Shown in pieces: positions 1 through 64,000 of a stretch of DNA of 64,000 bases (the first letter of the stretch is position 1; every line of letters starts with the position of its first letter). The stretch spans positions 23,505,052 to 23,569,051 of the forward strand of contig OX344755.2 in NCBI GenBank assembly GCA_947034885.2. The letters run 5' to 3'. This DNA comes from Thuidium tamariscinum. Taxonomy: Eukaryota > Streptophyta > Bryopsida > Hypnales > Thuidiaceae. A model generated the notes under the pieces. It did not search any database. It saw only the letters and a program-made list of their open reading frames with translations, and was not told where the DNA came from. The translations under genes were made by a program, and so were the position numbers.

Positions 1-1106
1 CTACAGATTGCTCCTCCGTTGCCTACAAATTGCAGCAAACGCAAAAAATCCAACAGAGCTCGAGCTTCGCTTTGAAAATGCAATTAGGGTTTCAAGGCTT
101 TCGACCCGATTCTCATCCGAAACCACTTATCATCCACGAATTTCATCCTACCCTACTGTTTGCATCTGATTCCCCAAATTCTGTGGCTACTTCTTACACC
201 TGGAGAGAAATATATGTGATACTCCGTATTAAAAGTACATTATTAACGAAATTTAGCGTTTGCAACCCTAATTACAAACTCTAACAATAAATGGCAACAA
301 TGTCGCTAATGTTACCAACAATAAATAGCAACGTGAACATTAATTGTCAACAAAGTTTTTACCAAAAAAAAATGAAAAAGGACCAAGAAGTTCACCATGC
401 TCTAAATAAATATCTAATATGAATAATAATTGTCAACTAAATGAGAATTAAAGCAACTTATATAACAAGATAAGTTTATTAGCCACTAAACATCGAGATG
501 TTGTCCAAAATTGACAATTGGAGAAAAATCATGAAGTACTATTTTGAAGAATATTTGGGACTTGATATACAAATAAATCTTCTAGACTTTCAGTTTTAGA
601 TTCCATCCATAGTTACATACAGTGAGATTCACCAATGCTATCACCAATATTTTTCTATAAGTTATAAAAAGAAACTTAAAATTCTTTCTAAATTCAATTA
701 TAAATAAAATATTGTCATTTTTAAAGTAATTTTTGTTGAAATGGATTTGAAATGAGGTTATCTTGATGTAGTGATTTTTTGAAAGTTTTTTATTTTTTAA
801 ATCAATGGCCTTAATTTTGCAAATCTAATTTTTCAACTAAAGTCAAAGTAATTTTGACTTGGTCAACCACTTGACACACTTCTACATTTGCTATTTTAGA
901 AAAATATAAGTGAACTTTGGTAACACCAAATTTAATCATGGGATAGGATAAAAACTTCATAAAGTATCTCAACAAATGAAAATGACTTTCATCAAATGAT
1001 CATAGAAAAGTAATTTTCAATCTATTCATCATCCAAAAGTTCGACATCAAAGAGCTCTAAGGTTAAAGTAGTGTAACTTTTTTAATTATTTATACTAGTG
1101 ACATCA
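1..1106. other. AT-rich left edge, mostly non-coding
   Basis: Apart from the possible exon fragment at 78-212, I see no gene here. The DNA is strongly AT-rich with scattered homopolymer runs. It lies outside the duplicated unit, whose left edge is at about 1107, where similarity to 23256 onward begins. No RNA gene or long repeat was recognised. Confidence 0.6.
78..212 (+). pseudogene. Possible TWD40-1-like first-exon fragment
   Basis: An ATG at 78 opens about 45 codons containing FRP, then a lysine, HPT and a downstream tryptophan, spaced like the start of plant TWD40-1 (a WD40 subunit of the TPLATE/TSET endocytic complex). After about 212 the sequence turns AT-rich and the similarity stops, so at most this is one exon or a detached fragment. 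The match rests on my memory of the family pattern and is weak. The alternative is a chance open frame. Confidence 0.25.
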
Positions 1107-4100
1107 AATTACAAAAGTCTTAGTATTTTTGAAATAATGAGATTAGTGTTGGATAAAAAATTGTCACATTTTATTGATTTCTACTAAAAAAATTGGTGGT
1201 GATACAAGTTTTATAGATGACATTAATTTAAATGCAAGAATAAATCTTTGCATGGTTATCTTCTAATCTCTCTATGCTTAAGTATTCTTTTGAATTTTTT
1301 CGCATATTTAAACTCACATACATGTTTGTTTAAATGCATTGTAACTTAGATCTATTTATCAATTAGTCTTAAGAAAAGATGATTTTCTACATATTCAAAG
1401 ATAAATTAGATGAACAAAAAATCATTTGTACAAAACATTGTTTACCCATCTCTTATCTACAATTCCACACACACACCACCTCTAGTCACCCATCTTGACG
1501 TGATTTGGCTTTTCATATTGGATGAAATTTTCTACCCAATGGACAAAAAAATTCAAAAATTTGGACGATTGCAAATAGAACGACCTTGAAAGTGTTGTAT
1601 GTGACCAATACTTGTCATATACAACATGTGACGTCAAACCAACAATTCAACACCAAAACCCAGAAATGTGTTTGATGGAACAACCTTATATGTAAATAGG
1701 AAATTTGCAAAATATAAAGAACCTTGCGCAAATTAACTTTGTGTAGGAATAGTCAATGTTGTCATACCTTTTGAAACATTGGTGTTTGTACTATTCAATT
1801 CAAACCCTCTTTGTTTGTATAAAATGTTTTTTTAAGTTGATTTTTTTTAAACAATAGGAGGGGTTTGAAGGCAAGGGAGGGTCATTCCAAGATCATTCTC
1901 CTTCCTATTCGTTGTGGTATCCAAAAACAATAAATTAGCCCATAATGGCTGAATTTTTGAATTTTTGAAAAAGAATTTTTTTTTAAAAAAAAATTCAAAA
2001 ATGACTTAAGAAACTTAGAACTTGTTTTGATATGAAAATCTTTTAACTACATCAAATTGTTGATGTAGAGCGTTCCTATAGTTCGGGAACTCAAAATAAC
2101 TTGTAACCTTCCAATGCCCTTCTAATGGAGGAAAAATCCATTTGAAATTAGAATTGTTAGCTTTGCACTCGATCAAGTGGCCTCCCTCAAACCTGACACT
2201 ATATAGGTCTTATATAGGTCTTATAGAATGCCCCCATATTTGTTGTTGTATATCTTTTTTATAAAGCATACATTGCAAAAGCTCTTTATTTGTTTTTATA
2301 AAGTTGTTAACAATCAATATGGTGCTTTTTTACCTTGATTTGCTTATCCAAATTAGGTAGTTGTCTAGTAAGGTAAGGTAGAAGGGAAAGAAAAAAAGCA
2401 TATTGATTGAGGATTTCTTCTATGCTAATCAAATTCTTTTCTAACAAATTTGAAGGAAAAAAGAAAAAAAGACACATGTCAAAAAGTTTTCTATCAATGG
2501 TGCAAATGGTATCCCAAATAAAGGCACAAAAGCCTTAATTTGGAATAGTATAGCTTATGCAATTTCCTAGAATGGCACAAAGTGTTCCACCATTTATAAC
2601 TTCATATTATTAAAAACAAAATTTTGTATACAAAAAATAGTGAATTGAAGTTGCCCTATACTAATTTTTCAACATTTGACACTATATAAATATTTTCAAT
2701 TATTGTACAAGAATGCACTACTTTTGAATTAAATAATATTGTAATTAGGACCCTTGAACCTCTATGTTGACAAATTGAAATGTTTTTAGGAATACTTGTT
2801 GACTTTGATGGCTTGTAAAGTAACTTTCTTGATGTAAAACAACCTAATTGTTAGGAAAATGTAATTTCATTGTTTTGTGTAATTTTAAATCAAATCCACT
2901 CTCCAACCACTCATTAAATTGTACAATAGAAATTTGAATTGGCACCAATTCATCATAAGACAATTTTTAGTCTTAAAGTAATACTTCATGGTTTAACTAT
3001 AGGGTCAATCCTTGAAGCCTGTACAAAATTAGCATCTCCTACCTTAGTTAGCAATGAGGATTCATGAGATGCTTCTTAACTATGAAATCACATGCATCAA
3101 TTCTCATTTTAAATTTCTACTTGTTGGTTGTTGAAGGTAGACCATGTATTGTGCCACTTGTGTCCTTTTTGATTTACAAGACATTAAAGTAGGTAAATCC
3201 AATACCAATCATTAACCTAATCCCATTCAAATGTAGGACCCTTGTTGATTTAGAATGAAAGTCTATGATGGTAGTTCATGTCTTAACTTCACAATAAGTT
3301 AAGTTAAAATATTTACTATGGTCATAGATTTTCATCCTAAAATCAATAACTAACCTACATTTCAATGGTATTAGGCCAAATGAATGGTTGGTATTGGGTT
3401 TGCCTCCCATAATAAAAGGCATTTTGTGGCTAGGGTAGAATGGTGGATTGATTCTTTCACCTTCAATCAAAGGTAAATGTAGAAATTGACCCTTGTTTTA
3501 AGCTTGGTTAATTTTGAATTTCTTCACTTCAAACAACTATTGACTTGGGGGCTTTGATTCCAAATATGAAAATTCCAAATTTTCAAATTTTATCATGAGT
3601 GGCAAATAAAAAGTTCCAATGTCTTCCACATGTATATGGTAACTACACCTAAAATTGCATAATAAGCTTTGTTGCATGATTGATATGTTGTAGAAAATGA
3701 CAACACTTTAAACACATCAATGAAGGACTATGAATCAAAATGTAAGTAGTTTTATAGTTTTGGGGTACATTGTGAATTAGTTACAAAGTTTCAAAGATGC
3801 AAGGTGTAGCCAGGTGCTAAAAGTATCATGTAGGTGACTCTAAAATCCATTTGATCCAAATCAAAAAATCATAGTAGTAGTTTTGAAATATGTCATAGAG
3901 AAGAAGTTAAAACAACAAAAAGTGTCTCCAAAATAAACCACTTGTAAGGTTGCCACCTCCACAATATCATAAATAAAGTTGCACACTATTCAAAATGGCT
4001 GTTAACTCTCCCCTACACTTGTCCTTGCAGTACACATCATTTTAGATGTTGCCCCTATTCATTTTCCCTTCAAAGATACGTGTTGATTTTTAGGAGTGCT

Positions 4101-4366
4101 TAGTTCATTTTAGGTGTAGTTACCCTAAACCGCAGACTTTGTAAGGTGCCTTTGGCATGTTGCATTTGCCACCCTCAGTGTATTGCAGTCACCTTCAATA
4201 AGTTTAGTACCTGCCTGCCTATTTGTAGGTTCAAAAAGAAAATTTGATTCCTCACTGCCTTTCCAATGCTTTTTCTTTCTGATAGAAAATCACTATTGAA
4301 TTCTCAGACATGCATTTTTATTAACCCTCCCTACAGCATAAATATTATGAGCTCAGATGCTGCAAG
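1107..4366. repeat. Left arm of duplicated unit, copy A
   Basis: This 3.3-kb AT-rich non-coding stretch is repeated in direct orientation at 23256-27368. The copies are easily aligned apart from small indels, a CACTA-type MITE and a TTAA element present only in copy B. No coding frame is conserved between the copies. Similarity ends abruptly after a shared gctgcaag (end 4366 in A, 27368 in B). Confidence 0.85.
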
Positions 4367-5881
4367 ATCCTAGAGTTAGAAGATGTGTTCATGTTTAGAG
4401 GATTTCCAGTGGCTTATGCTGAATATCCTCCACATCTCATTGGTGAACATCTTGGACTTGGATCCATCACCTTGTGGGCTATGCTGCTGATGTTTGTTGG
4501 TAATTTGAAACTCAATGCAAAGTTGGCAATCTCAGTGATGGAGGTCATTTATGAAGGTTGTAGGCATCACTAACAAGCAGCACCCTGATTTGGCTAAATT
4601 AGCTGAATTTCTACCCAATCGAAAAATCCTTGCACTACTAGTATTTAATGGAAAAGGGTTGTTAATGAAGACATTTTAACCAAAATTGCAACAAACAATA
4701 GAATTTGATAGCCAATATGCAACATCCTCCACCTTGAAATTAGTCAATTTAATTTGTATTCAGTACAATCAATAATCCTTCACAACTTACTTGCAAAATC
4801 TTCTCTTTTCAATTTTTTTTGATACTACTCACTCTTAAGGTAGCCAAAGTTTGTCTTGGAGGTAGCACATTGCACTAAATTCCATAAAGTAGGTAGCATA
4901 TTGCACTAAATTTCATAAACTAGTTTTGGGATCGGTTCTAATGAGATGTTTCTGAAGTTGCAAAGGAATTTTGCAAGCTCTCAAGCAAGTTTGGTGTGTT
5001 GTAACACTTGAAAAGAAGCTTGCAACTCCCTCCAAGAAACTATGACAATATTTTGGCAGCAGCAAATGGGTGACATGAAGGCTACAGAGCATTGAAAATT
5101 TGTCATGTTTTGCTTGCCTTATACACTTGACCACCTTAAGCTATTTCCACAAACCAAAAGTTAAATGAAGCTTTCCTATCTTCATTACATTTGCTTAGCC
5201 TCCAATTCTTTACCAAGACATGCATTCTCCTCCATCAAGCTTGACAAGGATGGCATGTTGCCTTCTGAGAGAGCTTTAAAAGAAGTCCACAAGTCTTTTT
5301 TCCAAATCCTAATAAGTGAATACACTAGAGATGGGGATTGCTCCAGAGTGTGCTAGTTGGCAATAATTGTCTTAAACCCTTAAACAATGTAAAAACTTTT
5401 GTCCAAAAGGCACTCCAAAATGGAATCATGCACATGCACAGGCTTGATTGGAGAGACAAAAAAATTGCATACGGTCCCAAATGCCTGGACAATGACTCTC
5501 TACTTGAAAGAGTTTGGGAAAACCTGGAAGCGCTAACCTACTCATGAAAGCAAGCTTTTTCACCTTGGATTTACAGTATAGGCTTCTTCTTGTGTTGATA
5601 CAAGGCATGAATTATAAGGTGGGTGATCTTGTCTCGGTTCAGTCAGACTCAAAGAGTGCAGAGTCCATTGACCGAATATGGACATGGAAAAGCCAAAATC
5701 TTGGCATTTTACCCACACGAGCTCTAAAGAAAAATTTAATATTTTTTGCAGTCTCATACTTTGAACAACAGGGTGGAGGACCAGTGTAAGTTCAACAATG
5801 TCTTTTAGTTCATTGCATTTTAGGGGTGCGTAAATTTTGACTTTTCCAACATAAGTAAACATCTCGGTGACAAGTGCAACA
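4367..5881. other. Copy-A-specific segment, no recognised gene
   Basis: This part of copy A is replaced by unrelated DNA (27369-27769) in copy B. It holds short open frames on both strands, for example 62 codons from 4385 and 91 codons from 5514 on the + strand. I cannot assign any of them to a family and they lack support from a second copy. It may be an insertion or DNA lost from copy B. Confidence 0.5.
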
Positions 5882-6436
5882 ACTTCTCTACACGTGCATG
5901 CAATTGCCGATCCACCCAACAACAGTGTGATGGCTTACGAGCTTGAAGACTTTGCTCCTACAACCCACTTGCTAAAGGACGGCCGAACCACCTGGCTGTG
6001 TTTCCCCTTTCCCTGAAATCAACAACTCGTCAAGATGCAAGGTTCGAAGCAGGGAGATCTGTTTCCTTCCGGTGCTGTTCTCCAAGCTTATTCTGCTGAA
6101 GGTTTCAGGTGGAGAGTGTATAATTTGTTGCCAGTGGAAGGATTCCAGCCGAGCTGGATGGATTGATTGGAACCGTTGAACTTTGCCGCCCTTGTATGGC
6201 CACTAGGACCCGCTGCTCCAGAAGGTTTGGGTGGAAATGATTTGTGGAGAATTCTTACACTTGCTCTTAATTGGCACATGCTGGTGAAACAGGTGCTTCC
6301 ATTCAAGCTGACGAAGAGGCTCCACGGGAACCCGGCTTATTGAGTGGAAAATTGATGTTAGAGCGAGGTTTATGAAGCACATGTATGCGGTAAGTTTCTT
6401 CTCTAAGAGTTCCCTGACTTGAAACTTGACCTTGCG

Positions 6437-6765
6437 CATTAGAGAAAATTTGGAATCTCCACAGGGTTGTCTAACTTTGACAAGCTGGTCTATATAAAGA
6501 ACTCGATTTCTGACAAAAGATGCGGTTCAGCTTGTGTGCATATCTTCACTCGCAAGCAAAATATGTCAATTTTTTTACAGCTTTCGTCCAATTAAACTCA
6601 AGATCTCGTATTTCAAGGCTCTGATGTTTGGCTGCACTGTTGAGCATATAACATTTGTACATCAAAGTTAGAGGAAAAATTCTTCCTCATGGTAAATAAA
6701 TGTAATCAAGGGTCCCTTCCACCACTTCTTAGTGGGCCTATCGAGAGTCCAGATTTTCTCTAATA
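6437..6765. mobile_element. MITE with CATTAGAGAAAA inverted ends (copy 1)
   Basis: The left end begins CATTAGAGAAAAT and the right end is the imperfect reverse complement, ending in ATTTTCTCTAATA. Internal blocks, including a tctgacaaa stretch and a ggtcccttcc stretch, are shared with the element at 41879-42252. The two therefore belong to one non-autonomous family. There is no coding capacity, and a target duplication was not resolved. Confidence 0.75.
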
Positions 6766-7294
6766 TCTGTCAAGTGAGCTCAGTGAATTTTCTCAAGAGC
6801 ATTGCTTTTATAGTACCTGAATTGTGATTCACACCGTTGACTGCAATTGTATCAGAATATGAGTCAGATTTGTAGCGACCTGTGTTACTGCACGACGAGT
6901 AAAATTTCCGTTGCACTCTAAATTTGAGCCTCAAGAACTGCTCATGGGTCTGTAATAAATAGATTTGTCAACCATCATATATGATCATGTAGCTTGATCT
7001 GTGATCGCTATCAGAGATGTTTTGCAGTCGACTGTGAAGGTTGTTTCTGAGCAGCATTGACAGGAGCCACACTGGAGTTCTCTTTTCGTTCTTTTATCAA
7101 GAAATTAGTGACCTACTCACCCCTAAACCAACGTTCTACCGTTCTTGGCTGTGATGCAGGCCAGTTTGCGAACTTGCCTTCACTGATAGAATCTCGTGAT
7201 CGGCTCACTGATAACTAACTAACTACAAGTAAATGACTTGAAATTTTTCCCCAGGGAAGGGAGAGACGTGGCGGGTGATACGACCTTGATTAAG

Positions 7295-7350
7295 AACATA
7301 TCTTTGAAATAAAACAAAAACAAAACAAAACAAAAACATATCTTTGAAAT
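7295..7350. repeat. 16-bp direct repeat around a CAAAA tract
   Basis: The 16-mer AACATATCTTTGAAAT occurs at 7295-7310 and again at 7335-7350, separated by a 24-bp A-rich (CAAAA)n tract. Copy B (near 28378) has one 16-mer and no tract. This is the pattern of a target-primed retro-insertion retaining only its A-rich tail, or of a replication slip. Confidence 0.7.
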
Positions 7351-8394
7351 TTCTTTTCTTGAAAGATAGATAGTATGTTTGAGATAACTGCGGTTAGTTT
7401 ACTGTACATTTTCCCATACCTTAGCAAAAGTAAGTGCCTAAAGCGTGTTAGAATCAGTGACACTCTCCCAAGTGAAAAATCATCAGGAGAGAAAATCAGA
7501 ACTCTTTCCCAGATGTTTCCATAGTCGTAGGGGAGAAAATGATTCCCCCTGTCTCTCATGTTCACCACGGGGATGAGGAAAAACAATTACGAATTAAGTA
7601 GGGAGCCAACCACCAGTTTTGACAAGATATATCGAGAGAGCAGCCAACACTCTTGCAATGCAACTAAGCAGCACGGGATGGAATGAAGATCCAGGAGACC
7701 GATATTTTCTAGGAAAATATAACATTTTGGAGTGGATTCGAGTGAAAAATAGCTAATCATTGAGACCAATTTGTTGAAAATGAGATATTTAATTCAATTT
7801 TTCTCTGTAAAACAGTACGTGCATGCAAGCAAAAATTTCCACAAGTTCTGAAGATTGAAAGATTTGCGCATTAAAACCGTGGAGCAATCACATGAACTTA
7901 GTGACTACTAAAAGATGTTTCGTAACTGCATGTTATGAGTCACAAGAAACTACTCAGGGTGTCCCTATACCCTAAACCTTTATACTTGTTAGCTTGATAT
8001 GTAAAAAAATCTCATACACATTAAAAAAAATCTAGAACCCTTTCTAGATCTTCAAAGAGAAATGTTAGATGTTAACAGGCGTTACGTATACTAATTCTCA
8101 ATAACATGCGTTGGAAATATACCTTGTTATGTGTTAGAAGAGCCAGAAATTTGATAAGTTCAGTAGGTACCATTTGTTACATGGTATGACTTTGTATTTG
8201 TTAGAAAACTTCTACTCCCGGAGTGCCTGTAACACATATTATGGTTTGACTGTAGAAGTATTCCCGAATATCCTTGGGGAGCTCGATCGTCGATCACGGA
8301 GTCCCAGGTCTTATGCTGCGGTCCACTTGCCAAGCTGTTTTCCATGCACGGTCAGTCACTGACAGCAGGGTAGCGCGGCAGGCTGCGCGAGATC

Positions 8395-9702
8395 TTGGAT
8401 CCACCACCACGCCCAGACACGATCCTCCACCCCGCCAAGCCACGAGAATCTTGTGAATCATGTAGACAGGTGATAACTTACAAAAACGGTAGTGTTTCCG
8501 TATCATTTGTTTAAGAGAAAAACAGAAACAGCATAAAATCGGTAGTGTATTTTAGCTCTGGACAACTTGTTGCTGACAGATTCTTCTGTTGGTCTCGTGC
8601 GGAGCCAAACTTAGTCCAGACGAACGTCGTTATGCTACCAAGGTGACAACTGAAGTAAGCAATTAGTCAATCAGCGCGCAGGCATTTGCGCTGAATATCC
8701 AAGAACGAGTTGTACGTGACCGCATTTGAATACAATAAAGTAATAAGGGTCACGAGAGTTCCAATACCAGTAGGTATTGTAAGATGGCCTGTATACTTGT
8801 GCATCCGCCAACAAGATGTACAACAACTCTAGATGTGCGGTAACTGTAACCAGTATTCAGACTTGTTGCCATGGATGGCGTCTGGTGGTACACAGGTACT
8901 GTACATGGAGCCACTGTACTGTACAGAGCATGTAGCGACGGTTTTTGGGACCCCCCTGCCCAGAGTCCCCGCCTGGCTGGAAGATGATTGTGTTCTGTTT
9001 TCAGTCCACAGAGTTCGAGATGTGTCTCGGAGGGCCAAATGAACTTACAGAGGTCTCTGCAATTCCTGGTGGACAGGCATAACCCTCGCGTGTGCTTGGC
9101 TTCTCTGAGCTCCGAGCTCTGGTCCTGTTTAGAGTTGGCTGCTTGACTTGAGACGAACTCACGAGAGCTGTGTTTGTGGTACAGTGAGGGCCGGTTTCAA
9201 AGCTCTTGCACCCTTGTGTGGCTGCTAGCTCACATCGGGTGAGCAGACTCCCCCTTCTGCTTGAGTCTTCACTTCATTTTGCTTTTACAGGGCTGATTCT
9301 TTTTGCGTAGTCCGAGTGGTCGCTGTATCGATCCTTCCCCCCTCACGCTTAGTCTGGATGAAACACGAGGTACACACTGCACACGATCTGTTGCAAGAAC
9401 TTCGCTTGGTACACATGCAGTGACGAGTTGCAAGCACCTGATCGATAGCTTGCTGCTTGGATCTGCATAGTGGCCTTCTATTCTAGCTTGGTAAAGACGT
9501 TTGAAGGTTGGTGACTGCGCTGTGTAACTCGGGAAGTACGTGGGTGAGGTCTTTGGATTGCTTAGCACGGGTGGGGTCGTCGGGGTTCGGAGGACCCAAC
9601 CTGACACGGTTGCAAGCGTCGATCATTTCTGATCATCGCACCTTCTGTTTGTTCGTGAGATTTTGCAGTGACGAGCTCTGCGTCGGGGTAGCCAAGGGCA
9701 AG
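8395..9702. promoter_or_regulatory. Upstream/leader region of ROCO-A
   Basis: The last 900 bp, approximately, before the ROCO-A ATG align with the region before the ROCO-B ATG (about 32250-33127). Several open frames run through it but are not preserved in the other copy. It probably contains the promoter and 5' untranslated leader. An open frame continues upstream of the ATG at 9703, but the upstream codons diverge between the copies while the sequence from the ATG is conserved. Confidence 0.45.
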
Positions 9703-12700
9703 ATGAGGAGGGTGTTGGCTTTTCTGGTGTGGCTGTTTAGCTTCTGGACTTGGAAAGATTTCTTCCTTCGTTGGCTTCGGAGGTCTCCATTCCATCCTGC
9801 CAGCGGAGAGACTGCAGGGTCGGAGCCTTTGCCTTTCCAGGATGGGTCCCCAGAGTCGGAGTGGGCACGGTTACTTTCTTCCTTACCCGAAGATGAACGA
9901 TGGTGCAGTAAATTGCAGATTGATGGAGACTCTGGTGTTTTAATGATCTTTGGACCGAGTTGGGAAAACTGCTGTCACACTGACATGCAAGCAGGCTATT
10001 GTGAGTTTCTTGGAGCGGTTGCTTCATCAGAAATTGTGTTTCCTGAAGCTTTGGTTGTAGTTCTGCAGGGGGATGATTCTTTGAAACATATGGAAGCATT
10101 TGCACACGCACTCCGCCAATCTGGCAATGCTCTCTCAGAACTCCAGCTAGAATGTTGGAGCGTATCTGCAATCCCATGTGCCAAATGTCTCTCCAATGCG
10201 CTGCTCGGAAATGATGCTATTCAAGATCTCCGCCTTGGTTTTTTTTATCTAAATGGGAAGATGAGTCAAGAGGACACTACGGAGTTCATGGCTGTTGTTA
10301 CTGTACCCCACATTCTCCGAAATCTCAAAGGATTTACAATCCATGTTTATGATTATTGTTCTGACTGGGATGGCAAACAGCTGACGCAGCCATTCAATAG
10401 CCCTGACAGTGTCCTTGAAGAATTCGGAATTATTCACGTAGTATCTGATGCTCAGCTTCAACATATAAGTGGTGTACTTGCCAAAAATACATCCCTCAAT
10501 ACACTCACATTTGGTAATATTAATTTACGTCATGTTGATTTTGGTACTGTTGATGGTGAGAAGATGAATGAACTCTCGAGAGGATACACTAGCATAGCAT
10601 TGGCATTGTGTTCCAACCGATCTCTTCAAGTCCTCCGTTGTGAACTCTCTAGTAGCATGGAGTTGAAGGCATTGTTGGATCCATTGATGCCCAAAGCCAA
10701 CAATCTCCAGTCCAATACCACCCTCACCCATATAGTACTATGTGGATCTGTGGGAGGAAAAGAGGGGATTAGAATCTTAAGTGACATGCTTCGCACCAAC
10801 ATATCCTTGTTGGATTTATCTCTCTTGGAACTTTTTGAATTATGTTCTGAAGATGTAGAAGCGAGTGAAAATGTTTTAGCCATCTTGGAAGCTCTCAACA
10901 CTAACAAATGCTTGAAGAGCATTAGTTTCCAATCATGTTCAGGAGTTGGTGGTTACAAAGTGCTTGGAGCAATGATGGACTTGTTATTGGAGAATCATTG
11001 CATCGAAGACATTGACTTAGAGGGCACACCTTTCGATGAGGCAGGAGATGCAGAATATGTATACTCTGCATTATCAAAGAGAAAGAGTATGAAATTGTGG
11101 GATATTGTACAAGACATGGCAAATGTGAAACCCACATCTGGGCGAATATTCTTGTGTGGAGAACCATTTGCTGGTACGCTATGCATATCCAAGTTTTTAT
11201 ACATAAATGCATGATTCTAGCTTTTCATTTATTGCTATTTGAAATTGAAATGATTACTAAGATTGTCTAAAATTAGAATATTAATTTTATGAATAAATTA
11301 GACACATGTGTAGCTATCAATATGCAACTTTCTAAATTATCCTTTGATTTTAATTATGCGATAGATCACAAGATTTGTGGAGATAGCTCATGAAGTTTTT
11401 AGAGTAGATGTTGGTTGTTCTACTTTTTATTGGATAGATTTTTTCTAACAGTGTAATGAGAGTCACATTTGAGGTTCGTTAAAAAATAAAACACTTTGCA
11501 TATACCTTAAACTCTTAGAAGCTTATGTTTCTTAAATGAATATATTGTTTTGGTTGAATACTTGAATTGACATGTATCCAAATATGTATCTTTGAATCAT
11601 TCTATTTTTAATAATGAAAAGATGGCTAGATGGCTCCAATGAGATTGATTCACAAATTTCATAGGTCATCAACTCACCATTAAGCAAAAAAATCAAATTT
11701 ATGAAGTTGTTCTCAAAATGTGTCTTTTAAAGTTTCAAGAAAAATATAAGTATTGCTAATTCTTGGAGGGTTGCTATTATGTGAGCATAAAAGTGTGAGC
11801 CTATGAGCCTAGAAGACTATACATCTATGATATAAGTGTCTATACTATAGTAATTTTCTATGTTAATAGTGTATATATGCTATAAGCACCTATATTATAG
11901 GTGTTTATGTTATAAACACCTTCAAATGGTTGCATATACATACTTATCTATATGCTCAAGGCTCACATGCTCACACTTTCATGCTCACATACTAGCACCG
12001 TTGCTAATTCTTGTTGCATATTTGAACATTGTCATTGTTAAAGTTGATTTCATTCACTATTACATAAAAATTATACTTGCATTGTTAAAAAATATATCTC
12101 ATGAAGCAACTCCATTCCTTCCTTTGGAAGTCTAGACCTATTTTGAGACAAAGAGAGAAAGAATATTACAAGCAAGGTATTATAATTGAGTAGATTGATT
12201 TGAAATTGAATATATATTGCTTTAAAGGTTTTTTCCTAAATAATTCTATTGTTTAGTACATGTCAAGGGATTTGTATGTTTTCCATATTAATTTTTGAAG
12301 ACAAGACTTCACCTTTGAGAAGGATTGAATAAATTTGTTTCGGGATTAATAATGCATAATCTTGTTATCAATGAGATGTTTTATTTAAAATCTTTAAGAA
12401 TTTTTTTGATTATTTATTATGCTATTTTAGGATCATTGCAGTAAACACCAATCCCATTTCCTATCATAATGTGAACCACTTTTATATTGTTCACTATAAC
12501 TTTTGGAGATTAAGCCTATTGAACATAAATTTTTTATTGAAAATACCTAACTTCATCACTTTATATTTGAAAATCATTTTTGTTGAGTCATCATAGGATG
12601 TAGTTTACAACAATTACTACGTTAAAGGGAAAAAATTTAATTATTTATAAACAAAGTTTTCAAGGTCTGTATGTATAGGTGTAAAACATATAACTTTCCA

Positions 12701-15700
12701 ATGAAATCTGAAAATATGTTATTTTATGTCCTCTATATGTGTACAAATTTTTTCTATAGTGCACAATTTTTGAACATTAGAGATGGTTTTAAGATTATTT
12801 TTTTGGTGAGATTTCATCAAAATCCACTTTTTCAAAATGTCCAATTTTAAGTTTTTCTTAAAATTTCTATTCCTATTATTTACAAAAACAAATGTAAAAG
12901 TATCAATTTTCTTAAGATATTGCACTTAGGTAGTTTTCCTACTTAGAAATTTTTTCTATAATTTTCCTTTCTGTGGTACCTTCTTCGTAAAGGTATATAC
13001 CTGAAATACATCTTTTGCTATTTTTAAAAATTGTTTTTCTAATTTTAAAGCCCTCCCAAAGAAAAAAAAGAGTATTGTGAAAATGCTCCACTTTGCAGTC
13101 GATGTTTCTTACAATGACTCCTAAATGATTCCATAGTCACTTGGTTTTATGAAATGGTAAACATGTCGAAACCTTTGGGAAATGATACTCCTAATATTAT
13201 TTTAGTTCTCCAAAAAATGTGAGTTGCATATTGTAAATGAATGGTATGTAATCCATACATTCAATTTATGGTTTTCACATTGCAATAAAAAACATTAGTG
13301 TTGACCAAAATTGGCCCTTGTATAGGTAAGACACAATTGCGACTCTCTATAAAGCAATCCAAGGAATTCCAACACAACAATGAAGTCCAAAACTCTTCAA
13401 AGGGGATTCGATCCAAAGTGCGAAGGGCATTCAAGAGGCCCAAAGCTACAACAAAGCCAAAAGAAGACATGCTCCTTGAACGTACACAAGGCATTGAAGT
13501 TGACAATGTGTTTTGCAATGACATTCACATTTCCATGTGGGATATGGCTGGTCAAACTGACTATCATTCTTTTCACGAGCTAGTGATGCCAAATTTCTCT
13601 GCTGATGGAAGTTGTTCAATTTTTTTGTTGATGTGCAATCCAATGGAGCAAACAAATCTCTACAAAAGACGCCGCCCAGAAAAAGTGAAAGCAGAACTTG
13701 AAACTTGGTTGCGATTTATTGCTTCCAACACAAGGCGATCCTATTCATATCGCCCACATGTGTCAATAGTAATGACACACTTTGACTATTGGAAGGATGA
13801 TGGTCCATTTGTAGCCTGCATTGAAGAAGAGGTTAGAAAGTTAAGACTTCAATTTGGAGAGGTCCTTGAATTTGATGATGACAAGATTGCATTCAAGGTA
13901 AATGGTAAGGATGTCACCGATGCAAGCAATGTGTTTGATTTCATCAAATCTTACTTGAAGCAATTATTGGAGAAATTGCCAAAAACCATAAGCGCATGTG
14001 AAGAAGTGCAACATCTTATAGCACAATGGAATGCAGACAAATCACCACCCTTGTTGAAGTGGGATGACTTTTGTGAAAGCATGTGCAAAGATGTGGAAGA
14101 CTTCAAAAATGAAAATCAAGAGCTTGCTAAAAGAAGGAAGGAATTTGTAGCTGTATCATTGAGTGATGGGGGCCACATCATCTATGATGAAAATGAAGGA
14201 GTTGCCATTACAAATCCCCATTGGTTTTGCCACGATATCATGGGTCAATTCCTACACCAATGTACAAACAAGGGTTTTGAATTGGACATGATTTTATCCA
14301 ATGGAATCATATCCATTGACCATGTGAAATGCTTCATGTTGAATCTTCTTCCAAAGGAAGGTGATATTGACAAGAAGTTTGATGACATCTTAAAGATGAT
14401 GAAAAAACTCCACATTTGTTATGAGCAAGATACAAATTGCATCTTGATACCATCAACTTTAAAGGAGCCTAATGAAAAGTTGGGTTGGTGTGAAGTTGAT
14501 GAATCAACAAGCTTCAAGTATGTTGGGAGAAGATTGGCTTGCCAGGATGGACTGAAGACAATGTTGACTCCAGGATTTTTCACACGGCTTCAGGTGATCA
14601 TCTAAACTTATTATCATAAAATTATATATTTGGGTGTTTGCAAGAAACACTTGCCACTTTTCATAGCACTTTTCCCAATACTACGAACACTATCAACAAA
14701 CTACCAATGCAATATGCTTTTGACACGTGTACTAGAGTCAGGTGTTATTGTGGCCATTGAATGACATTATCTTACATATTGTATTATTTAAAAAGTTTGA
14801 CAAGTGGGAGAATGTGGGATTTAAGTCAGATGTGGAAGTACTACGTCTACATAGCAATACTTAGGAGCAGAAGACTGCAATTTTTTTAGAAAATATAGTG
14901 ATCCAATTTTAATTCATAAAAAATCAAAAGTGATTTATTTATTTATAATTATGTCTATTTTTTCAAATCTCCTTATCATCACTTTCATCCAAAAAAATTA
15001 GAGTTACAATATTTTTAGAATTTATAAATGTGCGCGCCATTGAGCTATATTATATAGCATATATATCATACAGAAATAACTAAAAATTGGATTCCAAACC
15101 ATATTCATAAGTTTATAAGGTGGAGGAACACACCACCAAAATATCATCTCAAAAGCATTCATTTTGATTACTATGAACATAGTGAATCCTTGTTCCCCTA
15201 ATGTATGAGGAGTGGACAGAATTAATATTTAAATACAAAAAAAAATTTAAAAAATTTAAAAAAAATATGGAACCCTTAAGCATGAAGTTAGTTAACTCCA
15301 ATAAAAATTTCAAGGTGAAAAAATTTTGGATTCAAAAGTTAAAGAACAAAAGGAGAAAGTGGTTTCAATTGTGACATGAAATAGGACAAGTGTTTCTTGC
15401 AATGACTCATTTGCAATGTTTTATATTTATTAAAAAGAATAGATTAATCTTGGCCATCCCATAATAGTCTACACCGTACGTTATGGAGTCACCATCCATT
15501 TTTTAACTAAAATCATAACTCACTCTCTAATGTCACAAATGCTACCATTAATACTAGGGGCTGAAGCTTGGTATGCTATGCATTCATTGTATCACATATT
15601 AATAAAAAAAATTATATATTTGAATAGAATGCATGATATTGATTTCAATAAGTCTTTAAAATAATTATCTTAAGTATTTTATAAGAATGTTTTCAATCAC

Positions 15701-17627
15701 GAATATATGAAAATCTTATTGTTACACAATGTGATATTACAGAAAAAGAGTAGCAATTTGCAATCACTTTTATAATATCACTTTTTAAAAAGAGTGATAT
15801 TATAAAAATAATGTAATTATTGCAATGAAGGTGATATTAAAGAAGATCTACAAGAAGATATGATAGAGGTAGCAAATCCATTGGTTTTCTTGGTTTAGTG
15901 CTTCTTTGGGCTTCTATGATCTAGTGCTTTTGTGAAATTTGAGCTTACATGATATCAATTTTCTAAATTCTAATGATGATTGCATAGCATAGCAAGCACC
16001 AACCGCTAGTTTTAACAAAATAAAATAGAATAATTGTGGATAATCTCAAAAAAAAAATTCTAATTTGCTTTATTCCAATACAATATGCTAAATTCTATTG
16101 GTGTATGATTTTTTATTTGAATATTGGACTCTAAATAAATGAATTAGGTGACATCTAATTCTTCAATGTCCCAAATCTTTATTAAATGCAATTCTTTTGT
16201 TGATCATGTATTGTCTCTAGGTTTCTTTCTTTGAAATGCTTCAAAGCAACAATGACAAACGTACATACAAGGTGTTTCGAGATGTTATCAAGTTCCTCAC
16301 TATTGGCATTGAAGTGATTGTTCAATTCAATGATGGCGACATCGACATCCTTTCACGCTCCGATCAATCTCAAGACAAAATCTTGGCATTTCTTGAAATC
16401 AACATCATTGACCACATTAAACATCTTCAAGAAGATCCCACATTGGGTTGTCCTGGTGTAAAACTTATAGAGTACATTATGCGACCTGAGTGTGTCAAGA
16501 AGTTGCTTAGTCCAATGGACCGCAAAACTCAAGTTGTTCATGTGAAAGACCTAGAAGTGGAGGTCATGAACCATGGTGTAGATGCTAGACATAGTTGGGG
16601 TTCATGTGAAGGCTTGGATGTTGGGTACCACACAGTGAAAACTTTATTGGGAGATGTGGCATATCATATTCTCTTAATAAGAAGGAGCAACCAACTAGAA
16701 GAATATGACCAAAAAATCCAATCATTGGATTCTTCAATTCGAAATGATCCTTCTTTCTACAATAAGAAGAGAGTTGATGTGTCAACCACTAAACATTGGC
16801 AAATGCCTTGGTATCGTCGAGATAGAGATTTGGTGGTTCAATTTGGAAACATGCAAGACAACATCAGTCAGATGTTAAAACAACAACATGATGAAATTAT
16901 GTCCAAATTGGATATTATAGTGGAGATGATACAAAAGTTGGAACATGGCATCAAAGACATGCAAAAGGAATTATTGGACAAAGTGTGTTCAAAGATTGAT
17001 GATGTGATGGCATTCTCAGTGGAGATGAAATGCTCAAAAATTCCCAAAATCGCATATCTTAGTGAAATTGGCAACCCAAAACTTTTGACACGATTTGTGC
17101 CTGGTTTGAATAAAATGAAACTTCACCTCATGTGTGAAAGTATTCATGGATTCCACCATATCACAAACCAAGAAGGTTGGGTAGTGAATTTTGGAAAGGA
17201 GGAGACAAAAAGATTTCTTGCAATGACAATGTATGGATTGAAGATAGTCACCATATTAACAAAGATTGGTGCACATGTAGCTTGTGGGATGGGCGCAATG
17301 GTACCTGATCTTAGTGAAGGCTTTAATTTTGCAACCACGATTCTTGACTCATCTGGATTGTTAGACTATCCAATTCCTCAAGTGACTTTGGAGTCACTAC
17401 CACTTGAAGCAAGGAATGTTTCAAGTCTTTCAATTGATGATACATCCGATGCTCAAAGGTGGTTGCGAGAGTTTTTGGAGCCAAAATGTGAAAACAAGAG
17501 TTCAGAGTTCTATGAGAAATTCAAATTGAGAAGGGTGAAATATAGGAGCTCAAGAAAAAGGTCAATTGCTTGGATTTGTGATGATTGCCTTTCCAATCAA
17601 GATGATTCAAAGGATGTATTGAATTAG
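9703..17627 (+). CDS. LRR-Roc-COR (ROCO) GTPase, TORNADO1-like, copy A
   Basis: Exons 9703-11173, 13326-14593 and 16221-17627 join in frame to 1,381 aa, about the length of plant TORNADO1, the LRR-Roc-COR family member. Exon 1 encodes a hydrophobic N-terminus (residues 4-24) and LRR-like repeats. The Roc P-loop GEPFAGKT (486-493) is completed across intron 1 (phase 1, G|GT). DMAGQ (563-567) is the G3 motif and THFD (641-644) the G4 motif. COR starts near 717, and a coiled coil lies at about 1123-1178. Intron 1 is 2,152 bp and intron 2 is 1,627 bp, both with GT..AG. Both introns are enlarged by transposon insertions absent from copy B. The ATG at 9703 was chosen because it opens the block conserved in both paralogues. 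ROCO proteins are GTP-regulated dimeric scaffolds. The ligand or pathway here is unknown. Confidence 0.9.
12430..13120. mobile_element. GGGTG-family TIR element in ROCO-A intron 1
   Basis: The left end (ggatcattgcagtaaacac) and right end (gatgtttcttacaatgactc) are diverged versions of the family's inverted ends. The element lies in intron 1 of ROCO-A, and the corresponding place in ROCO-B intron 1 (near 36270) lacks it. The target duplication is no longer clear, so this is one of the older copies. It is about 691 bp with no coding frame. Confidence 0.7.
14632..15408. mobile_element. GGGTG-family TIR element in ROCO-A intron 2, TSD ATTT
   Basis: A 777-bp element with ends gggtgtttgcaagaaacac and the matching reverse complement. 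It is flanked by ATTT at 14628-14631 and 15409-15412. ROCO-B intron 2 has an uninterrupted site near 37770. No open reading frame is present, so it is non-autonomous. Confidence 0.88.
15508..16016. mobile_element. 509-bp insertion flanked by TTTTAAC
   Basis: Relative to ROCO-B, ROCO-A intron 2 carries an extra block here. The heptamer TTTTAAC ends just before it (15501-15507) and closes it (16010-16016), whereas copy B has a single ttttaac near 37868. A 7-8 bp duplication would fit an hAT-type element, but I see no convincing terminal inverted repeat, so the class is unassigned. Confidence 0.5.
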
Positions 17628-20391
17628 AATATCACCTAGCAAAGATCTTGACATAGTTTTATTTCTATATGATAATTTTCATGATGTAGACTTTATATTA
17701 GGGTATTTTTCTAGTAGTAAATGAAAGAGATCCTTTGTCTTTAAGGTAGTATTTGTCATTATTATGCAATTTTATAAGTAATAAATTTAGTTTCATAAAC
17801 AAAGGAAATTAAACAATATGATGGAAGATGTTTCTAGCATTTTGAGTATAGTCTTAGTTCTTTAGTATTATAAATTTAAGAAGTAAACTTCATATTTTAT
17901 AGAATATTGGTCAATCAACAAACTATTTTGGATAAAAGACTTGTTTTTTCTATTAGATTGATGTTGCACCCAACTCCTACTACAAATTGTAGATTCAAAC
18001 ATATGACATGAATTTTTTCACCTTATTTTGAAGCATGGTGAATTTCATTGAAATGGTGGATATTCTATGTGCCATTTTTCAGATTGTGTAGTCTAAATTA
18101 TAAAAGTGACATCTAAAACGAGTATAGAATTTATAAATTTAGGATAATCATAGATTTTAGACATCCAAGCCATATGGAGATTTTACACTGCATGGTCTAA
18201 ACCATCCACTTCATTTCTAGATTTCAAGCGTCTAAGAAAGGTATAGATGATAGACTATGTAGTCTAAACCTTGAAAGTGGCAAAGTTATGAAATGACCTA
18301 GCATTTAACTAGAATATTGCCAATTTAATGAAATTTACGATAAGCAATCAAAGCTAAAAGAAACCTACAATAGATTTACCTTTGTAAATATTGCTTCTTT
18401 TGTGTTTAATTGATGGAAAATGCAACACTACTGTTTTTTTATACAATTGAAGGAAAATTATGTTTGCAGAGAATCATAGTTTGTGTTGTATAAAACTTAT
18501 ATTCTACTTGTCAAGCCTCATACTTCTATGTTATTGTCAATAGACTAGTAAGTGAACTGCAACTTCTGGGCTATTGCAAGAAACACTTACCGGTTTTGTC
18601 TCAAAATGGCCTATTTCCATAAGTCTTGTGACTTTTGGAATAATTTTTTTTAAATAAAATAAAATATGTATAGTTTGAAGAGAAATGAGAATATTATGTC
18701 TCTTAAAATTCAGACCTAAGAAAATTCACCTCTAAAAGTTATGCACAAAAAAAGGACAATGGAAAATACAATGAAAATAGATGCTTTTTTCTTTGATTTT
18801 TTAAAAATAGTAAAAAAATTCAAAAAAATAAAATTCAAAAATAAATTTGTCTTAAATTAAATATCCCTTTTCTCCAACAAATTTCATCTTGAAAAAAATA
18901 TTTTGTGTTCTATACAAGTATACCTTGGTAGTGCACTTTGAGCACATGTGGAAGCTGGAAAGTTTAATATTTTCAAAAAATCTTCTTAGGGATTTTTTAA
19001 CTATACTAGAGGACAATGCATGCCAATTTTTAGCTCAAAATTTTCTTTTTTGAGTCAAAAATAGGACTAAAACCCCCCAAAATTGCCAAAGTAGACATCC
19101 AATCGGAGGCAATTTAAAAATAGTAAAATAATTTTTTTTAAATCAAAAAAATTACACAACATGTAAAACTTTTTTTTGCACCTTCATTCCAAATTTCAAG
19201 TCAAAAAAAAAAAGATGAAAAAGTTATGAGCAAAAAACTACTTGGTAAAGGTCAAGGGGACATAAAAAAAGGACAAGTGTTTCTTGCAATCACCCTTCTA
19301 TAAATCCAATGCTTGCCATTGTGACTATCAATACCATTTGTACTAGGTACAACTCCAAATATTGACATTTCACAACATACAATTGTATACACATGCTATT
19401 GTATAGTATTTTGACTTTCTTTTTATTTTCTTCTAATTTCAAGAGTGGATCTTGCCCATCTCTTCATAGATATTAGTTAAGCATATGAACATTGGTTTTG
19501 TACTATTATAATCCTTGATAGCACTAAGAACTTCACAATCTTGCAATCGACAAAAATTCTAGTAATATCCTTTTTTCTTCCCTACTAAGTTGGGACTTCA
19601 AAGGACTTCAAGGATTAAAAGCTTTGGCATTGGTGAAATTCACCTTGACAATCCTAAAGAATGAATAATATAGCTAGTCACTTAGATAATGTTATAAGTG
19701 TACAATCACAAATTTTTGAATTTTTATGTTGAGTTTGAAGTATTGTTTGAGGATTGCATCTTAATATATATGAGATGCAAGTCTCCCTCAATACTATTAA
19801 GATCTAGAATATACAAAAATCTTACTATTTGTCCAAGTTGGTAGATGTAAGATAATCAAACTATAAATGAATTGATGATGAATTGGGGGAATGAAACTGT
19901 AATGGTGAACTATCACCAAAGTTGTAGCTAATTTTTGAACAAGCTCCCACTAAAATAGAAGAACAAGAAAAAAGTGGATGTAATCATCATAATCATCTCT
20001 AAGAAATGTGAATTTGCCAATATTTGGATGAAGTTTATTAATTTCAAGTAGTAGTAAAGACAAGTGAAAATCATAATTATAAATAATCAAAATTGGACAA
20101 TTTGTCTAACTTGCTTGCATTTTTGGATGCATGTTGCCCTTCCATCAAGAAAACCAAAAAAGTTTACAAAATTGTCGTTCTTGGGTGAACCTAGAGCTAA
20201 CTAGTTGGCCACAAAAATCCATGGTCCTTGCCATGCCCTAGCCCCTACATCATGTAAGAGTTGCAAAGGCGTGCAATTTCAATCAACCGAAGGCAAAAAT
20301 TGCCTTATCATATGGACTACTAGCATGTCAATCAACCTCTTTCAATTACAATACTACATTTCAATCACAATTTTGGCATCAAAGGTGACAA
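17628..20391. repeat. ROCO 3' flank, copy A
   Basis: AT-rich non-coding DNA downstream of ROCO-A. It is repeated downstream of ROCO-B (39485-40855) and again at about 46155-48067, where it leads into the last exon of the intact POC1 gene. Copy A additionally carries a GGGTG-family element at 18568-19295. No gene was recognised. Confidence 0.8.
18568..19295. mobile_element. GGGTG-family TIR element, TSD TTCT
   Basis: A 728-bp element with left end gggctattgcaagaaacac and right end gtgtttcttgcaatcaccc. It is flanked by TTCT at 18564-18567 and 19296-19299. The third copy of this flank (near 46975) is uninterrupted, with ttcc at the site, and so gives an empty site. There is no open frame, and the interior is AT-rich. 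Confidence 0.9.
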
Positions 20392-20504
20392 TCAAGCTTC
20401 TGCAACTCTTGGTCTTTCTTTCTTTTTGTGGTTCTTTATATTTAACATCTGCATGAATTACAAATAAAGCATACTTAGTTACAAAATACAACATCAGGGT
20501 CGTT

Positions 20505-20820
20505 GCAAGAAACACCGTCCATTTTCCGTAGCGTTATGGAAATGGACGCTGTTTTCTTTGGGAGTACTATTTAATTAGAAAATCAATTTTAAAAAAATAT
20601 GAAAAATATGTCTAATGTATAAAACTTAAAGAAGAAGGTATCCTATGAAGGAAAACCTTAGGAAAATTCTCCAAGTAGGAGAACTAGAAAAGTGGAAAAT
20701 CTCATGAAAATGGGCGTATTTACATTTTAATTTGTAAAAAATAGGAAAAGTTATTTTTCTCGAATCTAAAAATTGGCCATTTGGGAAGAGTTGATGGTGA
20801 TGATATTCCACCAAAAAAAT
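20505..20820. mobile_element. Truncated GGGTG-family element
   Basis: The left end gggtcgttgcaagaaacac and about 300 bp of family interior are present, but no right terminus follows. It sits inside the POC1 pseudogene, where the coiled-coil exon is missing, so a deletion probably removed the element's right end together with that exon. The third copy of this region (near 48170) has no insertion. Confidence 0.7.
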
Positions 20821-21170
20821 AATCTCAACTCTATTATCAATGGTCAGAAACTGCGTGCAATGGGAGTGATGTTTGCACGCATGTGGAAGACATAAAATAA
20901 TGTATTTTTAGATTCCCTTGACTTGAATATAGGTGCACATTAGGGTCCATTTTGTTTAGTGCCTGTAAAGTGAGGCATAATGCAAAGTTTGAGTAGAAAC
21001 AAATTGAGCATTGTGCCTTTGTTACTACCGTGTACGCGCAGCTTCTTATGTTGGCAAGTGGGAAACAATCAACGGTACAAAACCATGTGTGATGCAATCT
21101 AGAAACCTAGCCATATTAAACCCTACCAATTGTAATTCTATTCAATTGAAGACGGTTTCTAATGTGAATC

Positions 21171-22165
21171 CACTACAAAAGAATGGGGTCTTTTAAGTAG
21201 TATCTTAGACATCATGTCTTTTAACCCTTTAGTGACTAGTTGACCACTTTTTGGTTGATTTTTGCACTCTTGGTTTAATATTGTTGAAAATACATTTGAT
21301 CACAAAAATCTCAAAGAGTAATGCAATTAGAGTGTCTTCATGCGCTTCAAACAAAACTAATTTCAAGAGATTTGGAGCATTAATTCATTAGCTATGAGGT
21401 TGCAAACTCAAATGGCCTGGACCTTTAAATGGGAAGTATTCAACAAAAATACGAAAAAGTCTCAACCAATTTGTGAGATTTTTTTGTATCTTGATGTCTT
21501 AACAAGGCATAAGTGTTTTTTCGTGGTCTCATGAATATCCAAAGTAAACTTATGCATTAAAATTTATGTAGCGCAAATTCTAAAGGGTCATTCAAGTCAT
21601 TGATTTTTATAGATTAAGGAAAACAATTCAAATTTCAACAAGGCTCTAAAAGTAAACATGATTTAGAGGTACATTTTTCTTTCTTCAATATACCCAATCT
21701 GCACATTTTACAAGGGTATTGTTTTTGATGACCACGTATGACCATTTTTTGTGAACTTCAAAAATTTGTAACTAATTAAAAAAAACTTCAAAAAATAGGA
21801 AATGACTTGGGTTAGATACCTATTCTACTTGCTTCTTGAGAAAAGTTTACTGAAAAATATTTAAAGATGTTCCACCTCCTTAAAATTCAATTCTAGCCCT
21901 TAAAAGGTTGATTTACGGACCTTCTACCTTATTTATAGCAATTTGTATCGTTGGTTGAGTTTGATTTTTTGTTAGGTTGAAGAATCTCCCTTATAGCAAT
22001 ACTTATACGGTTTGATCTAAGATTACATCTTTAGAGTGGCCACAAAATTCACTTTCTTTAAGAACTATGCTCACCCCGAAAATCAACCACAGTCACTAAA
22101 GGGTTAAGTAATGTCTTTTAATATGTCTTTCATATAAAATTTTACTAAAAAGACGTACCAGATCA
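21171..22165. mobile_element. CACTA-type MITE remnant, split by a nested TTAA element
   Basis: The left end CACTACAAAAGA and the following ttttaagtagt stretch match the palindromic MITE at 56994-57195. The interior is interrupted at TTAA by the element at 21225-22103. Interior sequence resumes after it and ends without a normal right terminus. The homologous POC1 intron (near 49160) has no insertion. Confidence 0.7.
21225..22103. mobile_element. TTAA-duplicating element (piggyBac-like MITE)
   Basis: The ends are CCCTTTAGTGACT and its exact reverse complement. TTAA lies immediately outside on both sides (21221-21224 and 22104-22107). A subterminal ggttgatttt block also occurs inverted at both ends. 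TTAA duplication with CCC-starting termini is typical of the piggyBac superfamily. There is no transposase frame, so the assignment is by ends only. It is nested in an older CACTA-type MITE. Confidence 0.8.
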
Positions 22166-24392
22166 ACTGTAATTGCGGATAGCTTTCCTGGAAAACTTCT
22201 AGGGTAGATTGTTCAAGATAAAACTAGATAATTCTTTAATTTCATGTAGAAGTAAAGCACATGTTACATGCTCACCTTGTGTTCCGAATGCTGCGTTATT
22301 TTCGGATCAAGAATGTTGGTGCATGAATCACCACCCAAAATCTTGTTTGTCAAGTCTTTGGAGGTCTTACAAGCACATTGACAAACCATGCAATGATGCA
22401 ATTCCCTATATAAGGGCCCTCTTTGTAGATTAGATCCAACAAACCTTCTAAAACAAAATACAATCAAGAATGTTAATGAAGTTGTTCTTATTTATGTATA
22501 CAAGAATGTTGTTGGATCTAAAAATGAAAAATAGACTGCGAATGCTTTGGAAAGTTTACATATTTACTCGATACCTATTAGATCCACATGAGGTTTTTTT
22601 GAGAGGTATTGTTCTTATAAAGAGAATGATAGGTTTTGTTCATTCAAGAGGTTTTTTTTGTTATAAAGGGAATGATAGGTTTCGTTTTTTATTGCAACAA
22701 ACAATTGTGTTGTCTGTGACCCTAATATCAAGTAGTTTGGGTCATTAGAGTCTTGTGACAAAATAGATTGTAGCACTGATAGTATAGACATTAGAAGAAA
22801 TCTGGCTCTTCAAAATTCCGTTTCAAGCCGGTTTCATGTACTATTTCCATAGCAGTGAGGGAATGGTTGACAATAATCAATTAACATGATCACAAAAAGA
22901 AAATTGGACCAATGAAATTGAAAAAAAAATTGAAAAAAAAATTTTGCCCCCCAAAAAATCTGACGTGGTTGTCACCCAACTACATTAGTACAATATTGAT
23001 CTGCAGTTCCCGTAGTTCTAGACTGTATAGGAATTCGTAGTCTTTTTTGGACTGAAATCTTTTCTTGTAGTAGGGTTTTATTTGGTATTTATGATCCTAG
23101 GGCCTTTGAGAGGATAGTAAAGATGGAGATGATTTTAGAAAAAAAAATATTATAGAAGTTTGGATGTGTACCTTGCAACAGATATATTGAGTGGTTGAAA
23201 TCAATTCATTAGAATATCACCTTATACAATTTGGAATTTTGGATGTGATTTAAGCAATTACAAAAGTCTTAGTAATTTTGAAATAATGATATTAGTATTG
23301 GATAAAATATTATCACATTTTAATGATTTCTATCAGAAAAGAAATTGGTAGTGGTATTAGTTTTATAGATGATATTAATTTAAATACAAGAATAAACCTT
23401 TGCATGGTATCTTTTAATTTTTTTATGCCTAAATTATTTTTTGGATATTTGCATATTTAAACACACGTACATTTTTGTTTACATCTATTTATCAATTAGT
23501 CTTAAAAAAAGATGGTTTTTGACATATTCAAAGATGAATTAGATCAACAAAAAATCATTTGTATAAAACATCGTTTGTCAATCTCTTATCCACACATGCC
23601 CCACCTACAGTTGCCCATATTGATGTGCTTTGGCTTTCCAAGTCAAATAAAATGCCCAATAGACAAAAATTTCAAAAATTTGGACAATTGGAAGTAGGAT
23701 GACCTTGAAAGTGTTATATATGACCGACACTTGTGATATGTGACATGCAATATTTGATAGACAACTTGACACAAAAATCCAAAAATGTATTCAATAAAAT
23801 AACCTTACTTGTAATTAGGAAATTTGCAAAATATAAATGGCTTTGTGCACATTGGCTTGGTGTCAGAATAGTCTAGGTATAGGCAAACTTTTAACGACAT
23901 AGGATTTTTGTGATTTTGTACTTTATGCATTCTCAAATTGTGGGAACTCACAGTCTCTTAGAAGCTTCAATTTTGTCTAATGGTCTTTCAACTATGTCAA
24001 ATTGTTGATGTGGTGCATTTATATAGTTTGGAAACAAAATAACTCATGGTTGTCTAATGACCTTCTAGTAGAGGAAAAGTCCATTTAGAATTGGGATTGC
24101 TAGCTTTGCATCAATTGGATCAAGTTGTCTCCTCCAAAACTCGGCACTATGTGGGTCTCATTGAATGCCCCCACATTTGTTGTTATAAGGCCTTTTCACA
24201 TAGCATGCATTGCTAAAGCTCTTTGTTTGGTTTTATGAAGTTGTTAAAAATCAATATGGTGCTTTTTTTACCTTGATTTGCTCATCCAAATTAGAAAAAT
24301 GCCTGATAAGGTAAGGTAGGAGGGAAAGAAAAAAGCATATTGACTTACAATGTCTTCTATGCTAATCAAATTCTTTTCTAACAAATTTCAAG

Positions 24393-24604
24393 TACTACAA
24401 GAAAAAGGTGCATTTTAAATATAGTCCTAGAAATAAGATTTTAAGTAATGACCTTATTAGGAGATTTTAATTAAGAAATATATGATTTTATAGTAAAATT
24501 TTACTAAAAAGACATGTATTTCTTACTTAAAATCTCCTAACAAGGTCATTACTTAAAATCTTATTTCTAGGACTATACTTAAAATGCACCTTTTTCTTGT
24601 AATG
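24393..24604. mobile_element. Palindromic CACTA-type MITE, TSD AAG
   Basis: A 212-bp element that is nearly a perfect palindrome, with ends TACTACAAGAAAAAGGTG and the reverse complement of CATTACAAGAAAAAGGTG. AAG flanks both sides (24390-24392 and 24605-24607). Copy A near 2450 reads aaatttgaagg without it, giving an empty site. It has no coding capacity. Confidence 0.9.
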
Positions 24605-24916
24605 AAGGAAAGAAGAGAGAAAGACACATCTCAAAAAATTGTCCATCAATAGTGCAAATGAGGTTCCAAAATAAAGGCTTGAAAGCCTTAATTTGGAATA
24701 GTTTTATAGCTCATGTAATTTCCTAGAATGGCACAAAGTGTCCCACCATTTATTATGTACTCTATGTTATTAAAAATGAATTTTGTATACAAAAGATAGT
24801 GAAAATGAAGTTGCCCTACACTAATTTTTAACATTTGACACTATATAAATATTTTCAATTATTGTTCAAGAATGAAATACTTTTGAATTAGGTAATATTG
24901 TAATTAGTATCCTTAA

Positions 24917-25854
24917 CCCCTAAAGTTTCATCACCATGTTTTCACTGAAAATAGTCAGATATTGTCATTTTTAAAACAAGTACCAAATTTTTGAATTTTT
25001 TTTCTAACACATATAATTGTAGAATCTTATAAAATGCTAACTAAAAAACATTAGGTAAAATTTTCAGACATTTTCAAACATTTTCACTATGTGGATTGAA
25101 AGATATGAGCATTCAAATTCATTTAAATTATTTTTTTGCCCTACAAAAAATAGCCTAGCAATTATACTTTGCAAGTTCACTTTTGTATGAAAAAATGTCC
25201 AAAATGGTGGTGCTTCTTTGGATTCTTTTTCCTAGACAAGTTGGATACATGCTTGAAAAATTGCACATCATTTGGAATTGTACAATATTAATATAAGAAA
25301 AAAAATAGTAAATAGAGAGTAGCAGATAATGATTAGAATACTATAATTCTAAGAATTTTTAATTATGGAATTGAAAAATGCCAATCCCAATGGTTGCAAT
25401 GTTGTAATAAACAATCGACATCCTATGATTTTTTTTTCAAAAAATATTGAAAATTAAGTAAGATGAAGGACTTCAAAATTTATTTCAGAGTAAAGAATCT
25501 ATAACTATTTGCAAACAAAAATCCTCATAACTTTTGACTCATTGATCAAAATGGATTGATTCAAAGCTTTCCACATATATAATTCTAGAAAACCAATTTC
25601 AAATTTTTGTTCTTAAAAAAAGTGATTTATTCTAATTTGTCCAAACTGCTCAATTACAAAAAAAAGGAACATATGAGGCGATAACTTTTGACTCATATTT
25701 CCAAATTTCATGAAATTTTGTGCATATGAAAGACATTACTTTCCCCCACCTTCTACAAAAGTTTGGGTCAAAAATATAGAAATCTCTAGTCACAAAGACT
25801 TGCCCAAAAATTCTATACATCCAAAAAACGCATGTTCTCTTGGTCCCTTAGGGG
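24917..25854. mobile_element. TTAA-duplicating element, 938 bp
   Basis: It starts CCCCTAAAG and ends with the inverse of CCCCTAAGG, flanked by TTAA at 24913-24916 and 25855-25858. Copy A at about 2755 is uninterrupted (cccttgaacctc). The inverted ends are only about 7 bp. The interior is AT-rich and non-coding. The TTAA target suggests piggyBac or a similar superfamily. Confidence 0.75.
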
Positions 25855-27368
25855 TTAAACCTCCATGTTGACAAATACAAATGCTTTTTAAAATACTCGT
25901 TGACTTTGATAACTTGTAAAGTGTTTTTCTTGATGAAAGGCAACCTAGTTGTTAGGGCAAACTAATTTTACTGTTTTGTATATTTTTGAATCAAATCAAC
26001 TCTCCAAACATTCTTTAAATTGTAAAATAGAAACTTAAATTGGCACCAATTCATTGAAAGACAATTTTTACTCTTAAAGTAACATTCCATGGTTTAACTA
26101 TAGGATCAATTCTTGAAGCACGTATAAAATTGGGATCTCCTACCTCAATTAGTACTAAGGATTCATGAGATTCTTCTTAACTATAAAATCAAATGCATGA
26201 ATTTACATTTTAAAATTCTATTTGTTTGGTTGTTGAAGGTAGACCATGCATTGTGCTACTTGTGTGCTATCTAATTTGTGAGACACTAAAGTAGGTAAAT
26301 CCAATAGCAACCATTGACCTAAAACTACTTAAATGTAAGGCATTTACAATGGTCATAGATTCTCATCCTAAAATCAATGACAAACCTACATTTGGATGGT
26401 AATAGGTCAACATTTGGTATTGGATTCGCCTTTCTTAATAAAAGGAGGCTTGTGGCTATGATGGATTGATTCCTTCACTTCCAAACAAGTGTAAATGTAA
26501 AAATTGACCCTTGTTTTAAGCTTGGTTAATTTTGAATTTCTTCACTTCAAAGAACTATTGACTTTGGGGCCTTTGATTCCAAATATGAAAATTCCAAATT
26601 TTCAAATTTTATCATGGGTGAAAAATGAAAAAATTTCAATGTTTTCCACACATATATGGTTACCACATCTAAAATCTCACAAATAAACTTTGTAGCATGA
26701 CTGATATGTTCTAGAAAATGAACAACATTTTTAACACATTGGTGAAGGACTATGAATCAAGATGCAAGTTGTTTCATAATTTTTGAGCATGCATATTGTA
26801 AATTAGTTACAAATTTTCAAAGATGCAAGGTGTAGGGTGCTAAAAGTGTCATGTAGGTGACTCTAAAATCCATTTCATGCAAATCAAAAATCACATTAGT
26901 AGTATTGAAACATGTCATAGTGAAGAAGTTAAAACAAGAAGAAGTGTATCCAAAATAGACCACTTGTAAGGTTGCTACCTCCACAATACTGTAGATAAAA
27001 TTGCACACTATTTAAAATGGCCGTTAACTTTGCCTACACTTATCCTAGAAATGCACAACATTTGGGATATTGTCCCTATTCATTTCCCCTTCAAAAATAA
27101 GGAGTGCTTCATTTTAGGCGTAGTTACCCTAAACCGCAGACTTTGTGAGGTGCCTTTGGCATGTTGCATTTGACCCTCAGTGTATTGCAGTCACCTTCAG
27201 TAAGTTTAGTACCTGCCCGCCTATTTGTAGGTTCAAAAAGAAAATTTGATTCCTCACTGCCTTTCCACTGCTTTTTCTTCCTGATAGAAAATCACTATTG
27301 AATTCTCAGACATGCATTTTTATTAACCCTCCCTACAGCATAAATATTATGAGCTCAGATGCTGCAAG

Positions 27369-27769
27369 CGGCTCATCAAAGCTCATAAGCTGGTTGAAAT
27401 CGAAGCGTTGAGCGATAAGCATATGATTTATGGTTTTGATATTAACCATATGAGCTTGGATGCTGTGTAAAGCATTGAGTGAGTGCTGGAAATTTGAGTA
27501 CGCTCGAATGCACTGAGGCAAGACTATGGCAGATAACTTGGAATTGGTGTCCAAATTTTTGAATCTATCTAGTATTTTCCTTATAAAATCACTCTAAATT
27601 GAGAAACTAGCTCAATTTTTTATGCTTTGTTTGTGTGTTTCTGTTTGAAGAGCTCTCCTTGTAATTTTGCATTACTCAGCCATTGGGATGGCTTTAATTC
27701 AGAGTGCGAGGACAAGGCAACATGCTTGCTGGGTACTTGAGGTAGAAATGTTTATTCAACCTTGATAAG
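27369..27769. other. Copy-B-specific segment, no recognised gene
   Basis: This block replaces 4367-5881 of copy A. A 73-codon open frame on the - strand (27333-27554) overlaps it and has a faint pentatricopeptide-like look, but no repeat is complete. I see no functional gene. Confidence 0.45.
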
Positions 27770-29643
27770 GCTTCTCTACAAGTTTATGCAGTTGCCGATC
27801 CACCCAACAACAGTACAGTGTGTGGTGGCTTACGAACTTGCAGACTTTGCTCCTACAACCCACTTGCTAAAGGAAGGCTGAACCACCTGGCTGTGTTTCC
27901 CCTTCCCCTGAAATCAACGACTCGTCAAGAAGCAAGGTTCGAAGCAAGGAGATCTGTTTCCTTCCGGTGTTGCTCTTCAAGCTTATTCTGCTGAAGGTTT
28001 CAGGAGGATCTAGTGTATTTGTTGATCTAGTGGAAGGATTCCAGTCGAGCTGGACGAATTGATTGGAACCGTTGAACATTGCCGGCCTTGCATGTGCACG
28101 AGGACCCCGATGCTGTAGAGGGTTTGTATGGTAACGATTTGTGGAGAATACACTTGCTCGTAATTGGCATAATCATGCTGGTGAAACGGGTGCTTACACT
28201 CAAGGTGACAAAGAGGCTCCACGGGAAACCTATTGAGTGGAAAATTGATGACCATTAGAGCGAGATTTATGGACTATATAACCTGCGAGAGGAGTCAGGT
28301 TATATAGTCCGTAAATGACTTGTAAATTTTTCCCCAGGGAAGGGAGAGACGTGGCGGGTGATACGACCTTGATTAAGAACATATCTTTGAAATTTCTTTT
28401 CTTGATAGATAGATAGTTTGTTTGAGATAACTGCGGTTAGTATACTGTACATTTTCCCATACCTAGCAATCAGGGTGGAAAATCATCAGGAGAGAAATCA
28501 GAACACTTTCCCAGATGTTTCCAGAGTAGTCGTAGGAGAGGAAATGATTCCCCCCTGTCTCTCATGTCCACCATGGGGATTAGGAAAAAAATTACGAATT
28601 GAGGAGGGAGCCAACCACCAGTTTTGACAAGATATATCGAGAGAGCAGCCAACACACTTCAGGCAACGCAACTAAGCAGGACGGGATGGAATGAAGATCC
28701 AAGATATCGATAATATCTAGGAACATACAACATTTTGGAGTGGATTCGAGTGAAAAATAAATAAAATAGCTCTCTAGTACCATGATTTCTCACTCATCCT
28801 AATTTCTTTAGATATGTGAAGAGGCAGCCTCCCATTAAGACCAATTTGTTGAAAATGAGATATATTCAATTCTTCTCTGTAAAACAATATATGAAAGAAA
28901 ACATTTCCACAAGTTCTGAAGATAAAAAGATTTGCGCCAGCGTCCCCTTTTCCAGGATGGAAAGGGAACCCCTGCCTCACTGCCGTCACTGGTGACCAGT
29001 GCGAATTGAAGCATGTTCTCCACAACCCGTGTTTCCATTTGCTGCCCTCAAAATGTCACCCGAAGCCGGGTGACCCGCCCACGAGGAAATGGTCGGTTAA
29101 GACGACGGAGGTCTGATGAAAACAGTTGAACAATCACCATGAACCTAGTCTGTGACTACTAAAGATGTTTTCGTGACTGCATGTTATGAGTCACAGCTCA
29201 CAAGAAGCTACTCAGGGTGTCCCTGTACCCTAAACCTTTATACTTGTTAGCTCGATAAGTAAGAGAATCTCATACACATTACAAAAACTCGAACCCTTTC
29301 TAGATCTTCGAAGAGAAATAAATGTCAGATGTTAACAAGCGTCACTAATTATCAATAACATGCGTTGGAAATATAGCTTGCTATGTGTTAGAAGAGCCAG
29401 AATTTTGATAAGTTCGATACGTACCATTCGTTTCATGGTATGACTTTGTATTTGTTAGAAAACTTCTACTCCCTGCTTGTAACGCACATTATTGTTTGAC
29501 TGTAGAAGTATTCCCGAATATCCTTGGGGAGCTCGATCGTCGATCACGGAGTCCCAGGTCTTATGCTGCGGTCCACTTGCCAAGCTGTTTTCCATGCATG
29601 ATCAGTCACTGACAGCAGGGTAGCACGGCAGGCTGCGCGAGAT
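27770..29643. repeat. Right arm of duplicated unit, copy B
   Basis: This aligns with 5882-8394 of copy A but lacks an internal 850 bp, replaced by the hairpin at 28271-28310. No coding frame is conserved. It ends in the GC-rich GATCGTCGATC block, which is repeated again about 138 bp further on. Confidence 0.75.
28271..28310. repeat. Perfect 15-bp inverted repeat (deletion filler)
   Basis: GGACTATATAACCTG at 28271-28285 and its exact reverse complement at 28296-28310 surround a 10-nt spacer. It sits at the join where copy B lacks about 850 bp found in copy A (6376-7228). That placement fits filler DNA made by snap-back synthesis during break repair. Confidence 0.75.
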
Positions 29644-29730
29644 TCCCGGCCCGTATATTCTTGGGGAGCTCGATCGTCGATCAACGGAGTCCCAGGTCTT
29701 GTGCGGTCCACTTGCCAAAGCTGTTCTCCA
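29519..29730. repeat. Tandem pair of a GC-rich GATCGTCGATC block
   Basis: A block of about 70 bp beginning ttggggagctcgatcgtcga occurs at about 29519 and 29657. A single copy lies at about 8279 in unit A. The second copy in unit B is more diverged. No gene or known element was recognised in it. Confidence 0.65.
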
Positions 29731-29775
29731 CGATCAGCCAGAAGGATGGCTTACACACAGCACATTCATTAGACG

Positions 29776-30515
29776 GCAGTTCCAGTGCATGGAACCCAGC
29801 ACTACTGTAGCGAAATTACATATAAATGTGCCAGCAGTCTGGGATGTAAATTATGATTTGAGTAGGGTGAAACATCAGCTTCTAACAAGAGCTTTAAAGT
29901 GGCCAACACACTTGCAATGCAACCGAGCAGGACAGGGATTAGAATGAAGACCCAGGGGATCAATATTCTCTCACTGTGTAAATACAGTGCGGATTGGATT
30001 CGAGTAAAATGTGCGTGATGAAACAGATGATGAATGCTGAAGAAAGGAAAGAGTCGGGATATAAAAGCACCTGAACATAATTGTCGGAACCACCCGTCCC
30101 TAGAAGAGAGCCATTGGGATGAAAACGAACAGAGTTAATCATTCTGCAAGTCGCGTGCTTTACTCAGAAAAAATGGCCACCGTAGAAACTCAAATGTCAA
30201 CAGAAGTGTTTTCATCATTTAAGTAGATTATTCTCATAACTTATAGACAAAAGCATCAACAGAATCTTAGCCATCATTCATGTGGGGAACCCTTCTCGTG
30301 AGTCGTGACAGAGATCATTCATAGGTCTCCTCGGGATACACAAGGAGGCCTACCTTACATATAAACAAGCATATGGAGACCTCTCCATGAATCATGGACA
30401 AAATTCGTTTCATAATGTCTAAGAGAGCTCTATTGTATAGAAAAGAAACACATACTGGACGAAATTGTAGAAGAGTTTGACCTACCCCATGCCATCACTG
30501 AATTGCCGCAAGCAC
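29776..30515 (-). pseudogene. POC1 fragment (exon 6 and part of exon 5)
   Basis: Nearly identical to 50750-51475 of the intact POC1 gene. It includes the exon-6 copy (starts 30142-30144 region on the - strand, encoding the fifth WD40 repeat) with its splice sites. The exon-5 copy is cut off inside the codons for RHECL. It is a separate copying event from the pseudogene at 20.4-23.25 kb, which covers only exons 9-14. There are no flanking POC1 exons, so it is non-functional. Confidence 0.85.
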
Positions 30516-33127
30516 TCGTGGCGTGATCATGAAAACACCATAACCTTTTTCCCTGGAAATGAATTTGAACATATCAATAATGTTGCACACTTTGTGTTTA
30601 TTTCTTCACAAAAAATCAGGCCATAAAAAAAATTCAATGAAATGAATGAATTTCAAACGTATTCAAAGTGCCCACCTTCCCTCGTTGCTGCCTTCCCGTA
30701 GCTGGTCTTTGTCCTCGTTTCTGTTGTCGGTCTCTGTGTCTTATTTGCGTCACCAGGCCACTTGTGGCTGGTGCCTTGTACCATTATTTCTGGCAATGAA
30801 ATTCCGTATCATTTGTTAAAAAGAAATTTTAAATCGTATTCAAAGACAATTTATTCTTTGTACAGTACAGAACGTGTCTGTCAGTGGATCTGCTGCAACT
30901 CCTTGATATCGATTCTGCGCAATGCTATTAAATCTTAAATGCTCTTTTGCTAACATCTGCATTCAACACCGTCAAGTTTAAATTGCAATATGTGATTCAG
31001 TAGCGCAGTTTGTAACCAACGTGGCCATCAATTGAGGCATTCTACGGACCAAACCGATTGAGTTGGTTTTAAAAAACTGCAGACGCATACTGGATACGGC
31101 ACATGTACTCGTTGAAATGTTCATCCACTTCCTGCAATCTCGTCCACATACAGTATAATCATCCTCGTCCACTCTTCTATTAATTTCTCACTCCTTGTAG
31201 CAGATTGATAAGGAATTTCCTCTTCAGATCGATCGTCACTGGATTTCACTACTAAACACACTGATAGTTTAGTGGTCCACATCGTCCTCAAATATTAACA
31301 ATCTGATGTCGTCACTGATGAGGACCGAGCGCTGGCGATGGAATTCAAACAACCGATTCGAAGGAGGTGTGCAAAATTAACTTGGAAGAACAACCAACGA
31401 TTACGAATTTGATCAAATGGAAACACTTGTCACCCGAAACTCCAAGATTCGCCTGAAATCCCAGAATTATCAACTTCACGCGGGTTTGCATTCTGGGTGA
31501 CGCAGCTCAAGCGTCTACTGTGGTGATCAAATCGGAGTCGCTTAATTGTGTCATCTCAGATATTTTATGACGAAGGAAGGCTTCATGACGAAAAGGTCCT
31601 TTAGTTTAGCCGATCAAAAGTTGATGAAACGTTATTCAAGAAAAAAAGTTGATGAAAGGAGTGAAAGGACGACGGATATGTCAATAAAGATATCAAACTT
31701 TATAACCTAAATGTCAACATTTGTGATTAATAAAATACTGAATCAAATTAACTTCTGTACAGTTCAGTCAGCGTATATCGCGAGGAAAAAGTCAAGATTC
31801 ATTTCAGCACTTGCCGTGTGTCTGCACTTGGAGCAGATTTTTTTTTTTTTTTTTTTAAACAGATGAAACGGAGGAGCAGATTGTCTGCAAATTGGGTTCA
31901 TATGGGCCTCCAGGCTTGTGCATGCACGCCTTGGCTCCATCATAAAATATCTTTTAATGGCATCAAATGGAAACAATCGACAGTAAGCGCTGCCTGTTCT
32001 TTTGTGTCAAAAAATAAGAAAATAAACGCTGCCTGTTCCGACTTCCAAGCACGGGTTGTACAGTACTGTACGCAGTTGCGTGACTAGGGGGCCGGCTGGA
32101 TCTGGCAATCAGTGCGCTGGATTCGCGGGGAACAACTTATTGAGAAACGAGTAGCTCGTGCGTTACCGCGTTGAGTGGAAATATATACCAGTCACGACGG
32201 TTCCAAATGCCACTGGCTGCCGTAAGCCGACATGGAGAACTTAAACGTATGTATCATTAGCAAGTTGTAGGAGTGCTCTGGATCTCAGCTTTGCGATGCA
32301 GGTGATGAAACATAATATTGCTGTGGAGGTCGTCTAATATTGCTCTCATTTTGTAGCTGGGGCGAGTGGGAACTTTGGGTACCCACCGCCGAGAGTCTCT
32401 GAGTGGGAGACGAGTGTTTTCAAGAGTCCACAAGCTTCTGGGTCGTGCATAGCCAACGTTACAGAGCACTCGTGCCATTTCTGGTCGACAGGCATCATCC
32501 CCACGAGTGCTTCGCTTCGCCGCAGCGGTGTAGTGCTGTTTACAGTTTGCTGTCCGTCTCTAGACGAGGAGAAGTGGCCTAGCTAAAGAGAGATCTGTAT
32601 ATATAAATCATGTGAGGAATTACTGGTTCTGGCACGGCTTGGCAAGCTTGCGTGCCCACATCGAGGGTGAGCAGTTGCATCCTGCGCGAGGATGGACTTC
32701 ATGTCCCTTGCAAGTGGCTGATACTTAGAGCACAGTCTGTGAGAGTAGTTGCTGTATCCCTCCCTTCCCTTCCGCATACTTTGGCTGGATGAAGCTTTTG
32801 GTAAAGAGCACACGACCTGTTGCAAGAACTTTGCTTGGTCGACACTGACGCGTTGCAAGCACATGAAGGCTTGTTTTTGTTGAAAGTAGGAGTGGTCTTT
32901 CGATTTGGTAGAGACGATCGAAGGTTGTTGACGCCGTGGTGTGTAACTTGGGAAGTACGTGGGTGAGGAATTTGGATCCCATAGGGACGACGGTGGATGG
33001 GGTTTTCTGAACCAAAGCTTACAGACACGGTTTTAGGAACTGACCGTTTCTTCTCCTCGCGCCTTCTGTTCGTTTGTGCGTGAGATTTTGCAGTGAAGAG
33101 CTCTGCGTTGGGGTAGCCGAGGGCAAG
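30516..33127. other. Intergenic and leader region of ROCO-B
   Basis: From 30516 to about 32250 I recognise no gene. There is a T-run at about 31838-31856 and only short unsupported frames. From about 32250 to 33127 the DNA aligns with the region before ROCO-A and probably holds the promoter and 5' leader. Confidence 0.5.
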
Positions 33128-36100
33128 ATGAGGAGGGTGTTGGCTTTCCTGGTGTGGCTGTTTAGCTTCTGGACTTGGAAAGATTTCTTCCTTCGTTGGC
33201 TTCGGAGGTCTCCATTCCATCGTGCTAGCAGAGAGACTGCGGGGCCGGAGCCTTTACCCTCTCAGGAAGGGCCCCCAGAGTCGGAGTTGGCACGGTTTCT
33301 CTCTTCCTTACGCGAAGATGAACGATGGTGCAGAAGAATGTCCATTGCTGGAGACTCTAGTGTCACACTGATCTTTGGACCGAATTGGGAAGAATATTAC
33401 ACTGATATGCAAGCAGGTTATTGTGAGATTCTTGGAGCAATTGCGTCATCGAAAATTGTGTTTCGTGAAGAATTGTTTGTGGGTCTATGGAAGGACGATT
33501 CTTTGAAACATATGGAAGCATTTGCACATGCACTTTGCCAATCTGGCAATGCTCTCTCAGAACTCAAGCTAGCATGTTTGAGCACATACGCAATCCCATG
33601 TGCCAAATGTTTTTCCAATCTGCTTCTCAGAATTGATGCCATTCAAGATCTCCACCTTGGTTTTTTGAATGTAAATGAGAAGATGAGTCAACAGGACACT
33701 ACGGAGTTCATGGCCATTGTTGCTGCACCCCACATTCTTCGAAATCTCAAAGGATTTAAATTCTCTGCTCATGATTATTCTTCTGATTGGGACGGCAAAC
33801 AATTGATGGAGCCATTCAATAGCCTTGATAGTGTCCTGGAAGAATTCGATGTCGGTTATGTATTATCAGATGCTGAACTTCAATATTTAAGTGGTGTGCT
33901 TGCCACAAGCACATCCCTCAAAACACTCTCTTTCAGGAAGGTTGCTGATGACAAGAATGAATTCACGAGAGGATACACTAGCCTAGCATCGGCATTGTGT
34001 TCCAACCGATGTCTTCAAACCCTTCACTGTGGACTTTCTAGTAGCATGGAATTGAAGACGTTGCTGGATCCATTGATACCCAAAGCCAACAATCTCCAAC
34101 TAAATACCACCCTCACCTATCTAGAGCTAAAGGGATCTGTGGGAGGGAAAGAGGGGATTAAAATCTTAGTTGACATGCTCCAAACCAACATGTCTTTGCT
34201 GGACATCTCTCTTTCTTCACTTCATGAATTATGCTCTGAAGATGTAGAAGCAAGTGAAAACATTTTGGCCATCTTGAAAGCTCTCAAGACCAACAAATGC
34301 TTGAAGAACATTGGTTTCGGATACTGTTCAGGAGTTGGTGGTTACAAAGTGCTTGGAGCAATGATGGACTTGCTATTGGAGAATAATTTCATCGAAGACA
34401 TTGACTTGAACATGACACCTTTGGATGAGTCAGGAGATGCAAAATATGTATATTCTGAATTATCAAAAAAAAAGAGTGTGAAATTGTGGGATATTGTACA
34501 AGGCATGGCAAATGTGAAACCGACATCTGGGAGAATATTCTTGTGTGGACAACCATTTGCTGGTACGCTATGTGTATCCAAGTTTTGTATATAAATGTAT
34601 GATTCCTGATATTCATTTATTACTACTTGAAATTGAAATGAATACTAAAGATGTCTAAAACAAGTGTATTAATTCTATGAATAAATTAGATACATGTGTA
34701 GCTATCAATATGCAACTTTCTAAATTATCCTTTGATTTTAATTATGCTATAGATCATAAGCTTTGTGAAGATAGCTCATGAAGTTTTTAGAGTAGATGTG
34801 GGTGATTGCAAGAAACACCTGTCCTATTTGTTGCGTTTTGCTGATTTTTTTGGGAGTACTTTAAAATTAGAAAATTAATTTTAAAAAAATTTTAAAAATA
34901 TAAATAGTGTATATACCTCTAAGATGAAGGTTTTGACCGAAGGAAATGGATAGAAAAATTCTCTAAGTAGGAGAACTTGAAAAGTGCCAAACCTCCAGAA
35001 AATACATACCTTCATGTTTTAATTAGGGAAAAATAGTAAAAATAGATATTTTCAAAATATAAAAAGTGGTCATTTGCAACAACTTTATAGAGATGGTCAT
35101 TCACCAAAAAACTCACTAAAATAATATTTTATATGTTTCAAAATACAAGCAGAAGGGAGCTCACTTTGTAGACCTCCACACCTCACAAAATTAACTTTTT
35201 TTTAAAATCCTTTCCTAGAAAGCTATAAGTCTACTAGAAGACCATCTCATCCAAATTTCATGTTAAAATCATTAAAAAAAGGTATAGCTCAGGTATAGAA
35301 AACCCCTAAACTGCCAAGTGTGACATCCAATCGGGGTCTGTTTATGGATAGTAAAATATTTTTGAAAATTATGAAAAAATTATGGAAGGTTTATGATAGT
35401 TATGAGCACCTTCCTTCCAAATCTTGAGTCAATCGGAGCTAAAACACAAAAGTTATGGCCAAAAAACAAATCAGAATGCGACGTGTGACACAAAATAGGA
35501 CAGGTGTTTCTTGCAATCACCCATGTTGGTTGTTAGACTACTCTTTATTAGATAGGTTTTTTCTAATAGTATAATGAGAGTCACATTTGAGGTTCATTAA
35601 AAAATAAAACACTTTGTGCATACCTAGAAGGCTTATGTTCTTTAAATGAATATATTGTTTTGGTTGAATTGACATGTATCCAAATAGATGTCTTTGAATC
35701 ATTCTATTTTTCATAATGAAAAGATGGCTAGATGGCTTCAAAGAGATTGATTCACAAATATCATAAGTTGCCAACTTACCATTAAGGAAAATAATCAAAT
35801 TTATGAATTTGTCTTCAAAATGTATCTTTTAAAGTTCCCCAAAAAATAAAAGCATTGCTCATTATTGTTGCATATTTGAACATTGTCATTGCTTGAATTG
35901 GTCTTATTCACTATCACATGAAAATTATACTCCCTTTGTTTGAAAATATATCTTGTGAAGAAACTTCATTCCTTCCATTGAAATCCTAGACCTATTTTAA
36001 AAGAAAAGGAGGAAGAATACTATATTTGAAATTTTCAATTCAAAATTGAATATCTATTGCTTTCAAATTTGTTTTTCTAAATAATTCTATTATAAAGTAT

Positions 36101-39100
36101 GGGCTGAGAGATTTTCCATGTTTTTTATATTAATTTTTGAAAACAAGATTTCATCTTTAAGAAGGATTGAATAAAATTTGTTTCGGGATTAAAGGCACAA
36201 AACCTTGTTATCAATGAGACGTTTTATTGAAAATATTTTTCTAAAATGTTATTATTTAATGTACTATCTAAATGATTCCATAGTCATTTAGATTTATGAA
36301 ATGGTAAAAATGTCAAATTATTTGGGAAATGATTGTTCAAATATTATTTTAGTCCTCAAAAAAATGTAGGATCCATATTGTAAATAAATGGTATGTAATC
36401 CATATATTCAATTTATGATTTTCACATTGCAATAAAAAAACATTAGTGTTGACCAAAATTGGCCACTGTATAGGTAAGACACGATTGCGACTCTCTATAA
36501 AGCAATCCAAGGAATTCCAACACAACAATGAAGTCCAAAAATCTTCAAAGGGAATTCGAACTAGATTCCGAAAGGCATTCAAGAGGCCAACAGCTACAAC
36601 AAAGCCAAAAGAAGACATGCTCCTTGAACGTACACAAGGCATTGAAGTTGACAATGTGTTTTGCAATGACATTCACATTTCCATGTGGGATATGGCTGGT
36701 CAAACTGACTATCATTCTTTTCACGAGCTAGTGATGCCAAATTTCTCCGCTGATGGAAGTTGCTCAATTTTTTTGTTGATGTGCAATCCAATGAAGCGCA
36801 AAAATCTTTACAAAAGACGCCGCCTAGAAAAAGTGAAAGCGGAACTTGAAACTTGGTTGCGATTTATTGCTTCCAACACAAGGCGATCCTATTCATATCG
36901 CCCACATGTGTCAATAGTAATGACACACTTTGACTATTGGAAGGATGATGGTCCATTTGTAGCCTGCATTGAAGAAGAGGTTAGAAAGTTAAGACTTCAA
37001 TTTGGAGAGGTCCTTGAATTTGATGATGACAAGATTGCATTCAAGGTAAATGGAAAAGATGTCACCGATGCAGGCAATGTGTTTGATTTCATCAAATCCT
37101 ACTTGAAGCAATTATTGGAGAAATTGCCTAAAACCATAAGTGCATGTGAAGAAGTGCAACATCTTATAGCACAATGGAATGCAAACAAATCACCACCCTT
37201 GTTGAAGTGGGATGACTTTTGCGAAACCATGTGCAAGGATGTGGAAGACTTCAAAAATGAAAATCAAGAGCTTGCTAAAAGAAGGAAGGAGTTTGTAGCT
37301 GTAGCATTGAGTGATGGGGGCCACATCATCTATAATGAAAACGAAGGAGTTGCCATCACAAATCCCCATTGGTTTTGCCACGATATCATGGGTCAATTTC
37401 TACACCAATGTACAAACAAGGGTTTTGAATTGGACATGATTTTATCCAATGGAATCATATCCATTGACCATGTGAGATGCTTCATGTTGAATCTTCTTCC
37501 AAAGGAAGGTGATATTGACAAGAAGTTTGATGACATCTTAAAGATGATGAAAAAACTCCACATATGTTATGAGCAAGATACAAATTACATCTTGATACCA
37601 TCAACTTTAAAGAAGCCTAATGAAAAGTTGGGTTGGTGTGAAGTTGATGAATCAACGAGCTTCAAATATGTTGGAAGAAGATTGGCTTGCCAAGATGGAG
37701 TGAAGACAATGTTGACTGCTGGATTTTTCACACGGCTTCAGGTGATCATCTAAACTTTTTATCATGAAAGTATAAGTTTGCAATGTTTTATATTTATTCA
37801 AAAGAATAGAGAAATCTTGGCCATTCCATAATAGTCTACACCATATGTTATTGGAGTTACCATCCATTTTAACATATTGAAATAGAACAATTGTAGATAA
37901 TCTTGAAAAGAAATAATTTCTAATTTACTTTTTTCCAATACAATATGCTAAATTCTATTAGTCTATGATTATTTATTTGAATGTTAGTCTCTAAATATAT
38001 GAATTAGGTGACATCCAATTCTTCAATGTCTCAAGTCTTTATTAAATGCAATTCATTTGTTGATCATGTATTGTCTCTAGGTTTCTTTCTTTGAAATGCT
38101 TCAAAGCAACAATGACCAATGTACATATAAGGTGTTTCGAGATGTTATCAAGTTCCTCACTATTGGCATTGAAGTGATTATTCAATTCAATGATGGCGAT
38201 ATTGACATCCTTTCACGCTCCGGTCAATCTCAAGACAAAATCTTGGCATTTCTTGAAATCAACATCATTGACCACATTAAACATCTTCAAGAAGATCCCA
38301 CATTGGGTTGTCCCGGAGTACATCTCATAGAGTACATTATGCGACCTGAGTGTGTCAAGAAGTTGCTTAGTCCAATGGACCGCAAAACTCAAGTTGTTCA
38401 TGTGAAAGACCTAGAAGTGGAGGTCATGAACCATGGTGTAGATGCTAGATATAGTTGGGGTTCATGTGAAGGCTTGGATGTTGGGTACCACATGGTGAAA
38501 ACTTTATTGGGAGATGTGGCATACCATATTCTTTTAAAAAGAAGGAGCAATCAACTACAAGAATATGACAAGAAAATCCAATTATTGGATTCTTCAATTC
38601 AAAATGATCCTTCTTTCTACAATAAGAAGAAAGTTGGTGTGTCAACCACTAAACATTGGCAAATGCCTTGGTATCGTCAAGATAGAGATTTGGAGGTTCG
38701 ATTTGGGAACATGCAAGACAACATCAGTCAAATGTTAAAACAACAACATGATGAAATTATGTCCAAATTGGATATTATAGTGGAGATGATACAAAAGTTG
38801 GAACATGGCATCAAAGACATGCAAAAGGAATTATTGGACAAAGTGTGTTCAAAGATTGATGATGTGATGGCATTCTCAGTGGAGATGAAATGCTCAAAAA
38901 TTCCCAAAATCGCATATCTTAGTGAAGTTGGCAACCCAAAACTTTTGACACGATTTGTGCCTGGTTTGAATAAAATGAAACTTCACCTCATGTGTGAAAG
39001 TATTCATGGATTCCACCATGTCACAAACCAAGAAGGTTGGGTAGTGAATTTTGGAACGAAGGATACAAAAAGATTTCTTGCAATGACAATGTATGGATTG

Positions 39101-39484
39101 AAGATAGTCACCATATTGACAAAGATTGGTGCACATGTAGCTTGTGGGATGGGCGCAATGGTACCTGATCTTAATGAAGGCTTTAATTTTGCAACCACGA
39201 TTCTTGACTCATCTGGGTTGTTAGACTATCCAATTCCTCAAGTGACTTTGGAATCACTACCACTTGAAGCAAGGAATGTTTCAAGGCTTTCAATTGATGA
39301 TACATCCGATGCTCAAAGGTGGTTGCGAGAGTTTTTGGAGCCGAAATGTGAAAACAAGAGTGAATTCTATGAGAAATTCAAATTGAGAAGGGTAAAATAT
39401 GGGAGCTCAAGAAAAAGATCAATTGCTTGGATTTGTGATGGTTGCCTTTCCAAGCAAGATGATCCAAAGGATGTATTGAATTAG
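33128..39484 (+). CDS. LRR-Roc-COR (ROCO) GTPase, TORNADO1-like, copy B
   Basis: Exons 33128-34562, 36474-37741 and 38081-39484 join in frame to 1,368 aa with the same intron phases as copy A. The P-loop GQPFAGKT (residues 474-481) is again split by intron 1. DMAGQ and THFD motifs, the COR region and the coiled coil are all intact. There is no premature stop. Exon 1 (LRR) is about three quarters identical to copy A and 12 codons shorter, the main gap lying where copy A has extra residues after its TFGN segment. Exon 2 has the same length as copy A, and exons 2 and 3 are about 95% identical to it by eye. Intron 2 is only 339 bp, the likely ancestral size. Both paralogues look functional. Confidence 0.9.
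34800..35522. mobile_element. GGGTG-family TIR element in ROCO-B intron 1, TSD ATGT
   Basis: A 723-bp element with ends gggtgattgcaagaaacac and the exact reverse complement. The inverted match continues into the cctgtcctattt stretch with little change. ATGT flanks it at 34796-34799 and 35523-35526. ROCO-A intron 1 (near 11407) has a single ATGT and no insertion. It is the cleanest copy in the window, with no coding frame. Confidence 0.93.
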
Positions 39485-40855
39485 AGTATCACCTAGCAAA
39501 GATCTTCATATAGGTTTATTTCTACATGATTAGTTTCATGATGTAGACTTCATATATTAGGGTATTTTTCTAGTAGTAAATGAAAGACATCCTTTGTCTT
39601 TAAGGTAGTATTTGTCATTATTATGCAATTTTATAAGTAATAAATTTAGTTTCATAAACAAAGGAAATTAAACAATATGATGGAAGATGTTTTTAGCATT
39701 TTGACTATGGTCTTAGTTCTTTAGTATTAGAAATTTAAGAAGTAAACTTTATATTTTTTTAGAATAATTGTAAATAAAGAAACTATTTTAGACAAAAGAG
39801 TTTTCTTTCTTATTAGATAGATTTTAACTTTTGTGCACAATTCCTACTAGAAATTGCAGATCCAAACATATGATATGAATTTTTGAAGCATGGTGAATTT
39901 CATTGAAATGGTGGATATTCTATGTGCCATTTTTCAGATTGTGTAGTCTAAATTATAAAAGTGACATTTAGAACAAGTGTTGAATTAAGAAATCTAGAAT
40001 GTTCATAGATTCTAAGCGTCCAAGCCGTATGGAGATCTTAGATTGCATGGTCAAAACCATCTAGTCCATTTCTAGGCTTCAAACATCTGAAAGTGGTATA
40101 GATGATAAAGCATGTAGTCTAAACCTTGAAAGTGATAAAGTTATGAAATGACCTACCATTTTATTAGAATATTAATAATTAAATAAAATTCACAATAAGC
40201 AATCAAAGCTAAAAGAACCTACAATAGATCTACCTTCATAAATATTTCTTCTTATGTGCTTTTATTGATGGAAAATGCAACACTAATTTTGTTTGTACAA
40301 TTGAAGGAAAAATTATGTTTTTACAAAATTATATCAATACCATTTGTACTAGCTACAATTCCAAATATTAACATTTCACAACATACTAATGTGTATACAC
40401 GCTATTGTATTGTATATTGACTTTCTTTTCTACATTCTCCCAATTTCAAGAGCGGATCTTGCACATCTCCTCATAGAAATTAGTTAAGTACATGAACATT
40501 GGTTTTGTACTATTATATTCTTTGATAGCACTAAGAACTTCACAATCCTGCACTCCATAGAATTTCTAATAATATTCGTTTTCCTTCCCTACCAAGCTAA
40601 AACTTCAAAGGACTTCATGGACCAAGAGCTTTGGCATTGGTGAGAGTCACCTTGACAATCCTAAGGAATGAATAATATAGCTAGTCACTTGGGTGATGCT
40701 ACAAGTGTACAATGACAAATCCTTGAATTTTTATATTGAGTTTTGAAGTATTGTTTGAGGATTGCTTCTTAATATGAGATGCAAGTCTCCCTCAATACTA
40801 TTGAGATCTTGGGTCTCCAAAAATCTTACTATTTGTCCAAGTTGGTGGATATAGC
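39485..40855. repeat. ROCO 3' flank, copy B
   Basis: Direct repeat of the start of 17628-20391 and of about 46155-47520. It ends abruptly after ttggtggata at about 40855, where unrelated DNA begins. It is non-coding. Confidence 0.8.
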
Positions 40856-40859
40856 GCTA

Positions 40860-41020
40860 CATGCATCATGATTGTCGCAATAAAAAAACAAAACCTATCA
40901 TTCCCTTTATAACAACAAAACCTCTTGAATGAACAACACCTAATCACCTATCAATCTCTTTATAAGATCAAAATCTCTCGAAAAAAACCTCATGTGGATT
41001 TGATAGGTATTCAATGAGCC
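40860..41020. repeat. Inverted copy of a POC1-pseudogene intron segment
   Basis: This is close to the reverse complement of about 22547-22710, including the two aatgataggtt-type blocks and the cctcatgtggat stretch. It lies at the break point where the 3' flank of ROCO-B stops. That placement indicates an inverted insertion or a fold-back event during the rearrangement. Confidence 0.75.
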
Positions 41021-41878
41021 CTTACTTCATCTCAGTAATATTGACAACAAATTCACTTGACGAGTTTGAAAAATACAATCTACTTGAATGGGTCATGAGT
41101 ACAAAATATCGTATGAGAAGCAGCACTTTGAATTCTCCCCCATTCAATATCCTTTCTCATTCTTCTTCTTTTTGATGAACAACCATATCAATTGAGGTAG
41201 GGGAACTTCAACTCCACGATTGTAAAAGGGAACAACATTAACACTATTAAAGAAACAAACATATGCACTGATTATTTCTTTGGCAAAAATATGTTCATAG
41301 AATCACCGTATAGGAGATTGAAATGCTAACATTGTGATAGATTTCCTAGTGCATTGAATTACTTGAAAAAACCCTTATTCAAAAAATGAAGTTTCAAGAG
41401 GTTCTACTCCTAAAAAAAGGAATGTTCTTCATGTACTGCACGGCAACTGACGAAGGGATTGCAGTATCACTACCTTCAATTCCTCTTCCTCTAGCTTCAA
41501 TTGCACTCACTTTGAATTCAACACAATTATTCATTTTGGGCTACAAAGTTGACTTCATCTAATAGAAAATGAAATTGCTTCGCAAATTTCTAGGAGTCAT
41601 GTAAATTAAGTGAGTTTACCTCCTACGACACTATGACAAGACTTCTTTTGACATTTCTTCCTCTCATTCACCAAAACTCCTTGGATTAAAAATTCCACTC
41701 CAATTCAGTCACTACTGAATGACTACGTTACTGATGCATGACTTCCTTTGACAAAAACCAAAATAGTTCAATCCCTCCTAAACAACATTGAAAATTACAA
41801 ATATACCTCATCTTGTTAATTTCTACATAGTTTCCTCTGTAAAAAAAAATTGTGTCCCATCCCTATCCAAAGCACTAT

Positions 41879-42252
41879 CATTAGAGAAAATATGGATTCT
41901 CCGGACGGCTGCTAGGGTTTGACAAACCAGTCTATATACACAGTCTTGTGGAGTTACAGAAAGGGCAGAATCTCTGACAAAAATGCGTGACAGAGGTGCG
42001 TCAGCTTGTGTAAATATCTTGGGTATGTGATTTTCTTGTCTTTTTTTATTCCTGATCTGTTAGAAAAGGGTAACTATCGCATGCTCCTCCATTTAACTAA
42101 TGGTTCTTTGCAATTCAATGCACTGACAATTGCAAAACTGACATGAATGATAATAGGGGAAAAACATTTGTAAAGGGGAAATAAATGTTATCGAAAGGGT
42201 CCCCTCCGGTAGTTCTTAGCGGCCCTCCCGAGAATCCATATTTTCTCTAATG
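41879..42252. mobile_element. MITE with CATTAGAGAAAA inverted ends (copy 2)
   Basis: A 374-bp element with perfect 23-bp terminal inverted repeats at 41879-41901 and 42230-42252, beginning CATTAGAGAAAATATGG. It shares interior blocks with 6437-6765. No target duplication is obvious and there is no coding capacity. Confidence 0.82.
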
Positions 42253-42395
42253 CTTTGCAATTTTGGAATGTTTAGGCTTTACTATTGAATTTCGAGAAGC
42301 CATCCGTCAACGTCTACTCTTGGAAACCAACGAAATGAAGCCAACAACAGATGATCGACTCCTATAGCAGAAGTGAAGTCATTCATCTAGAACAG

Positions 42396-42496
42396 ATCTA
42401 GAAGGAAACTATAACATGATGCATTATGAGTACAATTTAGGAGGTCATTCATCTAGAAGGAAACTATAACATGATGCATTATGAGTACAATTTAGG
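42396..42496. repeat. 46-bp tandem direct repeat, period 55
   Basis: Positions 42396-42441 and 42451-42496 are identical (starting atctagaaggaaactata), separated by 9 bp. This is a recent local tandem duplication in non-coding DNA. Confidence 0.85.
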
Positions 42497-43445
42497 CATA
42501 ACCAATAATCCTGAGAATACAACTAAGCTTCACAGCTTCTCTCCAACTAATCATTAAGAACTAAAACATGCTCAAGCATATGATTCCTTTCTCTCATTAA
42601 TCAATGGACTTCTCACAATCCTCGTACAATTTGACAAAAGAGTTGTGACACTTACACTGGAGTCTTCTTCTAAGTAAAAGAAGCTTACTAGGACTTAAAT
42701 TCGGTTTGATTCCTACCCCTATACACATTCCAGAGAGACCTCACCCTCTTCACCAAACCTGAGCACAAGTATAGTGACATTCTACTACTACTCGACATTA
42801 TTCTATTCTACCAAAAAAACACTAACATACAATCATCCGCTACGTGACATCTGCTACACTCTGAGCTACATCGACTACACTTAGCCTTAACATAAGCCAC
42901 ACGGAGTTTGACTGCAGACAAGCTTTCCTCTCAATTCAAGCACATCTTCCTTCAAAACTCAAATTTTCCACTTAAGTATTGATACATATGATGCACTGCC
43001 CTTCAACTATACCTAGAAGTGAATTTCCTAGCACATACAGATAGATCTTTGGTATGTAGAGCCATACCAACCAGGATCGGCCTGAGGTCAATTTCTAAAA
43101 TGATTGGACTTCCTCGGAAACGTCCACATTGCCCTAGAAATAGTCGTGAACGTGTCCGTTGAATTCACCATATTCTGTGATCAACCCTACTAGCGACAAC
43201 TACAAAAGCCAACGTCTCAATGAACGGACTTTTCCTTATATTTACAAACTCACTGGACTAGGTTGTTCAATTCAATATTAAAATCTTACAATTTCAGCAA
43301 TTTATAAAAATGACGGTAGTGACAAATAATACCTTTTATGGATGTCAACATATTATGTCATGTACGATGTACCATTACTTGTTTGATTTTATTTATACAC
43401 ATGACACATCTACTGCAGAAGACCAACAATGTTTGCATTTTTCTA

Positions 43446-44173
43446 GAGTGAATGTAAGAAACACTTGTACTATTTGTTGCATTTTACTACAATACTCATG
43501 ACTTTTTCTGAAGTACTTTAAAATTACAAAATTAATTTGAATTTTTTTTTTTAAATATGAAAAATGTATACACCTCTAGGATGAAGGTTTTCACGATAGA
43601 AAATTGATAGAAAAATTCTCTAAGTAGGAGAACTTAAAAAGCACCTAACCTCAAGAAAATACATATCTTCATGTTTAAATTCGGGAAAAATAGTAAAAAT
43701 AAGTAAATAAAAAAAAAGTGGCAATTTGTAACAATTCTATGCAGATGGTCATTCACCAAAAAACCCTCCAAAATAATCTTTTATATGTTTCAAAATTCTA
43801 GCAGAAAGAAGCTCACTTTGTAGACTTCCACACCACATAAAAATAACTTTTTTCAAAATCCCTCACAAGGAGAGATGTAAATCTACTAGAAGACCATCTC
43901 ATCCAAAATTCATCTCAAAATCATTAAAAAAAGGTACTCCTTAGTACTAAAAACCTCCAAATTCTCATTTGTGACATTTAATCACTAGTACTATTTTAGT
44001 ATTAAAATATTTTTGAAAACTATGAAAAAATTGTACAAGGTGTATGATAGACATGAGTACTTTTTCTAGAAATCTTGAGTCATTTCAAACAAAAATGCAA
44101 AAGTTATGGCCAAAAAACAGATCAACACTTAGGTTGTAACGGAAAATAGTACAAGTGTTTCTTGCGTTCACCC
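43446..44173. mobile_element. GGGTG-family TIR element, diverged
   Basis: A 728-bp copy with left end gagtgaatgtaagaaacac and right end gtgtttcttgcgttcaccc. The interior aligns with the copy at 34800-35522. The flanking tetramers no longer match, so the target duplication has decayed or the flank was rearranged. Confidence 0.8.
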
Positions 44174-44951
44174 TTTGGTTCTAGTTCACTAAAAAAGTAA
44201 CATGCACTTTCCTAAAAAACGTACGAACTTAATGAGCTTCTTCATGAAAATCTACCTTCAGATATTCACAACTCAAATTCAAATTGCGAGATGTGAAAAC
44301 TGAATTCAGGATGATGCCACAATTGACAGCTGAGGATGATACAAAAACATTCCATGTAAACACTTAATATATCACCACACTCATTACTTAATCTGAAATT
44401 TTTCCTAGAAAACTTCTCACTAGCAATAAACCAACTAGAAAATCCACTATTAAGTCTATGCGGTAAGGTACCAAAAACATGTCCACCAAACATTCTAACC
44501 AACACATTCACAGACTTCACAATACTAAAGTTCCACACCTACAATCTCATTCTTCGCTTCATTCTTCAATCTTGTTTTTAAAGGATTGGACTAACAATTG
44601 CAAAGAGGACTAGACACTGCAGGCAACGTCTTATCATAAATGTAGTCTTCTACCTAAAACTAACTATGTGGTTTAGCTGACATTCCGAATGGAGTATCCC
44701 ATCGTCACTAAAATAACTGCCCAACAGTTATTCGGAGAGTAGCCAACAATCACAACGGTACAGGACTCTAGAAATTAGACAAAATTCATTTATAAATTAC
44801 CAGATTGCCATCACACTGTAGTCAACGCAAAGCAGTTTGGTAAACATACCTAGAAAGAAAGGTACATTAATATTTCCCAAATATTCTAACATAGGTACTG
44901 TACAATCAGTCTGTGGATGTCACGGCATAAGAATCTCTCATACCACGCACA

Positions 44952-46130
44952 TTAGTCTTCGTCAATTGAGAAATCAAATAGCATGTTGTCATCAAATTCT
45001 TCCTCACAAAGTTCTTGGGCCTCCCGTACTATAGCAGCATTCGCAATTAATAAATCTTCCTCCGTAATGTGATCTCCACAGGTGTCCGTGCCTTCATTGT
45101 TTTCGGATGCATTTACTTCATTGTAATTTAAATCTTTGTTTTCAAAACGCATATCTTTCGTGTCAAACAAAGCAAAACTATGATCCAATTCTGCATTTTC
45201 ATATACACAAGTGGACCAAACATATGTCTGAACCACTGTTGACCAACTTGATTTGTCAATGGAGTCCATGAAGAATATTTGTGAAGCTTAGATGGAAAAA
45301 ACTAATGAATTCAATGATCTATACATGAGTCTACTCAATTTAATCATAGTAAATCCATATTTGTCTTTCCTTTGATATGCGGTTCACTAGTAGAAACCCT
45401 CGTTTAATGTGACAAAGCCTAATTTTTTTTGACGGATTTTGCTAGGCATCAAAAGTAACAACTTGTGTTTTTATGTCAACAAAAACGTTCAACACAACAT
45501 CAATGCTGACATTAAAACACGGGTTGTTACTTTTGATGCCTAGCAAAATCCATCAAAAAAAATTAGGCCTTGTCACATTAAACAGGGGTTTCTACTAGTG
45601 GTTGGTTCCTTCGAAATTGGCACCATCCAATCACAAAAGAGCAAAGTTGGCTTCAAACTTCCATAGTCTAGCTCCAAAATTTCACTAATCTTTCCAAAAT
45701 ACATAACAACACCAGAAATGGTGTTCAAATCAGAAGGGCTGCTCTATTGAACTGTTTCGCATGTAGCTGTTATCCCGGAATCCATGGTCACCAATTTATC
45801 CTCAATACTCCTTACACGGAAATGACATCCATATGCCTTCATTGATTTGAAAGAACAAGTTTTAAAACTCGGTGTCATAGATAGACTCACCACATCATCT
45901 TCAAAGGTTTCATTGCCTGCATGGACCACTATTTGTAACCACTCTGGAAAATTAGGTAACGAATTTAGTTTCTCCAGGTATTCAACTGGCCTTCGCTGTC
46001 TAGGATGTAGTTGCCACCTATACAAAGCTCTTGCTTGTTCAACCTCCATTGACAAGCGTGTATGAGTTCTGCATTAATAGTTGGGCTAGACCCTCACAAT
46101 GAATACATTTGATCCAAAGATTTTGATGCA
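44952..46130 (-). pseudogene. CACTA (En/Spm) transposase relic, DUF4216-like region
   Basis: Read on the - strand from about 46055, the frame gives a stretch with YGCHFRVRS, then after an in-frame TAG (near 45742) GVVMYFGKISEILELDYG. After the MITE at 45385-45600 comes KDKYGFT, an in-frame TAA, then ASQIFFMDSIDKSSWSTVV and an acidic tail. The order 'FRVRS - YYG..ILELDYG - DKYGFT - ASQ..F - W.VV' is the DUF4216 pattern found near the C-terminus of plant CACTA TNP2-like proteins. The catalytic part is absent, at least two stops are present, and a MITE interrupts it, so it is dead. Confidence 0.75.
45385..45600. mobile_element. Palindromic CACTA-type MITE, TSD GTT
   Basis: A 216-bp near-palindrome beginning CACTAGTAGAAACCC and ending with the inverse, flanked by GTT on both sides (45382-45384 and 45601-45603). 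It is inserted in the decayed CACTA transposase, splitting its DUF4216-like region. CACTA ends with a 3-bp duplication are diagnostic of that superfamily. Confidence 0.9.
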
Positions 46131-48067
46131 TACATGTTCAACGCACAAGTATTGATGCGTATATTAGGTTCATTTGCTTATAGTAAATGAAAGACAACCT
46201 TTGTTAAACATTATGATGGAAGATGCTTTTAGCATTTTGAATATTGGACATCTTGATGCTTTAGTATTAGAAATTTAAGAAGTAAACTTTATATTTTATA
46301 GGATATTGGTGAATAAACAAACTATTTTGGATAAAAGAATTGTTTTTTCTATTAGATTGGTGTTTGCTAGTTGTGCCCAAGTCCTACAACAAATTGTAGA
46401 TCCAAATATATGACATGAATTTTCATCTTGTTTTGAAGCATGGTGAATTTTATTGAAATAGTGGTATACTATGTGCCATTTTTTAGATTGCGTAGTCTAA
46501 ATTACAAAAGTGACATTTAGAACAAGTGTAGAATTTAGAAATCTAGGATAGTCATAAATTTTAGACATCTAAGCCATATAAGGATTTCACACTACATGGT
46601 TTGAACCATCTAGCTCGTTTCTAGGTTTCAAACATCTAGGAAAGGTATAGACAATAGACTATGTAGTCTAAACCTTGAAAATCACAAAGTTATGAAATGA
46701 CTTACCATTTTACTAGAACATTACCAATTTAATTAAATTCATGATAAGCAATCAAAGCTAAAAGAAATCTACAATAGATTTACCTTTATAAATATTGCTT
46801 CTTGTGTATTTTCATTGATGGAAAATGCAACATTAATTTATTTTTTGTACAATTGAAGGAAAAATTATGTTTGCACAAAATTATAGTTCGTCCTATATAA
46901 ATCTTGTATTCTACTTATCAAACCTCATACTTCCATGCTATTATCAATAGACTAGTAAGTGAATTGCAACTTCCAAAAATCCAATGCTTGCCATTATCAC
47001 TATCAATACCATTTGTACTAGCTACAACTCCAAATATTGACATTTCACAACATACTAATGTGTACACATGCTATTGTATTGTATATTGACTTCCTTTTCT
47101 ACATTCTCTCAATTTCAAGAGTGGATCTTGCACATCTCCTCATAGAAATTAGTTAAGCGCATGAACATTGTTTTTGTACTGTTATATTATTTGATAGCAC
47201 TAAAAACTTCACAATCTTGCAATCCTCAAGGTTCTAACAACATTTCTTCTCCTTCCTTACCAAGTTGGGACTTCAAGGGACTTCAAGGATTAAAAGCTTT
47301 GGCATTGGTGAGATTCACCTTAACAATCCTAAGGAATGAATAATATAGCTAGTCACTTGGATAATGCTATAAGTGTACAATCACAAATCTTTGAATTTTT
47401 ATATTGAGTTTTGAAGTATTGTTTGAGGATTGCATCTTAATATGAGATGCAAGTCTCCCTCAATACTATCGATATCTAGAATCTACAAAAATTGTACTAT
47501 TTGTTTAAGTTGGTGGATGTAGCAAAGTCAAACTATAAATGAATTGATGATGAATTGGGATAATGGAATTGTATCAGTGAATTGTCACCAAAGTCATAGC
47601 TAGTTTTTGAACAAGCTCTCACTACAATAGATAACCAAGAAAAAAGTGGATATAATCATCATAATCATCTCTAAGAAATATGAATTTGCCAATATTTGGA
47701 TGAAGAATACTAATTTTAAGTAGTATGAAAGACAAGTGAAGATTATAATTATAAATAATCAAAATTGGACAATTTGTTTAACTTGCTTGAATTCTTAGGT
47801 GCATGTTGCCCTTCCATCAAGAAAACAAATTTCTTTTTACTAAACTATCGTTCTTAGGTGAACCGAGAGCCAACTAGTTGGCCAAAAAATCCACAGCCCT
47901 TGCCATGCCCTAGCCCCTACCATTAACTATGAGTTGCAAAGACTTGCAATTGCAATCAACCCCCAAGGCAAAAAACTGCCTTTTTATATGGACTACTATC
48001 ATATCAATCAACTTCTTTCAATTACACTACTACATTTTAATCACAATTTTGGCATCAATGATGACAA
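46131..48067. repeat. ROCO 3' flank, third copy (next to intact POC1)
   Basis: From about 46155 this aligns with 17700-20390 and 39560-40855. It is AT-rich and non-coding and runs straight into the last POC1 exon, so it is probably the ancestral intergenic DNA between ROCO and POC1. It lacks the GGGTG-family elements seen in copy A and so supplies empty sites. Confidence 0.75.
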
Positions 48068-51000
48068 TCAAACTTCTGCAACTCTTGGTCTTTGTTTCTT
48101 CTTGTGGTTCTCTATGTTTAACATCTGCATGAATTACAAATAAAGTATAATCTACAAAGTTAAACATCAAGTGCATGTTTATTCCTTCAATTGCATGAAC
48201 TAAATAGTAGTCAAAGGAAAATATGACTCACTTTGTTTTCTGTATGTGAGAGACGCTCTTCAAATAAAGACACTGTTCGAGTAAGGACTTCCAATTGACC
48301 AACAATGTGCTGCACAATTTGTAAATCGAGGTGAAGATAGAATACTCAATTCCATAAATATTCATGTTGCCAAAGTTTCAACAAAGCAAAGATGTGGGCT
48401 TGGGAGAGCTTTCAAACATATTGTCAAGTTTTACAAAATCAGGAACATCCATATACAATCTTTCAGATGATCAAATGCCTCAAAATGAAGAGAAGGAGAA
48501 CAATTATGAGTTGAATTACCCTTGTCTGATCATTCAATGAGAAGGGAACACCATAGCCTCAATAACAAGACTTGACATTTGAGAACTACTGGAATTCAAA
48601 TTAATCAGACATCATGTACCAAAATTGTTGAGCAACAAAACATGAATGTTCATTGGTATAGGAAATTAGATATACTAAAATTTAGAGTACCTGCAAGGTT
48701 TTCCCAAAATTCTCAAGAATCATCTTTGAATCTTCTGGGCTTTTGTTGTAGCCGTTTTTCATGGTGGGTGAATGAGCAACAGAATCTGGTTCAGACCAAT
48801 TCTCCTTCTTCCTGCTTTCAAACGAGGCTTGGCAAACGGTCTTAGGGGATATTTGAGGGGACTGTGGTCGATGGTGTTGAAGTGGGCTCCTTGGCCCAAG
48901 ACATTTTTCAGAGCATGGACCTGAATATAGGCGCACATCAAGGTCCATTTCCTTCAGTGCCTGTAAAGTGAGGCATAATGCAAAGTTTGAGCGGAAACAA
49001 AGTGGGTATTGCGGCTGTGTTACAGCCGTGCACACACAGGTACTTATGTTGGCAGGTGGGAAACAATCAATGGTACAAAACCACGTGTGATACGTTCTAG
49101 CCATATTAAACCCTGCCAATTGCAATTCCACTCAACTGGAGACGGTTTCTCATGTGAACCAGGGCAACCGTAATTGAGGCTAGCTTTCCTAGAATACTTC
49201 TGCGGGTCGATTGTTTAGGATAAAACTAGATAAGTCTTTAATTTTCATGTAGAAGTAAAGCGCATGTCACATGCTCACCTTGTGTTCCGAATGCTGCTTT
49301 ACTTGCGGATCAGGAATGTTGGTGTGCGAATCACCACCCAAAATCTTGTCTGCCAAGTCTTTGGAGGTCTTACAAGCACATTGACAAGCTATGCAATTCC
49401 CTACGTGAGGGCCCTCCTCGTGGATTGGACCCAACGAACCTTCTGAAACAAAACACAATCGAGCACGTTAACGAAGTTGTTGTCATTTATATATACAAGA
49501 ATGTTGTTGGATCTAGAAATCAAAAATAGACTGAATGCTTTGGAAAGTTTACATATTCACCCGATACCTATCAGATCCACATTAGATAAGTGTCATAATT
49601 CACAATTGATATCAGAAAAGTAGACCGACTGCACCAGTTCAGGACAACAACATTTCTATGGTACCACAAAGCAAATGGTGATCACAAAAATCGCTCCCTC
49701 GTTCGAAAGCACATGTAAGTTGAAGGGGTCCGGACTCTTGAAACTACATCAACTGAAGAATTAATTAACCTGATTCTGATCATTCTCTTCATAAGAACAA
49801 AACCTCTTGAATGTTGTTGCCTTGGAACCAGGACTTAATGCGCAGGATTATATGAAGTTATGTAACATTGCGACAAACAGTAGTGTTGCATTAATCCTGA
49901 CGTTAAGCAGTTGGGGTCACTAGAGTCTTGTGACAAAACGGATTGGGACACTGATAGTACAGAGTGAGGTTTTACTAGGGACTTCTGTTCCTAGGGCCTT
50001 GTTTGAGAGGATACTAAGGAAGGAGATGATACCAGAGAAAGAGATATGACAGAGGTCTGGGTGTGTACCTTGCGGCAGACATATTGAGTCGTCGAAATTG
50101 GTCCGCCAGAGCATCACCTGATCCGATTTGGATGTGATTTAACCGGCAACATATAGCAAGAACAACACAGACAACCCAATCGAACTAAGAAACTATTTTC
50201 ACTTGGTAACACTCATCTATTCTCAAGTCATACCTCCGTCCTGTAGTTGAGCACTAGACATGTTTTTCAAATGCTGTTCATTTCAGGTTGAAAACAGCAC
50301 TTACATGTTCATCCACACTTCCAGATGCAAAATACTCGCCTGTCGGCGAAAACTCTGCACACAAAGTAGGGCCCTCGTGCCCTTGTAAGCTGTAGAGCAC
50401 TTGACCCTCACGTAAGTCCCAGACCTGCGCAGCAACAGGAAATGTGCACAGTTCTGTAGAATGAAAATGCCTAGACGAAAAAAAATGTCAAGTACCCTTA
50501 TCAAATCTTTCTTGTCGAAAATAATTGTCAAAAGCAATGGCACTTACACGAATTGTTGAATCTTCGCAAGTGGAAAGAAGAAAATTGCCAGAAGGATGGA
50601 AGCACACAGAGTTTACGACCCCTGCACTTGCAACATAATGCTGAACGAGCATTTTGCTTCGGATGTCCCATATCTGACACCATCAACGTTTGCAACACAT
50701 CACAAGTACGCCACTGGATGCCTCCCACAGCACATTAAGCGGCAGGGTTTCAGTCCATAGAACCCAGCACTAGCGAAATTACATATAAATGTGCCAGCAG
50801 TCTGGGATGTAAATTATGATTTGAGTAGGGTGAAACATCAGCTTCTAACAAGAGCTTTGAAGTAGCCAACACACTTGCAATGCAACCGAGCAGGACAGGG
50901 ATTGGAATGAAGATCCAGGGGATCAATATTCTCTCACTGTGTAAATACAGTGCGGATTGGATTCGATTAAAATGTGTGATAATACAGATGATGAATGTTG

Positions 51001-54000
51001 AAGAAAGGAAAGAGTCGGGATATAAAAGCACCTGAACATAATTGTCGGAACCACCCGTCCCAAGAAGCGAGCCATTGGGATGAAAACGAACAGAGTTAAT
51101 CATTCTGCAAGTCGCGTGCTTTACTCAGAAAAAATGGCCACCGTAGAAACTCAAATGTCAACAGAAGTGTTTTCATAATTTAAGTAGATCATTCTCATAA
51201 CTTATAGACAAAAGCATCAACAGAATCTTAGCCATCATTCATGTGGGGAAACCCTATCGTGAGATCATTCATAGGTCTCCCCGGGATACACAAGGAGATC
51301 TACCTTACATATAAATAAGCATATGGAGAACTCTCCATGAATCATGGACAAAATTCTTTTGATAATGTCTAAGAGGGCTCTATTGTACACGAAAGAAACA
51401 CATAGCGGACGAAATTGTAGAAGAGTTTGACCTACCCCATGCCATCACTGAATTGCTGCAAGCACTCGTGGCGCTCCAGATCCCATAGTCGAACAGTCCT
51501 GTCATCACTACCAGAGACAATCGTCCTGCAGTCCAACTTCAAGAAGCTCCATCAGCAGTTTGAACACGAGCCCTAGAGTTCATATTCTTCGGTAACTTGA
51601 TAAAGTAGATGTGTGCTCCTACAACCGCACGAGAAGCACAAACAGTTTTGCAAGAAGAAAGGAAAGAAGTCCAATCAGAAAAGAGTCGAAAGGAAAAACT
51701 GACCCGCCATCAGGATGAAACTCTGCAGAACGCACCCAATTTATGTGGCCAGACAACGTCGCCAAGAATTTTTGTCCGTGAACTAACCATACCTGACCGA
51801 AATGCAGTAGAGAAACGGACTTCATTACTGAATCTGACGAAGAGCATTAGTCAGTACCAGAGAGAACATACGATGATAACTAACACGCTGGAGAAGACGT
51901 CAGAATTAGCAGTAACGAGTAGTTCAGAAGCACCTTGATTGTTTTATCATCTGATCCAGTAAGCAGACACTGGCCATCATAGCTGAATGCGACAGTACGA
52001 ACTGCCCCTCCGTGTGCCTTGATAACACTCGATTTGGCTTCTCTGAAAAAACAGGACTTGAGTGTAATAAAACGAAAGCTAAGTTACCTCTCACTACTTC
52101 TATTTCTTCTGTCAATGCAACCTGTTGTTGATCGTGCAGAGATATGCTTCAGCTCGAACACTATGATCAAGCAAAATGAAATTTCAACGTAAGTTAGAAA
52201 CATGTCCATTTGGTTCATTGTAGCACAATCTCAAAGAGGCTTCATTGGCCACGACACTTGACAAGGAGCTACTCAAGAAGAGCTGGGTAATATGCTGAAA
52301 CCGCTCCCTCCTCTTACGATTTCTATCATTCCCGCTGTTACTAAAGGATACCGGTGTTTCCTTGCTAAAACACATAGGAAACACCGATATTACTTAGAAA
52401 CAGAAAAAGTATGATATCTAATTTCCCAGGGAATGCCTTCTTAGGTTTCCACGATTACCCAATGTAGGGTCATTCAAATCATTCTAAGTTACTTAAATAT
52501 GGAGTGTCTTGGAGTGAAAGAAGTAAGCTCCTTTGGCTTAGCATGATGTATTTTCCGCCCGATCTGAGTTACCTAGTCCATCAGGTCTCAGTCCGCTACC
52601 TTTCCATATATTGCACACAATGATCTCAGTATGTGACTAACTCCTCTTCAAAGAAGCAATCTGCTCAGCATGTAAAAGCAGAGGTAATTGTACACACACA
52701 GTAGGGAGCCAGAGGCGCACGGTTTTGTCTTTGGATCCTGATGCCACTACATTGTCCAGCGGTGAAACGGCCACCGAGTAGACAGGTCCCTGACAGCCAC
52801 CAAGGCCAAATAACAAATTCGTAAGAACATAATGTCCATTCACTCTTGCATATTCAAAGTTAAAGTATTCTATACCATGCCCCCGAGCCGCCAATAATGA
52901 ATGATCATGAACAGAAAAATCAGACGCTGCAGTTTGAGATGATTCTTCACTTAGTTTCAACAAACCTACTCAACGAGAGGCTCTATTTCTTTCCAGTGCA
53001 GCTACATATCTCCGAGAGCCTCTGCAGTTTATTCCATAGTGCGGCTTATTTCATGGAAAGGACTAAGACTCAGCTTCCAAGTAGCAATAAACACTCTCCA
53101 TACGATTCCACTCACTTTTACATTTCACACTGTTGTGATGGTACAATGCAAGAGCCAACGAATGTATAAGATTTAACATTGCTCGAGGCTGAGTAGATTT
53201 TCGTCCTTTTCGTAAATCATAGACGATTATCACCGAAAAGAGGAGTTCAGGAAACGATAATCCTTCACTGCCGGCCAACAGATTTTCGTCCCAACACTGA
53301 AAATTGAGATTGCAGCAAGTCCGAAGACCCTCAAGATCGAGACAGAGGTGACCTAAAAACTCAAGAAACAAGTCCCTTGCATTGGAAATTGTCCATGTGT
53401 TTCAAAAAAAGAAACTCAAGAAACTCAAGAAACTATTTTGTAAGCATGCTGCTTTTCTGTACATATCGGTCATTCTCATGAACCCGGAACCCTATCCAGC
53501 GCCAGATTACTTCACACAGGCTGTCAGGTTTATAGAAATTAAAGCCTCATACATGAATCACCCCAGCGCTACAAATTACCAATCGAGCTGCAAGATACTG
53601 GACCTAGGAGCTGCATACATTGTGACATGGAGATCGATCTCATGAAACAGTCAAATCAAACTACGGAAATACACTTCGCCTACACATTGGAAACCTGGAC
53701 ATGACCACTGCCTCTTCTACTGGAAAACAAAATATTCTCGCTACAAATTATTTGATTGCGAAGTTGATTGTCTTGCGATGCGTTTTTTCGATTCAGTGTT
53801 TTACATACCTGTTCCTAAGCTGTAGGAGCGTTGAAATGAGATTGATAAAGGCTAAAATAGCTCTAATTGTTACTCAATTAATAACCCTGAGAATGAGAGG
53901 GTTTCGTTTTCGCGTAACCGGACACTCAATTGATAACCAAGAACTTTCTCTCTGTATTATGAGAGATACTTCGAGAAGCAATGTCTGTGAAATGCAGACG

Positions 54001-54299
54001 AAAATCACGCTCACCGTTCAACACGCTTTTTACTCGCAGATCGACGTCCCTTGTCTCACAGAACATTACCTGATTAGCGAAAACTATAGATTAAGTATGC
54101 TGACCTGATGCCCCACGAAGCGGTAAGGTCGAACAACAGGGTGCCGCAGGTTAGGCCGACAATGTAAGCTCCACAGCAAGACAACCGAATCGGCACCTCC
54201 GGAGACCACATGCTTCATGTGCGGCCGGAAATGAAGCGCGTTCACGCCTCCCCGGTGACTGCCATAGCTGGCCAGGATGACCGGGTCTTGGTCGCCCAT
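48068..54299 (-). CDS. POC1: POC1-like centriolar WD40 protein
   Basis: Fourteen exons join in frame to 520 aa: 54105-54299, 52698-52789, 51934-52042, 51704-51792, 51436-51525, 51032-51104, 50548-50673, 50305-50424, 50069-50117, 49940-49990, 49279-49442, 48691-48960, 48232-48309, 48068-48124. All junctions are GT..AG. The product has seven WD40 repeats (for example VRLWLP, VRLWDL, IRVWDL, VMLWRT). The GQKF..L..HINWVR and GEYFASG segments match POC1. Exon 13 encodes [14 protein letters not shown], the C-terminal POC1 coiled coil. The linker from exons 10 to 12 is lineage-specific and less certain, as is the choice of donor in exon 2. POC1 supports centriole and basal-body integrity, and in plants is expected where sperm are flagellated. 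Pieces of this gene are copied at 20.4-23.25 kb and 29.8-30.5 kb. Confidence 0.9.
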
Positions 54300-55580
54300 G
54301 GTTGCTGCGTTGGATCGGCTTCGACAACGACAAGCACCCTACAACAACAACAACAACGAACGACCGCAAACTGAAGCTCCAAGTGGTCTCTCAAAGCCAC
54401 CTCCTCCGCCATTGGGCGCATACACGTATTTCCCACCGTTTGTATTGAAATACCGGTAACTAACTCCAGCACGTATGTAGAGGTCGGATCTCATATCTAG
54501 GAATGCGCTCGGTTTCCCCAAGCTTGCGCGCGTTTTGGAAAGCTTCAAAACGCCTCCGCCAGTCCTGAGTGCTTTCAAACTGCGGCGCTCTGTTTCAGCG
54601 TTCCTATTGCTTGAAATTCATGAAAGTTTCTACACAAGACAGGCAGTTTCACCAATATCATCACCAATTGTGTCACCTGTGCAGCCATTTCATAGAAAAC
54701 AAACGTAATTGACCGCAGTTGAGGACATTTGAAGCCGTCAGCATCTAAACATGGAAAGATTTGTGCCCGGAGCAATCAAGGCAACTCAAGCAATCAAAGC
54801 AATTGATGCTGATCCGAACCGTTACTATGTCTCCGATGAGAAGTGAAATTCTGTGATCCTGGTCGTCTTCCTCACTGCCAATTCAGGTTTGGCTCACCTG
54901 TTAGGGTTTGCAACAATGTCCATGAGTCGAAATTCGACCGAAACCATTGAGAAACCCCAATTGTAGAAGAGCTCTTACACCAAGGAGACAATTGGGTTTC
55001 TCAATGATTTCGTAGAGTAATTCTTTCACTGTGGGGACTTCCGCTTTCATGGGTGTGCTCTTGGTTTCGCATTCCTTCTTCATTTGTTAACTTAGTTGAA
55101 GTTTCAATTTTTTGATAAAGATTGAATGTTTTGTGTCTTCTCTAATCAAACCTTTTGCTTGTGGGTATAGTGTTGTGAAATTAATGTTGACATCGGTTTT
55201 TCTTTTTATCCAACAGTGTTTTCATACCATCAATTTGTCACATGGATGCAATTAGAATTGATTTTGGATTAGAGCCTACAAATTCAATGGGTATGTAAAT
55301 TTTGATGACCTTCAATCATGATTAAAATGCTTAAAAACATTTCTTGGATCAAATTGTAGACCAGAGGTAAATAGAATTAGAATTGGATTATGAGTCAACA
55401 AAATATATCCATTTAGGTGGTTCCTTTTTCAATTGTTATTTTTAATTGCACTTAAATTCTTATATCTTTTGGATATGATAGCTAGTGGCACAATGGCTTG
55501 TAATCAAATCACATTGAATATTAGACAAATGCATTTTGTTTTGCAATATTGCACAATAGGATTGAATTGGTATCTTTGTA
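54300..55580. promoter_or_regulatory. Shared upstream region between POC1 and glyoxalase
   Basis: POC1 (-) and the glyoxalase gene (+) are divergent with 1.28 kb between their ATGs, so both promoters must lie here. A 79-codon - strand frame (54339-54578) just upstream of the POC1 ATG and a 60-codon one at 54901-55083 have no recognisable product and may be leader sequence. No specific promoter motif could be defended. Confidence 0.5.
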
Positions 55581-58500
55581 ATGGCTGAAAATGGAGTTCC
55601 CTTACCTCCATCTCCTCGAGCAAAAGACATGTATGGCTCACCTGAAGGTTCAACATATAGTCCCAAAATGGCCTCACCACGGACCAAAGTTTCACCAAGA
55701 ACAAAGATGCTCAAAAGATGGCCAAGAGTTGATGAACGACGTGTGCTCCATATTGTGTATCGTGTGGGCAACATTGAAAAATCCATAGAGTGAGCTTAGT
55801 CATCTGTGGCTTTATGTAAAGTTCATTCATGTTGATATTTGAAGTTATTTAATAAAACATCTTGTAGATTTTTAGATAAAATTAGACTATATCACTATCA
55901 TGACCTCAAGATAAAAGTATGAAAGAATCTTGTCCCTAATTTAAAAGGTCTTCCTATACTTGCAATGAACATACGAAAGACCTTGGACCTTGAATTATAA
56001 GAACACCTTCAAATGATTACCATCATCCAAATTTGAGTATTGGGAGATTGTTGGTTTTAAAAGGTAGTATCTGTACGTCAAGCTAAGTTGTAGAGCAACT
56101 ACATAGTCATATTTGCTCACTACAAGATATAGCACACAACATAGTTACTCCATTACATACTCCATTCAATCTACCACAGCTACCAATGGCAAATGCAAAC
56201 AATTGAACTAATGGTTGTACTCACAAGTTAGATATAAAGCAAATGACTAGAGGCCACATTTTCTCCTACAAAGCAAAGCAAATTCCTAGTGAATCATGAA
56301 AAAGTTTATTTTCAATGTTGGTCTACAAATGTCTTTGAAATAGTCAAATTTTACTCAAAACATTATTGTCCACAAAGTTATTGACAACCTTATCTATTTT
56401 ACAATGCTAGGATTTGGGTTGTAGTGTAATGCCAATTAGTTACAAGGCTTTAGTTGATTCTTGCAATACATCACCTTGCAAGTATAGTACTTGAGACTAT
56501 GCAATGGATACAAATGCTCTGTCAAGATGACTCCATTTTACAAGAATTTGAGATTTGACAACAATTATGTTTTATTTATGTAGGTACTATCAAGAATGCT
56601 TGGAAATGCACATCCTTCGAAAGATAGATTTCCCAGAGGACAAATACTTGACTGTATTTATGGGTTATGGAATGGAAGACAACCATTTAGTTGTTGAGTT
56701 AACATATAGTGAGTTTGCAGATGTTCTCCTTCAATTTTTCCTTGAAGTTGATTTAATGAATATCCAAAGCAGTGTCTTAAGTAAAATTAGACCACTAATT
56801 TACAAAACCCTTTGACTCTCAAATCTTCTTCTTGCTTACCAGGGCTATAATTATCATCGTACATATAGTTTATTTGCCTCAATTTCAACAAATTTGTTAC
56901 CGATATAAAGGAGTTAATTATACAGATTGAAGCAATACTTGTAATGAGTGAGAAATTTGTTCAAACAAAATTCTCTTGACGGTGTCGTCTGAACACTACA
57001 AGAGATAGGGGTGTTTTAAGTAGTGTCCTAGACATCACGTCTTTTAAGTAATGTCCTTTAAGTAAATTTTACTGAAAAGAAGGTCTTTTTAGTAAAATTT
57101 TACTTAAAATTTTACTTAAAATTTTACTTAAAAGACATTACTTAAAAGACGTGATGTCTAGGACACTACTTAAAACACCCCTTTCTCTTGTAGTGGAAAG
57201 TTCCATAAAAAAAAGTGTAATTTTTACTGAAAAATCGGTTCAATGAGCTGGAACAGCGCTCTCAGATATCTACTGTAGATGATCGTGTGACCTCAGTGGC
57301 AAGATGAAAACAATCCAAAATCATAAAAACGTGTTTACTGTGTGAGCTTAATTGAACTTTCGCCTTTCGTGGGTACTAATTGCAGATTATGGTGTGCCCA
57401 AGTACGAAATTGGGACGGGGCTCAACCACTTCGGAATCACTGTGCCAAACGTAAGAATGTGAAACCCTAATATTTGCACACAGCTTAACTTAAGAAAATT
57501 TTAACCGATAATTCTATTGCTTGGGTACGTTGAGATAGCTTGCTCCAGTTGTGATTGAACATTCATATCAGTGATGGAATCTCACACCATGTTATTACCC
57601 CGATTGTGGCTTCTTATACACTACCTGAAGTTTGCAAATTCATTCATTTGGTCACTCTAAACTACAGTCAAATTCCACGTTCCTTCAAAGCTCCGAAATT
57701 TCATGAAATTGGCAAGAAATACAAAGACTGAGATTCCAGGAACAGAGCAGTTTAGAGTCGGACAACTTTCAAAAACTGGTGCCCAGCTGAACCTCAGGCC
57801 TTACACATGAACCAGATTAAATTTTAGAGCTCCACGTTCCAGTTACTCACCTCAAAATCCACCTAGTCTTCAAAACTCCAGCCGATTGGAAATGAGCTAG
57901 TTTTCATGATTTTTTGAGCATTTGAATGTTACATTGGAGCAAGTCTCTGAATGCCAATGCCGTTAAGTTGGCGGAATCCACAGAGGGCATGGCTCAAAAA
58001 ATAGTATTTGTTTTGAGAGCGACGAACAGATGACCTCCGTCAGGTCACAGGTTTTGGCACCCAAATTTAACGAAATTGACAATTCTAAGGTCCACCATTC
58101 TAATTATTACATTTGATATACAATTGATGGCATAGAAAAGAGTCTTTTGTAAATAATGGGAAATATTCTCCTGATGATGTTGTCTTCAGAGTTCGTAAAA
58201 GTAACAGTGTGTTACTACAAAAACCCATGAAGCTCATGCTGACGCTGTACTGCAAACCCTAGTAATTTTTGCTTGAGAAATCACTGACCTCTGCCGACCA
58301 ATATGCAGGTTCAAAATGCGTTGGACGTGATAAGAAAGAAGGGATTTCCTGCTCCAGAAAGTACCTCCGTGGATCTCAATGGAAACGTGTATGCTAACAT
58401 CCAGGATCCGGATGGGTACACTTTCAAACTCATTCAGAGGTCAGGTATGCGTGAACGACTCTGGCAAGTGAGTTACAACGTTGCAGACATCGACGCAGCC

Positions 58501-59904
58501 GTCCTGTTTTATCAATATGTAAATAATTATACCCTTGGTTTCTCTGAAGTCTGTTACTGCTTCCAGGATTTATGAGCTAGAAGAGCGTGGACTTGTTTTC
58601 CGAAGAGACTCTTCACTTTCAGTTCTTCAAATTCAATCTGACATTCCGATGGATTCGGGGAATGTTGGGCTAGGCTTTTGGAATGCATCTCCTTTCGAGA
58701 AACGACTATCCTCAGTCACAGGTTCTGCACTCAGTCCTTTGTCACTCTTTCATCCCCAAACCCAGTTTTTAAAATTTAATTTACATAATTTGCAAATATT
58801 TTTGAGGAAATATATTTAATTGTATCCCAGTAGAATCAAATTGGGCATCAAAGAAGGCCTTCTTCTAAGATTCAAGCATAATTACTTTGGATCAAGGAGA
58901 GTTTATTGAACCAAAGATCACCTTGAAGCACTTTGTTCACCAATCACAGTATGAAGTATCTTTGGTTATAGAACACTGGTCACAGATTCATACTACGTAC
59001 GTCTTAGTTATAAAATTGGGACCCAGAGGTAATCAAATTAAAGACGCCAAGGTATACATCTTGCAATAATAAGGAATACGGTCACCCATACAATTTTAGC
59101 TTCAAAACCGTGACATTGAAGACGTCTGGGTGTTGGTAGATTCTTATAATCTGAACTAAACTTATCATGTCTGTCTACCGTCGTACTATATACAAAACAC
59201 TATTAACGGGTAAGGTTATTTGTGTTTCTCTTTCAGAGAACATTCGCATACTTGGCTTTTGACTTGGATGATCGTAAAACAACTGTCATTGAATTGGAGT
59301 ACCACTACGGTGTAACTCAGTACACCAAGGGAACAGGCTACGACCAGGTGCGAAAAACAAACCGAGATGAACTGCAACCGGTAGCATCTGCATAATTATC
59401 TCGACACACCGAAACTGGAGTCAATCTGAGCACGACTGAACAGAATTCTGCGGGGGTGTAGATTTCCATCGGGACGGACGACGTTTACAAGACGGCCAAT
59501 GCTGTCGAGTTGCAGAAGGGCAGAACCGTTCGTCCTCCGGGTGCTTTACCTGGCATTCCAACCAAAATTTATATTTGCCTTGACCCAGACGAGTGGAAAG
59601 TTGTAAGTTAGTTAAAACCCACAACCAAATTATTCCTCCAGATGCTCTGATCGAGTATGATCCAAATCCAAAGTTGGCCCGCAGATCTTCTGATTTTTTT
59701 TTTCTTTCGTGTTTTCATGCCCCGTGCTTAAATAATTAGTTGCCCTACCTTGTTTGTTTGATCCAGGTGTTTATTGATAACTGGGACTTCGCAAGAGAGC
59801 AAGAGCCTGCTTCCTTCGTCCCCCGAGTCACAACTTCACTAACGCTACCGAGAGGCACGGCGAACAGATGTCCAGGACATGACCCATTGTTCGAGGATCG
59901 CTGA
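55581..59904 (+). CDS. GLYI: Glyoxalase I (lactoylglutathione lyase)-like, two VOC domains
   Basis: Clear exons are 55581-55789, 56584-56708, 57386-57450, 58309-58518, 59237-59347, 59462-59602 and 59767-59904. They encode a Ser/Pro-rich N-terminus, VOC domain 1 (about 53-177) and a second VOC domain ending in LDPDEWKVVFIDNWDF. Glyoxalase I isomerises the methylglyoxal-glutathione hemithioacetal to S-lactoylglutathione and needs four metal ligands. In domain 1 His57, Glu108 and His126 are present, but the fourth, normally Glu in a FELIER-type motif, is Lys173 (FKLIQR). Domain 2 has the non-ligating pattern usual in plants. An additional coding stretch at about 58550-58714 (IYELEERGLVF) is in another frame than exon 4. 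Joining them requires a 31-bp intron or a frameshift. Expression and activity are therefore uncertain. An overall length near 387 aa is my estimate. Confidence 0.82.
56994..57195. mobile_element. Palindromic CACTA-type MITE in glyoxalase intron 2, TSD GAA
   Basis: A 202-bp near-perfect palindrome with ends CACTACAAGAGATAGGGG and the inverse of CACTACAAGAGAAAGGGG. GAA flanks it at 56991-56993 and 57196-57198. It is the same family as the remnant at 21171. The long inverted arms could fold into a hairpin in the pre-mRNA. Confidence 0.92.
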
Positions 59905-60691
59905 GGGAAACTGATGGTGCGTCAATGAATGAGCAACCACAGATTTTCACTTCGATTCGAGATCAGCAAACGCGCGCAGACTCCAGTTACGCATTTCATG
60001 GGACACCGGTGGCCATTATTTATAGTGGCATGGAGAATTAACAATAGTCAGTTCAAGCACTGGACAGCATATTTTTGGATTGAAATTGTAAAGATGATAC
60101 CAAAGTAACAAAGAAGGGTTGAAGAAGAAGATAAAAATGCGAAGGGAGGGGATTGAAGTCTGTGCCAACGATTTCGTTCACCTGGATTTGTTAATAAGGA
60201 AATGCCAAGTTCAAGGATCATCAACTGTTCTCCGCATGCTCACAGTCTAGCTCGACTCGGGTAACGCACCACAATGAATCAATGAGCAGTCGTCAGATTA
60301 ATTTCGATTCTTCGTTCGAAGATACAATCCGACAAGGTAGTAAAGTGTTCAATGTGAGATTCTTCGAACCGATAAACAAACAGTAGAGATTCTTCGAAAA
60401 CGGTAAACAGCTAGAGACCGACATACATACCGAAGTGGCGGCGACTAATCCCAGCTCTGCTTCTGGAGCTCTCACTTCATATACATGAGATCTGTACAAT
60501 TGGGATTGAGCACAAGGGCCTGCAGCTAGCTAGCTACTCACTGTGCCTTCTAGTAACGTTGGTGTTGTTGCGCAACATGCTTGGAGATCATTAATTGGGT
60601 GATCATACGCCACCCCAGAAGGTCACTGTGCTACTTCTGCGAAAATTAAATAAATGGAAGGTGTCCACCACTCGTGAAAATGAGTGGGAGG
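59905..60691. other. Convergent intergenic region, glyoxalase/ERF
   Basis: The glyoxalase (+) and ERF (-) genes converge here, so the 790 bp should hold both 3' untranslated regions. I see no gene or repeat. Confidence 0.6.
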
Positions 60692-62287
60692 TCAGCACCA
60701 GGCGTGAGAAACTAGGGGATGCGAGTCTACGGCGGAAAGTCTTGAGGTGGGGAAGAGCCAGGAGGTTGGGATTTGAAGGCCAGTCTCGGGAGAAGTGTAC
60801 GTTGCGGACGATTCCTGTGTACTGTCCAGACTGGAACTCGACTTAGGGCTGGCATGCCCTAACGTAAGATCCAGCTTCGACCCTTGGTCTCCGATTTTCT
60901 GGCTTGGAGAAATTGGCAATGCGTTCAACCCTGGCTTGAATTCTTCAACCACGTGACACTTGGCTTCTTCGACAGGATTAGGTCTTGCGTGAGTAGAGTT
61001 TGCCGTGGTGGAACGAGAGTGAGAAGAGACGGGCTTCAGAGAGAGCCTGACCGCGCGTTCGTGGATGCTTTCGCCCGGCAGCAGATCTGGAGACTCTGCA
61101 GGAGTAGGCGACAAGCAGGACGAAGCGGGCAGCTCAAAATTCGTTCGCGCCTTGGCTCCACGCAACCTCCTCGCGGCGGCGTCATATGCCCTTGCTGCAT
61201 CTTCGGCTGTATCAAATGTTCCAAGCCAGTGTCTGCATTTGCCAATCCTGTCACGAATCTCTGCTGACCACCGTCCCCATGGCCTTTTCCTAACGCCTCT
61301 GTAAGCTCGCCTTGTGGTAGGAACCGGGTAATCATCACTGCTAGTGGCCTTCTCCGTAATATTGCTTGACAAACAACGACGATCTGCAGCTTCGAGTTTA
61401 ACTTCCTCATTCGTATAGAAACGCGGCTGCTGCATCATAGAGCCAAATCTTTCCGAGCCTTGAATGAGAAGCTCCGAATCGGATGTACACCATTGTAAGG
61501 TCGGGTCACATTTCTGGAATGTTAAATAACTTGAGGCTTGCTGAGTGCTGGACTGGTCGCGTGTCGATGACCTCACACTATCTGAATACGCTGCTTCGGC
61601 CGTCATACTTCCAACGCCATAAGCCGACAGCTGCTGTTGCCATGGATTCAAGGCCACATTCTCAGAATGTGCGACTAGCATTTGGGAGGGAAAATCGGAA
61701 AACTCTCTGGGATTGCCAAAGAGGGCATGCTCTCCCACAACCGCTCCAATGCCGTAGTCATGGCTGGTCGCCCCGTCCTCCGCGCTCTTCGATACGTCAA
61801 GGAAAGGTCCGAGGTGCATGAGGGAGTTCTGCTGCAGGCTTTCGTACTTCTGTGATGACTGCTGCAAGTGAGAAAAACTATTCCTGGTCGGTTCTTGATA
61901 GCTCATCTGCGCCCCGGGATGGCCAGTAATTACACTCCCGGATGAGAGTGATGACGAATTAGTCTGTGGCTGATTGATCCTGATGCTTGAAGCGGGGCGT
62001 AAGCTGAAACTCTCCTGAGTAACAAAGTTACTTGAAGGTCTTGGATGCATGTGATCATCATGTCGGGCTGCATTTCCGAAAGACAATGTTGCAATACACG
62101 TATCGCAAAGGTAGTGGAACTTGGCCGGGGCCAAACAGTGCAAGCAAGCTTCACCGACACTCTCATCGTCTAGGAGCCCCGAGATGTACTGCATTCTCTC
62201 TTTCTTCACCGGCACAGAATACGAGGTGGAATTGTACTTCCGCTTGAGGTGAGCGGCGCTGCCAACCAACAACTCGTGCAACGCCAT
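60692..62287 (-). CDS. AP2/ERF transcription factor with Cys motif and EAR motif
   Basis: A single-exon gene of 531 aa from the ATG at 62287. The open frame extends four codons further to a GTG, which is not used as a start here. The AP2/ERF domain is at about 328-386 ([18 protein letters not shown], then [16 protein letters not shown]), with the Ala and Asp typical of ERF rather than DREB proteins, suggesting GCC-box-type binding. An LxLxL EAR-type repression motif (LDLTL) is at about 472-476. Near the N-terminus a CxxC-x9-CxxC motif (Cys48, 51, 61, 64) followed by NAARH resembles the second half of a B-box zinc finger, which is unusual in an ERF. The rest is Ser/Gln-rich and likely disordered. 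It is probably a nuclear repressor, with target genes unknown. Confidence 0.93.
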
Positions 62288-64000
62288 ATCTTCAATCACC
62301 TCGATACTCGAAATGCTTATGCTACATTCCCCGTCTCAACAGTGTCATTCCTAAGGCAGCACGGACTACATGTACTCTGAACAGTAACCGGTACTTCAAC
62401 TGTAGAGTGCCAAACCTGCAAGTTCTTGAGACGCCCTGCGCAAGGTTTAACCAGAAACCTGGATCCAATCAAGGATGCGCAGAAACACAATTTAAACGGG
62501 AATATGTCCTAATCGCCCGCAAGAACCCAGATCAAGTCCGACTCACGTGCTCAAGTTGACGGAGTGGAAGAATGATGTGCAAAACAACTGCCGCTTGCAG
62601 TCCGCGATCAACGCCGCGTGAAACAAAGAGGCTGTTCAACCTTGTTCAAGTGCGGGAAATTCATCTAACTCAAGTAACACTACCAAGTATAAAGTAACTC
62701 GTTGATTTCTGCACTAGATCTCACTTGAAAAAAAACTATGACGAGGAGCTAATGGGTTTTGCGTAAATTAATCTAAGTTCTCGATCCAGGTGAAAGTAGC
62801 AAAATCTTGACAGAAGAGTTTCAGTGAGCAAGCGCATGGCCAAAAACGAAAGGCCAGGAACTACAAGTCTACAATACGTTCTACCGCACAGAAAAATCTA
62901 AACTAAAATTGGAGACTCCTGAAGTGTCAACCAAAACTGGCCCGCCACCGTCCAAATCTTGAAGTATGTCGAGAGGCAGACCGACGCACGCACACGAGCA
63001 GACTCACATTCCGAGCAGAAGCCCTGCGGACACTCTGAATCAGAGACCGGGGTTTATTATGTGAGAGAACCCAAGTCTACCCTCAATCTGAAACCTCTTC
63101 AGGAGCTCATGTGTGCGTTTCCTAAACTAGATCATGCTAACCCGAACTTCTGCCCCTTTTAAACCTGGGGATGGGCAAGTAGTCAGGCCAGGAATATGCA
63201 CGACTCCCTATTCTCTGTGCAACCAGGTGAAGAAGAATTAATAAGTTGGCGAGGCAGCATTTCTGTAGAATTTTAAAATTAGCAGCCGCCATATACTGTA
63301 CAACGCTTTTCTAAATGCCCCTGTTGTAACGAGAACAGTCGATCAGAAGAACACGAGACTACGAACACATTCCTCCAGGTGGGTTCGTATTTCGCGTTCC
63401 GATTCCTCGCCGTTTAAATAAATTTCAAGGTGTACCACAAAAATTTAAAAATTAGAAAAAGAAAAAGAAGAAGAATGTCGGTGGATCCTAACACCATGGA
63501 CATCTCTTTGCAGGAAGTTTACCGATGGTCCAGATTTTCGTCGTCGATAATTTCGTCAAATAACTTGATGCAGCGCAAATCGCATCACTGCTTCAACCTA
63601 ATCTTGGCAAATTTTGAAAAGAGACCCAAATATTTTTCTGAGACTTAATTCGCAAGGAAATTTTGACATCGCGAATCTTCCATTTCTGATTTAAAAGTAA
63701 GGGATCCAAACACACACACACACACACACACACTCAATCGCTGGAAATATCTACGGTTCGGGGTCGACCACATCGAAGTGCCATTGGAAGAATGAGAGAT
63801 AAGGGAGCCCACCATCGTACACGTGTGCAGATGCTTCTCTGCGCATGACCGAATGAAAGGTTCGCTGCAGGCGAGTAGATTAGATCACATGCGCGTCATG
63901 CGTCGCGGAATTTAGTCGAGGAACAGATCTATTAATGGGATTTTGTTTTCCGAATGAGGAAAGTTCATTCAAATCGCTTCTAACCTTTTTGTGGGTGCTA
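62288..64000. other. Upstream region of the ERF gene to window end
   Basis: This should contain the ERF promoter and leader (reading leftward). I found no second gene. A (CA)n microsatellite of about 11 units lies at 63711-63733, and an A/G-rich stretch near 63455-63475. Short open frames at 62959-63162 and 63430-63648 have no recognisable product. Confidence 0.55.
63711..63733. repeat. (CA)n microsatellite
   Basis: An uninterrupted CA dinucleotide run of about 11 units in the upstream region of the ERF gene, likely to be length-polymorphic. Confidence 0.95.

Follow-up and report, generated by a model that had tools for sequence, protein, structure and literature searches.

A 64-kb stretch of the genome of the moss Thuidium tamariscinum (C7:23505052-23569051 of the 363-Mb assembly, called below the window in its whole length) contains six short elements with the same TIRs, and the locus raises the question of what kind of transposase could have moved them. 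Five of these elements have both ends, which are common to them over about 25-30 bp, and are 691-777 bp long. The young copy, 723 bp in length and bounded by identical 30-bp TIRs, lies at 34800-35522 (plus strand) within the duplication ATGT (34796-34799 and 35523-35526). Perfect duplications also flank the 728-bp copy at 18568-19295 (plus strand; TTCT at 18564-18567 and 19296-19299) and the 777-bp copy at 14632-15408 (no strand assigned; ATTT at 14628-14631 and 15409-15412), which has a different interior; all three pairs of flanks had been given correctly in the first-pass annotation of this DNA. An older copy of 728 bp at 43446-44173 (plus strand) is flanked by TCTA and TTTG, which agree in two of four bases. 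Both ends of the old 691-bp copy at 12430-13120 (minus strand; position 13120 as its right end is our own placement) are degraded, and its flanks read TTTA (12426-12429) and CTAA (13121-13124). The sixth element, delimited by end scan and comparison with its paralogue, is truncated and retains the left end only, as had been noticed before, but it occupies positions 20497-20919 (plus strand) and begins eight bases to the left of the start annotated earlier (20505).

Scanning of the window with GGGTGATTGCAAGAAACAC registered nine matches at no more than three mismatches, versus 0.05 expected from shuffled sequences; both ends of copy 12430, with four mismatches each, are additional to these nine. 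The termini of the family (GGGTGATTGC ends) are GGG...CCC. Under the same ends there are several partly related types of interior, four by our grouping, as one would predict for elements in which the ends are decisive. The copies at 34800-35522 and 43446-44173 are 78% identical, and the copy at 18568 matches the one at 34800 in its right third at 70%. Copies 12430 and 20497 are mutually related (72%, inverted) and both are in part akin to copy 34800, relative to which the body of copy 12430 is inverted; copy 14632 has mainly the ends in common with the others. The paralogue of the block at 20497 carries 748 bp (48170-48917) where the right part of the copy is missing, and probably one deletion took this part together with some flank. 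No open reading frame of at least 130 aa is present inside the window copies, and for this reason the family is one of MITEs, that is, of non-autonomous, non-coding TIR elements. Copies fetched from the whole genome with the 723-bp copy at 34800-35522 as a query are short as well: all 39 measure 722-724 bp, and 38 of them have TIRs at both ends, the right end of the remaining one (L023) being damaged.

Duplicated blocks in the window, which include 9314-20496, 32743-40855 and 46204-48169, provide natural empty sites for the insertions of MITEs. Comparison of paralogous blocks revealed such sites, all on the plus strand, for copies 34800 (11408-11411, ATGT), 12430 (36268-36271, CTAA), 14632 (37776-37779, GTTT, one base off) and 18568 (46971-46974, TTCC, one base off); for copy 43446 none was found in the window. 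Two 40-base flanks of each copy were joined minus k bases, with k varied from 0 to 8, and aligned to the empty site, and k = 4 gave the best score for all four copies that have one. Thus, the empty sites claimed previously for the three perfectly flanked copies do exist, a fourth is added for copy 12430, and the proposal that empty sites place insertions relative to local duplications proved to be sound for these four copies: either the insertions postdate the duplications, or the paralogue lost its element by precise excision. The duplicated blocks also hold genes. One of their open frames has a weak match to the Roc domain, below the Pfam cut-off (E 0.00098), and an open frame resembling it, as judged by eye, was seen in DNA sampled on the right-hand side of the window. 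An AP2 domain was found in the open frame at 60692-62335 of the window.

The 4-bp length was upheld by a genome-wide comparison of flanks, made on 40 nearly full-length scored copies (39 fetched ones and window copy 34800), which are the best of 5,814 first-look candidates and are biased towards young insertions. Exact 4-bp duplications flank 37 of these 40 copies (36 of the 39 fetched and the window copy), as compared with 13 of 1,560 mispaired flanks. At other lengths exact pairs were scarce: six at k = 2, one at k = 3, one at k = 5 and zero at each k from 6 to 10. The three exceptions are L023 with its damaged right end, L042 with one mismatch (AGCC/AACC) and L031, an otherwise typical copy with the 5-bp duplication ACGTG, which suggests that the cutting distance may vary from 4 bp. 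Among six more copies with both ends, sampled outside the window, three have exact duplications, two are one base off and one has no match. TTAA is absent among the 37 exact duplications. The first-sight annotation as a TIR family with 4-bp non-TTAA duplications is supported. Its targets are nearly free and A/T-rich, as are their surroundings. Outside the duplication the 37 sites have weak mirrored base preferences, approximately G-T-R-B-[4 bp]-V-Y-A-C. Two halves of single sites agree no more than expected (for instance, 8 observed versus 9.7 expected, 6 versus 10.9 and 9 versus 12.1 at three positions outside the duplication), and the symmetry of the target is therefore one of averages only.

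The genome contains 2,376 exact copies (1,172 + 1,204) of the 25-mer end GGGTGATTGCAAGAAACACYTGTCC and none of its reversed control; hence the six copies reported initially, correct for the window with its five two-ended and one truncated element, are far too few. In 264 kb of sampled DNA, made up of the window, an adjoining 100 kb and two 50-kb segments from other places (a non-random sample, since 164 kb were chosen around the finding), 11 two-ended and 7 one-ended copies were counted at no more than four mismatches per end, with pairing by eye. Two-ended stretches L055:7828-9207 (1,380 bp) and L060:6907-7989 (1,083 bp) are also MITEs, and their extra length was read as inserts. The insert in the former, nested and of about 0.65 kb, contains a remnant reading TIDSFF; by its ends and this remnant it is presumably similar to pogo/Emigrant elements. 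All 40 scored copies are 96-100% identical to the 723-bp copy, itself included, and diverge from their own consensus by 1.1-2.9% (median 1.9%). Such low divergence, although registered in best matches biased to youth, indicates at the sequence level that at least one subfamily has moved recently, while the identity of about 70-90% in other copies points to a long period of activity. Taken as a whole, this MITE family is genuine, abundant and recently active, and its mechanism is an ordinary one. A 23-base pattern of the TIR had no matches in viral contigs, and a 19-mer of it had a single match in 257 Gb of genome contigs, in a Spirochaetales MAG, which by our estimate is about what chance would give.

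Unlike interiors under the same ends, duplications left by a staggered cut and clean empty sites fit non-autonomous cut-and-paste elements moved in trans. Based on these data one can assume with considerable confidence that a trans-acting transposase with a 4-bp stagger and a nearly free target moved the MITEs; their movement as DNA in trans is what we infer. A transposase encoded elsewhere in the genome would recognise the common ends of about 25-30 bp, the element would be cut out and then inserted, by cuts staggered by 4 bp, into a target of almost any sequence, and gap filling would give rise to the 4-bp duplications. Our best guess, to which we give somewhat less than an even chance, is a transposase of the Sola kind, suggested by duplication length and host group. 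As characterized in the accessible part of PMC10741241, Sola elements make a 4-bp duplication, encode a DDD transposase, have variable ends and occur in plants, and the accessible part of PMC9033089 lists Sola1 for the moss Physcomitrella. The family described here is thus similar to Sola in the duplication length (37 of 40 exact, empty sites 4 of 4) and the presence of TIRs, and the report of Sola from a moss and its variable terminal sequence are in line with this guess (same portions of PMC10741241 and PMC9033089). It differs in that most Sola elements are 2-9 kb long and code for the DDD transposase (PMC10741241, in part), whereas the MITEs are shorter than 0.8 kb, non-coding and have no coding partner found. 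If the guess is true, Sola would count among the major recent influences on this plant genome and would be no mere curiosity; otherwise a transposase is still to be discovered.

The longer transposase-encoding relative with the same ends envisaged by the first-pass annotation did not come to light, and no autonomous copy was found. A stretch of 8.2 kb between two exact inward ends on C1, read as a possible long element, turned out to be two separate MITEs 6.7 kb apart. Among the 100 of 2,376 positions of the 25-mer that were listed, all of them on C1 up to 14.9 Mb, no end lies, by eye, within 15 kb of the two listed PF13843 hits (C1:9136127 and C1:14575659) or the one listed DUF7869 hit (C1:14626365) in this stretch. 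The sampled DNA outside the window has 25 open reading frames of at least 170 aa, of which seven were inspected, by eye only.

It is rather unlikely, but more probable than any other alternative to Sola, that the mobiliser, with free 4-bp targets, is a transposase outside all described superfamilies. No link of the family to the two sampled transposase-like families (DUF7869 and piggyBac-type) was found, nor any coding copy, which would be in line with such an enzyme. However, Sola is a known superfamily that already has the required length and is reported in moss (PMC10741241 and PMC9033089), and nothing positive points to a new superfamily. A shade more doubtful still is the wider proposal that the MITEs make visible a hitherto undescribed superfamily of plant DNA transposons, which would cut with a 4-bp stagger at targets of almost any sequence and would have been among the busiest mobilisers of the genome. 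A 4-bp duplication is an uncommon length in plants, and a search by wording in open-licence literature found no description of 4-bp MITEs in moss, which is weak evidence of novelty. A survey of MITEs in 207 plant genomes deals, in its accessible part, with five superfamilies and Micron only (PMC12550479); a 4-bp family with thousands of ends would have no class in such a survey, to judge from this part, and could be misfiled or lost.

A role of the DUF7869 proteins encoded here as mobilisers of the MITEs is improbable, about half as likely as a transposase of no described superfamily. DUF7869 (PF25273) is abundant here (150 scored of 852 first-look candidates, versus 0 of 14 control genomes) and has many long open frames. 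Near one copy, L071, a TIR-like end with 2 mismatches in 19 faces inward about 0.3 kb beyond the stop codon, just past the 3' untranslated part. The second copy (L070) lacks such an end, while the third (L073) has the 3' part of the element in common, then diverges and has no TIR; thus the TIR-like end abuts one of three 3' ends read, and the part common to all three stops before it. The 3' ends read all come from one of two groups of DUF7869 copies, the other being that of profile 54-192. The junction at L071 occurs in the genome once at no more than two mismatches and the adjoining 3' part four times at no more than three, and no TIR at up to five mismatches is present in the 1.4 kb read upstream. 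A search for a partner end bearing the 4-bp flank of L071 gave 122 places at no more than one mismatch. Of the 100 listed, six are exact, none of them at the L071 locus, and the listing of one-mismatch places, which reaches contig C8 only and thus stops short of the contig of L071, is not exhaustive. Since MITE ends are dense here, their chance abutment is plausible, and the end at L071 is best read as that of a neighbouring MITE. The apparent link of DUF7869 to the family is therefore weakened by the third copy and the junction counts, and the ends read lean against it as a mobiliser.

Pfam confirms DUF7869 in both copies scanned. Open frames of this family reach 1,076 aa, and in one of them VDGMDQ, QADNTTREN and HTHEDID are found at residues 512, 593 and 631; these acidic motifs look like a transposase core, the function being unknown in Pfam. 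The L071 protein has no confirmed relative in viral contigs, phages or PDB sequences. Many DUF7869 hits (uncounted) are situated on contig C11. About 1 kb of the window at 21169-22156, with a CACTA-like start, is missing from the paralogous block and is partly related (68-71%) to the sequence upstream of the DUF7869 gene in L072.

Just as improbable as DUF7869 is an assignment of the family to Ginger or to CACTA/Chapaev-like (CMC) elements. Chapaev makes a 4-bp duplication, which would be suitable. Ginger, found in plants, has duplications of 4-6 bp, 5'-TG...CA-3' ends and TIRs of 40-270 bp, and CACTA elements end in CACTA/CACTG, according to PMC10741241. The duplication length of the MITEs is within the Ginger range, but their termini are GGG...CCC and not TG...CA, and their TIRs are of about 30 bp. 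The same termini distinguish them from CACTA, as does the only exact flank pair among 40 at k = 3, and two CACTA-like MITEs of the window have 3-bp duplications.

Even less credible is derivation of the MITEs from piggyBac with a relaxed target. The duplication made by piggyBac is also of 4 bp, at the target TTAA, and transposases of this type (PF13843) are abundant in the genome (116 scored of 659 first-look candidates, 0 of 14 controls), yet TTAA does not occur among the 37 exact duplications. One PF13843 hit is followed, 0.6 kb downstream, by the MITE copy L033, but the complete duplication of this copy (ATAG/ATAG) makes it read as a separate insertion, and 600 bases downstream of another PF13843 copy (L074) contain no such TIR, though the end of that element may lie further out. 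Several PF13843 hits have equal scores and a 1,023-aa open frame; the sequences suggest that these transposases may have spread recently.

MITEs of the common plant superfamilies are likewise short, non-coding, bounded by TIRs, very numerous and products of recent bursts, but 37 of 40 pairs exact at k = 4 do not fit hAT (8 bp), Mutator (7-12), PIF/Harbinger (3), CACTA (3) or Tc1/Mariner (2, TA), for which the available part of PMC10741241 gives these lengths. The misfit noted in the first-pass annotation for hAT, Mutator, Harbinger, CACTA and Mariner is thus real by duplication length, though it does not set the family apart from everything in plants, where 4 bp is known for Sola and Ginger (PMC10741241, in part). 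Palindromic MITEs with CACTA-like ends were also observed in the window, at 45385-45600, 56994-57195 and 24396-24601. The first two have the 3-bp duplications GTT/GTT and GAA/GAA, respectively, as for CACTA, and the third starts with TACAAG after CTAC... in its flank.
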